Positions 1-64,000 of a stretch of 64,000 nucleotides of DNA are shown here, piece after piece (the stretch's first letter is position 1; the number at the start of each line of letters is the position of its first letter). Origin of the DNA: Paratrimastix pyriformis (Eukaryota > Preaxostyla > Paratrimastigidae); contig JAPMOS010000001.1 in the NCBI GenBank assembly GCA_027972325.1, forward strand, positions 1,087,001-1,151,000. Direction: 5' to 3'. The position numbers and the translations under genes were made by a program. Under the pieces are notes generated by a model. That model saw only the letters and a list, made by a program, of their open reading frames with translations, ran no database searches and was not told the origin of the DNA.

Positions 1-51
1 GATGATGCCGCCCCCGCCCCCGCCCCCGCCCCCAGCCCCCAAGCGCTCGTA
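1..51 (+). CDS. Possible 3' end of an upstream proline-rich gene
   Basis: The first bases are a short GC-rich repeat that in frame 2 reads as a run of prolines followed by A-P-K-R-S and a TAA stop at 49-51. This could be the C-terminus of a gene that begins outside the window, like the proline-rich tails seen elsewhere here. There is no homology to support it, and a poly-CCG stretch is open in several frames. It could equally be non-coding. Nothing else is recognisable between 52 and 183. Confidence 0.2.
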
Positions 52-183
52 AGGGGCCGTCCCGCCCCGGTGGGCTGGTTGGTGGTGTACAGCCAATGTA
101 GTTTCGCGTCTTCAACAAGACTTGTGTACGGTGTGCCGCTGGCTGGCTGGAGGGGAAGGGTGGGGGGAGAGGGGGGGGGCCGG

Positions 184-3100
184 TCACCCGACGGGGAAGC
201 AGCGCAGGGTGTGGTCGGCCCCGCCCACGGCCAGCCAGCAGGGCTCCCGCTCCCCCTGGGGGGCCAGCCCCGGGGCGAAGAAGGCCATGCAGCTGACGGC
301 CTCGCTGGGCCGGCACGGGGCAGCCCTGGCCGGAAGACCAACCGTGAGCGGGTCCCGAGGCCAGCCACCACAACCACCCCTCATCAGGCACATGCCCCCC
401 ACACACACACACACACCCCTTGGGTCGGAGGGGAGAGGCGGAGGGAGCTGCAGACTGGGGCGGCATGTCCAGCTCGGCCACGCGCACCGGGGGGGCCGCA
501 TGGGCCGCCGCCTGGTCGCCCTCCTCCGCGGGGGTCGGGTCCACCGCGCATCGGCGCAGGACGACCTCCCCGCTGGCCAGCCCGATGGCCAGCAGGCAGC
601 AGCCCTCGCCCGCCTCGGTCGCGGCCATGCCGGTGGCCATCCCCGGGGCCACCAGGGAGGGCCGCACCGCCCCCGGGTCGGGCGTGGAGCCCTGGGGGGG
701 CAGCAGAGCCACGGACAGCAGCCGGGGCGGGTTGGTGAGGGGCGTGCGGAGGGCGGGCTGCTCGAAGGGGCTCGGGGCGCTCAGGGCGGCCGCCTGGTGG
801 GGGGCCATCGCGGGCCCGCCCTCGGCGAGGGCCTCGGCCGCGGGGGCGGTCGGTACCAGCCGGGTGGGCAGCCGGAAGAAGAAGACCTCCCCCCGACACG
901 TGGCCGCCGCCAGGACCAGGTGGCCCGCCCGGGCCGGGAAGGGCAGCCAGGCCAGGGCCGTGACGGGGTCCGGCAGGCCCACCGCGTGGAGGATGGTCGC
1001 TGTGCCGCCCCAGGCGCGGCCGTTCCAGTCCCAGGGGGCCGGATGAGAGGTGGGCAGGATGCAGGATGGGGCTGCTGATCGCGGGCTGAGGTCTGGGCCG
1101 GGCAGACCCTTGTCCGCGGCCCGTTCGGCCTCGCCGCTGCGGCGTTCGATGAGGAGCATGCAGAGGCGCCCCTCGCCCCCGCCCGTCGCCAGAATAGTGC
1201 CCGCTGCGGGGCCACAGGCCCCTGCAGCAGCCGTCCATGCGAGGGCATCAGTCGCGGGCAAGGGCAACCCACCGAGAGCCGGGTGGCGGATGGGGCTTTC
1301 GGGCGGGGGAGGGAGGATCCGGGTGAGCGGACCGTCAGTCGGGCGGGCGAGGATGACGTCGTGCGGGGCGAAGGCCATGCAGCTGACGGTGGCCTCGTGG
1401 AGGCGCTCGAGGATGAGCCTGGGCCAGGTGGCCCCCACCCGCCACACCGAGACCACCCCGCCCTTGCTGCACGTGCTCAGCGACCCCGAGCTCACGTAGA
1501 GCCCGTTGGGCGAGGCCGCCACCGCGGTCGCCTCGGTCGGGGGGCCGTACCTGCACAGGTCGGGCGTGTGCGTGTATGCGTGCGTCTGTGGTGGACGGGG
1601 GAGCGGGGGAGCGGGGGAGCGGGGGAGCGGGGGAGCGGGGGAGCGGGGAGCGGGGAGCGGGGGAGCGGGGAGCGGGGAGCGGGGAGCGGGGAGCGGGGAG
1701 CGGGGAGCGGGGAGCGGGGAGCGGGGAGCGGGGGAGCGGGGGAGTGGGGAGCACAGACAGCTGGCGGATCTCGGGCCAGACGGTGCGCTCCATGAGGGTC
1801 TCTTCGGTCGGGGCCCAATGGCCCTCCTCCTCCCCGGTATCGGCCTCCTCGTCGGGCCGTGGCGGCGGCATGTTGGCCGGCGACAGGGGCATGTAGGTGC
1901 GGGGGCAGGTCCTGCGTGAAGAGGTACGCCCCTGCGGCGGGTGGGCGTGTGGGCGTGCGGGCGTGACGTCGGACGTGGGGCCGGGTCTGGCAGGTGGGCG
2001 GGAGCTCCTCCTCCCGGAAACTATGGAAAGGTCCATCCTCGTCCCCATCCTCGTCCCCATCCTCGTCCCCCATCCTCGTCCCCCCATCCCTCGTCCCCCC
2101 ACCAAGGGAGTGAGCGGACCGCGGGGCAGGATGGCCCGGTTGGCCAGGTTCTGGGGGGTGATCTCGCCCGCAAAGTGGGCGGTGGCATCCTGAGCCACCC
2201 CGATCAGTGCCGGGCAGCCCCAAGGAGAGCGGGTGAGGACCGGGGGGGGGGGGAGGGGGAGGGAAGGAAAGGGCGATCGAAGAGCATGGCCGCTGGTGCG
2301 GACCAGGACCGGCCTGGGGACAAGCCCGGGGCGGGGCAGCAGGCCGCCCAGCTGGGCCAGGAAGAGCCGCGTCCCCTCGAAGACCCGCAGGCACTGCGGG
2401 GGGGCAGACCCGGGGCAGGGCGTTGTTGAGCGATCCGTAGTACGGCGGTGACGAAGAACAGATGCCCTGGGGTGGCGGGCGGACCTTCTCGTCGGCGGCC
2501 GTGACGAAGCGGAGCGCGGACCAGGCGGCCGGCTGGGCGGGAGACGCGGCCACGGACTGGCAGGGCAGCACGGCCGCCCCGTAGAGGGCGTGCCCATGGA
2601 CCAGGGGCCGCCCCACCTCGTGCCACGTCAGCGCCGCGCCCTCTCGGCGGGGCGCGTAGAGGCGGCACGTCTGGTCGGCGCTGGGCACGGACAGCAGACA
2701 GGGTCAGAAGGCCGTGTTCCCCTCCATCACCCTCCCCCCTCCAGCACGTGCCACCCGCGCGCACAGACAGGTACTCAGCCCCCGCTTGCCAGGACTGGGC
2801 CGCCGAGAGACCTGGCTGTGAGGAGGACGTGGGCCTCGGGACACCAGGCCAGGGACACCACGGCGCCCACATGCCCCGAGACCTGAAGTCACCCCAAACC
2901 AAACCCGGTCACCAGCACCTTGGTGAGGAAGAGCCGCTGCGCTGCCCTGCCAGAGAGGTGGGGGTGGAAGCCGAGCGGACCGTGGGGGCGGCCTTCCAGA
3001 TGACCTCGCTCAGCTCGACCTCCCCGTCGTCGCCATCCTCGCCGATCTCCTCCAAGTCCGGCCCGACTCCCTCGAGCCCCTGCCCGGCCGCTGGAGGGAA

Positions 3101-5050
3101 CCCCCGGAGGGCCGGGCCGCCACCGGGGCGCGCGGCGGCAGCGTCCTGGTCCCCGTCGGACTGGCTCTCGTCGTCCTCGTTGTCCTCCTCGGCCGCCGCG
3201 GGACCCTTGGCTTTTGCAGGAGTGGAGGCCTTCGCGGCCCCGGCACCCTCCTCGTCGCCACCATAGGCGGCCCCCTCAGCCGTGGCACGGGCCCGCTGCT
3301 CGCGGAGGTAGTCCTCCTGAGCCCGTCGCTCGGCCAGCAGTTGCATGTGCTGACTGCGGGTGCACCGCCGCCGGCGCCACAGCACGAAGGCCCCGTTGAA
3401 GCGGGCCGCCAGGATGGCGTCTCCGGGCCGCGAGAAGCAGGCCGCTGGTTTGCCGGCATTCCCCCACAGGGGAGGGGAAGGGCGGTGGGGTGACCCGTCG
3501 ATTCTTGGGGGAGTCGGGACGCAAGCGGCAGCAGGGGCGAGGGGCGGACCGGTGAAGCCGAGGGTGCTCTCGGAGGCCGCCCCGCCCAGGCAAACCTCGT
3601 TGATCCAGAGGCCCGTGGCCGGGTCGGGGCGCCACAGCATGGACAGCGAGTCCATCGAGGCCGACAGCAGCGAGCGCCCTTGGTGCCACCGCAGGGCACC
3701 CCCGCTCCCGGAGAGGGTCGTCTGCATGTGCGCATGCGTGGGTGGCGTGAAGGATGGGCGATGGAGCATGCACGCGAAGGGGAGGGACCGAGCGGAGTGG
3801 TGGCTGAAGGGGGCGGGCAAGGCCCGGGCCAGACCGAGTAAGTGCGGCCCGAGGCAACCGACGCAGGCCCGCTGGGCCGCCCGGAGGCGGGGCCGGCCGG
3901 CTCTTCGGGAGTCGCGGCGGGAACCCGGGAGCGCGTGGGCATGGCCCACTGGACGGTAGAGACCCACCCCGTGTGGCCCGAGAGGACCGCCTCCTGGCCG
4001 CCCTGCACCTCGGCCTCCGATCCCTTCCCCACCGACGGGGGTGCGCCCGCCGGGGCGTCGAATGCCCACAGCCGGATCACGGCGTCCGAGGAGGCGCTGG
4101 CCAGGAGAAGCTGCAGGCGCGCCGGCTCGGTTGGGGTGGAGCGCACCAGGGTGGGCACGTGGGCGAAGGCCAGCGAACGAATCCACCCCCGGTGGCCGAC
4201 GAGCGTCCCGACCGTGGAAAACTGCGTGAAGGGCGGGGGCAACGACCGGAACGGCCAGGGAGTATGAGGCCCGGCGAGTAGGGGGTGGCAACGAGCAGAC
4301 CTGTGTTTGGAGAGGTGACTCAGAGGAAGGCGAGGGATCCACTCGGCCAAGGGCGTAGTAGATCTTCCGGTCGACGGCGCCCATGGCCAACAGTACCCGG
4401 AGTCCCTCCTCTGGGGGGGGTGCCGTTGCCTGTGCCGGGGTGGACGACGCGTCCAATGCGGCGGCATCCACCAGAGCCAGAGCCACCGACTCGACAAAGA
4501 GGGGCCTGAAGGGGATTGTCTGGACGAGGGACCAGGGCTGCCCCCGGGCCGGCCGGTGCCAGAGACGGACGGTGGAGTCAGCGGCGGCCGAAGCCACGAG
4601 ATGCCCCCCCGATGGCAGAAGAACTACGGGAAAAGTGCCCCATAAAAGAGGCAAGAGGGATGCCGAGCAGACCATGGGAGACCGAGGTCACCGACTCAGC
4701 GTGCCCCAAAAGCTGGGCAGAGCATACCCACTGGTAATCCCGTTCATGTCAGATATTGTGGCTCCGGATGGGCAACCAGACCTGGCCCTCACGATTTTCC
4801 CACACGCGAAGGGTCCCGTCACTCCCAGCGGAGAGGAGTTCATCTTCAGGAGCAGTAAAGCGGTGCTGATAACCTGAAACGACCAATGATGAGATGATTC
4901 GAAGCATGGCCGGACAAACAAACCTCGCTGATTATTTTGAAGCCAGTGCACAGAGGTGCAGTGCCCCTTGTGAGCAGAAATCAATGCGGTGGTGATGACC
5001 CGGGAAGGATCGTACAGTGCAATCATGTTACGTGCAGCATAGGCAACCAT
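184..5050 (-). CDS. ELP2: Elongator complex protein 2 (ELP2), WD40-repeat scaffold
   Basis: ELP2 is the double seven-bladed WD40 subunit of Elongator, which modifies wobble uridines of tRNA. Conserved stretches appear in order: SVGCNRNP and MVAYAARNMIALYDPS at the N-terminus, VGHRGWIRSLAF, LSGHTGWVSTVQW, LLSASMDSLSMLW with LWINEVCLGG, FNGAFVLW, VSGHVGAVVSLAW, SADQTCRLYAP, TWHEVGRPLVHGHALYG, FVTAADEK/CLRVF, TVWPEIRQL/YG, and a C-terminal blade ending CFPVG before the stop at 184. Introns lie for example at 1000-1107, 1551-1758 and 2394-2484. Each opens with GTCTGC, GTCTGT or GTCCGC, and removal restores the conserved reading (ADEK-CLRVF; WPEIRQL-YG). A roughly 120-residue acidic/charged insertion follows FNGAFVLW. 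Homology continues upstream of Met at 5050 to about 5105 without an in-frame ATG, so a short 5' exon may be missing. Confidence 0.9.
1601..1746. repeat. GAGCGGGG(G) minisatellite inside an ELP2 intron
   Basis: About 145 bases of 7-8 base units alternating gagcggggg and gagcgggg. It lies wholly within ELP2 intron 1551-1758, whose borders are fixed by the conserved WPEIRQL-YG join. The dense G-runs on the plus strand could form G-quadruplexes. In the transcript the array reads as C-rich. Confidence 0.85.
2034..2100. repeat. CTCGTCCCCAT short tandem repeat in ELP2 intron
   Basis: Roughly six degenerate copies of an 11-12 base unit, ctcgtccccat. They lie between ELP2 exons, in the transcribed (minus) region. 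No conserved ELP2 residues are encoded here. Confidence 0.7.
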
Positions 5051-5237
5051 CCCGCATGAGCCCCATGAAATTGATTCGGGATTACGGTTGCAGCCAACAG
5101 AAAGGAATGGAATCTGATGCTCCAGTTCAGCTCGGCAGCGAAAAATTTTGACGGTTCCTGCGAGACCAGCGTCCAGAGCCCCGGCTGAAGTTCCAAAGTC
5201 GAAACGTTTGGAAAGGCTGCTGCGCTTGGCCTCTCCG

Positions 5238-8200
5238 ATGCACCAAGCGCAATTTGTATTTGTAGTTCACTCTGAAATTGATGGAAAGAAATATCGGATG
5301 GTACTCAGCGACCCTCGCGTTCCAATCAGTAAAATTAAGCGCTCGCTTGCCAAAATGACAGGAACGCCCGCTTCTGGTCTGCTGGAGGACAGCGGCTTAC
5401 TCATCACCAACTTGTCGATAGAGCAAGCGCTCGTCCTTGGCGACGCACCGCTCACAGATGCTATTCGAGTTTGCGACTCTGGAATCACCGAAGATTCTGT
5501 GGTCCTTCTCCGACCGGCCATCCCCCAGAATTTTGCATTCGTTGTGACATCTGCGTTGGATGGCCGTGGATTTCGGATGGTTTTCAAGCAAAGCGAGGTG
5601 GCCACCCACCGCGTGGGGCAGCTGAAGGCCACCCTGGGGGCCCAGGTGGGCATGGCCCCCAACGGTCCGGTGCCCCTCCGCGTCTCCTCCTTTTCACGAC
5701 ACCTCCTTTGCTGGCCCAGAGGTCTTGCTGAGCCTCGGGGGCCGCGTCCTGGACGAGCGGGCCTCGATCCTCGAGAGCGGCATCACCCCCGACTGCCGGG
5801 TCGAGCTGCGCCCCGCCCTGGCCGCCCCAGGCGAGCCCGTCCGTCACCCGCTCGCACCGCCTCGCCTCGTTCGGATGGGTGGATGGACACGCGATTCGTC
5901 TCGCCGTTTCCCTCCCTCCGGTCGACCGGCCTCCAACCCGCCGCTTGGGTTCATCATCTGTATGTCCTGTGCCCTTCTCCTCTGCCCCTGTGATGTGGGT
6001 GGGCGCCGGCCAGGCTGCTGCTGCCGTGGGGTATCCCCAGACGGCCCGCGCCGCTCGCCCCCGTCGACCGGACTCGCCGCCGCCTGTGGGGCCTCTCTCG
6101 GCCCGGGAACGGTCGGCCTCGGGCTCGACGGCGACCAGCCTCACCACCGCCGCCTCGGCCGCCCCCGCCCCCCGGGGACCCGGGGCGATGATGCCCTCCG
6201 CATCCATGGTGCCCTCCGCATCCATGGTGCCCTCCGCATCCATGGTGCCCTCCGCATCCATGGTGCCCTCCTCGGCCTCGGTGGCCTCGGCCACGGGGGG
6301 CCTGGGCATGGGCCTGAGTCATGTCTCGGCCCCGGCCGAGCGGCTCCCGCAGCTGGGGAACGCGGCCAGCCCCGAGCGGGGCGGCGGCCTGGGTGGGGTG
6401 GCCGACTCGGCCCGGCGGGCCCTCCCACGCGCCTCGCCCCCCGCGGCCGAGCGGCTCTCGCTGGGGTTCCCTCCCGCCTCGGCAGCTGCCCCCGCCCGCG
6501 ACCGGCCCGGCCCCGGCTGGCCGGGTCTGACACCGCTGCTGGAGAGCGGGAGCCCCATGTCGCCCCGCCAGTCCCAGGCCCAGGCCCAGGCAGCCGGCCC
6601 GGTGGCCACGGCCACACCCCCAGCGGCCGGAGGGGGCGCAACGCCCCGGGTGGCTCTGCTCGCCTCCCCGTCCCCGTCTCCATCCCCCTCCTTTGGGCGC
6701 GCCGCCGGTCGCCCCTCCGCCACCACGGGGCCCGCCCCCCTCGGAACGCCCCCCTACCCCCAGCCCCAGCCATACAGTCCCCAGCCCCAGCCGTATCCCC
6801 AGCCGTATCCCCAGCCCCAGCCCCAGCCGCTGTACGGTGGTGGAAGTTCCCGTTCGCCGGGGCCCGCCGACGGGGCCTGGGGCGATGACCGGGAAGGGGA
6901 CGGGTGGGCCTCGGCCACCTCGCCCCCCGTGCCCACCCTGCACCGGGGCGCCCCGCCCTCCCGGGCGACGCCCCCGCTGCACCGGGCGCCCCTCGAGAAC
7001 AACAGCCCCATCCAGGGTCCCACCCCGGGCGGCTCCGCCTTCGTCGGCCCCCACCCCGGCCAGGCCTCCGCCAGCAGCGGCAGCCCCGACCTGCCGGCCG
7101 GCCCCGGGCCCCACGGCGGGGCGGCCTCGACCCCTCCCCACCCGCGCTTCCCGGGGGCCTCACCGCCCCTCCCGGGCAGCTCGCCGCCCGCCGACCAGCC
7201 CCCCGCCCGAGTGGCGCCCGCCCCGGGGCTCCCGGTGCCCTTCCTCTCGCACCCGGCCGAGCCGCCCCTGCAGCCGCCGCCCCGGTCGGGCCGCATCCCC
7301 ACCCCACGCTCGCACCTGCCCGGGGGCACCCCCCGAACCAGCAGCCCCCAGCCGGGCGGCGCCGGCGCACTCCCAGCCGCAGCGGCGGCAAGCGCGGCCC
7401 CCACCCTCAACGGGACCCCCTCCGAGGGGCGCCTCTTCGGCCTCGCCCAGGGCCCGCCCGCCGCCCCGGCCCCGGCGGCCGGCCCGCACTCGCCCCGGCC
7501 CCCAGCTGAGGGTTTCCGGGCGGGCAGCCCCCGGCTGGCAAGCGGCGGTGGCCCCGGGCCCCTGCTGCTGCGCGGGGAGAGCCCCTCGCCCTCACCCGCC
7601 CCATCGCCCCGCCACGCGGGCCGCCACCCCCACCTGCGCCACGGCCACCGCCGCCCCGACCGCCCCGATGCCTCGCCCGCGGAGGCCCCTGAGGGCGCCG
7701 AGCCCGCAGCGGGGGCGCCCAAGGAGAGTGCCCGGGCGGGGGGGCCCGAGGGCGGCGAGGAGCAGCAGGACCGCAGCCCGCGCCCCGACCGGGTGGCCGC
7801 CCCCATCACCGGGCCGCCCGGGGCCGCCGCCTCCCCCGCCCCTCCCCTCGAGGCCGCACCGGGGGCTCCGGCGGCTCCGGGGGCAGGGCGGCCCAAGGCC
7901 GCGGGTGGGGCGCCCCCCGAGGACGTCCTTGTAAACACATTCCGGCGCCGCGTCCGGCCGGCCGCCTCTGCCTCCGCCTCCGCCTCCGCCTCCGCCTCCC
8001 CGGTCCCCGCCGCCCCCGCCGCCGCCACGCCCTCGCCGCAAGCCTCCTCTTCCGGCGCCCCTTCCGGCGCCCAGGCGGCCGCCCCGCCCCAGGCACAGCC
8101 TGAACAGGCGGTGGGGTCCGAGGGTCCCGAGGCTGCTCAGCGGGCCGCGGAGGCCCCCAGCAGGCATCGGCACCACCCCCAGCCCGGCCCCGAGGGGGAC

Positions 8201-9303
8201 GAGGCCACGCCCCGGACACACAGGGGCGGCCCCGAGGCGGCCGACGGGCACCTGGAGACCCCGTCCCCCACGCCCCGCTCGCCCCACGGGCACGCGCCTC
8301 ACGGCCACCACCACGTCCGCTCGGGCAGCCGGCCCGGGGGCGGCCACTCCTCCTCCCGCCGCGCCCTGACCCCCGCCAGCAGGGACCCGCCGCACCCGCA
8401 CCCGCACAACAGCAGCCACCCACACAGCAGCCACCCACACAGCAGCAGCCCCCATCGGATGCCACCCCCGCCGCGGGGCCGGGTGAGGCGAAGGGAGACG
8501 GCGGACCCGCCCCAGCCATGGCCCCGCCACCGCAGCCCCACTCGCCCCGGGCGGCCCTCGTGGGCACAGCCGGCACGCCCCCGCCCCCACGCGCCCAGGC
8601 CCCTCAAGGTCGGCCATCCCGCACCCACCCACCCATCCTCCCCTTCCCTAAGACGCACCCATCCGCCTTCCCCGCCCCAGCCCCTCGCCCCTCGCCCCGC
8701 CCACCGGCCGATCGGGACCCGATCACCCGGGCCCAAACCTCCTCTGGCCCCGATCCTCCTCTGGACCCGATCATCCCGACTCATTGGCTGGGTGTGGGCT
8801 GGTCTTCCCGCAGCTTCGGCGGCCCCGACGGCCGCGGCCCCGTGCGAAGGCGCAGGCGAGGGCGAGGGCGAGGGCGAGGGCGAGGGGCTGCCGAGCACCC
8901 CCGAGGGGCCCCGGGGGGAGCCGCGGGACCCGGACCGGGGCGGGGTCGTGGGGGACCTGCTCGCGTCCGCCTGCCGGCTCAACAGGCCCCAGGACCCCGC
9001 CAGCACGCCCGCATTCGTGGGGCCCCACCCGGCCCTCTGCCTGCCCCAGGCACAGCCCCAGGCACAGCCCCAAACCCAACCCCAGCACGACGGGGGGCCG
9101 GCGGGGCCCGAGGGGGCCGGGTCTGCCCTGGAGGGGGAGGTGCGCCGGCTGGAGGCCCTCCTGGCCGGCCAGAGTCGCGAGCTGGAGGCCCTCCGCCAGG
9201 CCAACAGGGTCCCCTCCCCCCTCGCCCTCTCACCCTCACCCGCACCCATCCCTCACCCTCACCCCTCACCCCTCACCCTCACCCGCACCATCCTCCGCCA
9301 CCT
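5238..9303 (+). CDS. Tandem ubiquitin-like protein with long disordered tail, 3' end lost in gap
   Basis: The first ATG is at 5238. Two consecutive ubiquitin-like folds follow. The first runs from FVFVVHSEIDGKKYRMVLSD to DSGITEDSVVLLRP. The second runs from FAFVVTSALDGRGFRMVF to ESGITPDCRVELRP. Each has the ubiquitin pattern of a hydrophobic strand, an I/V-x-x-L-K helix, L-x-x-x-G-x-x-L and a closing V-x-L strand. Exon 1 is 5238-5664, intron 5665-5719 (GTCCGG...CCAG), exon 2 5720-5838 and intron 5839-6013 (GTCCGT...CCAG); phases agree. From 6014 the protein becomes more than 800 residues of P/A/S/G-rich low complexity, with a PSASMV repeat and PQPQP and SSHPH tracts. A further exon from about 8814 ends in an acidic, then coiled-coil stretch (EVRRLEALLAG, RELEALRQANR) just before the gap. 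UBL scaffolds often bind the proteasome or ubiquitin receptors, but no specific function can be assigned. Confidence 0.7.
6187..6275 (+). repeat. 18-bp coding minisatellite encoding PSASMV
   Basis: Nearly five perfect copies of an 18-base unit (tccatggtgccctccgca) in frame, giving repeated M-V-P-S-A-S in the disordered tail. Near identity between copies suggests recent slippage. Confidence 0.9.
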
Positions 9304-9320
9304 NNNNNNNNNNNNNNNNN
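9304..9320. other. Assembly gap of 17 Ns between two convergent genes
   Basis: Seventeen Ns. The ubiquitin-like gene is still open on the left. On the right, the minus-strand mosaic gene is still open as it enters the gap. Neither stop codon is visible, so the true missing sequence is probably longer than 17 bases and holds both 3' ends. Confidence 0.95.
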
Positions 9321-12300
9321 CCCAGGCCGAGGGCCCGGACGGACCCCCCGGTGCAGCTCCAGCGGACCCCCTCGTCGGCCGCCGTGAGGGCCGCCCCGTC
9401 CCAGAGGAGGCCACCCGCCGGGCTGGTGGTGCCGCCGCCGCCGCCCTCGTCACCCTCGCCCCCGTCGTCGTCCGTGCAGCCGATCCGATTGCCGAGGGCG
9501 TCCCGGGGGGTCAGCGCCACCGCCAGCAGCTCGCCCGCCACCACCCGGCCGGGCGCCAGGGCCGAGCCGGCAGCCGGGTCCGCGGGGCCCGCCGCCACGG
9601 CCAGGCTGAAGGACCCGCCCCCACCAGGGCCCCGTCGGCCGCCAGGCGCACCTCCAGCGTCACCGCCTGGGCCGCCTGGGTGGGCAGCACCGTGGCCACG
9701 GAGCGGCCGGCCCCGTCGCAGGACCACTGCAGGCCGGGCGGCCCGCCCGCCCAGGTGACCGTGAAGGGGCTGGCCGCAGAAGCCACGCAGGGCACCAGGT
9801 TGCCCCACTGGTCCCGGCCCGCGATGGTCAGCGCGTACGGGGCCCCGCCACGGCCCTCAGGCCGGCCGTCGTGCAGCTGCTCAGGGCGGCCGTGATCGGA
9901 CCTGCCCAACAGCCGCCGGGCGTGGAAAGAGCGGGCAGACAGACATGATGAGGCCCCCGCGCCCCGAACCAACCGTTTGTGATGCCGTTGTGTTCGTGGG
10001 GGTGCGTGCTGGGGTGGATGCGCTGGCGAGGCGTCCGTGGTGTGTGGGGGGTGGCGCAGACCGGGCGTGACGGTGACCACCTGGGGCTCCGCCACCTCGG
10101 CCCCCTTCGGCTGGGCCGGTCCCGTTGGCCGCCACGACGCGCAGGGTGAAGTTGCCCGCCCGGGTGGGGCCGAAGACCCCATGAAGAGGGCCTCGTCCCC
10201 GCAGAAGCCGCTGGCCGCCGGGACGGGCGCCATCGGGTCCAGCATGGCCAGGGGCCCCAGCCAGTGGGCCGCGTCGGCGTCCGTGGTGATCGTCCCGCCC
10301 GTGGGCATCGCGCAGCTCATCCAGACGGCGGCCACCTCGGCGGCCGTGCCGGGGCTGGTCAGGACGCCCACCGTGCCCATGGCCAGGCGGCCCTGGCTCA
10401 GCGAGTACCCCAGGCCGGTCAGCGGGAGCAGCCCCAGCCCCGCCGTGGCCACGGGCACCTCCAGCCGCACCCAGCGGCCCGCGGGAGGCATCGCGGTCCC
10501 CATGTGGATGTAGCCCGGGGTCGGGTCGGCCTGCCCCCAGTAGGTGGTGGCGCTCGCCGAGGGCGTCTGCCATCGGATGCGGAGTGTGGCCCGGGCGGGT
10601 CGACCGGGTCCAGGTGCACCCAGGCGAAGAGGCGCCCCCGTCGGCAGCACGAAGCCCGGCGGAGGCGCCGCTGGGCGCGGGCCCGTGGAAGAAGAGCCCG
10701 TGCTGGGCGGGCTGGGCCTCGTCCCGGTGGCCCCCGGGCAGGCAGGCCCAGCGCAGGTCGGCCGGGGCGGAGGCGGAGGCGGCTGGGGTGGCGGCTGCGG
10801 CCCCGGCGGGCTGGTCCTCGCCCCAGGTGATCGCGAAGGGCCCGTCGGCCCACTGGGCCAGGCAGGTGTCCACGGTCCCCGCCGGGGTCAGGGCCGCGAT
10901 CAGCACCGCGAAGGGCGCCCCCGCCGCCGTCACCCGCGAGGCCACCAGCACCGAGTCGGCCGGGCTCACGGCTGCCCCGCCCCCGCGCGCCGGTCGGCAG
11001 ACAAAGCACCCCAGGGGCAGAGGAGAGAAGCAGAGGAAGCCAAGAGAGCGTCAGTGAACGCGCATCCTCGCCCTCATCATCCCTGCACGCCCACCCAGCC
11101 CAGCCCCCTGTCCACGCGGCCGGCCACCCAGCGCGAGGGCCAGGGCAGAGCAGCGGCGGCGGACCGGGCATGACGGGCACGGTGATGTCGGCCCCGATGG
11201 CCGCCCCGGCGTACGTGGTGGGCCGCAGGACGCGCAGCCCCCACTGGGCATCGGCGTTCAGGGTGGCCGCGAACCGGGCCGGCAGGTCGTCCGTGCAGCC
11301 CCAGCTCACCGCCGGGGCGACGGTCTGGCTCCAGCTCAGCCCGAAGGTGCTGCCCGCCGTGGCGGCCGTGCAGCGACCTCGTTGCCGCACCCGTCGCGGG
11401 CCCGGTAGACCACCAGCGGCTGTCCCTGCCACGGCCCGGCTCGGGGCGGCCACCGTGCACAGCGCCGCCACAATGGGGCCTGCGGACAGGGGGGGACATC
11501 GTGGTGAGTGATGGCGGTGGTGCTGGATGGCTGCGAGGAGAGGGATGGTCGAACGATGGGCCAGGTGGAGGAGTGGCAAGCGGGACGCGAGGGGGGCGAG
11601 CCCACGGACCGGGGACGACCGTCACGGAGCGGGTGATGGGCTCGGCACCTGTGGCCACGGTCAGCCGGAGGGTGTGCGGGCCAGCCTGGCAGGGGGCCGT
11701 GAACGAGGCCCAGTGGAGGGCGTCTGCCCCGCACGGCCGGCCGCCCAGCTCCACCGGGGGCAGCATGGGGTGCAGCAGGTCCGTGGCCCCCAGCATCGTC
11801 GGTCCGGTGGCCGCACCAGCACTGCCCATGGGCACCCAGGCCGCGTCTGTGGGCAGACCGCACTGGAACCAGGGCACCTCGCGCCCGCCGGCGGCCCCCA
11901 CGTAGCCCGAGGCCCCGAAGGCGGCCCGGCCCCCGGTGGCTGACCAGCCGAGGCCCGTCACCGGGCCCACCGCCGCTAGGCCCAGCTGGCCCTGGGTGGC
12001 CCCCACCCGCACCCAGCAGTCCGCGGGCACCTCGGCCATGGGCAGGGTCACCTGCCGGGCGGCGCCGCTGACCACCCAGCGCAGCGTCAGGGCGCTCGGC
12101 CGGGCCGCCGCGTCCAGGAAGACCCAGCTGTACATGAGGCTCTCCAGGCCGGGCGGGGTGGCCGCGAAGGCGGCCCCCGAGGTGAACCCGTGGCCCGCCT
12201 CGGCCCCCGCCCCCCCTGCCCCCGCTCCCGCCTCGGCATCCAGGTCGGCGGTCCGGTGGCCGCCCGAGGCGCAGCTCCACTGCAGGTCCGTCGGGGCGGC

Positions 12301-15300
12301 CCCGTCCAGCTCGAGCAGCGGCGCCTCCGTCGGGTCGGCCTGCGAGCACGCCAGCCGGGCCCCGCTGGCAGTCGCCAGGGAGACCAGCACCGGGTACGGG
12401 GACCCCGCCATGGCCGTCAGGGCGCCCAGCGCCACGGTCTGGCCCACATCGATGCCCTCTGGCCGTGCGGGGGGGCGCGTGAGGGGGGCAGCCCCGGGCA
12501 GCCCCAGCGAAACGCGAGAATCAGGATGAGGCTCCGGCACCCCCCTCCCTCCCTCTCCGCCTCCGTTTCTCCCCAGGGACGGACCGGCGGTCACGGCGAG
12601 CGGCGTGTCCGGGGCGATGGACAGGCCCGCGATGGTCACGGCCAGGTCGTAGCTGCCCGTGGGCACGTCGAGGCAGGCGAAGTGGACCACGAAGGCGCCC
12701 CCGCTGCCGCAGGACCAGGTCAGCCAGCTCGACAAGATCGCACCCGACTCCCAGAGGACGTCCGCAGTCGTGGCCGCGGTGGCGGTGCAGCCGATCGGGT
12801 TGGCGTACTGGTCGCCGACATGGATGGTCACGACGATGCTCTGGCCCACGGCGGGGCTCAGCGGGGACACCGCGTAGCTGCTGCCCAGGGCCGAGGCCAC
12901 GTCTGGGGGGGGCCGCCAACAAGGGGCACATGCCGGGGCAAGACGATGAAGATGAGGGCATGCGGGTGGGGATGGGCGAGGGCCGGCGGAGGGGCGGCAG
13001 GGGCGGCGGACCGGGGACGACCACGACCGGCGTCTCGACCGTGACGCCGCCGGGGAAGACCACCCCCAGGCTGTACGGCCCGGCGACGACGGTCACCATC
13101 CACCAGGCCAGGCTCGTGGCCCGGTTCAAGTCGGCATCCTCCGTCCACGGGTCGACCCAGCCCACCGGCCCCGGACTCTCAGCCGTGACGAACCCCGGCG
13201 CGGGCGCAAGGGTGGTGTGCAGCTGCTTTCTGCCATCCGCCAAGATGACCCCGATGGCGCCCATTGTGACCCGGCCCCCGGCAATGGCCAGCGCCGTCCT
13301 GTCGATCGTCTCTGCTGCGCCGATGCCGAGCGCCGAGGTGGGGGCCGTGATCCGCGCCCAGGCCCCGATCGCCCGCCTGGGCAGCTGCCCCATCATGAGC
13401 CGGGGGTCGGACGGCAGCACCGCCGGGTCGAGGGTGGCCGGGTTGCCCCACACGGCCTGGTGGTTCCATGTGCCGCCTGCATGGGCCTGCAGCATCATGG
13501 CCGTGGGCAGGTCGTCCGGGTCCAGGAAGACCCACGCGAAGATGTGTGTGGCCGCGGCGAAGGCGGCCCCCCTGAAGCAGAGCTGCCGCGTGCCGGTGCC
13601 TGCGGGGATCCGCGCCACGGCCGTAGGACTCGGACACGACCAGGCCTGGCCGCCCAGGTAGGTCCCGTTCCAGGTCAGGGCCAGCGGGCTGCCCCAACGA
13701 GTGTCATCGCACAGGTCCGCCTGGGCGAACTCATCCAGCGAGCGAACTCCCACAAGGGCCTCCCATCCGGCCACCAGGGTCGTGAGCACCTCCCAGCGAC
13801 TCAGCAACGCACCGGGTGGCCCTGCGGTCGCGAGAAGAGCGGAACGTGCGGGAAGTCATGAGCAGAGGAGGGAGCGGCAGCGGCTGTGGCCGGTGGGTGG
13901 CGACACATTTCGTCGTCCACCATCAGACCTGCCTCCACGGCGGCCGTTATCGAGTCGGACAAGATGGTCCCGTCAGGGAAGAGCACCTGCAGTGTGACCG
14001 TGCCGACGGCACTCGGGGCCGTCCACCGGGCCAACATGACCCCACGCCCAGCAGCAAGCCCCTCCCCGAACGGCTGCAACCAAGCGGCCGGGTCGACGAT
14101 GGCCGTGGCCTCGAGGCCCGCCAGCAGCCCGTCGGCCGCCGTCATGGGGGTGAGGAAGGGCACCTCGGTCCCGTCGGCCCGGAGGAGCCCCATGGCCCCC
14201 ACCGCTACCTGCCCCCCGGCGATGGCCAGCCCCAGGTCGGTCAGCCCCGCCCCGGCATCGCCATCGCCCGGGGTCAGGCCGACGGCAGCCAGGGGCACCT
14301 CGACCCGCACCCAGGCGCCCCGGTCGGGCAGCCCGCCCATGAGGGTCCGTTGGCCGGTGGGCGCCAACACGGCTGCATCGAAGGCGCCCGGGTCACCCCA
14401 CACGGCCCGGTGCTCCCACGAGCCGCCCGCCCGGGCCTGCAGCATCATGGCCGTGAGCGGGGAGGTGCCTGCGGTCGCGATGACGACCCACGCGTAGAGC
14501 GAGTCGCCCACTGCGGGGACGACGCCCCCCGCCAGGGACTGGCCCACCTGGCAGCTGCCCGTGCAGCTGTCGATGCGCGCCAGCGAGTCGGCGCACGACC
14601 AGGTGGCCTCCAGGGGGACCCCTGCCAAGGTCAGGGACAGCGGGCTCACCCAGCCGGGCGCCCCGCAGAAGACCGGGTTCCCGGACAGGTCGGCCGGCTG
14701 CACGGCAAGCAGGGCCGCACGCCCGGCGAGCAGGATCGAAAGCCTCACGCTGGACATGGCAGCCGTTGGTGGACCTTTCATCGGCCAGGGCAAGAGGATG
14801 GTGGCGGTGGCGATGAAGGTGGTGGTGGCGCAGAGGCAGCAGAAAGCGTGGCGGGGGTGGGGGCAGAGGCAGAGGCAGAGACGCGGAGGATGGGGTGTGG
14901 AGGTTGCGCGGGCGGGGCGGACCGGTGATGGTGACGGCGACGTCGGTGGGGACTGTGTGTGCGCCGATCTGGACGGAGAGCGTCTGGGCGACCGTGGAGA
15001 CGGTGGGCGTCCAGGAGCCCCAGTAGATGGGCTCCGAGCTGTCGGCGGCCGTGGTGGGGCTCAGGGGGTGGGTCAGGCCCTCGGCCGGCACCCACTCCCA
15101 GGACTCCATCCCCGCGGCGGGGTCGGCCGGCGAGGGTGTGGCCCCCGCGGGCAGGCTGCCCTCGAGCCAGGGCGTCACGCCGAGCAGCCCCGTGGCGCCC
15201 CAGACGGCCTGGCCCCCGATGAGCCCGAAAGACACGCCCTGGATCGAGGCACCGGCCAGCCCCACGGCCGCCGCGGGCACATCCAGCCGCACCCAGCGGC

Positions 15301-16233
15301 CCGTGGGCGGCAGCGGGCCCATCTGCGTGGGGGCCGCCCCGGGCTCGAGGCTGCCCAGCAGGTCGAGCCCCCAGCTGGCGCCGTGGTCGAGCCACCCCGT
15401 GCCCGCGTGCCACCGCAGCAGCACCGTGCTCGGGGCATGGGCCGGGTCCAGGTAGATCTGCGGCCCCCCCAGCCAGCCACACAGAGAGGTGGAGAGAGGA
15501 TGAGGCGGGAAGGTGTCTCTGCGTGCAGAAAGAGATGTCTGTGTCTGTGTCTCTGTGTTTGACGGCGGCAGCGGACCCATGCGTAGAAGGTGGCGCCGGC
15601 CGCGGGGACGGCCCAGGGTGTGCCCAGGGTGAGGTCGTGGTGGTGGTAGCCCGATGCGCTGCTGGCTGCGGGGCTCCGGTGGCCTCCCCAGGCGCAGCGC
15701 CAGCCCACCGTGAGCGGGGTGCCCCCCCAGGTGATGCTTGCCAGGGTCGTGCCTGGGGCGTCGGTACACCCGAGCCGGTTGCCGTACTGGTCCATAGCCA
15801 CCAGCATCACCGCCTGCCGCGACCCGACATTGCCCACGGCGGCCGTCGTGTGGGTGCAGTGGGCCGGGTCCACGGGGCCTGTCGTCATCGGCAGATGGTG
15901 AGGTGATCCACGGGCAGGGGGCAGGGGTGGTGGTGTGTGTGTGGAGCAAAGCGGTGGGTGGAGGAGGGGCCACGGACCGGCCGACACGGTGACACTGAGG
16001 CGCGGGGTGCCCACTTCGGCGTTGTTCAAGAGCAGGAGGAACGTGTAGGTGCCCGGCTGGGTGAGGGTCCAGACGGCCAGGTAGAGGCCCTCCGGGGTGC
16101 GCGACCAGGTCAGGCCCGCGACCGCAGACCCGTCGGCGAAGGTCACCTGCCCGCCGAGCAGAGTGAGCCACCGAATCAGGATGGAACAGGCGGTCGGCGG
16201 TGGGAGGAGGAATGGGAAAATACGAAGGTGGTC

Positions 16234-16267
<34 letters not shown>

Positions 16268-19200
16268 GCGGACCGAGCAGCGGCAGGTCGTCCGGCCGGC
16301 AGACGAACTGATCCTGGGCGGCGTTGGGACGAGCGCCGAAGACGGTGGCGTTGATGGGGTCCCGCCATGACGTCCAGGGACAGGAGCGAGGCCTGCGCGC
16401 GTGACGGTGGGGGGAAAGATGAGGCGGAGACAGAGCAATACAAGAGAAGCCCGCACGAGCCCGCATGGGGTGGGGTGGGGAGGGGAGGGGAGGGGAGGGG
16501 GGGCAGACTGGACACCCGGCCGTAGCGGACGCGGGTTGCCTCGAAGAATGCGGCGACCTCATCGGCGTTCGCGGCCCCGTCCATCAGGGCCGCCTCCCAG
16601 AAGAGCCCCTCGAACTGCGACCCGTCCCACGAGGTGCCGCTGCGTGTGTGGGACATGGCCCAGGCCGTCATGGTTTTGGCCGAGGGGATCCCGGTCTGGG
16701 TGGTCGTCCCCGCCGAGGCCCCGTCAATGTAGGCCGCGAAGTCATCGCCGTCCCGGGTGACCGTCAGCAGGAAGGGGCCCTGGTTCCGCGGCCACTGCCC
16801 GAGCAGGGGGGTGGCCGGCCGCAGCATGATCTCGCCCGTGTTGCTGAGCCGGGCCGCCGGGTAGTTGCTCGTCCCGTCGCTCATGACCAGCACCGGGAAG
16901 AGGGCCTGGGTCGAGAGGGGCTTCAGCCAGGCGTGCATCGTCCACCGGGTCCCGTCGGTCAGCTTGCGCAGGGCCCGCAGGGGCAGGTCGATGCGCTCGT
17001 TGGCGCTGCCCTGGCTGAGGTAGTACCCGCCCCCGAAGAGGCTGGTCAGCTCGAGGTAGGTGACGACGGTGCGGGTGGCGTGGTGGTGGCGGGGCGTCTC
17101 GTCGCGCCACGTGGCGCCCGTCATGTGGCGCAGGTGCATCAGGGTCTTCGGCCCCGGGGCGGGCGGGTAGGTGGCGCTCCAGCGGAGGGACGCGGCGGAC
17201 AGGCCCCAGTCCAAGGCGCTGGACGCTGTTATGGGAGGGGAAGGGGGAAGGGGAAGGGAAGGGAGGGGGAAGGGAAGGGGAGGTGGGACAACATCAGCTC
17301 GATTCAACTCAGGTCTCGTGACGCCAGTGTCCAGTCCGTGCGCTCCGGGTGCTCTGACTCTACAAGGGCGACCCACGGCATTTCGTGAGTCCCTCCTCCC
17401 TCCTCCTCCTCCTCCTCCCTCCTCCCTCCTCCCTCCCTCCCCTCCCTCCCCTCCTCTCCTCCTCCTCCTCCCCTTCCCTCCTCCTCCTCCTCCTCCCTCC
17501 CTCCCTCCCCTCCCTCCTCCCTCCCCTCCTCCCCCGCGCACGGCGGCGGACCTACCACCTGGACGGGCTCGACGAGGTGACGGGGACCTGGTCGGTCCAG
17601 GAGGTCAGGCGGAGGTGGTCGCCCTGGGCCTGAGAAGTAGCAGTCGAATTGGGGCATGTTCGCCTGGGCCCCGACCGTCGGGCACGACGTATAGCACATC
17701 CCAAGAGGCCCGTGAGGGTCGCGTACTGGGCAAGGATGGTCCCGCTGCAGGTCACCTCGTTGCGTACGCGTCGCGGGGCGTGATCAGGACGGGGAAGGAC
17801 ACGCCTTGCAGGGCTTGCCCCGGGAAGAGGGAAGGTCGTCTCGCGTAGTCGGTCGCAGCTGCCAACAAGAGGCATCATCCCAGTGGGGGTGGGGGGTGGG
17901 GGGGTGGGGTGGTGGGGTTGGGGGTGGGGTGGGGGGTGGGGTGGGTGAGAGCGAGCATGCCGTCGTCCCCTCCCAACGAGAGGCCGGCAAATGCCTTGGA
18001 AGGAGAGGAGGAGGAGGAGGAGGAGGAGGAGGAGGAGGAGGAGGAGGAGGAGGAGGAGGAGGAGGAGGAGGAGGAGGAGGAGGAGGAGGAGGAGGAGGAG
18101 GAGGAGGAGGAGGAGGAGGAGGAGGAGGAGGAGGAGGAGGAGGAGGAGGAGGAGGAGGAGGAGGAGGAGGAGGAGGAGGAGGGAGGAGGAGGAGGAGGAG
18201 GGGGGAGGGAGGGAGCAGCAGACCGGGTTGAGGAAGACACTGTATCCCCCGGACGGTGACCCCGTTCCCGGCGGCCTCGGGCTCGACGATCACCTGGGAG
18301 CCGGCCGTCTGGACGGTGACCGTGCCCAGGAAATCACGGCGCCGCTGCAGGTCCAGGTGGCGGTCGTCGGGACCCGGTCGACCAGGGCCACGAAGGTGGA
18401 TGAGGCCAGGCCGAGGTTGCATGGGAGCGCGTTGCCGTAGCAGTCGAAGGCGGTCACGGAGAGAATGACCGTCAGGGGCACCGTGTTGGTCGTGGAGGTC
18501 GGGCTCAGGCTGTACGAGGACAGCGTCTCGATATGCATCGATCGTCTGTGAGGGGAGGGAGGGGAGGGGAGGGAGGGAGGGAGGGAGGGAGGGAGGGGAG
18601 GGGAGGAGGGGGAGGGAGGGAGGAGGGGAGGAGGGAGGGGAGGGAGGGAGGGAGGAGGGAGGGGAGGGAGGGAGGGAGGGAGGGAGGGAGGGGAGGGAGG
18701 GAGGGGAGGGAGGGAGGGGGGAGGGAGGGAGGGAGGGAGGGGAGGGAGGGAGGGGAGGGAGGGAGGGAGGGGAGGGAGCGGAGCGCATTGCATTCGCCCG
18801 GGGAGGGGGAGGGGGGGGGGGGGGAGGGGGAGGCGACGGACTGGGACGAGGACCGTGGTCCAGGTCAAGACAAGCCCCTGCAGGACGCGGGTGTAGACCT
18901 GAACCGTGATCGACTGGGGCACCGTCCAGGCGAAGGTCCCCACGAAGTCGTCGCCGCTGCAGGTCCAGGCGATGGCGTCGCCCCCGAGGAGGACCCCGTT
19001 CACCTTGATCTGGAAGGCCAGCCCGGCCGTGGCAGTCGTGCATGCAATCAGGTTCCCGTAGGCGTCCTCGGCGTGCGAGGTGACCACGATTGGGGTGCCG
19101 GCAGACAGGGTGCTCGAATACACGCTGCTCGTGCATAGCGCAGCCGTGGGGAAGCCTGTCGGGCGGCGGCGGCGGCAACGGGGGCAGATTGTGAAGAGGG

Positions 19201-20290
19201 GGGCATGCGGCATGAGGCATGAGGGGGCAGACCGGGCAGGACTTTCACCATGCCGGAGCAGAGGCTGCTCCCCTCGACCGTGCCGAACGTCGGGTAGTCG
19301 CCCGGCGTGGTGGGGGCCGTGAAGCGCGTGATGAGGGGCGCCAGCACGGCCGTGGCGGACGTGGGGCCGCTGAGCATGTCCGAGGGCCGCACCCACTCGG
19401 TCGTGTCTTCGGGTGGCGTGGTTGCCCCGGAGGGGTAGGCGCCATCGAACCAGAGGTACTCATCCCCGTCCACCAGCAGCCCCACAGCGCCCAGGGCGGC
19501 CCCGCAGATCGGCTGGTCACCCGAGTGGAGGAAGAATCGCATCTCGGCCACGCTGGCGCCCGCCAGGCCCAAGCTGACCGCGGGGACGACCAGCCGCTGC
19601 CAGGACCCGGCCGGGGGCAGGTCCCCCACGCGGAACTGGGAGGGCGTCCCGTCAGTGCCGAAGCCGATGTGGTTCTCGCCCCAGTAGGCGCGATGCTCCC
19701 AGGAGCCGCCGACATTGTACTTGAAGGCCACCTGGCGGGGTAGAGCGGCAGGGTGTGTGGTGGTGCCTCAGAGAGGGAGAGGCGGACCGTTTTGGGGGGA
19801 TTGAGAGGGTCCAGGAAAACGTAGTGGTAGAGGGACGAGACAACTGGCGGATTCAGGGTGTTTGTGGCGCCGCCGAACCCGACCTGGAAGCCGGCAGTCC
19901 CTGCCTGGAGGGGCACACGGGAGAGCCCGGGGCCACAGGACCCCGTCTGTGTCCCGCCCCCCCCGTTCATTGTGACGGTAAACAAAGAAGCAGCAGCTGC
20001 ACATGAAATCGCTTGGTCACTGGAGTCACGGGGGAAAATCAAAAAGGTGTACGGCTGGCCGACAGTTGTGGTCGCAGGGGCATGGCATTGAGTCTTGGCG
20101 AGACCAACGGGACCAACGACATCTAGGGGAAACGTTAAAGATGGAACTTGGAAAGGAGGAGTGTCTCCAAACCGTTGGTCCCGTTTTGCGCCGCCACTGC
20201 CAAAAATGGATGATAACTTGAAAAGGCAAATGCGAGTTTCGAACCAAAACCGCAGAGAAGAAAAAGAAAAAACAAGATAGATCCGCGCAT
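9321..20290 (-). CDS. Giant secreted modular protein: Ig-like, WVRLEVP-type and LamG-like modules
   Basis: Start at 20290 gives a classic signal peptide, MRGSILFFLFLLCGFG then SKLAFA. Module order on the minus strand: Ig/filamin-like domains with a D-x-Y-G-N-x-x-x-C-T core (for example DQYGNRLGCTD, DAYGNLIACT), mixed with copies of a module having YAWVFLDP, HRAxWG, MGxLP and WVRLEVP (about 19.3-19.7, 14.9-15.5, 13.9-14.8, 13.0-13.8, 11.6-12.5 and 10.1-11.0 kb). One LamG/concanavalin-like module (16.5-17.2 kb; FLLTVTRDGDDFAAYIDG) is also present. The WVRLEVP-type module resembles a jelly-roll-like module I know from bacterial surface proteins. About 18 donors read GTCYGY. Many domains end V-x-V-x-P-G immediately before a phase-1 intron. 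The first intron (50 nt, GTTTGG...CCTAG) joins NGTN to DVVGPVGL. No transmembrane segment is seen and the C-terminus is in the gap. Several single-base frame discontinuities occur at 9.6-11.4 kb. Inferred role: cell-surface or matrix adhesion. Confidence 0.75.
16236..16266. repeat. Poly-G run, 31 bases, in an intron
   Basis: Uninterrupted G31 on the plus strand, read as poly-C in the minus-strand transcript. It follows directly downstream of a GTCCGC donor in the mosaic surface-protein gene. Confidence 0.9.
17397..17533. repeat. (CCT/CTC)n low-complexity tract in an intron
   Basis: About 135 bases of imperfect cctcctccc repeats, a purine-rich tract on the transcribed strand. It lies between mosaic-protein exons. 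Reading frames through it give only poly-Pro/Ser/Leu and are not coding. Confidence 0.8.
18001..18201. repeat. (GGA)n trinucleotide array, about 200 bp
   Basis: Nearly perfect gga/gag repeat of about 65 units. In the minus-strand transcript it is a (UCC)n polypyrimidine tract. It lies just downstream of the donor GTCTGC at about 18223. Poly-Glu, poly-Arg and poly-Gly frames here are artefacts of the repeat. Confidence 0.95.
18546..18779. repeat. GGGA array with G-quadruplex potential
   Basis: About 235 bases of gggagggagggaggg with occasional extra G or A. It is intronic in the minus-strand mosaic gene, where it reads as C/T-rich RNA. Regular triple-G runs could form stacked quadruplexes in the plus strand. 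Confidence 0.9.
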
Positions 20291-20415
20291 TTGGTCTGGG
20301 CACGAGGCCCACAAATAAAACCGGAACAACGAAACGGAGATAGTGTGTTTCACCCCCGAGATAGAGGCTCACCCGAAAAAAATTGGTTCTTCTTCAGATC
20401 GATGAAACATTACGA

Positions 20416-23163
20416 TCATCGCCAACCAGCCTCGCGCTCCTTGGGGGAGCCTCCGATGGGTCCGGCTCCGCTTCGTCTTCGATCGGCCCTGTCGGTCCGG
20501 AAACCCGAAGCGGCCTGGCGCACAATGTCCGGTACAGCCGATGGTCGACCCGTGGCCCGCCCCGTCCAGCCGGACGATTGGGGCGAGAGAATCACCCGCC
20601 CACTGTCCGTGGATCCACCATCCGGGGTGGTGACACCCTCGCCCCGCTTGAGGACGGCCAGCGGAGAGCCGGACGGAGCCGACGCGGAGGCCGCACGCAC
20701 CAGACGGGGCGAGGGAGGGGCGACTGGATGCCGGGGCCGAGCCAACTCCGCGAGGGAGGTGGCCGAGCCGCGGCTGAGGGATGCGCGACGCGGGGTTGAA
20801 GCCGCGTGAGGATCCGCAGCAAGCCGAGCGGCGCCGTGAGGCGATGATGGCGGGGCGGGGCGGTGGTTGCCCTCCTCCTTCTCCTTGGCGTAGAGGAGCC
20901 GCATGGCCCGCTGGAAGGCGGAAGGAGAGAGAGGCGGCACAAAGCCCGGCGGCAGGGCGGGCAGATCCTCCAACTCGGATGGGACGGCGATCGGGGGCGC
21001 GGACGGACGAGGGGCAGCGGCCGGTGGGATGGCCGGTGGGATGGCCGGTGGGATGGCCGGTGGGAGGGCCGGTGGGAGGGCCGGTGGGATGGCCGGTGGG
21101 ATGGCCGGTGCGATGGCCGGTGGTGTTGACTGAGCGGCCGGTGATGTTGACGGGGGTGATGACGGGACGGCGGCTGGTGTTGGCGGGGCGGCCGGTTGGG
21201 CCGGGGACCCGGGGGGCGCAGGCGCCGTCGGGGCTGGGCGATGCTGCGAGGGAGCGCCACCACGAGTTGGGGTTTGGATGGCTCGACCAGGGATGGCCGC
21301 CAGAGAGGAAGAGCGCGGCGGGGGCGCGGGGCGAGCCTGGGCGGGCGGGCGGGGGAGGGAAAGACGGCTTGGTAGAGGGGTGAGGGAGGCGCCGCATGGG
21401 AGAAGGGGACGATGGTGTACTGCTTCGGGGTACCAGGAGCAGGCGCCACCGGGGCGAGGGCAGGGGTCGGGTGGTGGGCGGGTACGGGTGCGGGTGCTGC
21501 GGAATCGGGTATGGGTGCGGGTGCGGCGGAATCGGGTATGGGCGCGGGTGCTGCGGAATCGGGCGGCGTATGGGGCGCGACGGGTGTGTCTGTGGCCGTG
21601 GGCGCACATGTGGCTCCGCCCGGGGCAGTCGGCATGGCCGTTGCTGGGAGCTCCGCCGGGCGATCGTGGATCGGGCTGGCCGACGGACCCGACGGAGAAT
21701 GGAGAGACTGTGGCGCCTGCGGGGACTGTGATGGCTGTGCGGCTGCAGGCGGGGTGGGGGCCGGGGGTGGAAGCAGTGCCGGGGCGGGGAGTGGCTGCTG
21801 TGGGGTGTCCCTGGGTGTCCGGAGGGCCTCCGGGACTCCGTCCGGGTGCGGCCGAGGGCCTGGGGATGGGACGCGGGGGCGGGGGGGAGAAGATGTCCGA
21901 TCGTCGGGGGCGAGGAGATCGCGCCAGGTGGGCAGGGGCGCCGAGACGGCCACCCCGGCGTGCAGATGCGACCGCTCCCTGCGGCGCCGGGGTTCCCGTG
22001 TGGGGGAGGACCCGCGCAGAGACGGGCAGACGGCAGGCGCCGAGTGGGAGCGCCGGGGTGGTGTGCCAGGATGGTGGGAGTTCGAAGAAGAGGGGGTCTG
22101 GGGGGCAGCACCAGGAGGAGGGAGAGGAGGAGGAGAGGTTGGGGCGCGGAGGGCAGGTGGGCGATGCGGGCGCCCCTGTCGTCTGGCCGGCGGGGCGGGT
22201 GCCGGAGGCGTCGTCGTGGTCGTGGCGCGGGCTTGGTGAGTCGCCGGGAGCCACAAAGGACGTTCCGTGGGGGGCCCGGGCGGCCCGGTGGCCATTCGCT
22301 TGGCCGCGGCATCTGGAAGGAGAAGTGATGTGAGCAGAAGCGCGGCTTTCCCGACCCATCCGACCCTTGCCCGTCGCTTCCCCGCGGGACGGACCGATCG
22401 GGTGCCCATGGCCCGCTGTATCGGCAGATCGGGAGGCCCAGTGCGCTGTGCCCCAGCTCGCGTGCGGAGGTGGCTGGCCGGCCCGCTTCCAGGTGGCCCG
22501 GGGCCGGGGACGGATCGCCAGGTCGCCCGCGGGGGCGGTGGGGAGCCCATAAGGGGAGACGGTGGCGGTGGCGGTGGCAGGAGATGCGAGCGCATCGAAC
22601 GTGCGAAATGGAGTTGGAAAGAACTGCGCTGTGGCCAGGGGAGGTGGCGAGGACGGTGGCGAGGGCGAGGAGGAAGATGACCCCGGGGAGACAGTCACCA
22701 CGACATCGGATGCTGATGAGGTTGGAGACCCTGCGAGGAGGGGTGGAGGAGCGCCGAAGGGTGTGGGCGGTGGTGGCACAGAGCGGGGAGGGGCATGTAC
22801 AAGAGTCGGCGCAAGTGGGATGATGAGGGGAAGAGATTTGCCAAGAGCCGGTCGAGAGGGAGGAGTGTTCGAGCGGCGCAGTGCTGGCGGTGTGCTTGAT
22901 GGTAGATCACGAGTCGCGCCAACGGGTGGCGGTGGCGCAGAAACGAAAGAGGGAAGGACGGGGATGGAGAGGGGTTCACGGAAGCACTGCGAAGAGGTAT
23001 GAAATCCAGGATCGAGATCCGTATAGCTCGTGTCCTTTTCAACAAAGATCACCGTTTCAACCGGCTGGTTGAGCGGTCCTCGACGCTGGGTCGTTATGGG
23101 CTGAATTTTCTGCGAGAAGCCGTTTGCTGCTTTATCCGAACAGGATCTACCAGCTATCACCAT
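20416..23163 (-). CDS. Proline-rich, largely disordered protein of unknown function
   Basis: No family is recognised. A candidate ATG at 23163 gives MVIAGRSCSDKAANG, then Ser/Pro/Ala-rich sequence. An intron begins with GTCCGT at about 22396 (after GHGHPIG) and ends CTTCCAG near 22315. A second short intron near 21.33-21.41 kb is needed to join the PDSAAPAPI-repeat frame to the PAIPPALPP-repeat frame. The C-terminal third has the only helix-like segment, SPSAFQRAMRLLYAKEKEE. A Ser/Arg-rich tail follows, ending KEREAGWR at the stop at 20416. The start faces the ankyrin gene on the other strand, so the two probably share a short divergent promoter. The N-terminal exon structure is uncertain and could contain another GTTGAA...CGCAG intron. 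Confidence 0.5.
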   Translation of the reverse strand: MVIAGRSCSDKAANGFSQKIQPITTQRRGPLNQPVETVIFVEKDTSYTDLDPGFHTSSQCFREPLSIPVLPSFVSAPPPPVGATRDLPSSTPPALRRSNTPPSRPALGKSLPLIIPLAPTLVHAPPRSVPPPPTPFGAPPPLLAGSPTSSASDVVVTVSPGSSSSSPSPPSSPPPLATAQFFPTPFRTFDALASPATATATVSPYGLPTAPAGDLAIRPRPRATWKRAGQPPPHASWGTAHWASRSADTAGHGHPIGPSRGEATGKGRMGRESRASAHITSPSRCRGQANGHRAARAPHGTSFVAPGDSPSPRHDHDDASGTRPAGQTTGAPASPTCPPRPNLSSSSPSSWCCPPDPLFFELPPSWHTTPALPLGACRLPVSARVLPHTGTPAPQGAVASARRGGRLGAPAHLARSPRPRRSDIFSPPPPRPIPRPSAAPGRSPGGPPDTQGHPTAATPRPGTASTPGPHPACSRTAITVPAGATVSPFSVGSVGQPDPRSPGGAPSNGHADCPGRSHMCAHGHRHTRRAPYAARFRSTRAHTRFRRTRTHTRFRSTRTRTRPPPDPCPRPGGACSWYPEAVHHRPLLPCGASLTPLPSRLSLPRPPAQARPAPPPRSSSLAAIPGRAIQTPTRGGAPSQHRPAPTAPAPPGSPAQPAAPPTPAAVPSSPPSTSPAAQSTPPAIAPAIPPAIPPALPPALPPAIPPAIPPAIPPAAAPRPSAPPIAVPSELEDLPALPPGFVPPLSPSAFQRAMRLLYAKEKEEGNHRPAPPSSPHGAARLAADPHAASTPRRASLSRGSATSLAELARPRHPVAPPSPRLVRAASASAPSGSPLAVLKRGEGVTTPDGGSTDSGRVILSPQSSGWTGRATGRPSAVPDIVRQAASGFRTDRADRRRSGAGPIGGSPKEREAGWR
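20996..21122 (-). repeat. 12-bp coding repeat giving PAIPPALP
   Basis: About ten copies of ggtgggatggcc and the variant ggtgggagggcc on the plus strand. On the coding (minus) strand they give repeating P-P-A-I and P-P-A-L. In frame with the proline-rich gene. Confidence 0.85.
21483..21562 (-). repeat. About 30-bp coding repeat giving PDSAAPAPI
   Basis: Three near-identical copies of a unit of about 27-30 bases containing gcggaatcgggtatggg. On the minus strand each encodes I-P-D-S-A-A-P-A-P within the disordered protein. Confidence 0.75.
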
Positions 23164-23211
23164 TTGAACCGGTGCGCTGTCCCTCACTCCCCGATCCTTG
23201 CAACGGCTTCG

Positions 23212-26200
23212 GGTACAGTCCTTCAAGGATGCTGTTGATGCTGTCTGCCCGAGCTTTTAATTTCGGATTTTTGCTCAGAACATTCTCTCTCACCATCGTT
23301 AGGACGGTCGCACGGCCCTCAGCTTGGCTGTCATTCAAGGTGTGCCTGAAGCTGTGAGCTCCTTGCTCCAACAAGGCGTTCAATGTGATGCTTTGGATGA
23401 GGACTACCGGACTCCATTACATCATGCTTCTTTTGCTGGCCGATTGGATTTGGCCAAGATGCTGGTGAGCCGTGGCGCTCGGATTGATAGTCACGATAAG
23501 GTTGGCTGTGTCCTTGTGGCGCGTGAGCCAAATTGTTTCCTCCTTCTAGCATGGGCATACACCCCTTCACCTTGCCGTGATGAGCGGGAATTTTGAATTG
23601 GTGAATTTTCTGCTGGACTCTGGGGCCAAGGTTAGTTCAACGTTCCTCGAGGGTGGGCAGGCACTCCACCTGGCTGCCGTGCACCGCGAGCCCGTCATCG
23701 CCAACCTGCTCCTGGAGCGGGGCGCCGAGGTGGACGCCGCCGATAAGGTCGGGAGTGCCCCGGACCTCGGACCGCCATCTGATTCGCATATTCTCCCATT
23801 TTTTACAGTCCGGATGCACGCCGCTGCACAGAGCCGCCCTGAAGGGGTTCACAGAGGTTGTCGCCGTCCTGCTGGACCACCGCGCCTCGATGGAGGCACG
23901 CGATAAGGTCGCCCCCACACACACACACACACACAGACGTACACATCTAGCCCAAGCACAGAGTGACCATCGACCCTCCTACCGACATGCGTCCCCCCAC
24001 CCACCCCGATCTCTCTCCCCGCTCTAGACGGGCTGGAAGCCGCTGCACTTGGCGGCCGCCCAGGGCAACCTGGAGGTGGTCGAGTTGCTCGTCGAGCGGG
24101 GCGCCCAGCTGGACTTCCCCTTCCCGGTCCGTCGGCGCGTTGTCCTCCCGCGGGGGGTGCGAGCTGGTGTGGGCAGCATGACCCTCCCCTGGTTCTGGCT
24201 TGTTCTCATCATCCCCCGGTCCCTGGCTTGTTCCCTGGCCCGGCCGCCGCAGGATGGCCTGAGCCCACTGGGCATCGCCTGCCTCTACGGGCGGATGCCG
24301 GTGGTGCGGTTCCTCCTCGAGCGGGGCGCCAGCATTGACGCCTATCAGTCGGTCCGCCGGCCGACCCATCTCCTGCCTGCCCGCCCATCACATCCTGGCC
24401 TTTCTCTGGGAGGCCTGCAGATCGCCGGGACGCCGCTCCACGTGGCGTGCAAGTCGGGCCACGCGGCCATCGGCGAGCTGCTCCTCGACGCGGGCGCCTC
24501 GGTGGAGAGCCAGAACCAGCTCGGCCAGCGGCCCCTCCACTTGGCCTGCGTCGGGGGCTCGGCCGACACGGTGCAGATGCTGCTTCGCCGGGGGGCCTGC
24601 CCCACGTCGATCGACCTGAACGGCCAGTGCCCCCTGGACCTGGCCCCCGACGAGGCCCGGCCCCGGCTGGAGAACCTCTTCCGCCTCCTGGCCGCTCCGC
24701 TCGCAACAGCCTCCTCCCCACGCAGGGCGGGCCGCCGGCCCCCCTCGGCCTCCTCGGCTCGCTCCCCTCGGACGCCCCGGAGCAGCCAGTACGGAACCGG
24801 GAGCATGCCGGCCCACTTCGAGCAGGACGACGGCCAGTCGCAGGCCCCGTCGGATTGGCGCCAGGCCCCACCCCACGGCGGCACCTTGCCCGCAAGCCCC
24901 CGGTCGGGGACCACCCCCTCCCAGCAGTGGAGCGACGGCGCGGGCGGCCAGTCGCTGCTCTACACCCACGACGCCCCTGAGCCCGGCAGGCACACGGGGT
25001 CTCAGCCCCACTCGCGGCGTCAGCAACACGAGCCTGACGGTCCCCATAATCGGCGTGGCCGGTCGCGCTCCCCCTCCCCGGGGAGTGCATCCCGCGAGCG
25101 CAGCCGAGGAAGCCGCGACCAGGAGCGGGACAGGGACACGGACAGGTACGAGGAGGAGCCGGATGACCTGAGCGACCGCCCGTCCCGCCCCGCCAGCTGG
25201 GGTGGCGGCCGCTCGGGAGAAAGCGACGAGGATCGGCCCAGCCGAGGGCCGGAGGCTGATGAGCGCGATGGGCAGGCCTGGGACGACCGCCGAACCTCCA
25301 CCGGACGGCACACGAGCGGGCGGCCCCGGCCACACGCCGGCTCGCCGCGCCTGACGTCTCCCGGCCCCGCTGCCCACGGGCGCCCCGGGGCGCCCCGTGT
25401 CCCGCCCCTCCGCTTTGTGCGCCCCGAGGCGGAGCTGGAGCCCCACCGCCGCCGATCCGGGAGCCGCTCGCCCCCAGCGCCCGTCTCTGCCCGCACCGAC
25501 TCCGCTTCGTGGGGACGACGCCACGGCCACGACCATGGTTCCTCGCCCCGCCTGGAGCGCCCCGCCGCATCCGAGTCCGAGCAGCAACAGCAGCAGCCCC
25601 GGCACCGCGCCCCGGTCCCGCCTGCCACCACCCGCTCGCCGCCATTGGCGGGTCAGAACCGCTCGCCGCCTCACGTGGAGCGGTACATGCCCCGGGCCTC
25701 GGCCCTCGGGCCCTCGAGCGAGGGCGTTTCCGAGGAGCCGTCCGATGCCGCGTGGGCCCCTCGGCCTCCGCCTCCCAGCAGCCCCCACCACCGCAAACAG
25801 CACCCGGCTCGGGCCCTGGGCGAGGAGGACGAGCGCAGCCTGAGTCAGACCAGCCTTGGCGCCCATGGCCGCCGGAGGGCGCTGGAGGGCATGCGGAGGG
25901 ACGAGGACAGGAGGGAGCGGGGCGAGGAGGAGGAGGAGGAGGAAGACCCGCCCATTCCCGACGGGCGCGCCTGGACCCTCGGCCAGCAGTCCTCCTCGGA
26001 GTCTCGCCGCCACCGGTCCAGCGGCCGCCACTCCCCCACACGGCGACATCGTCGGCGCCCATCCCGCGGCCCGCAGCAGCCAGGCGCCGACACTGCCGAG
26101 GCCGAAGGGACGGTGCGTCTCTCTGTCCCCGAGGCGACCGTCCTGCCCGCGACCACCACCTCCCCCTACGCCCGGGCCCGGGTCCTCCACAAGGCAGTGG

Positions 26201-27168
26201 TGGCCTCCTTCTTCGGCCCCGTGCGCCACGGCCCTGAGCCCCAGCAGCCCCGGTCCCCCCAGCGTCAGGGCGCCTCGCCCCGGCGTCGCCACCAGCACCC
26301 CCACTCGCCATCGCCTTCGCATCCCCCCCCGCCCATCCGCAGCGCCCCCACCCCTCCATCCCCCCACCATCACCACTCGCCCCCCCGCCCGGCCGTGATG
26401 CTCTCTCCCCGCGAGTTGGGCCACCTCCCGGCCTTCTCGGGGTACTCGCCGCCGATCCCGCCCGCCTTCGCCTCGCCGGGGGCCACTGCCCGGGTCATCG
26501 TGCCGAGCCCCCGACTCAACCCCTTCTCGCCCACCCGCAGCGCCTCAGGCTCACCGCCCCCCCCGCCCAGCCCGCCGCCCATCACCCTGACCATCCCGGC
26601 CGTGGCCCAGACCCAGCCCATGTTCCCCCTCCAGACCCCGGCACTATCCACCACCGCATACCCGCCCGCCTCGTTCACCCGCCAGCAAGCGGCAGTCTCC
26701 CCGCCCCGGAGCAGCGCCGACGCAAACGATCCCCGGCCCCATTGGCGCCAAACCAACATGGGGCCCACCCGGCCCTCCCCGGGCGGCCCCGGGTCGCCGC
26801 ACTCCCCGGTCCTCATCCCGTCCATGCAACAGCTCGCCCTGTCTGCCTCCCCCAGGCTGCTCTCGGCCGGGCCTCCTCCCTCTCTTTCCCCGGCCTCATT
26901 CCCCAGCGTCACGGTCAGCCCCGCCCGGTCGTCACCCCTGACCTCCAGCCCCTGGGGAGCCGCCCGAAATGCCCTCCCCCTGCCCCCTGCCGGCGGCGTC
27001 AGTGCACCATCCCCCGCTGGCTTCTCCCCGCCGGTCCGCATGGTGGCGTCGGCAGCCAGGGTCGGGTCGCCTCTGTCGCCTGCCCTGTTCGGGGCCAAGC
27101 ACAGTGCCCCTTCATTCGCATCGCCAGCCGCGGCAGCCCCCTTGCCCAAACACCCGACCTGGTGGTAA
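23212..27168 (+). CDS. Ankyrin-repeat protein with long Pro/Ser/Arg-rich tail
   Basis: About ten ankyrin repeats are visible. Their helix-1 motifs are DGRTALSLAV, RTPLHHASF, GHTPLHLAV, GQALHLAAV, GCTPLHRAAL, GWKPLHLAAA, GLSPLGIAC, AGTPLHVAC, QRPLHLAC and QCPLDLAP. Repeats up to about 24.4 kb sit mostly on separate exons joined in phase 0, usually right after D-K (donors GTCTGC, GTTGGC, GTCGGG, GTCGCC, GTCCGT, GTCCGC). The last three share one long exon from about 24421 that continues as roughly 800 disordered residues, rich in S-P, R-S and H/Q, to the stop at 27168. No catalytic domain is seen. Ankyrin repeats indicate a protein-binding adaptor; the partner is unknown. The exon around 23212-23237 lacks an in-frame ATG, so the start lies in an unresolved upstream exon. 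Confidence 0.8.
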
Positions 27169-27464
27169 TAACGACCTTCCTCCGGTTTTTTCTGGGCTTC
27201 TTCCTTTATTTATCCGCTTTTCGAGTTTTGCCGGGTGGTTTGTTTGTTTTTTGCGCATTCCGGCACAAGGGTCTTATTGAGTTGTTTGACCATGAGAGCT
27301 AACTGTTCCCATTATTTGGGCCGGCGATCTTCTGAATGGTATCACGCAATGCCGGGAGCCCCCCATCTTGAGGGCAGCCTTCCGCCACCCCCCATTGATC
27401 GTCATCCGGCAGGGCGACCCTTTTTTCCAATGCCGGCCAGACTGAGGATTGGACCAAGGCAAAC

Positions 27465-28604
27465 ATGACTTACCCCTTTGTTGCGCAGGCTCTCCCTTAC
27501 CCCCTTGACCCGACTGGCCCCTTGATTCCATCACCACAACTCCCTCAGATGCCTCTTCAAATGCCCATGCAAATGCCCGGCTACGGAGTCAATCCGGATG
27601 AGGCGGTGGATTCTGATATTAAATGTCTCTTCATCTCCGGTCTTCCGGCGGATGTCAAGCAACGTGAAATTCACAATCTGATGCGCCCCTACCCGGGATA
27701 TGAGGGGAGCACACTCAAGGCTGTCGGGCAGAAAATTGCATGTTTTGCCATGTTCACGACGCGTGAACAGGCTCAGTGCGCTCTCGACGGACTGAACGGG
27801 ATCACCTTCGATGCAGAACTGAATTCAGTTCTCAGGGTTGATTTTTCCAGGAGAAACAGCAATGGCATCAAACGGACTCGCGAGCCGGAAGAATCCCGTA
27901 CCCAGGGCCGGCCTCGCGTGGAGACAATCCCTGTCCCATCCACCGCCCCACCCCCACTGTCATGCTACCCGCCTTACTTGCCAAACCAGTCGGCCTACGC
28001 CACCGCACCCAGTGCCCTTTTGCCCTCACCGCCGATCCCACCCGATTTGAGCAGCCTCGACCCCGCCTCCGCTTCGCAAACCATCCTTCCGGCCTCCGAG
28101 AGATACCCGCCAGCCCCGTACCAGGTCTGACGCTGCTTTCTCTTCGAAATCACCGTTTGGGATGAATCTGTAGGCGTACGCGGGCTGGGGCGGCGCGCCT
28201 TCCTCCTCGCGTTCTTTCCCGTCAGCGCAGCAGCAGCAACGCGCTCCGTCGCTTCCAATTGCCACCCTTTTCGTGTACAACCTTCCCGTCTCCGCCAACG
28301 AGGTGGCCCTCCGGGAAATCTTTGGAAAGTCGGTTGCTGTCTCCTTTGGTGTCTCATCGCTCGTGTATTCTTGTTTTCTGCTTGTAGGTATCCGGGTCTT
28401 GGGCGTCTGTCGGTGAATCACAAACCCAACGGCGCTTGTGTTGCTTTTATCGAGTTTTCATCCGTTGATGAGGCCACAACGGCCATGCGGGCTCTGAGTG
28501 GGACCCCTTTCGAGCCGGGGACGCAGCCCATGCAGATTGATTATGCGAAGAAGCCTTTTGGATCCCCACCGACCCACCGTCCCCCCCAAACTACCCCCCA
28601 GTAA
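27465..28604 (+). CDS. Two-RRM RNA-binding protein, RBPMS/MEC-8/couch-potato type
   Basis: Exons are 27465-28124, 28231-28328 and 28388-28604, encoding 324 residues. Introns begin GTCTGA (106 nt) and GTCGGT (59 nt) and end GCAG and GTAG; phases 0 and 2 agree. RRM1, residues about 52-125, carries the RBPMS signature: RNP2 CLFISGLP, RPYPGYEGS, and FAMFTTREQAQCALDGLNG in the RNP1 region. RRM2 has TLFVYNLP, the short-loop YPGLGRLSV, and CVAFIEFSSVDEATTAMRAL. Exon 2 ends at FGK and exon 3 starts at YPGLG, so the join is fixed by the fold. A Pro/Tyr-rich linker separates the RRMs, with a Q-rich start to exon 2. The N-terminal PQMPLQMPMQM tract is low complexity. Family members bind paired CAC-containing RNA and affect splicing or mRNA localisation; the target here is unknown. 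Confidence 0.88.
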
Positions 28605-28949
28605 ATTTATCTTCTCTGGGCCTAAAACAATGCCGTTAGGGCCCACCGACGTCGGTCATGGGGAGAGTGAGATTGGCGGGCGCGGTGAGATGACGAGGCA
28701 CCGGCGATTTGAGGCTGTGGACGAAGTTCGGCCTGATGTCAAATTGTGGGGAAAAACGTGTTGGCCCGGGGACAATGGGGCAATTGCCGGAGAAGAACGA
28801 TGAAAGGGGTGAGGGAAGAAAGAAAGAGAGGGAAGAGGAGACGATACAAAAGGAAAATTGTAACCATTTGACCTGATGTCAATTGGCCTGATGTCAAGTG
28901 GTCTGAAACCTGGTGTTCTATCAGCTCGCCTATTTTCAAATATTGTTTG
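28605..28949. other. Intergenic spacer with three CCTGATGTCAA motifs
   Basis: A 345-base AT-richer spacer between the RRM gene stop and the coiled-coil gene ATG. No supported gene. It contains three copies of the 11-mer cctgatgtcaa at 28732-28742, 28872-28882 and 28887-28897, the last two close together about 55-75 bases before the next ATG. It must hold the 3' UTR of the first gene and the promoter of the second. Confidence 0.6.
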
Positions 28950-31900
28950 ATGCATGCGGCTCCACCATTCCCGCCACAGAAGGAGGCGATGTTAACACCA
29001 TCTCACCGGACTCAGCTGCCATCTATCCCTATGCCACCGCCAGATCAGCCTCCGCCGACAATGAAATATCCTGATCTGCAAAAGACCAATAAATTCCTTG
29101 AGGACAAAGGTTTCTATTCGTCCTTTTGGTTACTTAAAAACCGTCGCTTTGATGCACAGTCGCCCGGCTTTCTGCTGAATTGATACGTTATCAAGGACTC
29201 ATGAAGACTGGTGTCGACCCGTCTGCCGACTTTTTCGTGCACCGACTTGATTGAATTCCCACCAGCTCCATTTCGGCAGGTGCCCAGCCACCAATCATAC
29301 CCCCTTGGGAGACGGATGGGTCTCAATCACCCCTTTTCGTCGCCTACGACCAGCGCATCGCCGAACTCGAGCAGCAGCTGAACCAGTCCAAGGTCGTTCC
29401 GGACCCCTCCAGTCTGCTCACCGCTCCGGCTCGCACAGGAGGAAAGTGATCGCTTCAAGGAGCGGTGCGATCAGCTCTTCTCGGACAACAAGCGGCTCTA
29501 CGGGGACCTCAAGGGGGCTCTGGCGACCCTCGAGAACCAGCGCAAGACGGCCCTGCAGGCTGTCGGGAGCGCTTGCACCCAGGAGGAATAGTCTGCTCCT
29601 TCCCCCGGGGTCTCTGTTGGTCACGCTGACCCTCATCCGATTCTGGCGGCAGTGAGGAGCTGCACCAGCGGGTCGAGCTGGTCACCGCCGAGAACGACAT
29701 CCTCTGCGAGCAGGTGCGCGTCCTGCAGACGGAGCTCGGGGCCACCAGGGGACGGCTGGCGGAGCAGGAGAAAATCGGTCCGGTGGCGGGAGGGCAGGCA
29801 CCAGAGAATCCGGCCGCAATCCCAACCGTGGGATCACTTTCGTCTCGGCTTCCTTCATCCTGAACCGCAGCCCAACGGTGCACCGGCCAGGCGGCCAAAG
29901 CCGACCGCGCCGCCAGCCACGCCGAGCACCAGGTGGCCGCCTTGGAAGGACGTCTCAAGAAGGCCCACAAGCGCCTGGCCCAGCGCGACGAAGCCGTCCG
30001 TCCATCAGCACAGCCCGCCGTCCCCCTCGTACGGACCTCTTCACCGACTGCCACGCCCGTCCCGCCGCTTTTCCGCCACGGCTCCAGTCGCTCATCCCGC
30101 CCATTCATCTCACCCCACCCCACGGGGGACAGCTCCGAACGCTGACGGCAGAGCGGGCGGCCCTAGGGGCGGCCTTCGAGGATGCCAAGCGGCAGGTCGA
30201 GCAGGATGTGGGCGCCGTCGATGCCCAGCGCAGGTCTGACATCCACGATGACGCTCGTTTATGCTCGTTTATCATCGATGATGCTCGTTTATGCCTCTCG
30301 ACCGCAGGGCGGCCGAAGAGCGCCTGGCCCGGACACAGGCCGAGCTTGGCCGCACTCGAGATGCGCTCCACGCCCAGGACATCCGCGTTGATGAGGTCCG
30401 CCTCCAGAGGCCAGCCTCTCCTCCCTCCTCCCCCTCCCCTCACCTGTGTCTCTCCGGTGCCCCTCCAGGCCAATTCGAGCCTCAGGAAATGCGCTGCCGA
30501 ACGGGACGGTCCGTTTTGGTGTGTCGCTCCCTCTCGCCACCACCCGTTGTTCGCGAGCTCCCACCTCATCCGTACCCACCGCGCGGGGCTGCGCAGAGCT
30601 CCGGGCCCGATTGACGCAGGCCGAGGCGGACCTGGAGCAACTCCAGCAGGAGCACGGGGCCCTCGTGGGCAGCCTGGCCACCATCGAGAAACGCATCGCG
30701 GAGGCCGACGAGCGCGAGGTGCGGTCGGCCGACCTCTGCAGACAGAGCGCCGAGATGGTCCGCCTCTCGCGCTCCCTTCTTTTGGCTTTTGGAAGCCCCA
30801 AGGCGGCGTGTGCTGACCCCCGTCCTTCCCGATACCCGGGCCCGCCCGCGCCCGCAGGTCCAGGAGGCCACGGCCCACAAGGAGCAGGCCGCGGTGCGGG
30901 CCCGGCAGGCCGACGAGCACGCGGCCCGGCTGGATGCCCTCCTCCAGCAGAAGACCGCCGAGGAGCAGCAGCAGCGGGCCGTCCTCGTCCAGAGGTCTTC
31001 ACTGTGCACGTGTTGAGCCCCTGTTTGATGCGGCCACTGTTTGATGCTCGAATCGAACGCATGACCATTCCAACTGGGGTGCGGATTGCAGCCTAGAGGC
31101 CCAGTGCCAGCGGAAGGTGGCCGCGGCCAAGGCCCGGGCCGAGAAGGCCGAGCAGGACCTCGCCCAGGCGGCCGCCAAGCTCGAGCAGGCCGAGGCCGAC
31201 AGGCAGTCCGCACCCCAGCATGCCCTCACACGCCCCATAGCTCCCTCTGGCCACACCATCTCCTGATCCACGGCCCGATTCGGTGGGCGGATCATATAGG
31301 GCCTTGATGGATCGGATCCGCGAGGCCGAGGGGGGCCGCCGGCGTGCGCCCGTGGATGAGGTTGTGGATCGGCTCAACGAGGAGCTCGCCACCGCCAAGA
31401 GCGAGCTCGCCCTCGCCCGGACCGAGGCCGACCGGTCCGCACCACCGCCCACCCCTCCTCTGTGCTCTGTGCCTCTGTGCCTCTGGCCAGCCCCCGGGGC
31501 TCACCACTCGCTGTCCCCGTGCAGGGCGCGCAAGGAGGCTGCTGCCCAGGCCGAGGGGGCCAAGGGACTGGCAGGGCGGCTGGAGCGGCGGGCGGGCGAG
31601 GCCGACCAGCGTCTGGCCGCCACCGAGCAGCTCCTTCGCGAGGAGAAGGTCCGTTTGCTGCGTCCACTGCCTCGTGCTCCCGCCAATGCCCACCTCATCG
31701 TCGAAGCGGATGACTCCCTCCTCGTCGCACCCGTACTCGCCAACCGGCACCTCCATTCCCCCCCACTGGGCAGCGGGTGCGCCAGGGGCTGCAGGCCGAG
31801 CTGCAGCAGCAGCAGCGCCGGGCGGAGGATGCCCTGGGGCAGCTGACCCAGTGGCAGCAGGAGCAGGCCAAGCAGGCCGCCGATCTGCGGGCCGCCTACG

Positions 31901-32575
31901 AGGAGCAGCTGCGGACCCTGCGCGAGCAGCTGGGCGTCGCCCTGGAGGCCCAGGACCGCGAGGTGACTGATGTCAACGAGCTCTTCGCCTCCCAGGAGGC
32001 TCTCCTCGAGCAGATGTCGGTCATGCCCCCCAGCCCACGCGCGCGCAGCCGTCGACAACAGACACAAAATGGAGAGGAGGAAGGCACCGCATCTGCTCCC
32101 ATCACATCTGCCTCCACCTGACGCCCCCAGGAAGAGCCAGTCCAAGTCGGCCATGGAGCGGGTCGTCTGGCGGCTGCGCGATGAGAACAAGCGGTCCGCC
32201 GCCGCCCCGCCTATCGGGTGTCTTGCCCGTTGCGCGGCTCCCCACCCGACGCCTCACCTTGCGTCCCTTGGTGGCCGGGGGCAGGCTCGCGAGCGAGGCG
32301 GAGCGCCGGCGGGTGCAAGTGGGCCAGGCCCTCCGCGAGCGGGACAGCATGCGCCAGATCGCCGAGCAGGAGCGCGGCCGCGCCGAGACGGCCCTTCAGC
32401 AGGTCCGCAGCGGCAGGGGCAGAGCCCACCGCACCCCCACCCCAAGGCCACCTGTGGTTTGTTTGTTGATGGGACTCACCCTGGCCATCCCCCCCCCCCC
32501 CTGCAGGTGGCAAGCTTGGTGGCAGAGCGCCACAACCGAGCCATGGATGCAGTTCCCACCCCTGCCTCCTCCTGA
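28950..32575 (+). CDS. Long coiled-coil protein, about 15 exons
   Basis: ATG at 28950 (MHAAPPFPPQKEAM), stop at 32573-32575 after DAVPTPASS. After a short Pro-rich head the protein is almost entirely heptad-like coiled coil: RIAELEQQLNQSK, GDLKGALATLENQRKTALQ, EELHQRVELVTAENDILCEQ, AERAALGAAFEDAKRQVEQD, AEADLEQLQQEHGALVGSL, KVAAAKARAEKAEQDLAQA, LNEELATAKSELALARTEAD, LQAELQQQQRRAEDALGQL and EAQDREVTDVNELF. Exons are short and stop at GTCCGT, GTCCGC, GTCTGA or GTCGGT donors, for example after LARTEADR, LLREEK and RDENKR. No globular domain or catalytic motif is seen and no family could be named. It could be a centrosomal, flagellar or Golgi tether protein. It converges on the nitroreductase with 89 bases between stops. 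Confidence 0.72.
30239..30300 (+). repeat. GATGCTCGTTTATG imperfect repeats in an intron
   Basis: Three copies around the core gctcgtttat (gatgacgctcgtttatgctcgtttatcatcgatgatgctcg...). They lie in the intron that begins GTCTGA after VGAVDAQR in the coiled-coil gene. AT-richer than the flanking exons. Confidence 0.6.
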
Positions 32576-32664
32576 TTCTTGCCGCGATCCCTCCTCTGAG
32601 GTTCTTGTCGATATTATTCTTGGGATGGATGGGAACTTCCATCCGACACAACAGCCTTCTCTCT

Positions 32665-33262
32665 TCAAGCGACGACGTGCACCCGAGAAGCGTCGAACCG
32701 CGACTGAGCGGGGGCGGTGGTCTGAGGAACCCGGGGATGCCCAACAGCAATGATCGAGAATGCCTGAAAGAAGGTGGCCAGATGTATGATTGGATCCGCG
32801 AGGACGGACCGTCATAGTCTCGGGAAGGCTGAGGATGCGGTTGACACGCTCAACGCGGTCGGCTTCAGGAGTAATGCCGAGCCAAACAGCCCCGAGACCC
32901 ATGTCATAGGCGGCAAGAAGGATATTTTGAGAGGCTGCAGCGCAGTCCTGAACCTCGTTGCCCTGATACTTGATCTTCGTCTTGTCAACGCAAACAACAA
33001 TGGCACAGGGAGCAGCCTCAGCGGGGCCCGCATATGGAGAGGCTTGACGAAGCTGGTGGCGAACCTCTACAAAATACCAATAACTTGATGCGGGGGAAAT
33101 AAAGAACAAACCAGCGCTGGTGCACACGTAGAAGTGCCATGGCTGCTCGTTCCCGGCCGACGGGGCCTGCATTGCAGCATGGAGAAGGGAATCAACTTCC
33201 TGCTGGGTCAGGGGGGTCTCGGTGAATTGACGGCAAGAGTGGCGAGCGAGAAGCGTCTGCAT
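32665..33262 (-). CDS. Nitroreductase-family FMN protein, short single-domain type
   Basis: Exons 33262-33112, 33066-32810 and 32763-32665; introns of 45 nt (GTTTGT...GTAG) and 46 nt (GTCCGT...TCAG). Phases agree and give 168 residues. Family marks are the N-terminal LLARHSCRQFTETPLTQQEV (flavin-binding R-x-S-x-R-x-F variant), AAMQAPSAGNEQPWHFYV, AAASQNILLAAYDMGLGAVW, and the closing FSIIAVGHP after intron 2. The length matches the compact nitroreductase subfamily. These enzymes are FMN-dependent homodimers that reduce nitro-aromatics or quinones with NAD(P)H; the physiological substrate is not predictable. No targeting peptide is obvious. Sequence and GC content are close to bacterial homologues in style, but two spliceosomal introns show it is settled in the host genome. 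Its ATG abuts that of the divergent kinase gene. Confidence 0.9.
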
Positions 33263-36200
33263 GTCTGATCGAGTTTGAGGAGATAGCCCACCTGGGAGAG
33301 CACCACTAGCACTATTTCAACCGTTTTCAAACCACAACGGCACCGGCCAGGCTGACGTTCTGGCTCAGTGTGGCCGTGCTCTTTGCAACAATCAGAAGTG
33401 TATGGGGCAATACCGTCCTAGTTGATGCCGGAGCTGGGAAAGATGATTCTGCTTGTTGTTCCGCTGGCGCCTGCAGGACGTTCGAATGGGTTCTTTCATC
33501 TTGCCTTATGGCAGGACAATCTTTGAACATTGTAGTCTCTTCGGCGCAATTTGTTTCGCACGGACTGCAAATCGATTCAGACGTGCACATCACCTCCCCC
33601 ACCGGAGCCCTTCTTCGTTGCGATCCCAGCTTTCCTGAACCGTTTTTCTCGCTGCTCTCCCATGCCAAGACCGTGTCCTTCACCAACTTGACTTTCTCCG
33701 ATTGTCGACGAGCCGCCCTCAGTGCCGATCGCACTGGCAACATCACTTTCACCAAGTGTTCTTTCTTCAATAATTCGTCTGTGTGCTCTTCCAACAACGC
33801 TCACATCCTCGTTTCGCCTTTTAGGAACGAGGACACGGGCGGAGCAGTGGCCTTACAATTCCCCGCCAGCCTGACCTTCGACGACTGCTCCTTCGGGGGC
33901 AACTCCGCCCACGGTGAGGATGGCGGTGCGGTGGGCGTCGTCTCGTCCTGCATCACGGTGCGAAACTCGCGGTTCTGGAACAACACGGCCGCATATCGGG
34001 GCGGGGCCATCGGTGTCGCCACGGCCAGCACGCCATCGACCTGCTTCCTCCTGGTCGAGGACAGGTCCGTCCGGCCCTGGCGTCCTCCCCGCCCGGGGGC
34101 GGGTGGGTCAACTCCCGAAAAAGAAGAAGAGAAGAAGCGAAGTCTAGCAGTTCGGCTGGCAGGCTCCTCTCGAGACCTTGAGCTTGGCCTCGGCTGGACT
34201 TAACACTGCCTCCCCCTCCATCTCCACCCCCAAACCCTCTCTCGGCATCTAGCAATTTTACCGGCAACTGGGCCCAGAACGGGGCCGTCATCGACACATA
34301 CTCGATGGACTCGTACACGGTGCGGGGGTGTGTCTTCCGGGACAACCACGCCCTGGGGCGGGGCGACTTCGGGGGCTGCATGGACGTCATCGAAGTGGTC
34401 CACGAGGTGCTGATCGAGAGCTCGCTCTTCGGTCTGGCCAGCCCCACCTACGCGTCACGTCACACCCGCCCTTCCCCTTCCCCATCCCCCAGAGGGCAAC
34501 TCGGCGGGCCACGGGGCGGGGGCGTGCTTCTTCAAGCGCTGCCCGAGCGTCACCTTCCGCAACGTGACCGGGCTGGGCAACACGGCCGGTGCCTGGGGCG
34601 GCTTCGGCGACATCCGCCTCGTGGGCGCCCTCAGGGTCGAGAACTCGACCTTCCGCGACAACAGCTGCCTCGACGCAAAGGCCCGCACCCATGCACGCTC
34701 GGGGGGGGGGGGGGGGGGGGGGTTGATCATTCCGCCGTTTGGTGCCTCAACTGCTCCTTTCAACACTGATCGCCCCCTTTGATCCGCTTGGCTGACGGCT
34801 GCCCCACAGTGTGATGCGGGGGTCTTCTTCCTGCGCCGCGTCTCGGAGGCGGCCATCCGGGGCTGCACATTCACCGCCAACAGCGGCTCCGGCCAGGGAG
34901 GTCCGCACCCCCCCCCCCATGGACACCCCCACACGGACACATCAATGCCATGTGGTGTGCTGGCGGTGGTTTGGTGCTGCAGGGGCGCTCTATGCGCTGG
35001 GGGTGGACCGGCTCGCGGTGCAGCAGTCGGTGTTCCGCGAGAACCTCATGCTCGCCGAGAATGGCCAGGGGGGCGCCTGCGCCGTGGACGACTCCGGCAG
35101 CGGTCCGCACGCCCCCGCCCGCGTCCACGCGCATGATCATCCCGCCCTGCAGTGCTGGTGGAGGGGTGCCTCTTCCAGGGCAACATGGCCACCCACGACG
35201 CGGGCGCCCTCGAGCTGCACGGGGCCGCCGGGGGCGAGGTGGCCCTGCGCGGGTGCCACTTCGAGTCCAACGGGGCCTCCGTCATGGGGGGCGCCGCCCG
35301 CATCTCGGCCCTCCGGGTGGCCGTCACCAACTCGACCTTCCTCGCCAATGCGGGCGGCATCGGTCTGCCTGCCTGCCTGCCTTCCCGCCACGCCCGGCCA
35401 TTGGGATTCGCATTGGTGTGTGTCTGTGTCTGGGTGTGTCTGGGTGTGTCTGGGTGTGTCTGGGTGTATCTGGGTGTGTCTGGGTGTGTCTGGGTGTGTC
35501 TGCCTGTGTGTGTGTGTGTGTGTGGGGGGTACGAAGACTCCTCTCCTCGCACTGTCATCCCATCAATCCGTCCGTTTCCCGCCTTCCCCTCGGTGGCGCC
35601 GGCCAGGGGGCGCCCTGGTTGCGGCCTGCGGTCAGGGCCTCTTCGCGGACCTGCTCTTCGATGACAACGACGGGTTCCTGGGGGGCAGCATCGACCTGGA
35701 CCACGCCACGGCGACCCTCCTCCGCAACATCACCGTGCGGCGGTCCCGGGCAGGGATGGGCGGGGCCCTCATGACCGAGATGTGCGCCAACGTCACCCTG
35801 GAGCAGTGCCTCTTCGAGGGTCCGGTGACAACCTCTCCCCCTCCCCCTCCCCCTCCCCCTTTCCTTCCAAGCTGTCAAACCCTCTGTCCCCTCTTCATTG
35901 CCTCCCTGTGTTGGCTCCACTCCCCTCCACCCCCTCCTCCGGGGGTGCTTCAGACAACGAGGCCGCCATCTCGGGGGGTTCCATCTACCTGCTGGGCGGG
36001 GCCAACATCACCTGCACCGACTCGCGGTTCGTGGGCAGCCGGGCGGCCTCGGGCGGGGGCAGCATCACCTCGCTGGGGGTGGCCGACTCGACCTTCGAGG
36101 GCTGCGCCTTCGTGGGCAGCAGCGCCTTCGTGGGCGGGGCCGTCCAGTCGCGCTACGACCTGGACCTGGACTACGACCGGTGCACCTTCACCGCCAACCG

Positions 36201-38751
36201 GGCCGCGTCCTACGGGGGCGCCATGAGCTTCGAGGTGGCCGAGGACATCGCCATCCAGCGGTGCACATTCGTCGACCAGCAGGCTGACGAGGTCCGCGAC
36301 TCTCCCTCGCCCCCTCGGCCGCTGGCAAGTGGCGTGGTCATGAGGCATGGTCAGTGGTGACGTACCTCCCTCTCCTCCCCCCTCCCCCTCCCCCCCCCCC
36401 CCCCCCCCCCCGCGGGACCCCCTGTTGGCGGGCTGCAGGCAGCGGGCATCATGGTGCGTGGGGGGCAGCTGGTCTCGCTAACCTGCCTCAACTTCACCCG
36501 CAACCGGGCAGCCTTCGGTGGGGGCGGGGCCGTCTTCCTCGATGCCGCGTACAACGTCACCCTCACCCAGGTCCGCCCCGCGCCCCCCTTGTGCCCCCCC
36601 CCCCCCCGATCCGCCTGCTCATTCCCGCTCACGGATGGGGGCGCAGTCGTCCTTCGTGGAGAACGTGGCCGAGTTCGGGATGGGCGGCGCCCTGGAGCTG
36701 AGCTCGGGCAGCCTGCGCGTCTTCGGGTCCCAGTTCATCGACAACCAGGCATCCGAGCGCGATGGGGGCGGTCCGCCCGGCAGGCACCCCCTCCCCTCCC
36801 CTCCCCTCCCTTCCCCTCCGTCTGTCCACACCGACCCGTTTGGCCTGCGCGATGTGCTGCTGGGGGCGCAGGTGCGATGTATCTGGACACGTGCACGGCC
36901 ACCATCTCCACCTCGACCTTCCGCGGAAACACGGCCCGTCGCAGCAAGGGGGGCGCCCTGGCCGTCGTCGGGGGCGACCACCTCCTGGTCACGGGCTCGG
37001 TCTTCACCCACAACCAGGCCCGTGCCTCCTCTCGCCCTCCTGGTGCGGGACCGGGGCCTGTGGGCCTGAGCATCCGGGGCGCGTTCCTCATCGTCTCGTC
37101 TGCCGCACGAACATGCTGCAGGCCGCCAACCAGGGCGGGGCCGTGGCCATCTCGGGCACGGAGCATGCCGAGTTTGCTGGCTGCGATTTCAGCCACAACG
37201 CCGTCGCGGCCACGGGGCAGCTCCAGGGGGCCGTGGGCTTCGGCGGGGGCGCCCTGTCGGTCGACTCGGTGGGCCTCTTCAGCCTCCACGACGCTGTCCG
37301 CATCCCTCGTCACTGCCCCTCCCTCTCACCGCCCCCCTCGCCCCCGCCGCGGCACATGGATGACATCACGTTCTCCCCGCCCTGACAAACAGGACATCGA
37401 ATGGAACAGCGCCAATCAGTCGAACGGTCTGGCTGGAACCCCTTGATCGCACCTCCCTGGCATCACTGCGCCAATCGAGCCCGTCAACCCCTTCCCGCCC
37501 TCCCGCCCTCGCCGTGGGCATGGCGTCGCCTCCGACCCAACCCCTCCCTGGTCCCTTGCTGTGCTCTCCCAGGCGGGGGTCTCTACCTTCAGAGCACCAC
37601 GGCCCAGTTGGCCCACGCGGACTTCGTGGGGAACTGGGCCAAACTTGTCGGGGGCGGGGCCGCCATCGTGGGGAGCATCGTCAAGGCTTCCGACTCCGGC
37701 TTCGTCGACGGGGCCGCCACGCGGGGTGGTGGGGTCCGTGGCCCTGCCTGGGTCGCCCCCGGACCATGTGCGAGCCCCATCTCACCCCCCTGTGTCCTCC
37801 GCTCCCTGCACACACACGCACCCCGTCCAGGTGTACGCCTCGGACTCGCAGGTGAACATGTCCCGGGTGACGATCAGCCGCAACCAGGCCGACCAGGCCC
37901 GCCCTGCCTCCCCGGATCCTTCCACGCCTCCCCTTCCACCTTCCCGTCCAGCGGCTGACTAACCGGGGCGCCATGCCGGTGGCTGTGGGCAGGGCCTGGC
38001 ACCGGCCGCGCTGGACTTTGCTGGGGGCGCCATGTACCTGAGCGGCGTCCAGCTGACCGCCAAGGGCTCCACCTTCGCCGACAACCAGGGCGGCGGCATC
38101 GTCGCCCGCAACGACGGTATGCGCCTCCCCTCCCTCCTCCAGGGTCCTCTTCGCACCTTCCCTTCCAGTCCCCGAGCGGGTCCCACTTCGGCCAGGACGC
38201 CGACGGTCGGCACGCCCTCCCCTGCTCGTCACCACACCTCATTTCGCTGCGCTTTTCCCTCGCCTTGTTGGCTGTGGATGGGCGGTCAGACTGGTGGATC
38301 TTCTGCGACAAGTCGTGCGCCTCCGACCGGTGCGGTCCGCCATTGCCATCCTCCTCCTCCTTTCCTCCTCCTTTCCTCCTCCTTTCCTCCTCCTTTCCTC
38401 CTCCTTTCCTCCCTCCTCCCTCCCCTCCCGCGCTCATCGTCTCTCTGTGAACGTCCCCCCCCCCCCCCCCCCCCCCCCCCATCTCTCACTCCTCCATTCG
38501 TCCCTGCGATCGGTCCTGCTTAGGGCTGCCCCGACCGACTCTGGTGCGGGTCGACCCGCTGCTGGGCCTTGGCGGGGACAACTCGCCCCTGCTGCAGGTG
38601 GCCGTGGCCGACCTGTTCCGCTACCAGCCCCACTGCCTCTTCGCCCTGCAGAACGACACCGCCGGCCGGCCGCCTCGACGGAGGCCACCATCCTCGACGG
38701 GAAGACCCTCACATGCTCGGCCCCCAGCCAGATCGGCGGTCGGCCCCCACC

Positions 38752-38782
<31 letters not shown>

Positions 38783-41256
38783 ACTTTACACGACACACAC
38801 ACACACACACACACCTGCCTTTGTGACTGTTCGCCCCCTTCGCCTCTGCCTGCTGTTCCTCGGCCACTCCAATCCCCCTCTCCTGTTCCGCTGGTGGCGA
38901 CCATGCGCACGTGTGCGGCTGCAGGGACGCTCTACTACCTGTGGGTCTCGACGGACGCCTGGAGCAGCCCCAGTGCCACCAAGGTGGCCTTCGCCACGAC
39001 CGCCCTGCCCATCTACATCTACCCGGTCGCCGCCCTGGCCGGGCTGGCCCTCATCCTGGCCGCCGTGGCGGCCTGCTGGTGCTGCCGCGGGTACCGCGAC
39101 CGGCGGCGCCTCAAGCGGGAGCTGGTCTCGCTCTCCCGGCTCAAGGCCTCCTCCCTCGACCTGGACGGGCTCGAGTTCATCAAGCCCCTGGGCGCCGGCG
39201 CCTCGGGTGAGGTCCGCAGGGACGCGCCGGAACGGAGCGATGGCCCCCACATCCACCCGCCCCGCCCCCTGGCCACATTCAACCTTCGCACATCCACCCG
39301 CCCCGCCACGCCCCCGACTCGCATGCAAACTTGGCCGGTCCCTCGGGGGATGATGGCCAGGTTTTCCTGGGGAAACTCCACGGGTCGCGGGTGGCCGTCA
39401 AGCGGCTCTTCTCGGAGGAGGGCGGCACCGACCTGGCCGAGTTCCGGGCCGAGGTGGCCATCCTCAAGTCTGCCCGCCCTGCCCCCCCCCCCCCCCCCCC
39501 CCCCCCTGCCTTGTACCAGGGCCCGCTCACGCCATCGCCAGGTCGCTGCGCCACCCACACGTGGTGCTCTTCATGACGGCCACCGAGACCCTTCCCCGGC
39601 TGATCGTCTGCGAGTTCCTGCCGGGCGGGTCGCTCTGGGACCTCCTCCACACCACCAAACCCCTCGCGTCTGTTCGCCTGCCCGGGCCCGCCCGTCCACC
39701 ATCATCCCGTCGCCGTCCCCGCTCACCCACCTCCCTCATTGTCGGCATGCACTCCGCCGGGGAATCGCCTTTGTGGCGACGTGGGCTGTGCAGCTGGCGG
39801 GTTCGCTGGAAGATGGCCCTCGACGCCGCCCTGGGCATGCAGTACCGTCCGCACGCCCCGTCCCTCGCACGCCCCGTCCCTCGCACGCCCCTTTGCGCCC
39901 GTCCCTCGCCCGTCCCTCGCCCGTCCAGCACGCTCGCCTGTCCTCCCCCTCCTTACTTGCTGCGTGTGGGTGGCGTCTGGGCCAGTCCATTCCTGCGTGC
40001 CGCCCATCATTCACAACGACCTCAAGTCGGCCAACTTGCTGGTCTGGGGAGGGTGGGCGGGACGGACAAGATGCTGCCCGGCCCTGCTTCACTTGTGCAC
40101 AACTCACCCACTCTTTGCTCTTCGCTCGGGGGTGCCGGGGGCCTCGGCAGCTGGACATGCATGCCGACGAGTACATCGTCAAGGTCCGCTGCCCCCATCG
40201 CGCTTCTTCCAGATCGGTCCTGATCCCCCCATGCCCAATGCCCAGGTGGCTGACTTCGGAGTGGCGCGGCTGGGAAACCAGCACCCCACCACGTCTGGCG
40301 GCACCCTCGGTCCGCAGCCCTCCTCTCTTCGCCGCCACCCGAACCTTCCCCACTCTGCGGGAAACTCACCCGCCCCCGGGGCATGCGGCTGCGTGGTGCT
40401 GCCGCCCAACAGCGTGGGCGGCCCCCGAGGTGATCATGGAGGAGCGGCCCACCCTCATGTCCGACGTGTGGAGCTTCGGCGGTCCGGCCACCCCCAGCTC
40501 ACCCTGCCCCCCCAGTCCCCCCTCCCCCCCCCTCCCCCCCCCCCCCCCCCAGTCCCCAGCCTGTACCGTTTCCATCTGTGGATTTGTGGGGGGCGCGCAG
40601 TCTGCGTGTGGGAGCTGGCCACCCGGAAGAAGCCCTACGATGGGATCCACCCCCAGCAGCTTATCTTCGAGCTCATTCAGGGCTCCCGCCGTCTCGAGGT
40701 CTGCCTACCCCCCGGCGCCATCCTCTCCATCGAGTCCCCGTGTTTCTTCAGATCCCCGAACGCGTGCCGGAGTGCTTCCGTGAGCTGATGCGGCGCTGCT
40801 TCGAGATGGACCCCCACGCCCGGCCGTCCTTCGCCGAGATTGTCCGCTTCATTGAGGGCTCCTTCGACCAGATCGTCACCTTCGAGAAGGCAGAGCGCTA
40901 CGAGGCGGTCCGCCCTCATTCGCCCGGCTCCATCCTGCCCATGAGCTCGCCCCCGGCCCGTCCCGTTCATAATCCGCTGCGTTTCCTGTCTTCTTGATTG
41001 CTCGTAGCGCGTCGGCGCCTTTATGGAGGAGGCCACATTGATGCGGCCCAACCCCATCGCGGGCGGCTCCCTCCGGGGGTCCGTCCCCCGTGGTTGGACG
41101 GCAGAGGCGGGGACCCAATTGCGACCCCTCTCCTCCGAACCGCTCCGCTCGGCGCCCAAGTCGCAGCCTTGGTCTCTCGAGGCCCTCCGGGCCCGGATGG
41201 AGGCTGAGGCAAAGCAGCGGGAAGAATCTTTGCTGCGCGACCCGGGTGCTAGATGA
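33261..41256 (+). CDS. Receptor-type TKL kinase with beta-helix ectodomain
   Basis: Membrane receptor in three parts. (1) A signal-anchor, RLTFWLSVAVLFATIRSVWG, and a long secreted right-handed beta-helix built of C-x-F-x-x-N and GGA(V/I) rungs (DDCSFGGNSA, NSRFWNNTAAYRGGAI, SRFVGSRAASGGGS) from about 33.4 to 38.1 kb. A short IPT/TIG-like region follows. (2) A transmembrane helix, YPVAALAGLALILAAVAACW, plus basic stop-transfer CRGYRDRRRLKRE. (3) A kinase domain: LGAGASG loop, VAVKRL lysine, FRAEVAIL, YLHSCVPPIIHNDLKSANLL, VADFGVARLG, WAAPEVI, DVWSFG, ending RPSFAEIVRFIEG. The catalytic loop reads H-N-D rather than H-R-D, so it is a non-RD kinase with Lys, Asp and DFG intact. Donors are GTCYGN throughout. 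The proposed start (ATG 33261, then a 37-nt GTTTGA...CTAG intron) is inferred from phase. The C-terminal tail ends LLRDPGAR. A one-base frame jump occurs near 38660. Confidence 0.85.
35421..35523 (+). repeat. TCTGGGTGTG decamer array in an intron
   Basis: About nine tandem copies of a 10-mer, tctgggtgtg, ending in (tg)n. It sits in an intron of the beta-helix kinase. Frames through it give only V-C-L-G-V-S repeats. There are no spacers, so it is not a CRISPR. Confidence 0.85.
36390..36411 (+). repeat. Poly-C run (22) before an intron acceptor
   Basis: C22 in the intron that precedes the exon starting with the rung at about 36440. It is one of several homopolymer C runs upstream of 3' splice sites in this gene. 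Confidence 0.85.
38346..38420 (+). repeat. (CCTCCTTT)n pyrimidine repeat in an intron
   Basis: About seven copies of an octamer-to-decamer of the form cctcctttcctc in the intron before the IPT-like exons. Polypyrimidine on the sense strand. Confidence 0.8.
38455..38480 (+). repeat. Poly-C run (26) in an intron
   Basis: Uninterrupted C26 in the same intron as the cctccttt array. Confidence 0.85.
38753..38816 (+). repeat. Poly-C followed by (CA)n in an intron
   Basis: A C-run merging into two (CA)n tracts. Intronic, after the exon ending KTLTCSAPSQIG and before the exon starting TLYYLWVSTDAW. Confidence 0.75.
39482..39505 (+). repeat. Poly-C run (24) inside a kinase-domain intron
   Basis: C24 in the intron that starts after AEVAILK (GTCTGC donor) and ends before SLRHPHVVLF. 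Confidence 0.8.
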
Positions 41257-41475
41257 CCTCATTTTTTGTATGTGTTTGTAGTACGATATTATTCGGGAGT
41301 TTTTTTTTTTGTTAATGCGGCGATGCGTTTTTTTGTTTTTTGTTTTTTTTTTTGTCCCGTTTCACTTGTGCAGCTCACCGAGCTGGCTTTTTTTAGAGAT
41401 TGCGCGCCGCCGGCACGCCAGGCGCGATACCCAAACCCGTTTGACTGCGCGCTCGCTGACAGTGGAGGGGGCAGG

Positions 41476-44400
41476 ATGTTTGTGACGCGACCACCCCCCT
41501 CAAGGGTGTCTCCTTTCGCTCCGATCGGTACAGTCCGTGCTCCTCCAACTCGCACTCCTCTACCCCCCGACAATGTTGATGGAGAGATTCCACCGCTCCA
41601 TTCGGGAATCCTCTCCGATCCTGCCGACATTATGCATATTCTTCAAGGTCTTCCAGCGTTCAACTGCCCGCAAACACCGCACAATCGCCCCCAGAGGAAC
41701 GGGAACAGCGCAGGGCCCGCGAGGCGCAGCTGCTGCAGCAGATTGAGGCCTTGCAGAAGGCAAAGCAGCAATCGGCGAGTTTCGGTCTGCGTCTTGGAGG
41801 CAACCAGCCCGAGATTTCACATTGGCCCCCCTGCCCCTGCCCCCGCCCTTGCCAGACCGTGCCGCAGCCATGGGCCAAACCACCAGCGACCTGCAGCTCC
41901 GGCTGGCCGAGGCGCTGGCTCTCAACCAGCGCCTCCTCACCAGGACCACCAAGCTGGAAGGTCTCTTCTCCCCCGGTATTGGTGTTCACCCGGCTGGCGG
42001 TATCACCCAGGGGAGGTCGCCCGGCGCGAGTCCTACCAGATGAAGCTGCGCGCCTCGGAGGAGAAGCGCCGGCTGATGCAACGCGAGCTGCACCGCCTCG
42101 GGCTGCTCCACTCGGGTCTGCTGCCCTCGCATGCCCTCATCGCCAACCTCGCTTCTCCACTGCGCTCCCTGGCCGGCCCAGAAAGCAACCTCCGGGAGCG
42201 GGTCCAAGCGGCCGAGATGCAGCGAGCCCGGCGCGACTCCGACCGGCTGCTGCGGGACATGACCCACGCCCAGAACGCCACCGACGGTCTGCCCCGGGTG
42301 CCCAAGCCATCGCCGCCAACGGGCTTTCATCCACGCGTTCCCTGATCCACCCCCACGCAGAGCGGCTGCATGCGTCCCAGATCATGTTCTGGATCGCGGC
42401 CAAACGAGCGCGCTGTCTGTTCCTGCCCCCGCTCGAGGCGTCCCCTTGAGCCCTCCACCGCCCTCTTTCCTCCCTCCAGATTTCTACCAACGGCTGGCCG
42501 CAAGCAGCCTCCAAAAGCGCATCATCGAGTCTGCGCCCCTCCCTCCCTCCCTCCCCCTCCTCCCCCCGTCCTCACCCCGTCCTCACCCCGTCCTCACCCC
42601 CCACCCCTGACCCGTCCTCCTCGTCCAGTGCAAAGACTCAGCGCCCCCAAAGGTCCGTAGCCGCGGCCCCGGAGCGCATCCCCGCCCCCCTCCGGCCCCG
42701 CTCATTCTCCGCCTCCGCCACACCGGGCGGTTCCTGCTTACCCCCCCGGCAAGGCCGGCCCGATGAGTGCCGCTTCATCCGCGCCCTCCGCGGTCCGCCA
42801 CCCCCTCCGCCCCTCGCCCCACGATTCTCGATCGAACCCCTGCCGCCATCTCACCGCCATCTGTCGGTCCGACCCGACCCGCGCGCAGACGGCCGCCTGG
42901 TGTGCCAGCTCAGCCTGACGCGCGACTTCCGGCTGGTGGCTTTCGCCTGGTCGCCGGGGCCGCCGCCCTCGCCCACATCGCCGCGCTCGCCCCTGCTGGC
43001 CTCCCCGCCCCTGGTGGCCCCCCGGTCCCCGCCAGGCTCCGAGGCGGCCGCGGGGCTTCCTCTGACTTCCTTCCTGCTCCTCTCGGCCGGGGGCTCCCCT
43101 CCGCCCGCCGCCGCCTCGCCCGGCCTCCCGCGGAAGGGCCACTCGCCCTTCCTGCCCCTCAGCCTCTCCGCACCCTCACTCCGGGTGCCGCTGACGGTGC
43201 GGACGCCATCCCTGGTGGCCATCCCAGGCGGGGGGCCCCTCGACCGACTGCTGGCCCTGGTCCGCACGCTGCATTCGAACCGCATCCGCCACGTGGCCCT
43301 CCGGGCCCGGGCCCATCCCCGCCTGGCCTGCGCCACGGCCGGCTGCTCGGTGGGGCCGGCCGTGGTGGCGGGCGGGGAGGCGTTCTGGGCGGCCGAGAGC
43401 CACCCCGGCGAGCTGGTTGGGCGGCCCTTCCTGCTGCGGGTCTGGGCAGCCCCCCAACCCTAACCCTAACCCCCCCCCCCCCCAACCACTCCCACCCCGC
43501 CGTCCCATGCCAACATAATCTTCGGCCCTTCCTGGCCGCCCTCGGGTTGTCCCGCGCCCTGCCCTCACCGCCCACGGCCATTCTCTCCGCTCTTCCGCAC
43601 AGGCGTTCGGCAAGGAGATCGCGTGGGCCAGGGTCTGCCCGCCCGCCCACCACCCGCACCCCCATCCCGGGCACCGGCTCACCGCCCCCACCCATCACCC
43701 TCTGCCCCGGGCAGCAACTGGCGATGCTTCTGGACCGGGTGCCGCCCCACGAGGACTTGCTGCCCTACTTCGGCTGCCTGGTGGGTGCTCTGCCGCCCCC
43801 GCCCTCCGAGGGCCCCATCCCCACGCCCCCCACACCCGGCTCGGGGGGTTCCCCGGGTGGGCCCGGGGCGGCCCAGGGGTACCACTCGCCCGACCTGCCG
43901 GCCCTCGCGCCCGACCCGGCCTTCCCACCCCCCGGCGCGACGGAGCTCCCGCCCCTGGTGCCCCTGTCGGCCATCCTGGGCGGGCATGACGGGGCCGCCG
44001 CCCCACCCGGGGACGGGCTCGACAGGCTGGAGCCGGGCGGCGGCCCCGGCTGGGACGACCTGCCCTCGGCCCCCTGTCGCTGCCTGGTCTTCTCCGACCC
44101 GGTCCAGGCCGGGTGCCGATCCCTCGCGGCCCTGCTGCCTGCTCTGCGGCGCGTCACGGCCGAGGACCTCAAGCGCTGCCCGGCCCTGCGCGCCCAGGGG
44201 GCGCTTCGCATCCCCGTCGCCCGCCGCCCCGGAGTGGTGCCGGCCGCCCCCGCGGCCCCGGCCCCCATGACGCCGATCCCCATCGGGGGCCCACCGCCCG
44301 CGGCCGCGACGGCCTCCCCCAAGAAGGAGCTCTCCCCGGCCTTCCTGCAGCCCCCGCCGCCCATGGACGCGGAGTTCCCCTCGCCCGTCAGCTCGCCCAT

Positions 44401-47400
44401 GCCGCCCTCGACGGCCCTGCCCCACCACCCGCCCACCCCACCGCCCGTGCCGCGTTCCCCGGCCCTCTCGCCCGCGGCCCCTCACCTGCCCCCCGTGCTC
44501 CCACCCATCCACCCCGCGACCGCCCCCCGCGGGCCCTCGCCCCCGCTGGTGGAATCGGCCGAGGTCCCCCCGGCAGATGGCGGGGGGTCGCCCCTCTCGA
44601 CACCGCCCGGGTCGCCGCCACCCGCGCACCCCGCCGAGGCGGAGCTCTCGCCCGTCTCCTCGAAGGCCTCCACGCCCACCTCGGGGGGCCCACACACACC
44701 ATCATCATCCTCGTATCGGCGCCGCACCTCGCCGCCCCTCATCGTGCCCTCGCTGCTGCCCCTCGGCCCGGCCGGCCGCCCCTCGCCCACCCCCTTCGAG
44801 GCGCCCCCACAGCGCCCGACCCCCGTTGGCTCCGTGGCCTCATCGGTGACCCCGGGCCTGTGGGCTCCCACGGCCGTGGTGCCGTCACCCTTCGGGCTGA
44901 TGGCCACCCCATTCGCCCTGGTGGCGCCCTCGCCCGAGGCCGGACCCCACGCCGGCCCCCGACCGACGTCTGCCTTCATCCTCCCCGCAGCTGCTGCCGC
45001 CGCTCCTGCCATCGAGCAGCAGCAGCAGCCCCCGCCGACGGCCCCGCTGATGCCCCCGACCGTCTCGCGGCCCCCCGTGACGCCGCCCTCGTGGCCGGCC
45101 GCCTATCGCATGACCACCTTCGCCCGGCACCGCCAGGCCGGCAGCTCGGAGGAACTGCTCATTGCGCCCCCGCCCTGCGCCACCCCACGGCCTCGGGTCC
45201 TGCCCGCACCCGCCACCATGCCCACCGCCCCCAACCCGCTGGCCCTGGTCTTCGACGCCAGCCCCGCGCCCGCCGGGGACCTGGTCACGCCCCCGACCCC
45301 CGAGATTGGTGGCCACCCCGCCGCCATGGGGGAAGGGCACCACCAGGCTCGGGTTGTCCCCGCCGCCCAGCCGCACCACCACCACCATCACCAGCCGCGC
45401 CCGCCACACTGGCAGCCGCCCGGCCACCACATGGGGACCGAGCTGCCGGCCCCCAGCCCCTTGCCCCCCGAGCAGGCCTCGGCGCCCCCAGCCCCGAACC
45501 CGACCCCGGGCTGGCAGCCGTACACCCAGGGCGACCAGCACCACAAGCACCTCTACGGGCCGCCCTCGGGACCGGTCCTGGCCGGCCTGGCCGCTGGGTC
45601 GCCCTCACCCCCCAAGAGGCGCCCGCCCCACCGCGGCGGCCGGATCGGTGGGTCCGCCGCGGCGACTCCGCTCCCCTGGTACTCCCCCGCCCGCCGACGC
45701 GCTTCGGACGCGGCCATCGTCCGGCCCCACCAGCATGGGGCCGCCGCCGCGTCGTCGGGGATCGCCGAAGCAGTCGCCGCCGCCCCGCCGCCGGCAAGCT
45801 CGCCCTTCCTGGGCAAGCAGCGCCACCCCGCCCAGCCAGAGGGCCCCGCCCACGCCCACCAGGGGGCCCAGCCCTTCCTGATGCCCCCCGCATGGCACGT
45901 CCCGGGCGCGGTGCCGGCCGCCGCCCAGCTCCCGCCGGCGGCGACGGGAGTGGGTGAGGACGATGCCGACGAGCGATTGCCACCCCCATCGCCGCCGGGG
46001 CTCGCCGATCACAGCCGTTCGGGCAGCGTGACCCCCACCTCGACCCTCCCCACCAGCAGCTCGGGCACGGGGACCTCGGGTGGCTCGGCCACCACAAGCA
46101 CAACCGCAACCACCGGCCTGGGCAGCATCGCCAGCGGGGGCAGCAGCGAGGTGAGCAGCCTCTCCTCGGGGCTGTCCCGCCAGAGCAGCCGCCCCTCGCT
46201 GGGCTCGTCCCGGTCCCGGTCCCACCCCAGCCGCCCTACGCCCGACCCGGCCCCCGAGCAGCGCCGCCGGCCGCACTCGCTCACGCACCCGCGCAAAGGC
46301 CACCGGACCGGGTCGCCCGCGGTCCATCTGGTGCTGCACAGCCTGCGGCCCCAAACCGCCCAGTCCCTCCGGCCCGCGGGGCGCCACCACCACCGCCACC
46401 ACCACCAGAGCCATCGCCAGCCGGAGGGAGACGGGGACGGGGCGGCGGCGGGGACGCACCCGGAGTCTGCCGCTCCCTCGCCCGCCATGAGCGACCCCAC
46501 CGCCCAGCACCAGCCTTCGCAGCCAAGCCGCGTCAGGGTCCCGCACCCCACCCAGTTCGCCTTCACGGGGCCGCCACCCGCTGCCACCCCGCGGCCCTGC
46601 GAGGACCTCCCGCCGGCCTTCCGTCAACAGCCCCCGGCCCCCTCAGCAGCCCAGGAGGCCGCGGCCGTGCCGCCCCCGCAGTTCCACCTGGAGCCGCCCG
46701 ACGGCGAGGAGGACTTCCCCGAGGATATCCAGGCCATGGCGGCCGCCGAGGGGCTGCCCGACTTCATCCGCATCATCCAGGCCACCGTGCCGCCCACCCT
46801 GCGCTCCATCGAGCTGCCCCTACCCCCCGACGCGCCCTTCCCGGGGCCCCCGCCGATGGAGGCACCCTCCCCGCCGCCCGACCTGCCCCAGTCGTCCGAC
46901 GACCCGCACCGGCCGGCTGAAGGCCAACAAGCGTCGCGCCCCACCGGGGGTGGCGACGCCCCTGCCGCCCCAACGGTCCCCTCCGTGCCCCGCAGTCCCT
47001 CGCCGACAGCCCCCGCAGCGGCGCAGGGTTCGGCCCTGACATCACCCTTGGCGGCCCGCCCGCTCCCCGACGGGGGTCCCTCGCCCTCGGGCCGGGTCAC
47101 ATCGACGGCCGGCTTCCGGCCCCTGGGCGGCGCCGCCCCCGTCCGCAACCCCGCAAACCCCTACGTGCCGCGGCACCACTCGCCCCTGCGGCCCCCGGGC
47201 GGCGCACCCAACCACCTGGGCGCACCCTACCGCCAGTCGCCCCTCCACCAGCATGCGACGGCAGTCCTCTCGCCCCCCGGCCGCAGCTCGTCCGCCTCGA
47301 CATCGGCCGGCACCACCCCCAGCAGCTCCGACTCGCCCGCCTCCTCGTCCGACTCGCGCCGCTCGACGACACCCGCCCGGACCCGCCCCCTGCCCGCCGA

Positions 47401-48924
47401 GGCGGCCCACTTACCCACACCTGCGCCTGCCAGGGCGCCCCTCTCCCCCGAGTTGCGCCCCGACCACAAGCCAAACCCGCAGCACGCTGTCCAGCCTGTA
47501 GGCGGCCGCCCTTCCCCTCTGCTGCCTGCCTTGACCCCGGCCCCCGGCCAGCAGCGACAGGCCCCCCTTCCTCCGCCCGCAGCCCTGCCGTCCTCGGCCG
47601 TCCTCCCCATCGCACGTTCATCACCACCCGCTGGCAGCCCGCCCGCATCAGCGATTGCCCAGCCCCCGGCCCAGCAGCCCCCCGAAGCTCCGAGACCCCC
47701 GCCACCCCCCCGCCACCCGCCCTCCCCACGCCCCGTGCCGCCCTGTCGTACGCCACGTCCCAGCCTGCCCCTGCCCCTGCCGCTGTTCTTTTCCATCATG
47801 GCCCACGTGGGGCGCGCCCTGGCCCACCTCCATCGTCAGGGCGTCGTCTACGGAGGAGCCTGCCTCCTGGACGACGTCGTCCTGACCCCCGCCGGCACGG
47901 CCGTCCTGGCGGGGCTGCAGCATCTCCTGCCCCGGGATGGGCGGCTCCCCGACCTGGACGAGGACGGCACCGCAACGGGCAGCCCGCGGCTTGGAGGGGC
48001 CGACTCGGTGGGCCCCGGGGGCACCCCCATCGGCCTGGGCGGCGCCCTCGCAGCCCGCGAGATGTTGGGCCTCTTGGCGGCCGTGTGCGGGCCTCCGGGT
48101 CCGTCTGCTGGGAGGGACGGAGGGAGTGAGGAAGATGGGAGGAAGAGGGAGTGAGGAAGAGGGTGGGGGGGGGGGGGGGGGGGGGGGGAGTGGACAAATG
48201 TTGCATGAGGACACAGCCTGGGGGCTTCCACCGACTCAAATGCCCCTGGTGGCGGGTGCGCAAAGGCGGGGTGCTTCCCCCCGAGGTGATTCCGTTCCTC
48301 GCGGCTCTCGGCCAGTGGCAGCCGTCGACTCGGCCCCGGGAGACGGTGGCTCCCGCCTGGCTGGAGGCCAGCGAGCGCTGGCACCCGCACGCCCTGCAGA
48401 CTCTCATGGCCGAGCTCGATCGCCTCTGGTTCCGTCCTCCCACGGGTCTGGGCCTGTCCCTTCCCTCTGCTCACATCGTTCACGATCGCTTTGATGTTGT
48501 ACGCAGGTCCCTCCCGGCCCATGGAACCGCTCGACCTGGCCCGGATCGATGTGTACAGGATGGGAATGTTGGCCTATGACCTATTGGGGGTCCAATTACC
48601 ACCGCACCTCGTCTCACCACCCTTCAATCATGGTCGGTTTCACCAGTGATCGTTTCTGATCTTTTCCTCTCCTTCTCCTTTTTAGCTTGGAAATCGAATT
48701 GCAATGTCGCCACTGGCGAAGGTCTTCCCGAAGGTGCCATACCCGAGGAATTGCGCGTACTCCTCCGGAAAATGGTGGATCCTATTGCGCAACAGCGTCC
48801 AAGCTGCGAGGAGGCCTTGGCTGAACTCGAAGAGATGGGTGCCACCATCGACCAGGAACCCTTAATTATGGCGACGCTGTTTTCGGGCCTTGTCACCGAC
48901 AGGCAGGAGGAGGATCCTCCGTAG
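41476..48924 (+). CDS. Large pseudokinase with coiled-coil head and giant proline-rich insertion
   Basis: ATG at 41476 (MFVTRPPPSRVSPFAP). Exons at 41.7-42.6 kb encode coiled coil (EAQLLQQIEALQKAKQQ, LRASEEKRRLMQRELHRLG, QAAEMQRARRDSDRLLRDM). A globular part follows (DECRFIRAL joined to DGRLVCQLSLTRDFRLVAF). Kinase-fold pieces: FGKEIAWAR (strand 3), PPHEDLLPYFGCLVGA (strand 4), CRCLVFSDP with SLAALLPAL (hinge/helix D), then about 1,200 Pro/Ala/Ser-rich residues (about 44.2-47.8 kb). The fold then resumes with HVGRALAHLHRQGVVY, LPPEVI, DVYRMGMLAYDLLG and RKMVDPIAQQRPSCEEAL. HRD is replaced by V-V-Y-G-G and DFG by L-A-G-L, so catalysis is not expected. Donors include GTCTTC, GTCTCT, GTCTGC and GTCCGC. 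The stop after QEEDPP is at 48922-48924. It is probably a scaffold. Joins around 42.60-42.76 kb need AAAG and CAAG acceptors and are less sure. Confidence 0.7.
43458..43472 (+). repeat. Two telomere-type CCCTAA repeats in an intron
   Basis: ccctaaccctaaccc followed by a C-run, located in the intron after LLRVWAAPQP of the pseudokinase gene. It equals two units of the TTAGGG-class telomere repeat. A short run like this can arise by chance in C-rich DNA. Confidence 0.6.
48165..48188 (+). repeat. Poly-G run (24) in an intron
   Basis: G24 on the sense strand between the exon ending MLGLLAAV and the exon carrying GGVLPPEVI in the pseudokinase gene. Confidence 0.85.
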
Positions 48925-49296
48925 GGGATCATCCTCTTTACCTTTCTTTACCGAACGATCGTAATATTCCAATGCGTCGCGAAGGGCGTATTCATGGGAA
49001 GCCCACGAGCTATACACTTGATCGGGGACGTTGCCGGTGCCTCCATTGCACCCAGTGCCATGAGCACCCGGTCCGCAAAGCCCACAAGAAGACCAAGCAT
49101 CAACATCGCGAGGGTCAACGTGATTTCCAATTTGCCTTCGTTTATTGACGATGATGACTTGATCTCGAGCCCGTGACCTATAGTTTACTCTCCCGCCGTT
49201 CCCCCGATCATCCCGCTTGCCCCGCTTACTGTTTGTTTTCCTTAAGGGGTCGTTGGTTATCGTGGGGAAAAAGATTACTGTGTTTTACATACATTT
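48925..49296. other. Convergent spacer with no supported gene
   Basis: 372 bases between the pseudokinase stop and the glycosyltransferase stop. Two overlapping 60-codon reading frames exist on opposite strands. The minus one (49130-48948) begins with a hydrophobic MEITLTLAMLMLGLLVGFAD. Neither has recognisable homology or clear splice context. The space must hold both 3' UTRs. Confidence 0.5.
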
Positions 49297-50602
49297 TCAC
49301 CGACACGTGGAACCCACCCGCTCCGCGATTTTCTCCCATTGGGTGTTGTAGTCCGTCCCGGCCAGGACCCTGAGAAACAAGTCAGCAGGCGCCCGACAAA
49401 GTCGGCCAAGATGCAGACTGTGCGACCCGGGGGGCGATGGATGGCCATTCCCTGAGGAAACTCCCGCTGGCAGCACGGAAGTCGCGGCAGAGCACGGACA
49501 CTCGGACCCGAGCAATCTTGCGGAGCTCCGCTGTGGGGAAGAGCGCGCGTGAGCGGTGTGCCGCCAGGAGCTTCCTCGCCAGACCAAAGGCGTCCATCAG
49601 GTCGCTCCAGAGCTCGGCCTCTCCGGCCCGGGAGAAGACCCCCTCCTGGAGGGGGAACGTCTGTATGCCCCAAAGGGAGAGAGGAGCGAGATGAGGCCGG
49701 GGGTGGGTTTCCCGGGGGCCAGCGACCTGCTCGAAGGCGGCGATCTGGCCGAGGGTGCCCTCCAGGGCCGCGAATGAGGCCGCCTTCTGCCGAAGCGGAG
49801 CCGCAGCCGCCGGGGGATCGACAGACGCGGCACCGCCGGCTGCCTGCACGAGGAAGGGCGCCAGGTTGGAACACGGTGGGGTCGGATCAGGCGGACAGGG
49901 CGGGACCTTGAGGACAACGTGGTTTCGGAGGGCCTCCAGGGCGCCCTTCATCTCGGCCGCTTCGGCCCCGCCTCCGCATCCCGTCAGGCCCTAGGGACCC
50001 AGATCGATGGGTATCGTGAAGTAGCTGAAGGACAAGGACCCCCGATCGATGGGTATCGTGAAGCAGCTGAAGGGCAAGGGATCCCGACCCTCGCGATGTG
50101 GGGCAGGGCCTCGCGAATCTGGGACGCGGTGGGGTTGGGCATGGTCAGCGTCACCCGGGCCAACTCCAGCGGTGCCTACAAAGACGCAACACAGGCGCGA
50201 GTTAAAGGGGGCTGTGAATGAGCCTGGGGGACCGATCGAACAGGAGGCCGTGGCGGACCAGGCAGTCGTACATGTAGCGCCACTGGAAGAGCGACCGCAC
50301 GGGGAGGGGCGTCGCGGCCGCCCGGAGGGCCGGGGTGTAGGCGTTCTCGGGCTGCCCAGCCAGCCGGTAGATTTGCCCTGCGCCCGCCATGGCCGAGGGC
50401 CGCAGCGGGTGAGAAACTGCGATGCCGGACAAAGGGGGCGAGGGGGCAAATGGGGCGGAGCGGACCCCAGTAGAACCAGGCGTCGGCCCGCTCGGGGTCG
50501 AAGTCGGCGGCCATGCGGTAGTAGCGGACGGCCTCCTCCAGGTTCCGGTAGAACCGCTCGTAGATCTCGCCAAGCTACATCCGGGAGGCACGTGCCATGT
50601 GT

Positions 50603-50633
<31 letters not shown>

Positions 50634-52197
50634 GGTTGAGGGGGGGCGGACCTTAATCATGGCGAAGAAGCGCTCCTCGTAGTATCCGGTGCTGGTGAGG
50701 GCCACGCGGCGCTTCAGGTACTCGACGCCCTGCTCCAGCAGCGCCCAGTGGTGGGCCGTCGGTTGCTCTGTGAGCAGGAGCGGAGACCCGAGGGGCAAGT
50801 GAGCGGCAGAGCCGGTCGATAGGCCGAGTGGGGAAGGAGGGGCGGGGCGGGGAGGACGGGCCCTGGTTCTTGTTGAAGATGTCGAAGTGGGCATACCCCA
50901 GGTAATACAGCGTCCGCGGGTCATCGGGCAGGTCGGCCAGGTCGGCCTTCAGCATCTCGATGTACCTGCGGAGAAGGAGGAAAAGGAGGAAAAGGAGGAG
51001 GAAAGGAGGAGGAGGAGGAGGAGGAGGAGGAGGAGGAGGAGGAGGAGGAGGAGGAGGAGGAGGAGGAGGAGGAGGAGGAGGAGGAGGAGGAGGAGGAGGA
51101 GGAGGAGGAGGAGGAGGAGGAGGAGGAGGGATGCAGATCAATGCTGGAACGCAACGTCAGTGCGTGTGGATGTGGGAGACGCCCAGGTGGCCTGTGCGCG
51201 GACCGTTCGTTCTTGCCGCCGGCCCGGTCGCCGTAACCTGCGCTCTCCTCGATGCGGAGGGAGACCATCGTCTGGTAGTACTGCCCAGCCGAACGGGGTG
51301 CATGTGGGGGTTGTGCGATGAAGGTGCGTGAGGGTGGGAGCGGAGGCAACGGACAGTCTGCCCGGGGATTGGGGGCACCTCGACAGTTTGGTGGGTGCGT
51401 CGCTTCACCTGCGCCCAGGCCCCAGACGGGAGGGAAAGCACGAGACGGGAGATTATGGGCGCGAACGAATCATCAGGGTCAAGAATCGGGGCACGGGACG
51501 AATCATCAGACGGACCACCGACCCGGGGATGTTCCGATAGATCCAATCCAGGGTCCGCTCGTTGAGCCCGTCCTGCAGGACAAAAGCCGCCGTGGAGAAG
51601 GAGCAGGCACGGCACGGCAGTGAAGGCGGCGAGGAGGACGGACGGACGGACGGACCTCCGACCAGATTTTGAAGCTGTGTTTGGAACACATGGGATCCAG
51701 CTCGCTCTTGTCCCAATCCGTGTTGATGGGGGCAAAGTCGGCATCCGCAAGGATACCTTGAGAGAATCGTCACCATCTGGGGGATTGAAGGGGCGCCGGC
51801 GCACAAACCATGTGTAACGTTGGGACACGCTTCCCGCCCAGCTTCCATGAGCTTGGACCAACTCGGACCCATGCCCTCAAAATTGATCTTTACAATAACG
51901 CCGGGAATGCCAGCAAGGGTCCTTCGAATCACGTCCTCCGAGTGGTCCGTGGGCTTGTTCAATACATCGACGCCAATCTAGGAAGAGAGGTGCCCTTGCG
52001 TAAAAACAGAGGGTTGTACAAACAACGTAGCAGTCAATGATTTTCGCCCACCTTGGGAGTGTCCGAGCAAGGTTTTGTTCCTCATCCCGGGTGAGCATGT
52101 TCAAAATAAGAGATCCGCTCGGCTTTTTCGCCTTCCCCTCGACCAAAAAGGCTGTACATAAGATAAAAATAAGGATGGTATGAATGTGATGGAGCAT
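49297..52197 (-). CDS. Secreted/Golgi GT2-type glycosyltransferase with TPR-like C-terminal half
   Basis: ATG at 52197 gives a signal peptide (MLHHIHTILIFILCTAFLVEG). A GT-A nucleotide-sugar domain follows: SLILNMLTRDEEQNLARTLP, IDCYV/IGVDVLNKPTDHSED across a 46-nt intron 51978-52023 (GTTTGT...CTAG), then GILADADFAPINTDWDKSEL with the DxD-type D-A-D. The second half is TPR-like, with YIEMLKADLADLPDDPRTLY, YLGYAHFDIFNKNQ, GVEYLKRRVALTSTGYYEER, LEEAVRYYRMAADFDPERAD and AWFYWG, the order seen in GT2-TPR fusion proteins. The C-terminus runs through LARKLLAAHRSRALFPTAEL. Intron 49370-49418 (49 nt, GTCTGC...TCAG) leads to TDYNTQWEKIAERVG and the stop at 49297. Expected to act in the secretory pathway; donor sugar and acceptor are unknown. 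Introns hold a (GGA)n array and a 42-bp duplication. Confidence 0.8.
50002..50085. repeat. 42-bp tandem duplication in an intron
   Basis: Two adjacent copies beginning gatcgatgggtatcgtgaag, differing at only a few positions. They lie in the glycosyltransferase intron between a GTCGGG donor near 50089 and a CCTAG acceptor near 49990. Confidence 0.85.
50601..50634. repeat. (TG)n followed by poly-G in an intron
   Basis: A short tgtg tract then a G16 run, in the glycosyltransferase intron downstream of the GTCCGC donor after EERFFAMIK. In the transcript it reads as poly-C then (CA)n. Confidence 0.8.
51002..51128. repeat. (GGA)n array, about 125 bp, in an intron
   Basis: About 38 ggaggagga units. 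In the minus-strand glycosyltransferase transcript it is a (UCC)n polypyrimidine tract shortly before the exon starting RYIEMLKADL. Confidence 0.95.
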
Positions 52198-52317
52198 CAC
52201 TCGCTGCGTGCCCTTGCCTGCGATTGTGCTCCTAGAACCCAGGGGATCCGAGCCTCGCTCCCGTTTGAATCGGCTTTTGGACTTTGTTTCTTCAGTAGAC
52301 ATCGGTCGACATCTCAG

Positions 52318-55167
52318 ATGCTTCCACCATCTTCGGCTGGCAGCAATAGAAAACCTGCCGAGGGGACTGTTCTTCCCCTCAATGCGGCCGCATCAGTTCG
52401 CTCTATTGAACAGACTGTGATGCGTGAAAAGGAGAAGCACCAAAAGCTTCTTCGGTCACAACAGTCTGTATCTAATTTATCCATTTTCCCCTGTCGCTGA
52501 TATTTCTGTTCAGCCAAACTATCGAGCGGCTGCGGCAAGAAAATGAAACGCTGAAAGAGAAACTGGAAATTGAATCTCGGGCGCCTCGTTCTTCTGGGGC
52601 AAGCAGCCTTCCTTCGGATATTCAGGACCTGGAACACAACGTGGACGGCCTGGCCCGTCGCATCGCCGGATTCCGCGATGAATTGGACCAGAAAGATAAA
52701 GAGTTGGCGATTTTGACCTCGAAGATTTCTGCCAAGCGAGTAGAAGTGGGCGGCGTGTACTCAGCACGAGACGCCGACATGGTTATTTCGAAGCAGATTC
52801 ACATTATCGAAAACCGGCTTGAGAAGGTCTGCCTCGGACTCACTCCCGTCGTCAATGCTCGTTCTTGTAGGCTCTTGTGAAATTTAATGAAGCCATTGCC
52901 TACAACAAGGAACTTCGAGAGCAAATCGATAACCTTCGCTGCGAGCGCGTCATCTTCGATGGCATTTACAAAAAGACGGAGCGCGACCTCTATGAGCGCA
53001 AGAAAGAAATGGCCCGGATCATTGAAGACTCCAACTTGGCGTACGAGGAGCGGTCCGCCTCCGTCCCCGTTTCGCTTTTCCCCTGACTGGTCGATGCTCC
53101 CGGGGCGCAGGAACGCCTCGATCGAGGAGATTCGGATGCTGCAGGAGCAGCAGAAGGAGAACGAGGAGCAGTACCAGAAGGAGATGGAGCGCCTCGAGAA
53201 GGAGATTGCCCACCTGCAGTCGACCCAACCCCACCCCGAGGAGGCTCCCTCCGAGACCGGTGCCGCCTCTGGGCTTCCCATCCCCTCGCCGCACGGCAGC
53301 CGGGCCGACGAGCGCTCGCGCTCCAAGCCCACGCCCGGTCTGCCGCCCACTCCGGCTGCTTGCCGCCTCGTTCCCCTCGCCCCGCCCGGCCCGCTCACAC
53401 GCCTCTTCCCCCCCACCCCGCCCCGCCCCACCCCACCCCGCCCCACCCACCCACTCCCCGACAGACGCGTGGGCCTCGATGAAGCAGCGGACGGTGCAGC
53501 AGCTGAGCAACGAGAAGGTGCAGTCGTACGAGGACGCCCTCAAGCAGATCCAGACGGCGACCAAGATCACCGACATCACCGAGCTGGTCGCTCCCCCCCC
53601 CCCCACCAGCCGCACACCGGCGACTCGTTCCGCCCGGCTGGCTGCTCATCTCTGGTCCGATCCGCCTCTGTGGGCTGTGTGCTGTGGGCTGGGGGGGGGG
53701 GGCGAAGGGGCCGGGCGCAGATCACCCACTTCACCGAGATCGAGGACCTCAACGTCTCCAACGCCAACATGATCGGCGACCTCGAGTCTGCCCCGCCCCG
53801 CCCCCGCCCCGCCCCCTTCCATCCCTCGATCTCATCCCCTCCATCCCACCATCCATCACATCCATCGCATCCATCCATCCAGCCGAGCCGCCCTGACACA
53901 CCCCCATTCCTCCCGGGTGGGGCTGCCTGTGCTTGTGTGGTGCTTGTGGCTGTGGTGGGGGCGGCCAGGATTGAGATCCAGCGGGTCCGCAGCCGGACGA
54001 AGGAGCTCCGGGCCGAGGAGGAGGCCCGCCGCACCCAGTACAGCACCACCAACGAGGAGTGCCGCAAGCGCACCGCCGCCCTGCTCGTCCGTCCCCCTCT
54101 GCCCTCCGCCCCGCCCCGCCCCGCCCCTCGCGCCAAGGGCATGCCCTCACGTCGCGGCCCCTTGGATTGTTGGCGCGTGCGGCTGGCTGGGTGCTGCCGT
54201 GGGGGCGGAGCAGGAGCGCCTCCAGGCGACCGAGGCCCGCCGGGACGAGTACCTGGCCCGCACCAAGGACGCCTACCAGTGGGTCCGCCCCTCCACGCAC
54301 CCCCGCCTTCAGCCCCCACCCCTTCTGCGTCGCCAGGCCGCTCCATCCCCGTCATATTCTCCCCGGCATCCCTCATGCCTTCCTTTTTGTCGCTACTGGC
54401 GGGGGTGCGGGTGGGGCGGCGTCCAGGTGGAGGCCATCACGGAGCCCATCATGCAGCTCTTCCAGGGCATCGAGTGCCGCATGCCCGCGGGCGAGCTGGG
54501 CCCCACGGCCATCACCCGGGAGAACATCATGCGCTTCCTCGGTCCGCATGCCCCCCCCGGCCTGCTGCCTGCCTTCCCCCGGGGGGTGGTGGGCCTTCCC
54601 AGCCCCTGACATCCTTCCGCCTCCGGGGGGATGGGGGGTACAGGCCTCATCGAGCAGCACGTCTCGGAGCTGGTGGCCCCGTACGTGGTGCTGCACCCCG
54701 AGTCGCGCCACCTCCTGGGCAACGTCCGCATCCATCCATCCCCCCCCCCCCCCCCCCCCAATGCCCGCCCGCCCCCAACGCCCGCTGCCCCCCTCTCGCC
54801 ATCTCTCTCACCGCTGGCCGTCTCCCCTTCGCCGTGGCTCCATCCCATCCCATGTCATCCCATCCCATGTCATCCCATGCCCGCAGCTGCAGAGCGGCCG
54901 CCCCCGCAATCGAGTTCCCCACCAAGTCCGCCCCCATCATCATCATCCTCCCTCCTGCTTGCACCACCTCACTGGTCTGCGTGGCCCCCCTCACTGATCT
55001 GCATGGCCGGTCGGTCGGGTGGCTGGGCGGATGGGGCGGAGCAAGGACGACGACGACGACCTGGCCGACATCGACGTGCCCCTCATCGGCCAGGAGCTCC
55101 GCGCCACGGCCATCACCGTCCGTCCGCCGGCCCCCCTGCTGCCCCCTGCCCCGCCCGCCCCACCCCT

Positions 55168-55203
<36 letters not shown>

Positions 55204-55485
55204 TTCACCTCACAGCACACCCGGCTGGGGGTGCAGTTGGCCTCGCGGGTGGCGACGTCCTCCGTGGGCCGCACCCGGACGCCGCCCTCGCGCTCCCGGC
55301 GGGACTCCCGGCCGGCCTCGGTCAGCTCGCACGCCGCCTCGACGGCCAGGCGCGGCTCCATCGCCCCGGGGGCCCGCCCCGTCCCCGCCCGCACCCATGG
55401 ACACCCTCTGAGCGGGCCATCCCCATCCCCCACCCCCCACCCCCACCCTCCGCACCCACAACATGCCCGCGATCCTCTTCTGTAG
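52318..55485 (+). CDS. Outer dynein arm docking complex coiled-coil protein (ODAD1/CCDC63/DC2-like)
   Basis: ATG at 52318 (MLPPSSAGSNRKPAEG). Conserved blocks match the ODA1/DC2-CCDC114-CCDC63 family: TIERLRQENETLKEKLEIES, VEVGGVYSARDADMVISKQ, IHIIENRLEKALVKFNEAIA, YNKELREQIDNLRCERVIFD, VQQLSNEKVQSYEDALKQIQ, TATKITDITEL, FTEIEDLNVSNANMIGDLE, EAITEPIMQLFQGIECRMP and LIEQHVSELV. Introns 52464-52513 (50 nt, GTCTGT) and 52827-52870 (44 nt, GTCTGC) restore LENRLEK-ALVKFN exactly. Later introns are longer and GC-rich. A Ser/Arg-rich tail ends HARDPLL at 55485. The family anchors outer dynein arms on doublet microtubules, so the organism has motile flagella. It converges with FEN1 across 261 bases. 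Confidence 0.88.
54739..54758 (+). repeat. Poly-C run in an intron
   Basis: About 18-20 Cs just downstream of the GTCCGC donor after SRHLLGN in the docking-protein gene. Confidence 0.75.
55170..55202 (+). repeat. Poly-C run (33) just before an acceptor
   Basis: C33 about 15 bases upstream of the CAG acceptor of the last docking-protein exon (HTRLGVQLASRV). On the sense strand it sits where a polypyrimidine tract would be expected. Confidence 0.85.
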
Positions 55486-55507
55486 TTCTGACGCATCCTC
55501 CTTCCCA

Positions 55508-55542
55508 ATGCGATGCGATGCAATGCGATGCGATGCGATGGC
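55508..55542. repeat. (GCGAT)n pentamer repeat
   Basis: About seven copies of gcgat/gcaat (aatgcgatgcgatgcaatgcgatg...) in the convergent spacer between the docking-protein gene and FEN1. Confidence 0.8.
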
Positions 55543-55746
55543 CTCTTTGTGCCCTGCCCGCCCTCGTTATTTCCGCGATCCTCCGCCTGCCTGGAAGGGG
55601 AAGAGACGAGCAGGAAGGGCCGAACGGATGTCTCCAGCTGGGGATTGCCGCACTCGGGGGGGGGGGCGCTCCGCTCGCGCCTGGGTGACCACGAATGTCG
55701 CCTTTTCTGGGGGGCCGAGGGTGGGGGCCCGGGGGCGGCTGGCTCC

Positions 55747-57756
55747 TCATCGCTTCTTGGCGGCCGGCTTGGTGGCGGTGGCCTTGGCGGCCCCCTTCGC
55801 CCCCTTGGCGCTGGTGCGGGCCTTCTTGTTGCCCTTCTCCGCCGCCGCCGCGCCCGCCTGTTGTCGGAGGGGAGGAAAGGGAGAAGGGGTGAGGACGATG
55901 GGGCCCTGGACCATGGGCCATGGGCCAGGCGGAGCGGAGCAGCTCGTCATGATTGCGGGCTGGGGGCCGGTCGGAGAGGGGCGGGTGGCGTGGCGGACGC
56001 TTCTTGACGATGACGGGGCCCATGAACTGCTCGAGGCGGCTCTGGGTGGCCGTTTGCTTGGAGGCCCGCAGCCGGGCGGTGGTGGCCCGGACCCGGTCCT
56101 CGGCAAACTGCTTCTCCCCCACCAGGAATTGCACCAGCCCTGCTCCCCCGCCCAGCCAGCCAGCCAGCAATCAGATGGGGATGAGGAGGAGGAGGAGGAG
56201 GAGGAAGAAGAGGAAGAGGAGGAGGAGGAGGAGGAGAGGAGGAGGAGGAGGGGTGGGTAAGTGGGTGGGGTGGGGGGTGGCGGGGGAGGGGGATGGGGCA
56301 GACCCTCCTCGTCGGGCTGGCCCCAGCGCAGGTCGACCCGGGCCGGATCGAGGACCTCAGGCTGCTGGAAGAGGGCCCGGGCCTGCTGGTAGTTGAAGCT
56401 CTCGGGCAGGGGGAACTTGGTCTTGTCCAGGTGCTCCAGGGCCTGCTCGATGGTGCCCCACCGCTTGATCAGCTTCAGCGCGTTCTTCTCCCCGATCCCT
56501 GCCGCCGCCACACCCCCCGAAACAGCAGCCGCGGAGGTGAAGGGCCAAGGAAGGGAGGGAGGATGGATGGGCGGATTTGGGGGAGGCCAGGAGGGGGGGC
56601 GGACCCTTGATGGTGCCGCAGTAGTCGCACCCGCAGAGGATGCAGAAGTCGACGAACTGCGATGGTGGCGCGGGTGCGGGCGGGGAGACGAGGTGATGAT
56701 TGGTCGCCGGGTTCGGCTGGGGACAGGCTGTCAGGAGCAAGAGCGTGGGACATGGGACAGGGGGTGGGGGCAGCGGGGGACAGGGGTGCGGGGCAGACCT
56801 GGGGCATGGTGAGCCCGAGGCCGGCGATGACCTGGTCGAGGTGCACCTCGCGGATGGGCAGCTTGCGGGCCTCGGAGAAGGTCAGGTTGCGCAGCAGGAT
56901 GGGGCTGCCGAAGCAGAGCGAGTCCATATCCTCGCTGCCCGTGGCCCAGATCTTCCCCGCCCGGCACAGGGCCGCGCATTGGGCCTCGGCCTCCCCGGGC
57001 GCCTGTGGGACAGACACACGACGGCATGGATGGGGGGCAGGTTGGCGTCTGTGTCAGCAAGAATGGAGAGGACGCGCCGAGACCTCGATGTACGGGATGC
57101 CCATCAAGGTGAGCAGCCGCTTGGCCTCGTCGCAGTGCTGCTGGTTGACCCGCACCTGGCGCCGCGAGAAGCGCTCCATCTCGGCCTGGTCGCCTGGTGT
57201 TGGGGGGTAACACCCACCGCGGTGATAGCCACCTTCCCCCAAGAAGCAGCAACAGACCTGCTTCCTTGGCCTCCGCCTCCTTCTCTTTGGCATCCTCCCG
57301 GACCTCGTGGCGCCGAGCAAGCTGTGCCACGGGGGGACAGACGTTGTGGGGGACCGGAGGGACGCACGAACCTCGTTCTGCTTGGCTTCTGGGGGCCGAC
57401 CATCGAAAACGTAAACAGGCCGAAGGCCAGCAGCCATCATTTTTGTGGTGCGAGTGAACATCCCCATGAGATGACTGCACGAGGAGGAGCACACCAGTCA
57501 CGAGAAAGAGGGAAGAAGAGCAGACCTCGTGACCTCACCTTTATCATTGGTGAGTTGCTGTCCTTCGACACGAACAGCAATCTAGAGATGGAGAGGAGGT
57601 AAACATAAAGCAGGTGGGCCCAAAGACCAAAAACTGATAAAGTGCCATGGAAGCATCAATGCCAATGACCCGGCCAAAATAGCTAGGGACGGGATTCTCG
57701 ACGACGGCATCGGGGGCATTTTCAAGGATCACCTGCATCAAATGTTTAATTCCCAT
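55747..57756 (-). CDS. FEN1: Flap endonuclease 1 (FEN1)
   Basis: Structure-specific 5' flap nuclease of Okazaki-fragment maturation and long-patch base excision repair. Canonical start [18 protein letters not shown]. Metal-binding acidic residues are all present: [57 protein letters not shown]. Then come the helix-hairpin-helix [40 protein letters not shown], a PCNA box TQSRLEQFM (final aromatic replaced by Met), and a Lys/Ala-rich tail [13 protein letters not shown]. Introns include 57582-57626 (45 nt, GTCTTT), joining ALYQFL to IAVRVEG, and 57475-57525 (51 nt, GTCTGC), joining GEVT to SHLMGMF. Later donors are GTTCGT, GTCTGT, GTCTCG, GTCTGC, GTCCGC, GTCTGC and GTCCGC. Because FEN1 is so conserved, this gene calibrates the splice-site rule for the window. 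It shares a 60-bp divergent spacer with MOZART1. Confidence 0.97.
56178..56256. repeat. (GGA)n repeat in a FEN1 intron
   Basis: About 75 bases of gga/gaa repeats in the intron between the exon ending QPDEEG and that starting [10 protein letters not shown] (UCC)n polypyrimidine tract in the transcript. Confidence 0.85.
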
Positions 57757-57816
57757 TTTGAATGGAGTGCGAGCAATTCAAATAATTTGAAATGTCCTGA
57801 AGAACCTCGGGTGAAA
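57757..57816. promoter_or_regulatory. Very short divergent promoter between FEN1 and MOZART1
   Basis: Only 60 bases separate the two ATGs, so both 5' UTRs and core promoters must lie here or overlap the genes. The stretch is AT-rich compared with its surroundings (ttcaaataatttgaaatg includes an imperfect palindrome). No TATA box or known element can be assigned with confidence. Confidence 0.4.
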
Positions 57817-58097
57817 ATGGCTGAGAGCAGCAAAGAGGGTTTGGACCTCCGGATGACCTTTCTCACTTCTTTCCCCATTTTCAGCAATTTTCGAGATCTC
57901 TCAAATATTAAGGACGGGTCTCCACCCAGAGACAGTTGAAATCCTGACTGCCCTCACAGAATCAGGTGCGAATCCCGAAACGCTTGCAGCAACAGTCAAG
58001 GAACTTGTCAAGCAAGCGAACACATTAAAAAATAAGGTCCCCGTTGTTTTCGTTTCTTCTAGACCTTTTGTAGGTGGTCGAGCCTCCTTTTAGTTGA
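57817..58097 (+). CDS. MZT1: MOZART1, gamma-tubulin ring complex micropeptide
   Basis: Exons 57817-57838, 57885-58036 and probably 58074-58097; introns of 46 nt (GTTTGG...TCAG) and 37 nt (GTCCCC...GTAG). The protein is about 65 residues: MAESSKE joined to AIFEISQILRTGLHPETVEI, LTALTESGANPETLAATVKE and LVKQANTLKNK. The L-x-E-I-S-x-I-L-x-T-G-L and G-x-N-P-E-x-L blocks are the MOZART1 hallmark. It binds the N-terminal region of gamma-tubulin complex proteins and promotes microtubule nucleation at spindle and basal bodies. Conservation ends in exon 2, so the last junction is uncertain. Without splicing, translation would run on and stop at the TAG at 58091. Divergently transcribed from FEN1. Confidence 0.92.
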
Positions 58098-58151
58098 ATG
58101 CCGGCATTTGATCGAGTTGCAGAGATTCGCCATCTATTGAGAGAAGGTGCG

Positions 58152-58173
58152 CCCCCCCCCCCCCCCCCCCCCC
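58152..58173 (+). repeat. Poly-C run (22)
   Basis: C22 shortly after the MOZART1 stop. If it lies in the MOZART1 transcript it is 3' UTR; otherwise intergenic. Confidence 0.8.
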
Positions 58174-59357
58174 ATCTGCCCTCCCCGCGTTGGGTTTTTC
58201 CACTGAACTTTTCTTGGGCTGTGAGAAAAGAGGAGCAGGTCGCCGCGGAAAGCGGGGCGCAAGGAAGGGGCAGTGAGGTCGGACACGAGCCTCTCGCCCG
58301 ATCCCCCGCCATCCACACGGCGCCACGGGGGAAGGATGGATGGACCACAAACAATACAAAAGGAATCACGAACGACAGAGTGACATTGCGGGCGAGGAAG
58401 TGAGGGCCCCAACGGGGCCCTGACGGGCTCGCGAGCAACGAAAAAAGGAGAAGTGGCGCGGCAAGATGTCAACAGGAGGAGGGCGAGGGGACAGAAGCGC
58501 GGGGAGAGGGCAGGCCAGTGGAAGGGCGCGGTTGTTGTTTTACTGGTTTTTGTATTTTTGGTTTTTTTTTTGTCGCAGCTGACGCATTCGTTCGAAGGTG
58601 CCATGCTCACTGCCGAGCAGGCACCATCATCCACATCACCACCACGCAGACGGATCACGACAAACAGACAGACCGGGAAATGGCTCGGCCGAGGAGAAGG
58701 AGATGAGGATGAGGCTCGGGCCATGCCACAAGACAGACAGGGAGACGGGATCCACGCCACCGACGGCGAAATAATGGCAGCGACGCAAAAACAACAGGAA
58801 CGGGTGTTCAAACAGAGGGGAGCCTCTTAAAGAGTGCCACAGGAGAGCGGGGAACTCAAAAGAACAGCACACACCAAAAAACGAAGAAGCCAACAAACGA
58901 CTAAAGGGCCAAACAAAGGGCAAGAAACTAAAGGCGAACCACGGATTTAAAAAAAAAAAATCATAATAATACCCAAAAAATAGGACGATGATGGACGACA
59001 ACAAAAAAACAGAGAGGATGAGGAAATGGGTGGGAAGAGAACCCTTTTTCAAGGAGGTCGCGCAGGCACATGAGACGGCAGGGGGAGCGCGCAAAGACCA
59101 CCGGACACCACGGCTGACGGCTGACGGCTGACGGGAGCAGCGCGCGGCTGGGCTCGTCTGTGAGTTAAGCACAGTGGGGGATCACACATCAAAATCCGCG
59201 GGAGAGCGCGCGCGGGGAGCGCTGCTGGGAGGAAGTGAGAGAGGGAGAAGGCGGCCCCTTGGAAGGGAGGGGCAAGCGGGAAGAAACCGGCGAAGCGGGG
59301 GGCATGGAAGAACAAAACACGTGACGTTGACATAAAGACGGACGGAGTGAGAAGGAA

Positions 59358-59391
59358 GGAAGGAAGGAAGGAAGGAAGGAAGGAAGGAAGG
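59358..59391. repeat. (GAAG)n tetranucleotide repeat
   Basis: About eight copies of gaag in the spacer downstream of the PDE gene. Confidence 0.9.
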
Positions 59392-59733
59392 GAGAGGAAG
59401 GAATCGTGGAAGGAAGAGGGGAACAAAAGGATGACGATTTCCCATCGAGAGGCGACGGGAGTGGAGGGAAAACCAACCCGAACGAAGATGCAGAGACGAC
59501 CAACGGCCGAGAGATAATGGAAGGAGAAGGCAACGCGGCGTCGAGGGCGTCGAAGAGGGAAGGGGGCGAGATGCCATGGGATGAATGGCAGGCAGGAGAG
59601 GCGATCAAGATCAAGAAGGAAACACGGCTGCCACCAAAAGGAGTGTGGGGCGCACGCGCGGGGAGATGCACCGGAGGAGCGGTGATAATATATATATGCG
59701 AGGTGGGGGGAGGCTGGGCTGTGGGACCGGGCC

Positions 59734-61457
59734 TTAACGGGCGGCCGGGGTGGGGGAGGCAGATGACACGGGCTGAACCGGCCCTGAGGCGGCGGGGTGG
59801 GTGGGCTGGGGCCGCCCGGCGCTCATGGACTGGAAGCCCTTGAGGCAGGCCGCCCGATCCTCGTAGCCATGGATGAGGCCCTTACGGACGATGGGCCCGT
59901 TCTCGGGGGACTCGGCTGCCTTGCGGTAGAGGAAGAGGTTCTGCAGCATGATCCGATAGGGGAGCAGGAAGAGCGGGAAGCTGCGCAGCAGGATCAGCGC
60001 CAAGGGCCGGAGGAGGACCGTGATGAAGTCGCTCTGGGTTTGGCACGGATCGACGACGTTCCGATCGCGGAGGGGCGGCACGTTGAGGCCCAGCTCCCGT
60101 TCCAGGTCGCCTAAGAGCAGAGCAGAGACACCCCGCCGGTGGTGCGGTGAGCAGCGGTCGGCCAAAGGAACCGGGGCAGACCTTGGTGGAGGAACTCGCG
60201 CACGCAGTTCGTCGCTTGCCGGTAGGCGCACCGGAGGGGCCGCATGGGGTTGGAGATGTCGGCCACTTTGATGAGCAGCGAGATGAGGAGACGCCGCTGC
60301 TCGTGGGACGAGTCCGAGGCGGGGCGGCTGAAGACGTCGCCCAAATACTCGCAGTTCCTGGGCAAAGAAAGAGCCGGTCGCGATGAGGAAAACCCCCGCC
60401 ATCACGGGCGAATCTCCAGACCGGACGATCTCGAAGTGCTTGGACATGTCGGTGCTCAGGATGGTGTGCCGCATGGTGTCCATGATCCGTTCGGTCATCT
60501 CCGGCTCCAGCTCGCCCAGGAGGCCCGTCTGGAGGAGGGCGGCCCGGGTGCGGGCCCAGTGCATCTGCTCGAGGACGGACACGTTGTTGTACTGAAGGGC
60601 AAGAGCCGTATGGCGGGCGCATTCCCAGTCGTTGTTCGTGCCTGCGGAAGAGCGCGCAGAGAGGCACGGTGACTTTCCCAGAAGGAGCAGCAAGCGGGAA
60701 TGGGATGGGTGGGTGGTGGTGGTGGTGGTGGGATGAGATGAATGCGGCAACCACGGACCAGGATGCCCCGTGTCGTGGCCCACGGCGGCCAGCAGGACGG
60801 CCAGACAATCCTCCTGGGGAAGGACTTTGCCAATGATGCCCAGGTTGGTCAGCATCCAGGCGCACACCAGGAAGACGTCGCACGCGTGGAAGCGGTTGTG
60901 GAAGGGCGCCCCCTGGTACTGGGAGAAGAGTCCGAGGCAGTACGCGAGCACCCTCGTGCGCTCGAGGCCGAACTGGGCGGCCAGCCCCATGTTCTCGAGG
61001 ACGTCCGCGCAGAGGGTGGCCAGGTGGGCGGACGTTTGGGTGGCCTCGTCATTGGCCACGTCGAAGGCCCACGACTGGGCGCGGCGGCACAGACTCGTCT
61101 TGGGGTCCGACGGGACGGTCGTGTTGAACCGGCAGAACTCGGCCCACGAGCGCCGCGAGTGGCGCGTGTCGAGCGGCTCGGCGTTGGACGTGCGCCGGCG
61201 TGGCTCGGGCAGCATGGCCATCGCCTTGGCCGACTCGAGGGAGGCGGGCGAGGCCGTGTACGGGGTCGACACAAAGACGTGGCCAGGCAGGAAGGACCGC
61301 GACCGCGCGTGTTTGGGGGTGGCCAGGGGATTGATGGCGGACTTGTGAAGGGGCGACAAGGTGCCCGAGGTCGAGTAGGAGTGCTTCAGGATGGAGGGAC
61401 CCGAGGGCGGAGGGAGCAGGGCCGGGAGATCCGGAAGAGGCGAACGATCCGAAGTGG

Positions 61458-61549
<92 letters not shown>

Positions 61550-62996
61550 GGTGTGTGATCTTTGGCCAGAAGGGGAGAGCAGACCCTGCGTTCGTCGGCG
61601 GAATCGTCGGACTTCTCGTCGGATTCGACATCGGAGACACGCTGCCCGCCGCTATGAGGAGACGAGTCAGGTTCCAGCTCGATGTTCAGCTGGGGCCGGT
61701 GGGTGTGCTCGATGATGCGACCACGCTGGGGCGCGGCCGAAGCATGGTTGCCCGAGGGATGGGGCGAAGAATGGGGGCTGGTGATAATGGGACTTGGGGG
61801 GATCAGCACCGGCAGGGAGGACGTCGAGGAAGACGGGGGAGGGGGGGTCGCCACTGAGGGAGAGGACAACGGAGACGATTGGGATGTTGAGACGTTCGGC
61901 GGGGGCGAAAGGGGCGAGTGTGGCCGAGGCTGGGGCGAGGAGAGCACCAAGGCCGAGAAAGAGGTGGAGAGGCCCGACGGGGAGGACCCCAAGATGGGAG
62001 GCGAGGAGAGCAGAGTCATCTCAGACTCCCACGAGGGCACCTCGACCAGAGAGGCCCCCAATCCCAACAGAGACGGCGAAGAGGGGGAGAGTGCTTCGTC
62101 GGGTGGCGGGTGGACGCCCGGCGAGGAGGGCAGGGAAATTTGAACATGCGATTGGGCATGGGTTGTCCCCCCAGCCGATGCGGCCTCCGTATAGTGAACG
62201 ATCCGCTCCATCATGCGGGAGAACAGTTCCAAGAGCCACATGGGATGCGTGGGGTGCTCAGGCAGGGGGGCGCCCCGCCCAAGAGTCGATGCAGCAACAA
62301 GGGCGGCCGAGAGCCCGGGCGAAATGAAGGGGGAGAACGGATCCGATGTCTGAAGGGGGAACTGGCCAGCGGTGCCCCGCGTATATTCTCGGACGACAAA
62401 CGACTTGAAAGCGGCCACCTGAAGCAAACAACAACGAACGATTTCGATTTGGACGAGTGGGATTCAGAACGGACCAGTACTTCCGGAGAAGGACCAATAA
62501 GATCTTCATGGGTGTCTGTAGGATCTGGGGAGCTTTTCAGATCGTCAGTGGGGAGTGCCCTGAGATAGGGCATGTACTCATAGGCCGATCCAACGAATCG
62601 GTGGGCGGCGAGTTGCATCAGCTGCCGAGACGGGATCTGGGCAGAACCTCTGTCGAGTAAGGTTGTCATTGCTTCGGTAATATATTGTTCTTCGAGGATG
62701 AAGCCCTCGCAATCGGAGGTTGCGGTGCAATCAAATTTTGTGGGCTCGCGCGCCAGGAAAGAGATTGCCCCCAAGAGACTCCCAGAAGGAAGGCTGGGAA
62801 TGAGAGTGAGCGTCTCGCTGCTGATCTCCATCGAAACAGAGGCGGTGCCCTCTTTCAGTATAAAAATGTGAGTGGCAGTTTCGCCGGCCCGGATCAACCG
62901 CTCTCCCTTTGCGAAATGTCGTTGAGGCAAACAGCAGCAGCACCGATAATCCCAATCGGAAGGTACTCTCGCCTTGACGCAGGGAGTAGACTTCAT
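59734..62996 (-). CDS. Cyclic nucleotide phosphodiesterase with N-terminal cNMP-binding domain
   Basis: The start is probably at 62996 (MKSTPCVKARVPSDW), but the 5' end is uncertain. The N-terminal cyclic-nucleotide-binding domain reads HFAKGERLIRAGETATHIFI, LKEGTASVSMEI, SGSLLGAISFLAREPTKFDC. Intron 62419-62474 (56 nt, GTCCGT) follows, then a Ser/Pro-rich linker. The class I PDE catalytic domain shows PFHNRFHACDVFLV, AAVGHDTGHPG/GTNNDWECARH, LQYNNVSVLEQMH, ILSTDMSKHFEIV, LIKVADISNP and the purine-clamp region QTQSDFITVLLRPL. Metal-binding His/Asp residues are all present, so it should hydrolyse cAMP and/or cGMP; which one cannot be told. Other introns begin GTCTGC (61459-61584, filled by a CA repeat), GTCCGT and GTCTGG. 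The stop is at 59734. A CNB-PDE fusion suggests ligand feedback on activity (inference). Confidence 0.88.
61461..61548. repeat. (GT)n microsatellite forming an intron's 3' part
   Basis: About 44 uninterrupted GT units on the plus strand, (CA)n in the PDE transcript. The repeat runs straight into the intron acceptor, so the 3' splice site reads CACACAG followed by the exon beginning STSDRSPLP. Confidence 0.95.
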
Positions 62997-63463
62997 AGGG
63001 CCGGCTTCCCTGGCGGTGTTGTATACCCAGTGTAATGTTGGCTGATTCGTGATTCTCGGCTGCGATTTTTTTCGGCTTCTCCCACCAGCTGAAAAACGGG
63101 GAGACACACCGGACCATCTAAATTTGAGCGAACTCAAGAAATCGACACACCAAAACACAGCAAATGAAAATTGCAAATGAAAATTGGAATCGATGAGAAC
63201 AGAATAACACTGAAACAAAAACAATAAATCGACAGATGAGGAAATCTCGATCGAAAAAGAGAAATCTAGCCGAAAACTACAGCACAACAACACAAAAGTC
63301 CAAAAAATCGTCCGACGAGAGGCCGAACCACTCCAAGGGAGTGTGGCGCTCTTGCAATACGAAACGGCTACGGATGGAGGCAAGGCACCCGCGCCACGAA
63401 AAAACGACAGAGTAATGGTCAGAAAGGGCGGAGTGGTGACGAACGCAGCGGTGAGGAACCCGA
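62997..63463. other. AT-rich 5' region of the PDE gene
   Basis: 467 bases between the PDE start and the next minus-strand stop. The 63130-63330 part is strikingly A-rich compared with the rest of the window and includes tandem-like caaatgaaaattg repeats. A long open minus-strand frame exists but lacks homology. It probably contains the PDE promoter and 5' UTR, possibly an unrecognised 5' exon. Confidence 0.5.
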
Positions 63464-64000
63464 TCAAAAGAGGCTGCTCCCCGGGGGCATCGTGATGTTC
63501 GTTGGCTCCTGGGAAGCCAGGGCCGGCTCAGAGAGAAGTGCCGATCCCGTCAACACGGAAGGGGCAAGACGCCGGGGAAGGATGGCCTCCTCGTGGGCAG
63601 GGACCACGAGAGGCGTATCCCCCCCCGAGATGGCCGAGGCGGCCAGGGAGGCGCTCAGAGGCGACCCGGACCGGGACGAGTCCATCTGGGGATCGGGCAG
63701 TGCGTCGACCAGCGGAGCCTCGATCGGCGGTTGCCGTGGCCATTGGGGGTCGGTAGCCGTGGGGGGCCGGAGCGCGGGGGTGGGGACGGCCACAGTGGGG
63801 GGTGGACTGAGGCGCGGGCCGTCGCGCAATCGAGCGGCCGGCAGGAAGCCGCCACCCGAGGAGCGCAACGGCACCGAGCCCCACTGGACCCGGGGCGCAA
63901 TGACCGAGGACCCGGTCGAGGATGCGGTCGAACCCGGGGTTCCGGCCCGGTCCTTGCCCGAGATGGGCCGCACGGGCTCCGGCACCAGGGGCATGGTCGG
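63464..64000 (-). CDS. 3' end of a Pro/Ser-rich protein gene, continues beyond window
   Basis: The reading frame is open from the window edge to a stop at 63464, about 178 residues, rich in P, S, A and R with no recognisable domain (for example SVPLRSSGGGFLPAARLRDG, ending NITMPPGSSLF). Composition matches other disordered tails in the window. The gene's N-terminal part and function lie outside. Confidence 0.5.
   Translation of the reverse strand, partial: PTMPLVPEPVRPISGKDRAGTPGSTASSTGSSVIAPRVQWGSVPLRSSGGGFLPAARLRDGPRLSPPPTVAVPTPALRPPTATDPQWPRQPPIEAPLVDALPDPQMDSSRSGSPLSASLAASAISGGDTPLVVPAHEEAILPRRLAPSVLTGSALLSEPALASQEPTNITMPPGSSLF

Follow-up and report, generated by a model that had tools for sequence, protein, structure and literature searches.

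The analysed window, a 64,000-nt stretch of the Paratrimastix pyriformis genome (Preaxostyla), carries introns on both strands in genes for ELP2, a nitroreductase, FEN1 and several proteins identified from domains or by eye; an ELP2 protein search at E 1e-60 gave no match. An earlier note on this DNA listed 16 introns and proposed that their donors follow GTYYGY in place of GTRAGT. These introns are given below with two further calls, where the drop is the alignment score lost if the donor is banned and ^ marks the join.

1000..1107, minus strand: ELP2 intron, GTCTGC; earlier-note placement, frame open across the join
1551..1758, minus strand: ELP2 intron, GTCTGT; re-placed against PDB 8avg_B, drop 31
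2394..2484, minus strand: ELP2 intron, GTCCGC; re-placed against PDB 8avg_B, drop 8
2533-2571: weak in-frame 39-nt intron call, GTGCTG; protein-guided placement
2681..2811, minus strand: ELP2 intron absent from the earlier list, GTCTCT; drop 30
5665..5719, plus strand: intron of a ubiquitin-like protein gene, GTCCGG; join keeps the frame, gene type judged by eye
28125..28230, plus strand: intron of an RRM-protein gene, GTCTGA; upstream ORF has an RRM
28329..28387, plus strand: intron within an RRM-like domain, GTCGGT; LFVYNLP...REIFG^KYPG...VAFIEF spans the join (by eye)
32764..32809, minus strand: nitroreductase intron, GTCCGT; re-placed against PDB 3e10_A, drop 16
33067..33111, minus strand: nitroreductase intron, GTTTGT; re-placed against PDB 3e10_A, drop 16
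49370..49418, minus strand: intron, GTCTGC; open join
51978..52023, minus strand: intron, GTTTGT; open join (IDCYV^IGVD)
52464..52513, plus strand: intron of a coiled-coil-like gene, GTCTGT; GT..AG read, frame across the join
52827..52870, plus strand: second intron of the same coiled-coil-like gene, GTCTGC; frame across the join
57475..57525, minus strand: FEN1 intron 2, GTCTGC; re-placed against PDB 5zof_A, drop 31
57582..57627, minus strand: FEN1 intron 1, GTCTTT; re-placed, join YQFL^IAVR, drop 51
57839..57884, plus strand: intron of a putative MOZART1-like (MZT1) gene, GTTTGG
62419..62474, minus strand: intron of a cyclic-nucleotide phosphodiesterase-like gene, GTCCGT; ORFs on either side encode cNMP-binding and PDEase_I domains

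With both strands read, 15 of the 16 listed introns start with GT and end with AG exactly where they had been put, the other (57582-57626) being one base short of the 57582-57627 that FEN1 gives. After this correction +3 is a pyrimidine in 16/16, as had been claimed, and the looser claims for a pyrimidine at +4 and G at +5 hold in 15/16 each. The consensus itself stands at +3, +4 and +5 and is looser than proposed at +6; because GTYYGY fits only 11/16 of the corrected set, GTYYG is the more accurate label. Independent placement, in which conserved proteins were aligned to the DNA with only GT and AG forced, yielded 8 introns in the window, of which 6 match the earlier list (one shifted by one base); the evidence for the remaining 10 listed introns is an uninterrupted reading frame together with a likeness to proteins assessed by eye. 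A pyrimidine occupies +3 in 7 of these 8, the sole purine being that of the call at 2533-2571.

Donors in chaperonin genes and their controls

Outside the window, introns were placed in seven CCT chaperonin genes, where +3 is a pyrimidine in 43/43 (C in 42, T in 1), +4 is a pyrimidine in 41/43, +5 is G in 40/43 and GTRAG occurs in 0/43. This count covers seven of the eight loci fetched, L042 being left out with no reference search, and the alignment search yielded CCT3-type proteins rather than every subunit. With GT and AG forced, a GT..AG placement was found at the protein-fixed join for all 43. For CCT3, identical sets of 8 introns came from each of six references (the NCBI P. pyriformis CCT3 model, P. 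eleionoma, Blattamonas, Monocercomonoides, a fungus and Heterosigma), and unforced alignment to two references put the 8 introns no more than 6 nt from the forced positions with an equal or nearly equal score. Banning the 8 CCT3 donors one by one (8 of the 43 CCT introns) cost 19-136 score units each.

As decoys we used the 305 GTs within CCT exons, of which 149 have a pyrimidine at +3, 9 read GTYYGY and 6 read GTRAG; against these, the +3 pyrimidine of the introns gives a Fisher p of 8e-13 (CCT introns only). In a set of 59 donors that includes the 43 from CCT, U at +4 is found in 34/59 versus 42/305 decoys (p 5e-12) and C at +4 in 22/59 versus 116/305 (p 1.0), with the same trend at +6. Protein-placed donors mostly read G^GUC(U/C)G(U/C), and the complete UCUGU is present in just 14/59. 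No linkage was found between U at +4 and five other donor positions, and a search of the 59 introns for a branch-point consensus gave no signal (CTRAY in 7 versus 6.2 in shuffles). U12-type introns, whose donor motif is RTATCCTT, were rejected on a count of 0/59, AT starts being impossible in the 43 GT-forced introns. A is found at -3 in 24/59 versus 64/305 decoys (p 0.002; CCT alone p 0.05); an A excess there would fit U at U1 nt 11, and this idea was dropped because the signal is weak and the ab initio model favours C at -3.

That ab initio model, a hidden Markov model taken as supporting evidence only since many of its predicted introns are 20-40 nt, converged on GTCYG from a flat donor start and also from a canonical GTRAGT matrix, with GTRAG in 0/420 introns at the end, the canonical-start and control runs using a codon table already trained in the flat-donor run. 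Its total score cannot separate true from false rules, a false CT..AC control having outscored GT..AG (8245 vs 8033), and this would suit the suspicion that wrong exon joins were picked for tidiness in GC-rich sequence. Such an artefact is nevertheless very improbable given the protein-placed junctions in seven CCT genes, FEN1, the nitroreductase and ELP2, the fall in alignment scores when donors are banned and the independent match of the donors to U1 described below. Protein-guided placement, decoys and the ab initio model agree that a GTYYG-type donor replaces GTRAGT, as the earlier note had claimed for unrelated genes on either strand; the protein placements cover CCT, FEN1, nitroreductase and ELP2 genes.

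U1 genes and the rest of the spliceosome

Eight U1 snRNA genes were found, in which the 5′ end is AUACAGACCUU rather than AUACUUACCUG, with nt 5 changed from U to A and nt 6 from U to G, so that all 8 read ACAGACC, not ACUUACC. The loci match the full-length model (1-166) at E 2e-10 to 4e-13, with bit scores under the Rfam gathering cut-off (50.8-60.2 vs 69.5), and share identical 5′ ends within differing flanks. A U1 pattern with NN at nt 5-6 and up to 3 mismatches recovers exactly these 8, all AG, and the reversed pattern as a control gives 0 matches; as 41 of 992 first-look candidates were scored, further very divergent U1 genes may exist. We infer from the gene sequences that U1 is expressed, and its capped RNA is predicted to start AUACAGACC. 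Searches of the open-access literature turned up no description of a U1 altered in this way.

The earlier note had flagged the donors as conflicting with U1 pairing, a point that the matching substitutions in the U1 genes meet: G6 would pair with C or U at +3 and A5 with U at +4, giving a U1 matched to these donors. The mean predicted duplex is -8.95 kcal/mol for the actual U1 versus -3.62 for canonical U1, and among the 16 possible pairs at nt 5-6, AG ranks second and UU 14th (-3.49). GG would outpair AG (-10.71), and pairing alone therefore does not explain A5. C at +4 makes an A-C mismatch against both U1 A5 and U6.

Could the donors instead have drifted to GTYYG under GC pressure, with U1 losing its role, its 5′ end decaying and U6 or U1 proteins choosing the site? 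The genome is GC-rich, U6 ACAGA is complementary to GUCUGU, and Entamoeba, for which site choice of this kind has been proposed, offers a precedent in its GUUUGU donors and in the reported failure to find a U1 RNA. We consider this account improbable: 8 U1 genes that share one unvarying 5′ end and match the model over its whole length speak against decay, both changed U1 bases restore pairing, and composition would favour G at +3 (131/305 exon GTs), yet 0/59 introns have a purine there.

The other snRNA genes present are U2 (match up to 160 bits), U5 (loop GCCUUUUAC kept in each of the 4 copies, out of 7, whose sequence was read) and U6 (4 copies of one sequence at 96.7 bits, with ACAGAGA unchanged). 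The zf-U1 (U1-C) family has one match, and a U11 search gave no match, as did its search controls. The genome also has an SNRNP27 gene with the motif YRQYMNRKG and a METTL16-like gene that encodes CNPPFF and finds its best matches of solved structure in METTL16; the latter gene persists despite the scarcity of A at +4. These two genes bear on a Saccharomycotina-style route in which METTL16 and SNRNP27K loss drove the +4 change and the U1 change was secondary. According to PMC10581693, +4 A-to-U switches in Saccharomycotina track METTL16/SNRNP27K losses, and U1 ACUUACC is invariant wherever found (227/230 species, 9/10 outgroups). Retention of both genes in P. pyriformis and the unchanged U1 of Saccharomycotina speak against this route, which would leave +3 unexplained; it is unlikely, if somewhat less so than drift.

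Interpretation and comparison with known systems

Judged from the genome sequence, these are very probably ordinary GT-AG U2-type spliceosomal introns in which the 5′ splice-site code was rewritten jointly with U1 snRNA. This has the look of a naturally occurring recoding, and the code concerned is among the most conserved that eukaryotes use to express their genes. The string AUACAGA is common to the U1 and U6 genes, and GUCUGU can thus pair fully with each. In the proposed mechanism, U1 G6 would pair with C+3 (or U+3 by wobble), A5 with U+4, C4 with G+5 and A3 with U+6, after which the donor would be handed to U6, whose ACAGA (A41 C42 A43 G44 A45 in human numbering) forms the complement of UCUGU at donor positions +2 to +6. 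With one recognition string, U1 and U6 would read a single sequence twice, whereas GUAAGU would pair well with U1 and leave +3/+4 unpaired to U6. C at +4 and +6, at its background frequency, would be tolerated, with U selected and purines avoided. A likely path would start from GUAUGU-like donors in an ancestor, of the kind described in the oxymonad Streblomastix, continue with U1 nt 5 U to A, bringing back the +4 pair, and end with U1 nt 6 U to G together with +3 A to C.

The balance tips slightly towards a further reading, in which U1 now copies the U6 reading head (AUACAGA) and one genome-wide donor, UCUGU, is Watson-Crick complementary to both. If so, the usual conflict between U1 and U6 preferences at +3/+4 would vanish, the U1-to-U6 hand-over would become a swap of equal duplexes, and P. 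pyriformis would represent a natural, genome-wide U1 code replacement in which the conserved pseudouridine positions 5 and 6 are lost. Parker and colleagues raised a U1 Psi5-to-A change as a possible compensation for +4 U and saw no instance of it among Saccharomycotina; P. pyriformis has the proposed change plus the adjoining one. The lineage offers a natural experiment on U1/donor co-evolution, on how the hand-over limits donor evolution and on how a change that hits introns across a whole genome can arise. Gene-prediction programs that expect GTRAGT donors will misread its genes.

Canonical U2-type introns share the GT-AG ends, +5 G, CAG/TAG acceptors, U6 ACAGAGA, U5 loop and U1 RNA genes, while differing (U1 ACUUACC, GTRAGT) from P. 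pyriformis with its +3 C, +4 U/C and AG, not UU, at U1 nt 5-6. Four other systems depart from the canonical state. The GUUUGU introns of Entamoeba histolytica also have +3/+4 pyrimidines and a donor close to the complement of U6 ACAGA, but U1 RNA is given as not found there, in contrast to the 8 U1 genes with compensating bases here (PMC6085484, PMC13292270). The Saccharomycotina switches likewise place U at +4 opposite U6 A43, whereas in P. pyriformis U1 is altered and the METTL16-like and SNRNP27 genes are retained (PMC10581693). The non-GT/AG introns of Fritillaria show a similar bulk shift away from the donor consensus, yet in that case U1 has strictly kept its 5′ end and most introns have lost GT, while P. 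pyriformis kept GT and changed U1 (PMC13326754). Streblomastix, also of Preaxostyla, has GUAUG donors that share +4 U and +5 G but carry A at +3, as in yeast (PMC1501061).

Donor sites in conserved genes

The earlier note claimed that introns across the genes of the window open with GTYYGY in place of GTRAGT, a pattern which proves real and is mechanistically more interesting than first reported. The window covers bases 1087001-1151000 of contig 1 in a genome of 56.06 Mb and 495 contigs, whose predicted CCT3 protein shares 96% identity with the NCBI model from P. pyriformis, a metamonad of the Preaxostyla. Fifteen of the 16 introns it listed run from GT to AG as stated, while the boundary of the sixteenth was wrong and is corrected by the FEN1 protein match. 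The joins lie in or near the genes for ELP2, a nitroreductase and FEN1 (PDB matches), for an RRM protein and a cNMP phosphodiesterase (Pfam domains in flanking open reading frames), and for ubiquitin-like and MOZART1-like proteins (resemblance judged by eye). Protein-guided placement constrained only by GT and AG recovered eight introns in the window, six of them already listed.

Window introns corrected, added or resting on the open frame
57582-57627: FEN1 intron as corrected, donor GTCTTT, FEN1 protein match
49370-49418: join, open frame only
51978-52023: join, open frame only
52464-52513: join, open frame only
52827-52870: join, open frame only
2681-2811: new intron absent from the earlier list, donor GTCTCT, protein-guided placement
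39-nt in-frame intron: doubtful call, donor GTGCTG, protein-guided placement

In the raw sequence, a GGGGAGC-type tandem repeat (1590-1745) fills most of the ELP2 intron at 1551-1758. The FEN1 gene (start ~57756, minus strand) and the MOZART1-like gene (start ~57816, plus strand) are arranged head to head, their start codons an estimated 60 bases apart.

Further placements come from CCT genes, aligned with a purpose-written spliced protein-to-DNA method whose sole splice rule was a GT start and an AG end. For CCT3, six references (the NCBI P. pyriformis model, P. eleionoma, Blattamonas, Monocercomonoides, a fungus and Heterosigma) gave the identical eight introns, with donors GTCCTT, GTCAGT, GTCTGT, GTCTGT, GTCCGA, GTCTGC, GTCTGC and GTTTGT. 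Forbidding each of these donors in turn cost 19-136 score units with the P. eleionoma reference. Six more CCT genes, aligned against PDB chains, added 35 introns; the count thus covers seven of the eight CCT loci fetched, L042 being left out of it. Two of these 35 placements are weaker, both with C at +3: a 226-nt CCT1 intron (donor GTCGTT; the ab initio model preferred a nearby GTCTGT) and a 54-nt CCT5 intron adjoining X filler in its reference. Across the 43 introns, +3 is C in 42 and T in one; +4 is T in 23, C in 18, and A and G in one each; +5 is G in 40; and +6 is T in 23, C in 15, G in four and A in one. GTYYGY accounts for 34 whole donors and GTRAG for none.

These 43 donors and the 16 listed ones (one corrected) make a set of 59, from which the two new window introns (GTCTCT, GTGCTG) are excluded, and were compared with 305 GT dinucleotides within CCT exons. 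Among these decoys, Y stands at +3 in 149 and G at +5 in 69, with nine GTYYGY and six GTRAG. All 59 donors carry Y at +3 (Fisher p 9e-17 against the decoys). At +4, T is enriched fourfold (34/59 versus 42/305) whereas C is not (22/59 versus 116/305), and at +6 the corresponding counts are 31/59 versus 55/305 for T and 20/59 versus 123/305 for C, so that U is selected, C tolerated at background level and purines shunned. The genome as a whole contains 20371 + 20455 copies of GTCTGC but 15607 + 15645 of the reversed pattern, an excess in line with donor use that falls short of proof.

A hidden Markov gene model was trained on the window together with a 200-kb stretch (C1:1-200000, 5,000 N included). 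With the GT and AG ends set in advance and no initial preference at the other donor positions, it settled on G|GTC(T/C)G(T/C) in 429 introns (C at +3, 0.87). Started from a canonical matrix, it ended with Y at +3 in 391 of 420 introns and no GTRAG. Control rules did not arrive at YYG (TG..GA, 32/414; CT..AC, 27/577). The model nevertheless plays a supporting role only, because the CT..AC control outscored the GT..AG rule (8245 versus 8033) and had Y at +3 in 402 of its 577 introns.

U1 genes and predicted donor pairing

The Rfam U1 model, scored on 41 of 992 first-look candidates, found eight loci in the genome, all full length, at 50.8-60.2 bits against a cut-off of 69.5. Their bodies are near-alike, and their flanks diverge apart from an upstream CCCATAA. 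All eight begin with AUACAGACCUUGC, where the Rfam consensus has AUACUUACCUGGC; a pattern that allowed any base at these two positions (nt 5 and 6) returned exactly the same eight loci, AG in every one. The changes, U to A at nt 5 and U to G at nt 6, fit the donors, with A5 facing U at +4 and G6 facing C or U at +3. Mean duplex energy over the 59 donors is -8.95 kcal/mol with the actual U1 and -3.62 with a canonical one, while for four canonical-type donors the order is reversed (-6.83 and -11.85 kcal/mol, respectively). When the 16 possible nt 5-6 pairs are ranked in this way, AG comes second and UU fourteenth, with GG better (-10.71). Donors with C at +4 are unexplained by this pairing. In human and yeast, nt 5 and 6 are pseudouridines, according to two papers (PMC10581693, PMC3510501); with A and G there, the guide RNA or enzyme for those modifications should have been lost or redirected.

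Other spliceosomal RNAs and factors

U6 is present in four identical copies that keep ACAGAGA, and of seven U5 loci the four copies read keep GCCUUUUAC. Nine of ten U2 profile matches exceed the cut-off (best 160 bits; sequence unread). U2 thus fits its family model well, yet the 59 introns yielded no branch-point consensus (CTRAY 7, versus 6.2 in shuffles). The genome search gave no match for U11, nor for its own controls. The zf-U1 (U1-C) family gave one match, sequence unread, and also matched in the E. coli control.

CCCATAA follows a T-rich stretch upstream of the eight U1, four U6 and four U5 genes read (L009-L020, L051-L054), and is likely a common, PSE-like snRNA promoter element. Its 14-base form, CCCATAATTTTTCC, has no match within the window at up to two mismatches.

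Factor genes elsewhere in the genome
C332:38824-39153, minus strand (L041): METTL16-like methyltransferase gene with CNPPFF; best solved relatives are METTL16
C9:25886-25972, minus strand (L050): SNRNP27 gene with the motif YRQYMNRKG

The METTL16-like gene is kept despite the rarity of A at donor +4, where U6 m6A43 would face U or C. On a three-frame reading only, the SNRNP27 gene seems to contain an intron whose donor is GTCTGC.

Proposed mechanism and comparison with known systems

The donors, the U1 genes and the intact U6 and U5 are what the analysis shows. From these, U1, its expression and 5′ end presumed, would contact the donor via G6 and A5, after which U6 could take over these bases through its ACAGA, to which UCUGU is exactly complementary. 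Both RNAs carry AUACAGA, which would spare the donor a compromise between them. The simplest path, its order a conjecture, would run from a GUAUGU donor through the change to A at U1 nt 5 to the change to G at nt 6 with C at +3.

In the available text of the P. pyriformis genome paper, introns come up only in the methods, where Augustus was given intron hints from RNA-seq and a curated training set, and in one reference title, with no mention of 'splice site' or 'snRNA' (PMC10703272). Searches limited to the open-access literature brought up no published case in which the 5′ end of U1 is altered to match a genome's donors. In the oxymonad Streblomastix, which belongs to the same clade, positions +3 to +5 are A, U and G (PMC1501061), in contrast to the Y at +3 of P. 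pyriformis. Donors in Entamoeba are GUUUGU, and no U1 RNA has been recognised there (PMC6085484, PMC13292270), whereas P. pyriformis has eight U1 genes. In Saccharomycotina, ACUUACC is invariant where U1 was found (227/230 species and 9/10 outgroups), and replacement of pseudouridine 5 by A was named as a possible compensation for U at +4, of which the authors found no case (PMC10581693). The canonical end is also kept in the U1 of Giardia (PMC3510501), two nucleomorphs (PMC6461891) and Fritillaria (PMC13326754), while in the U1 genes of P. pyriformis it is changed at nt 5-6.
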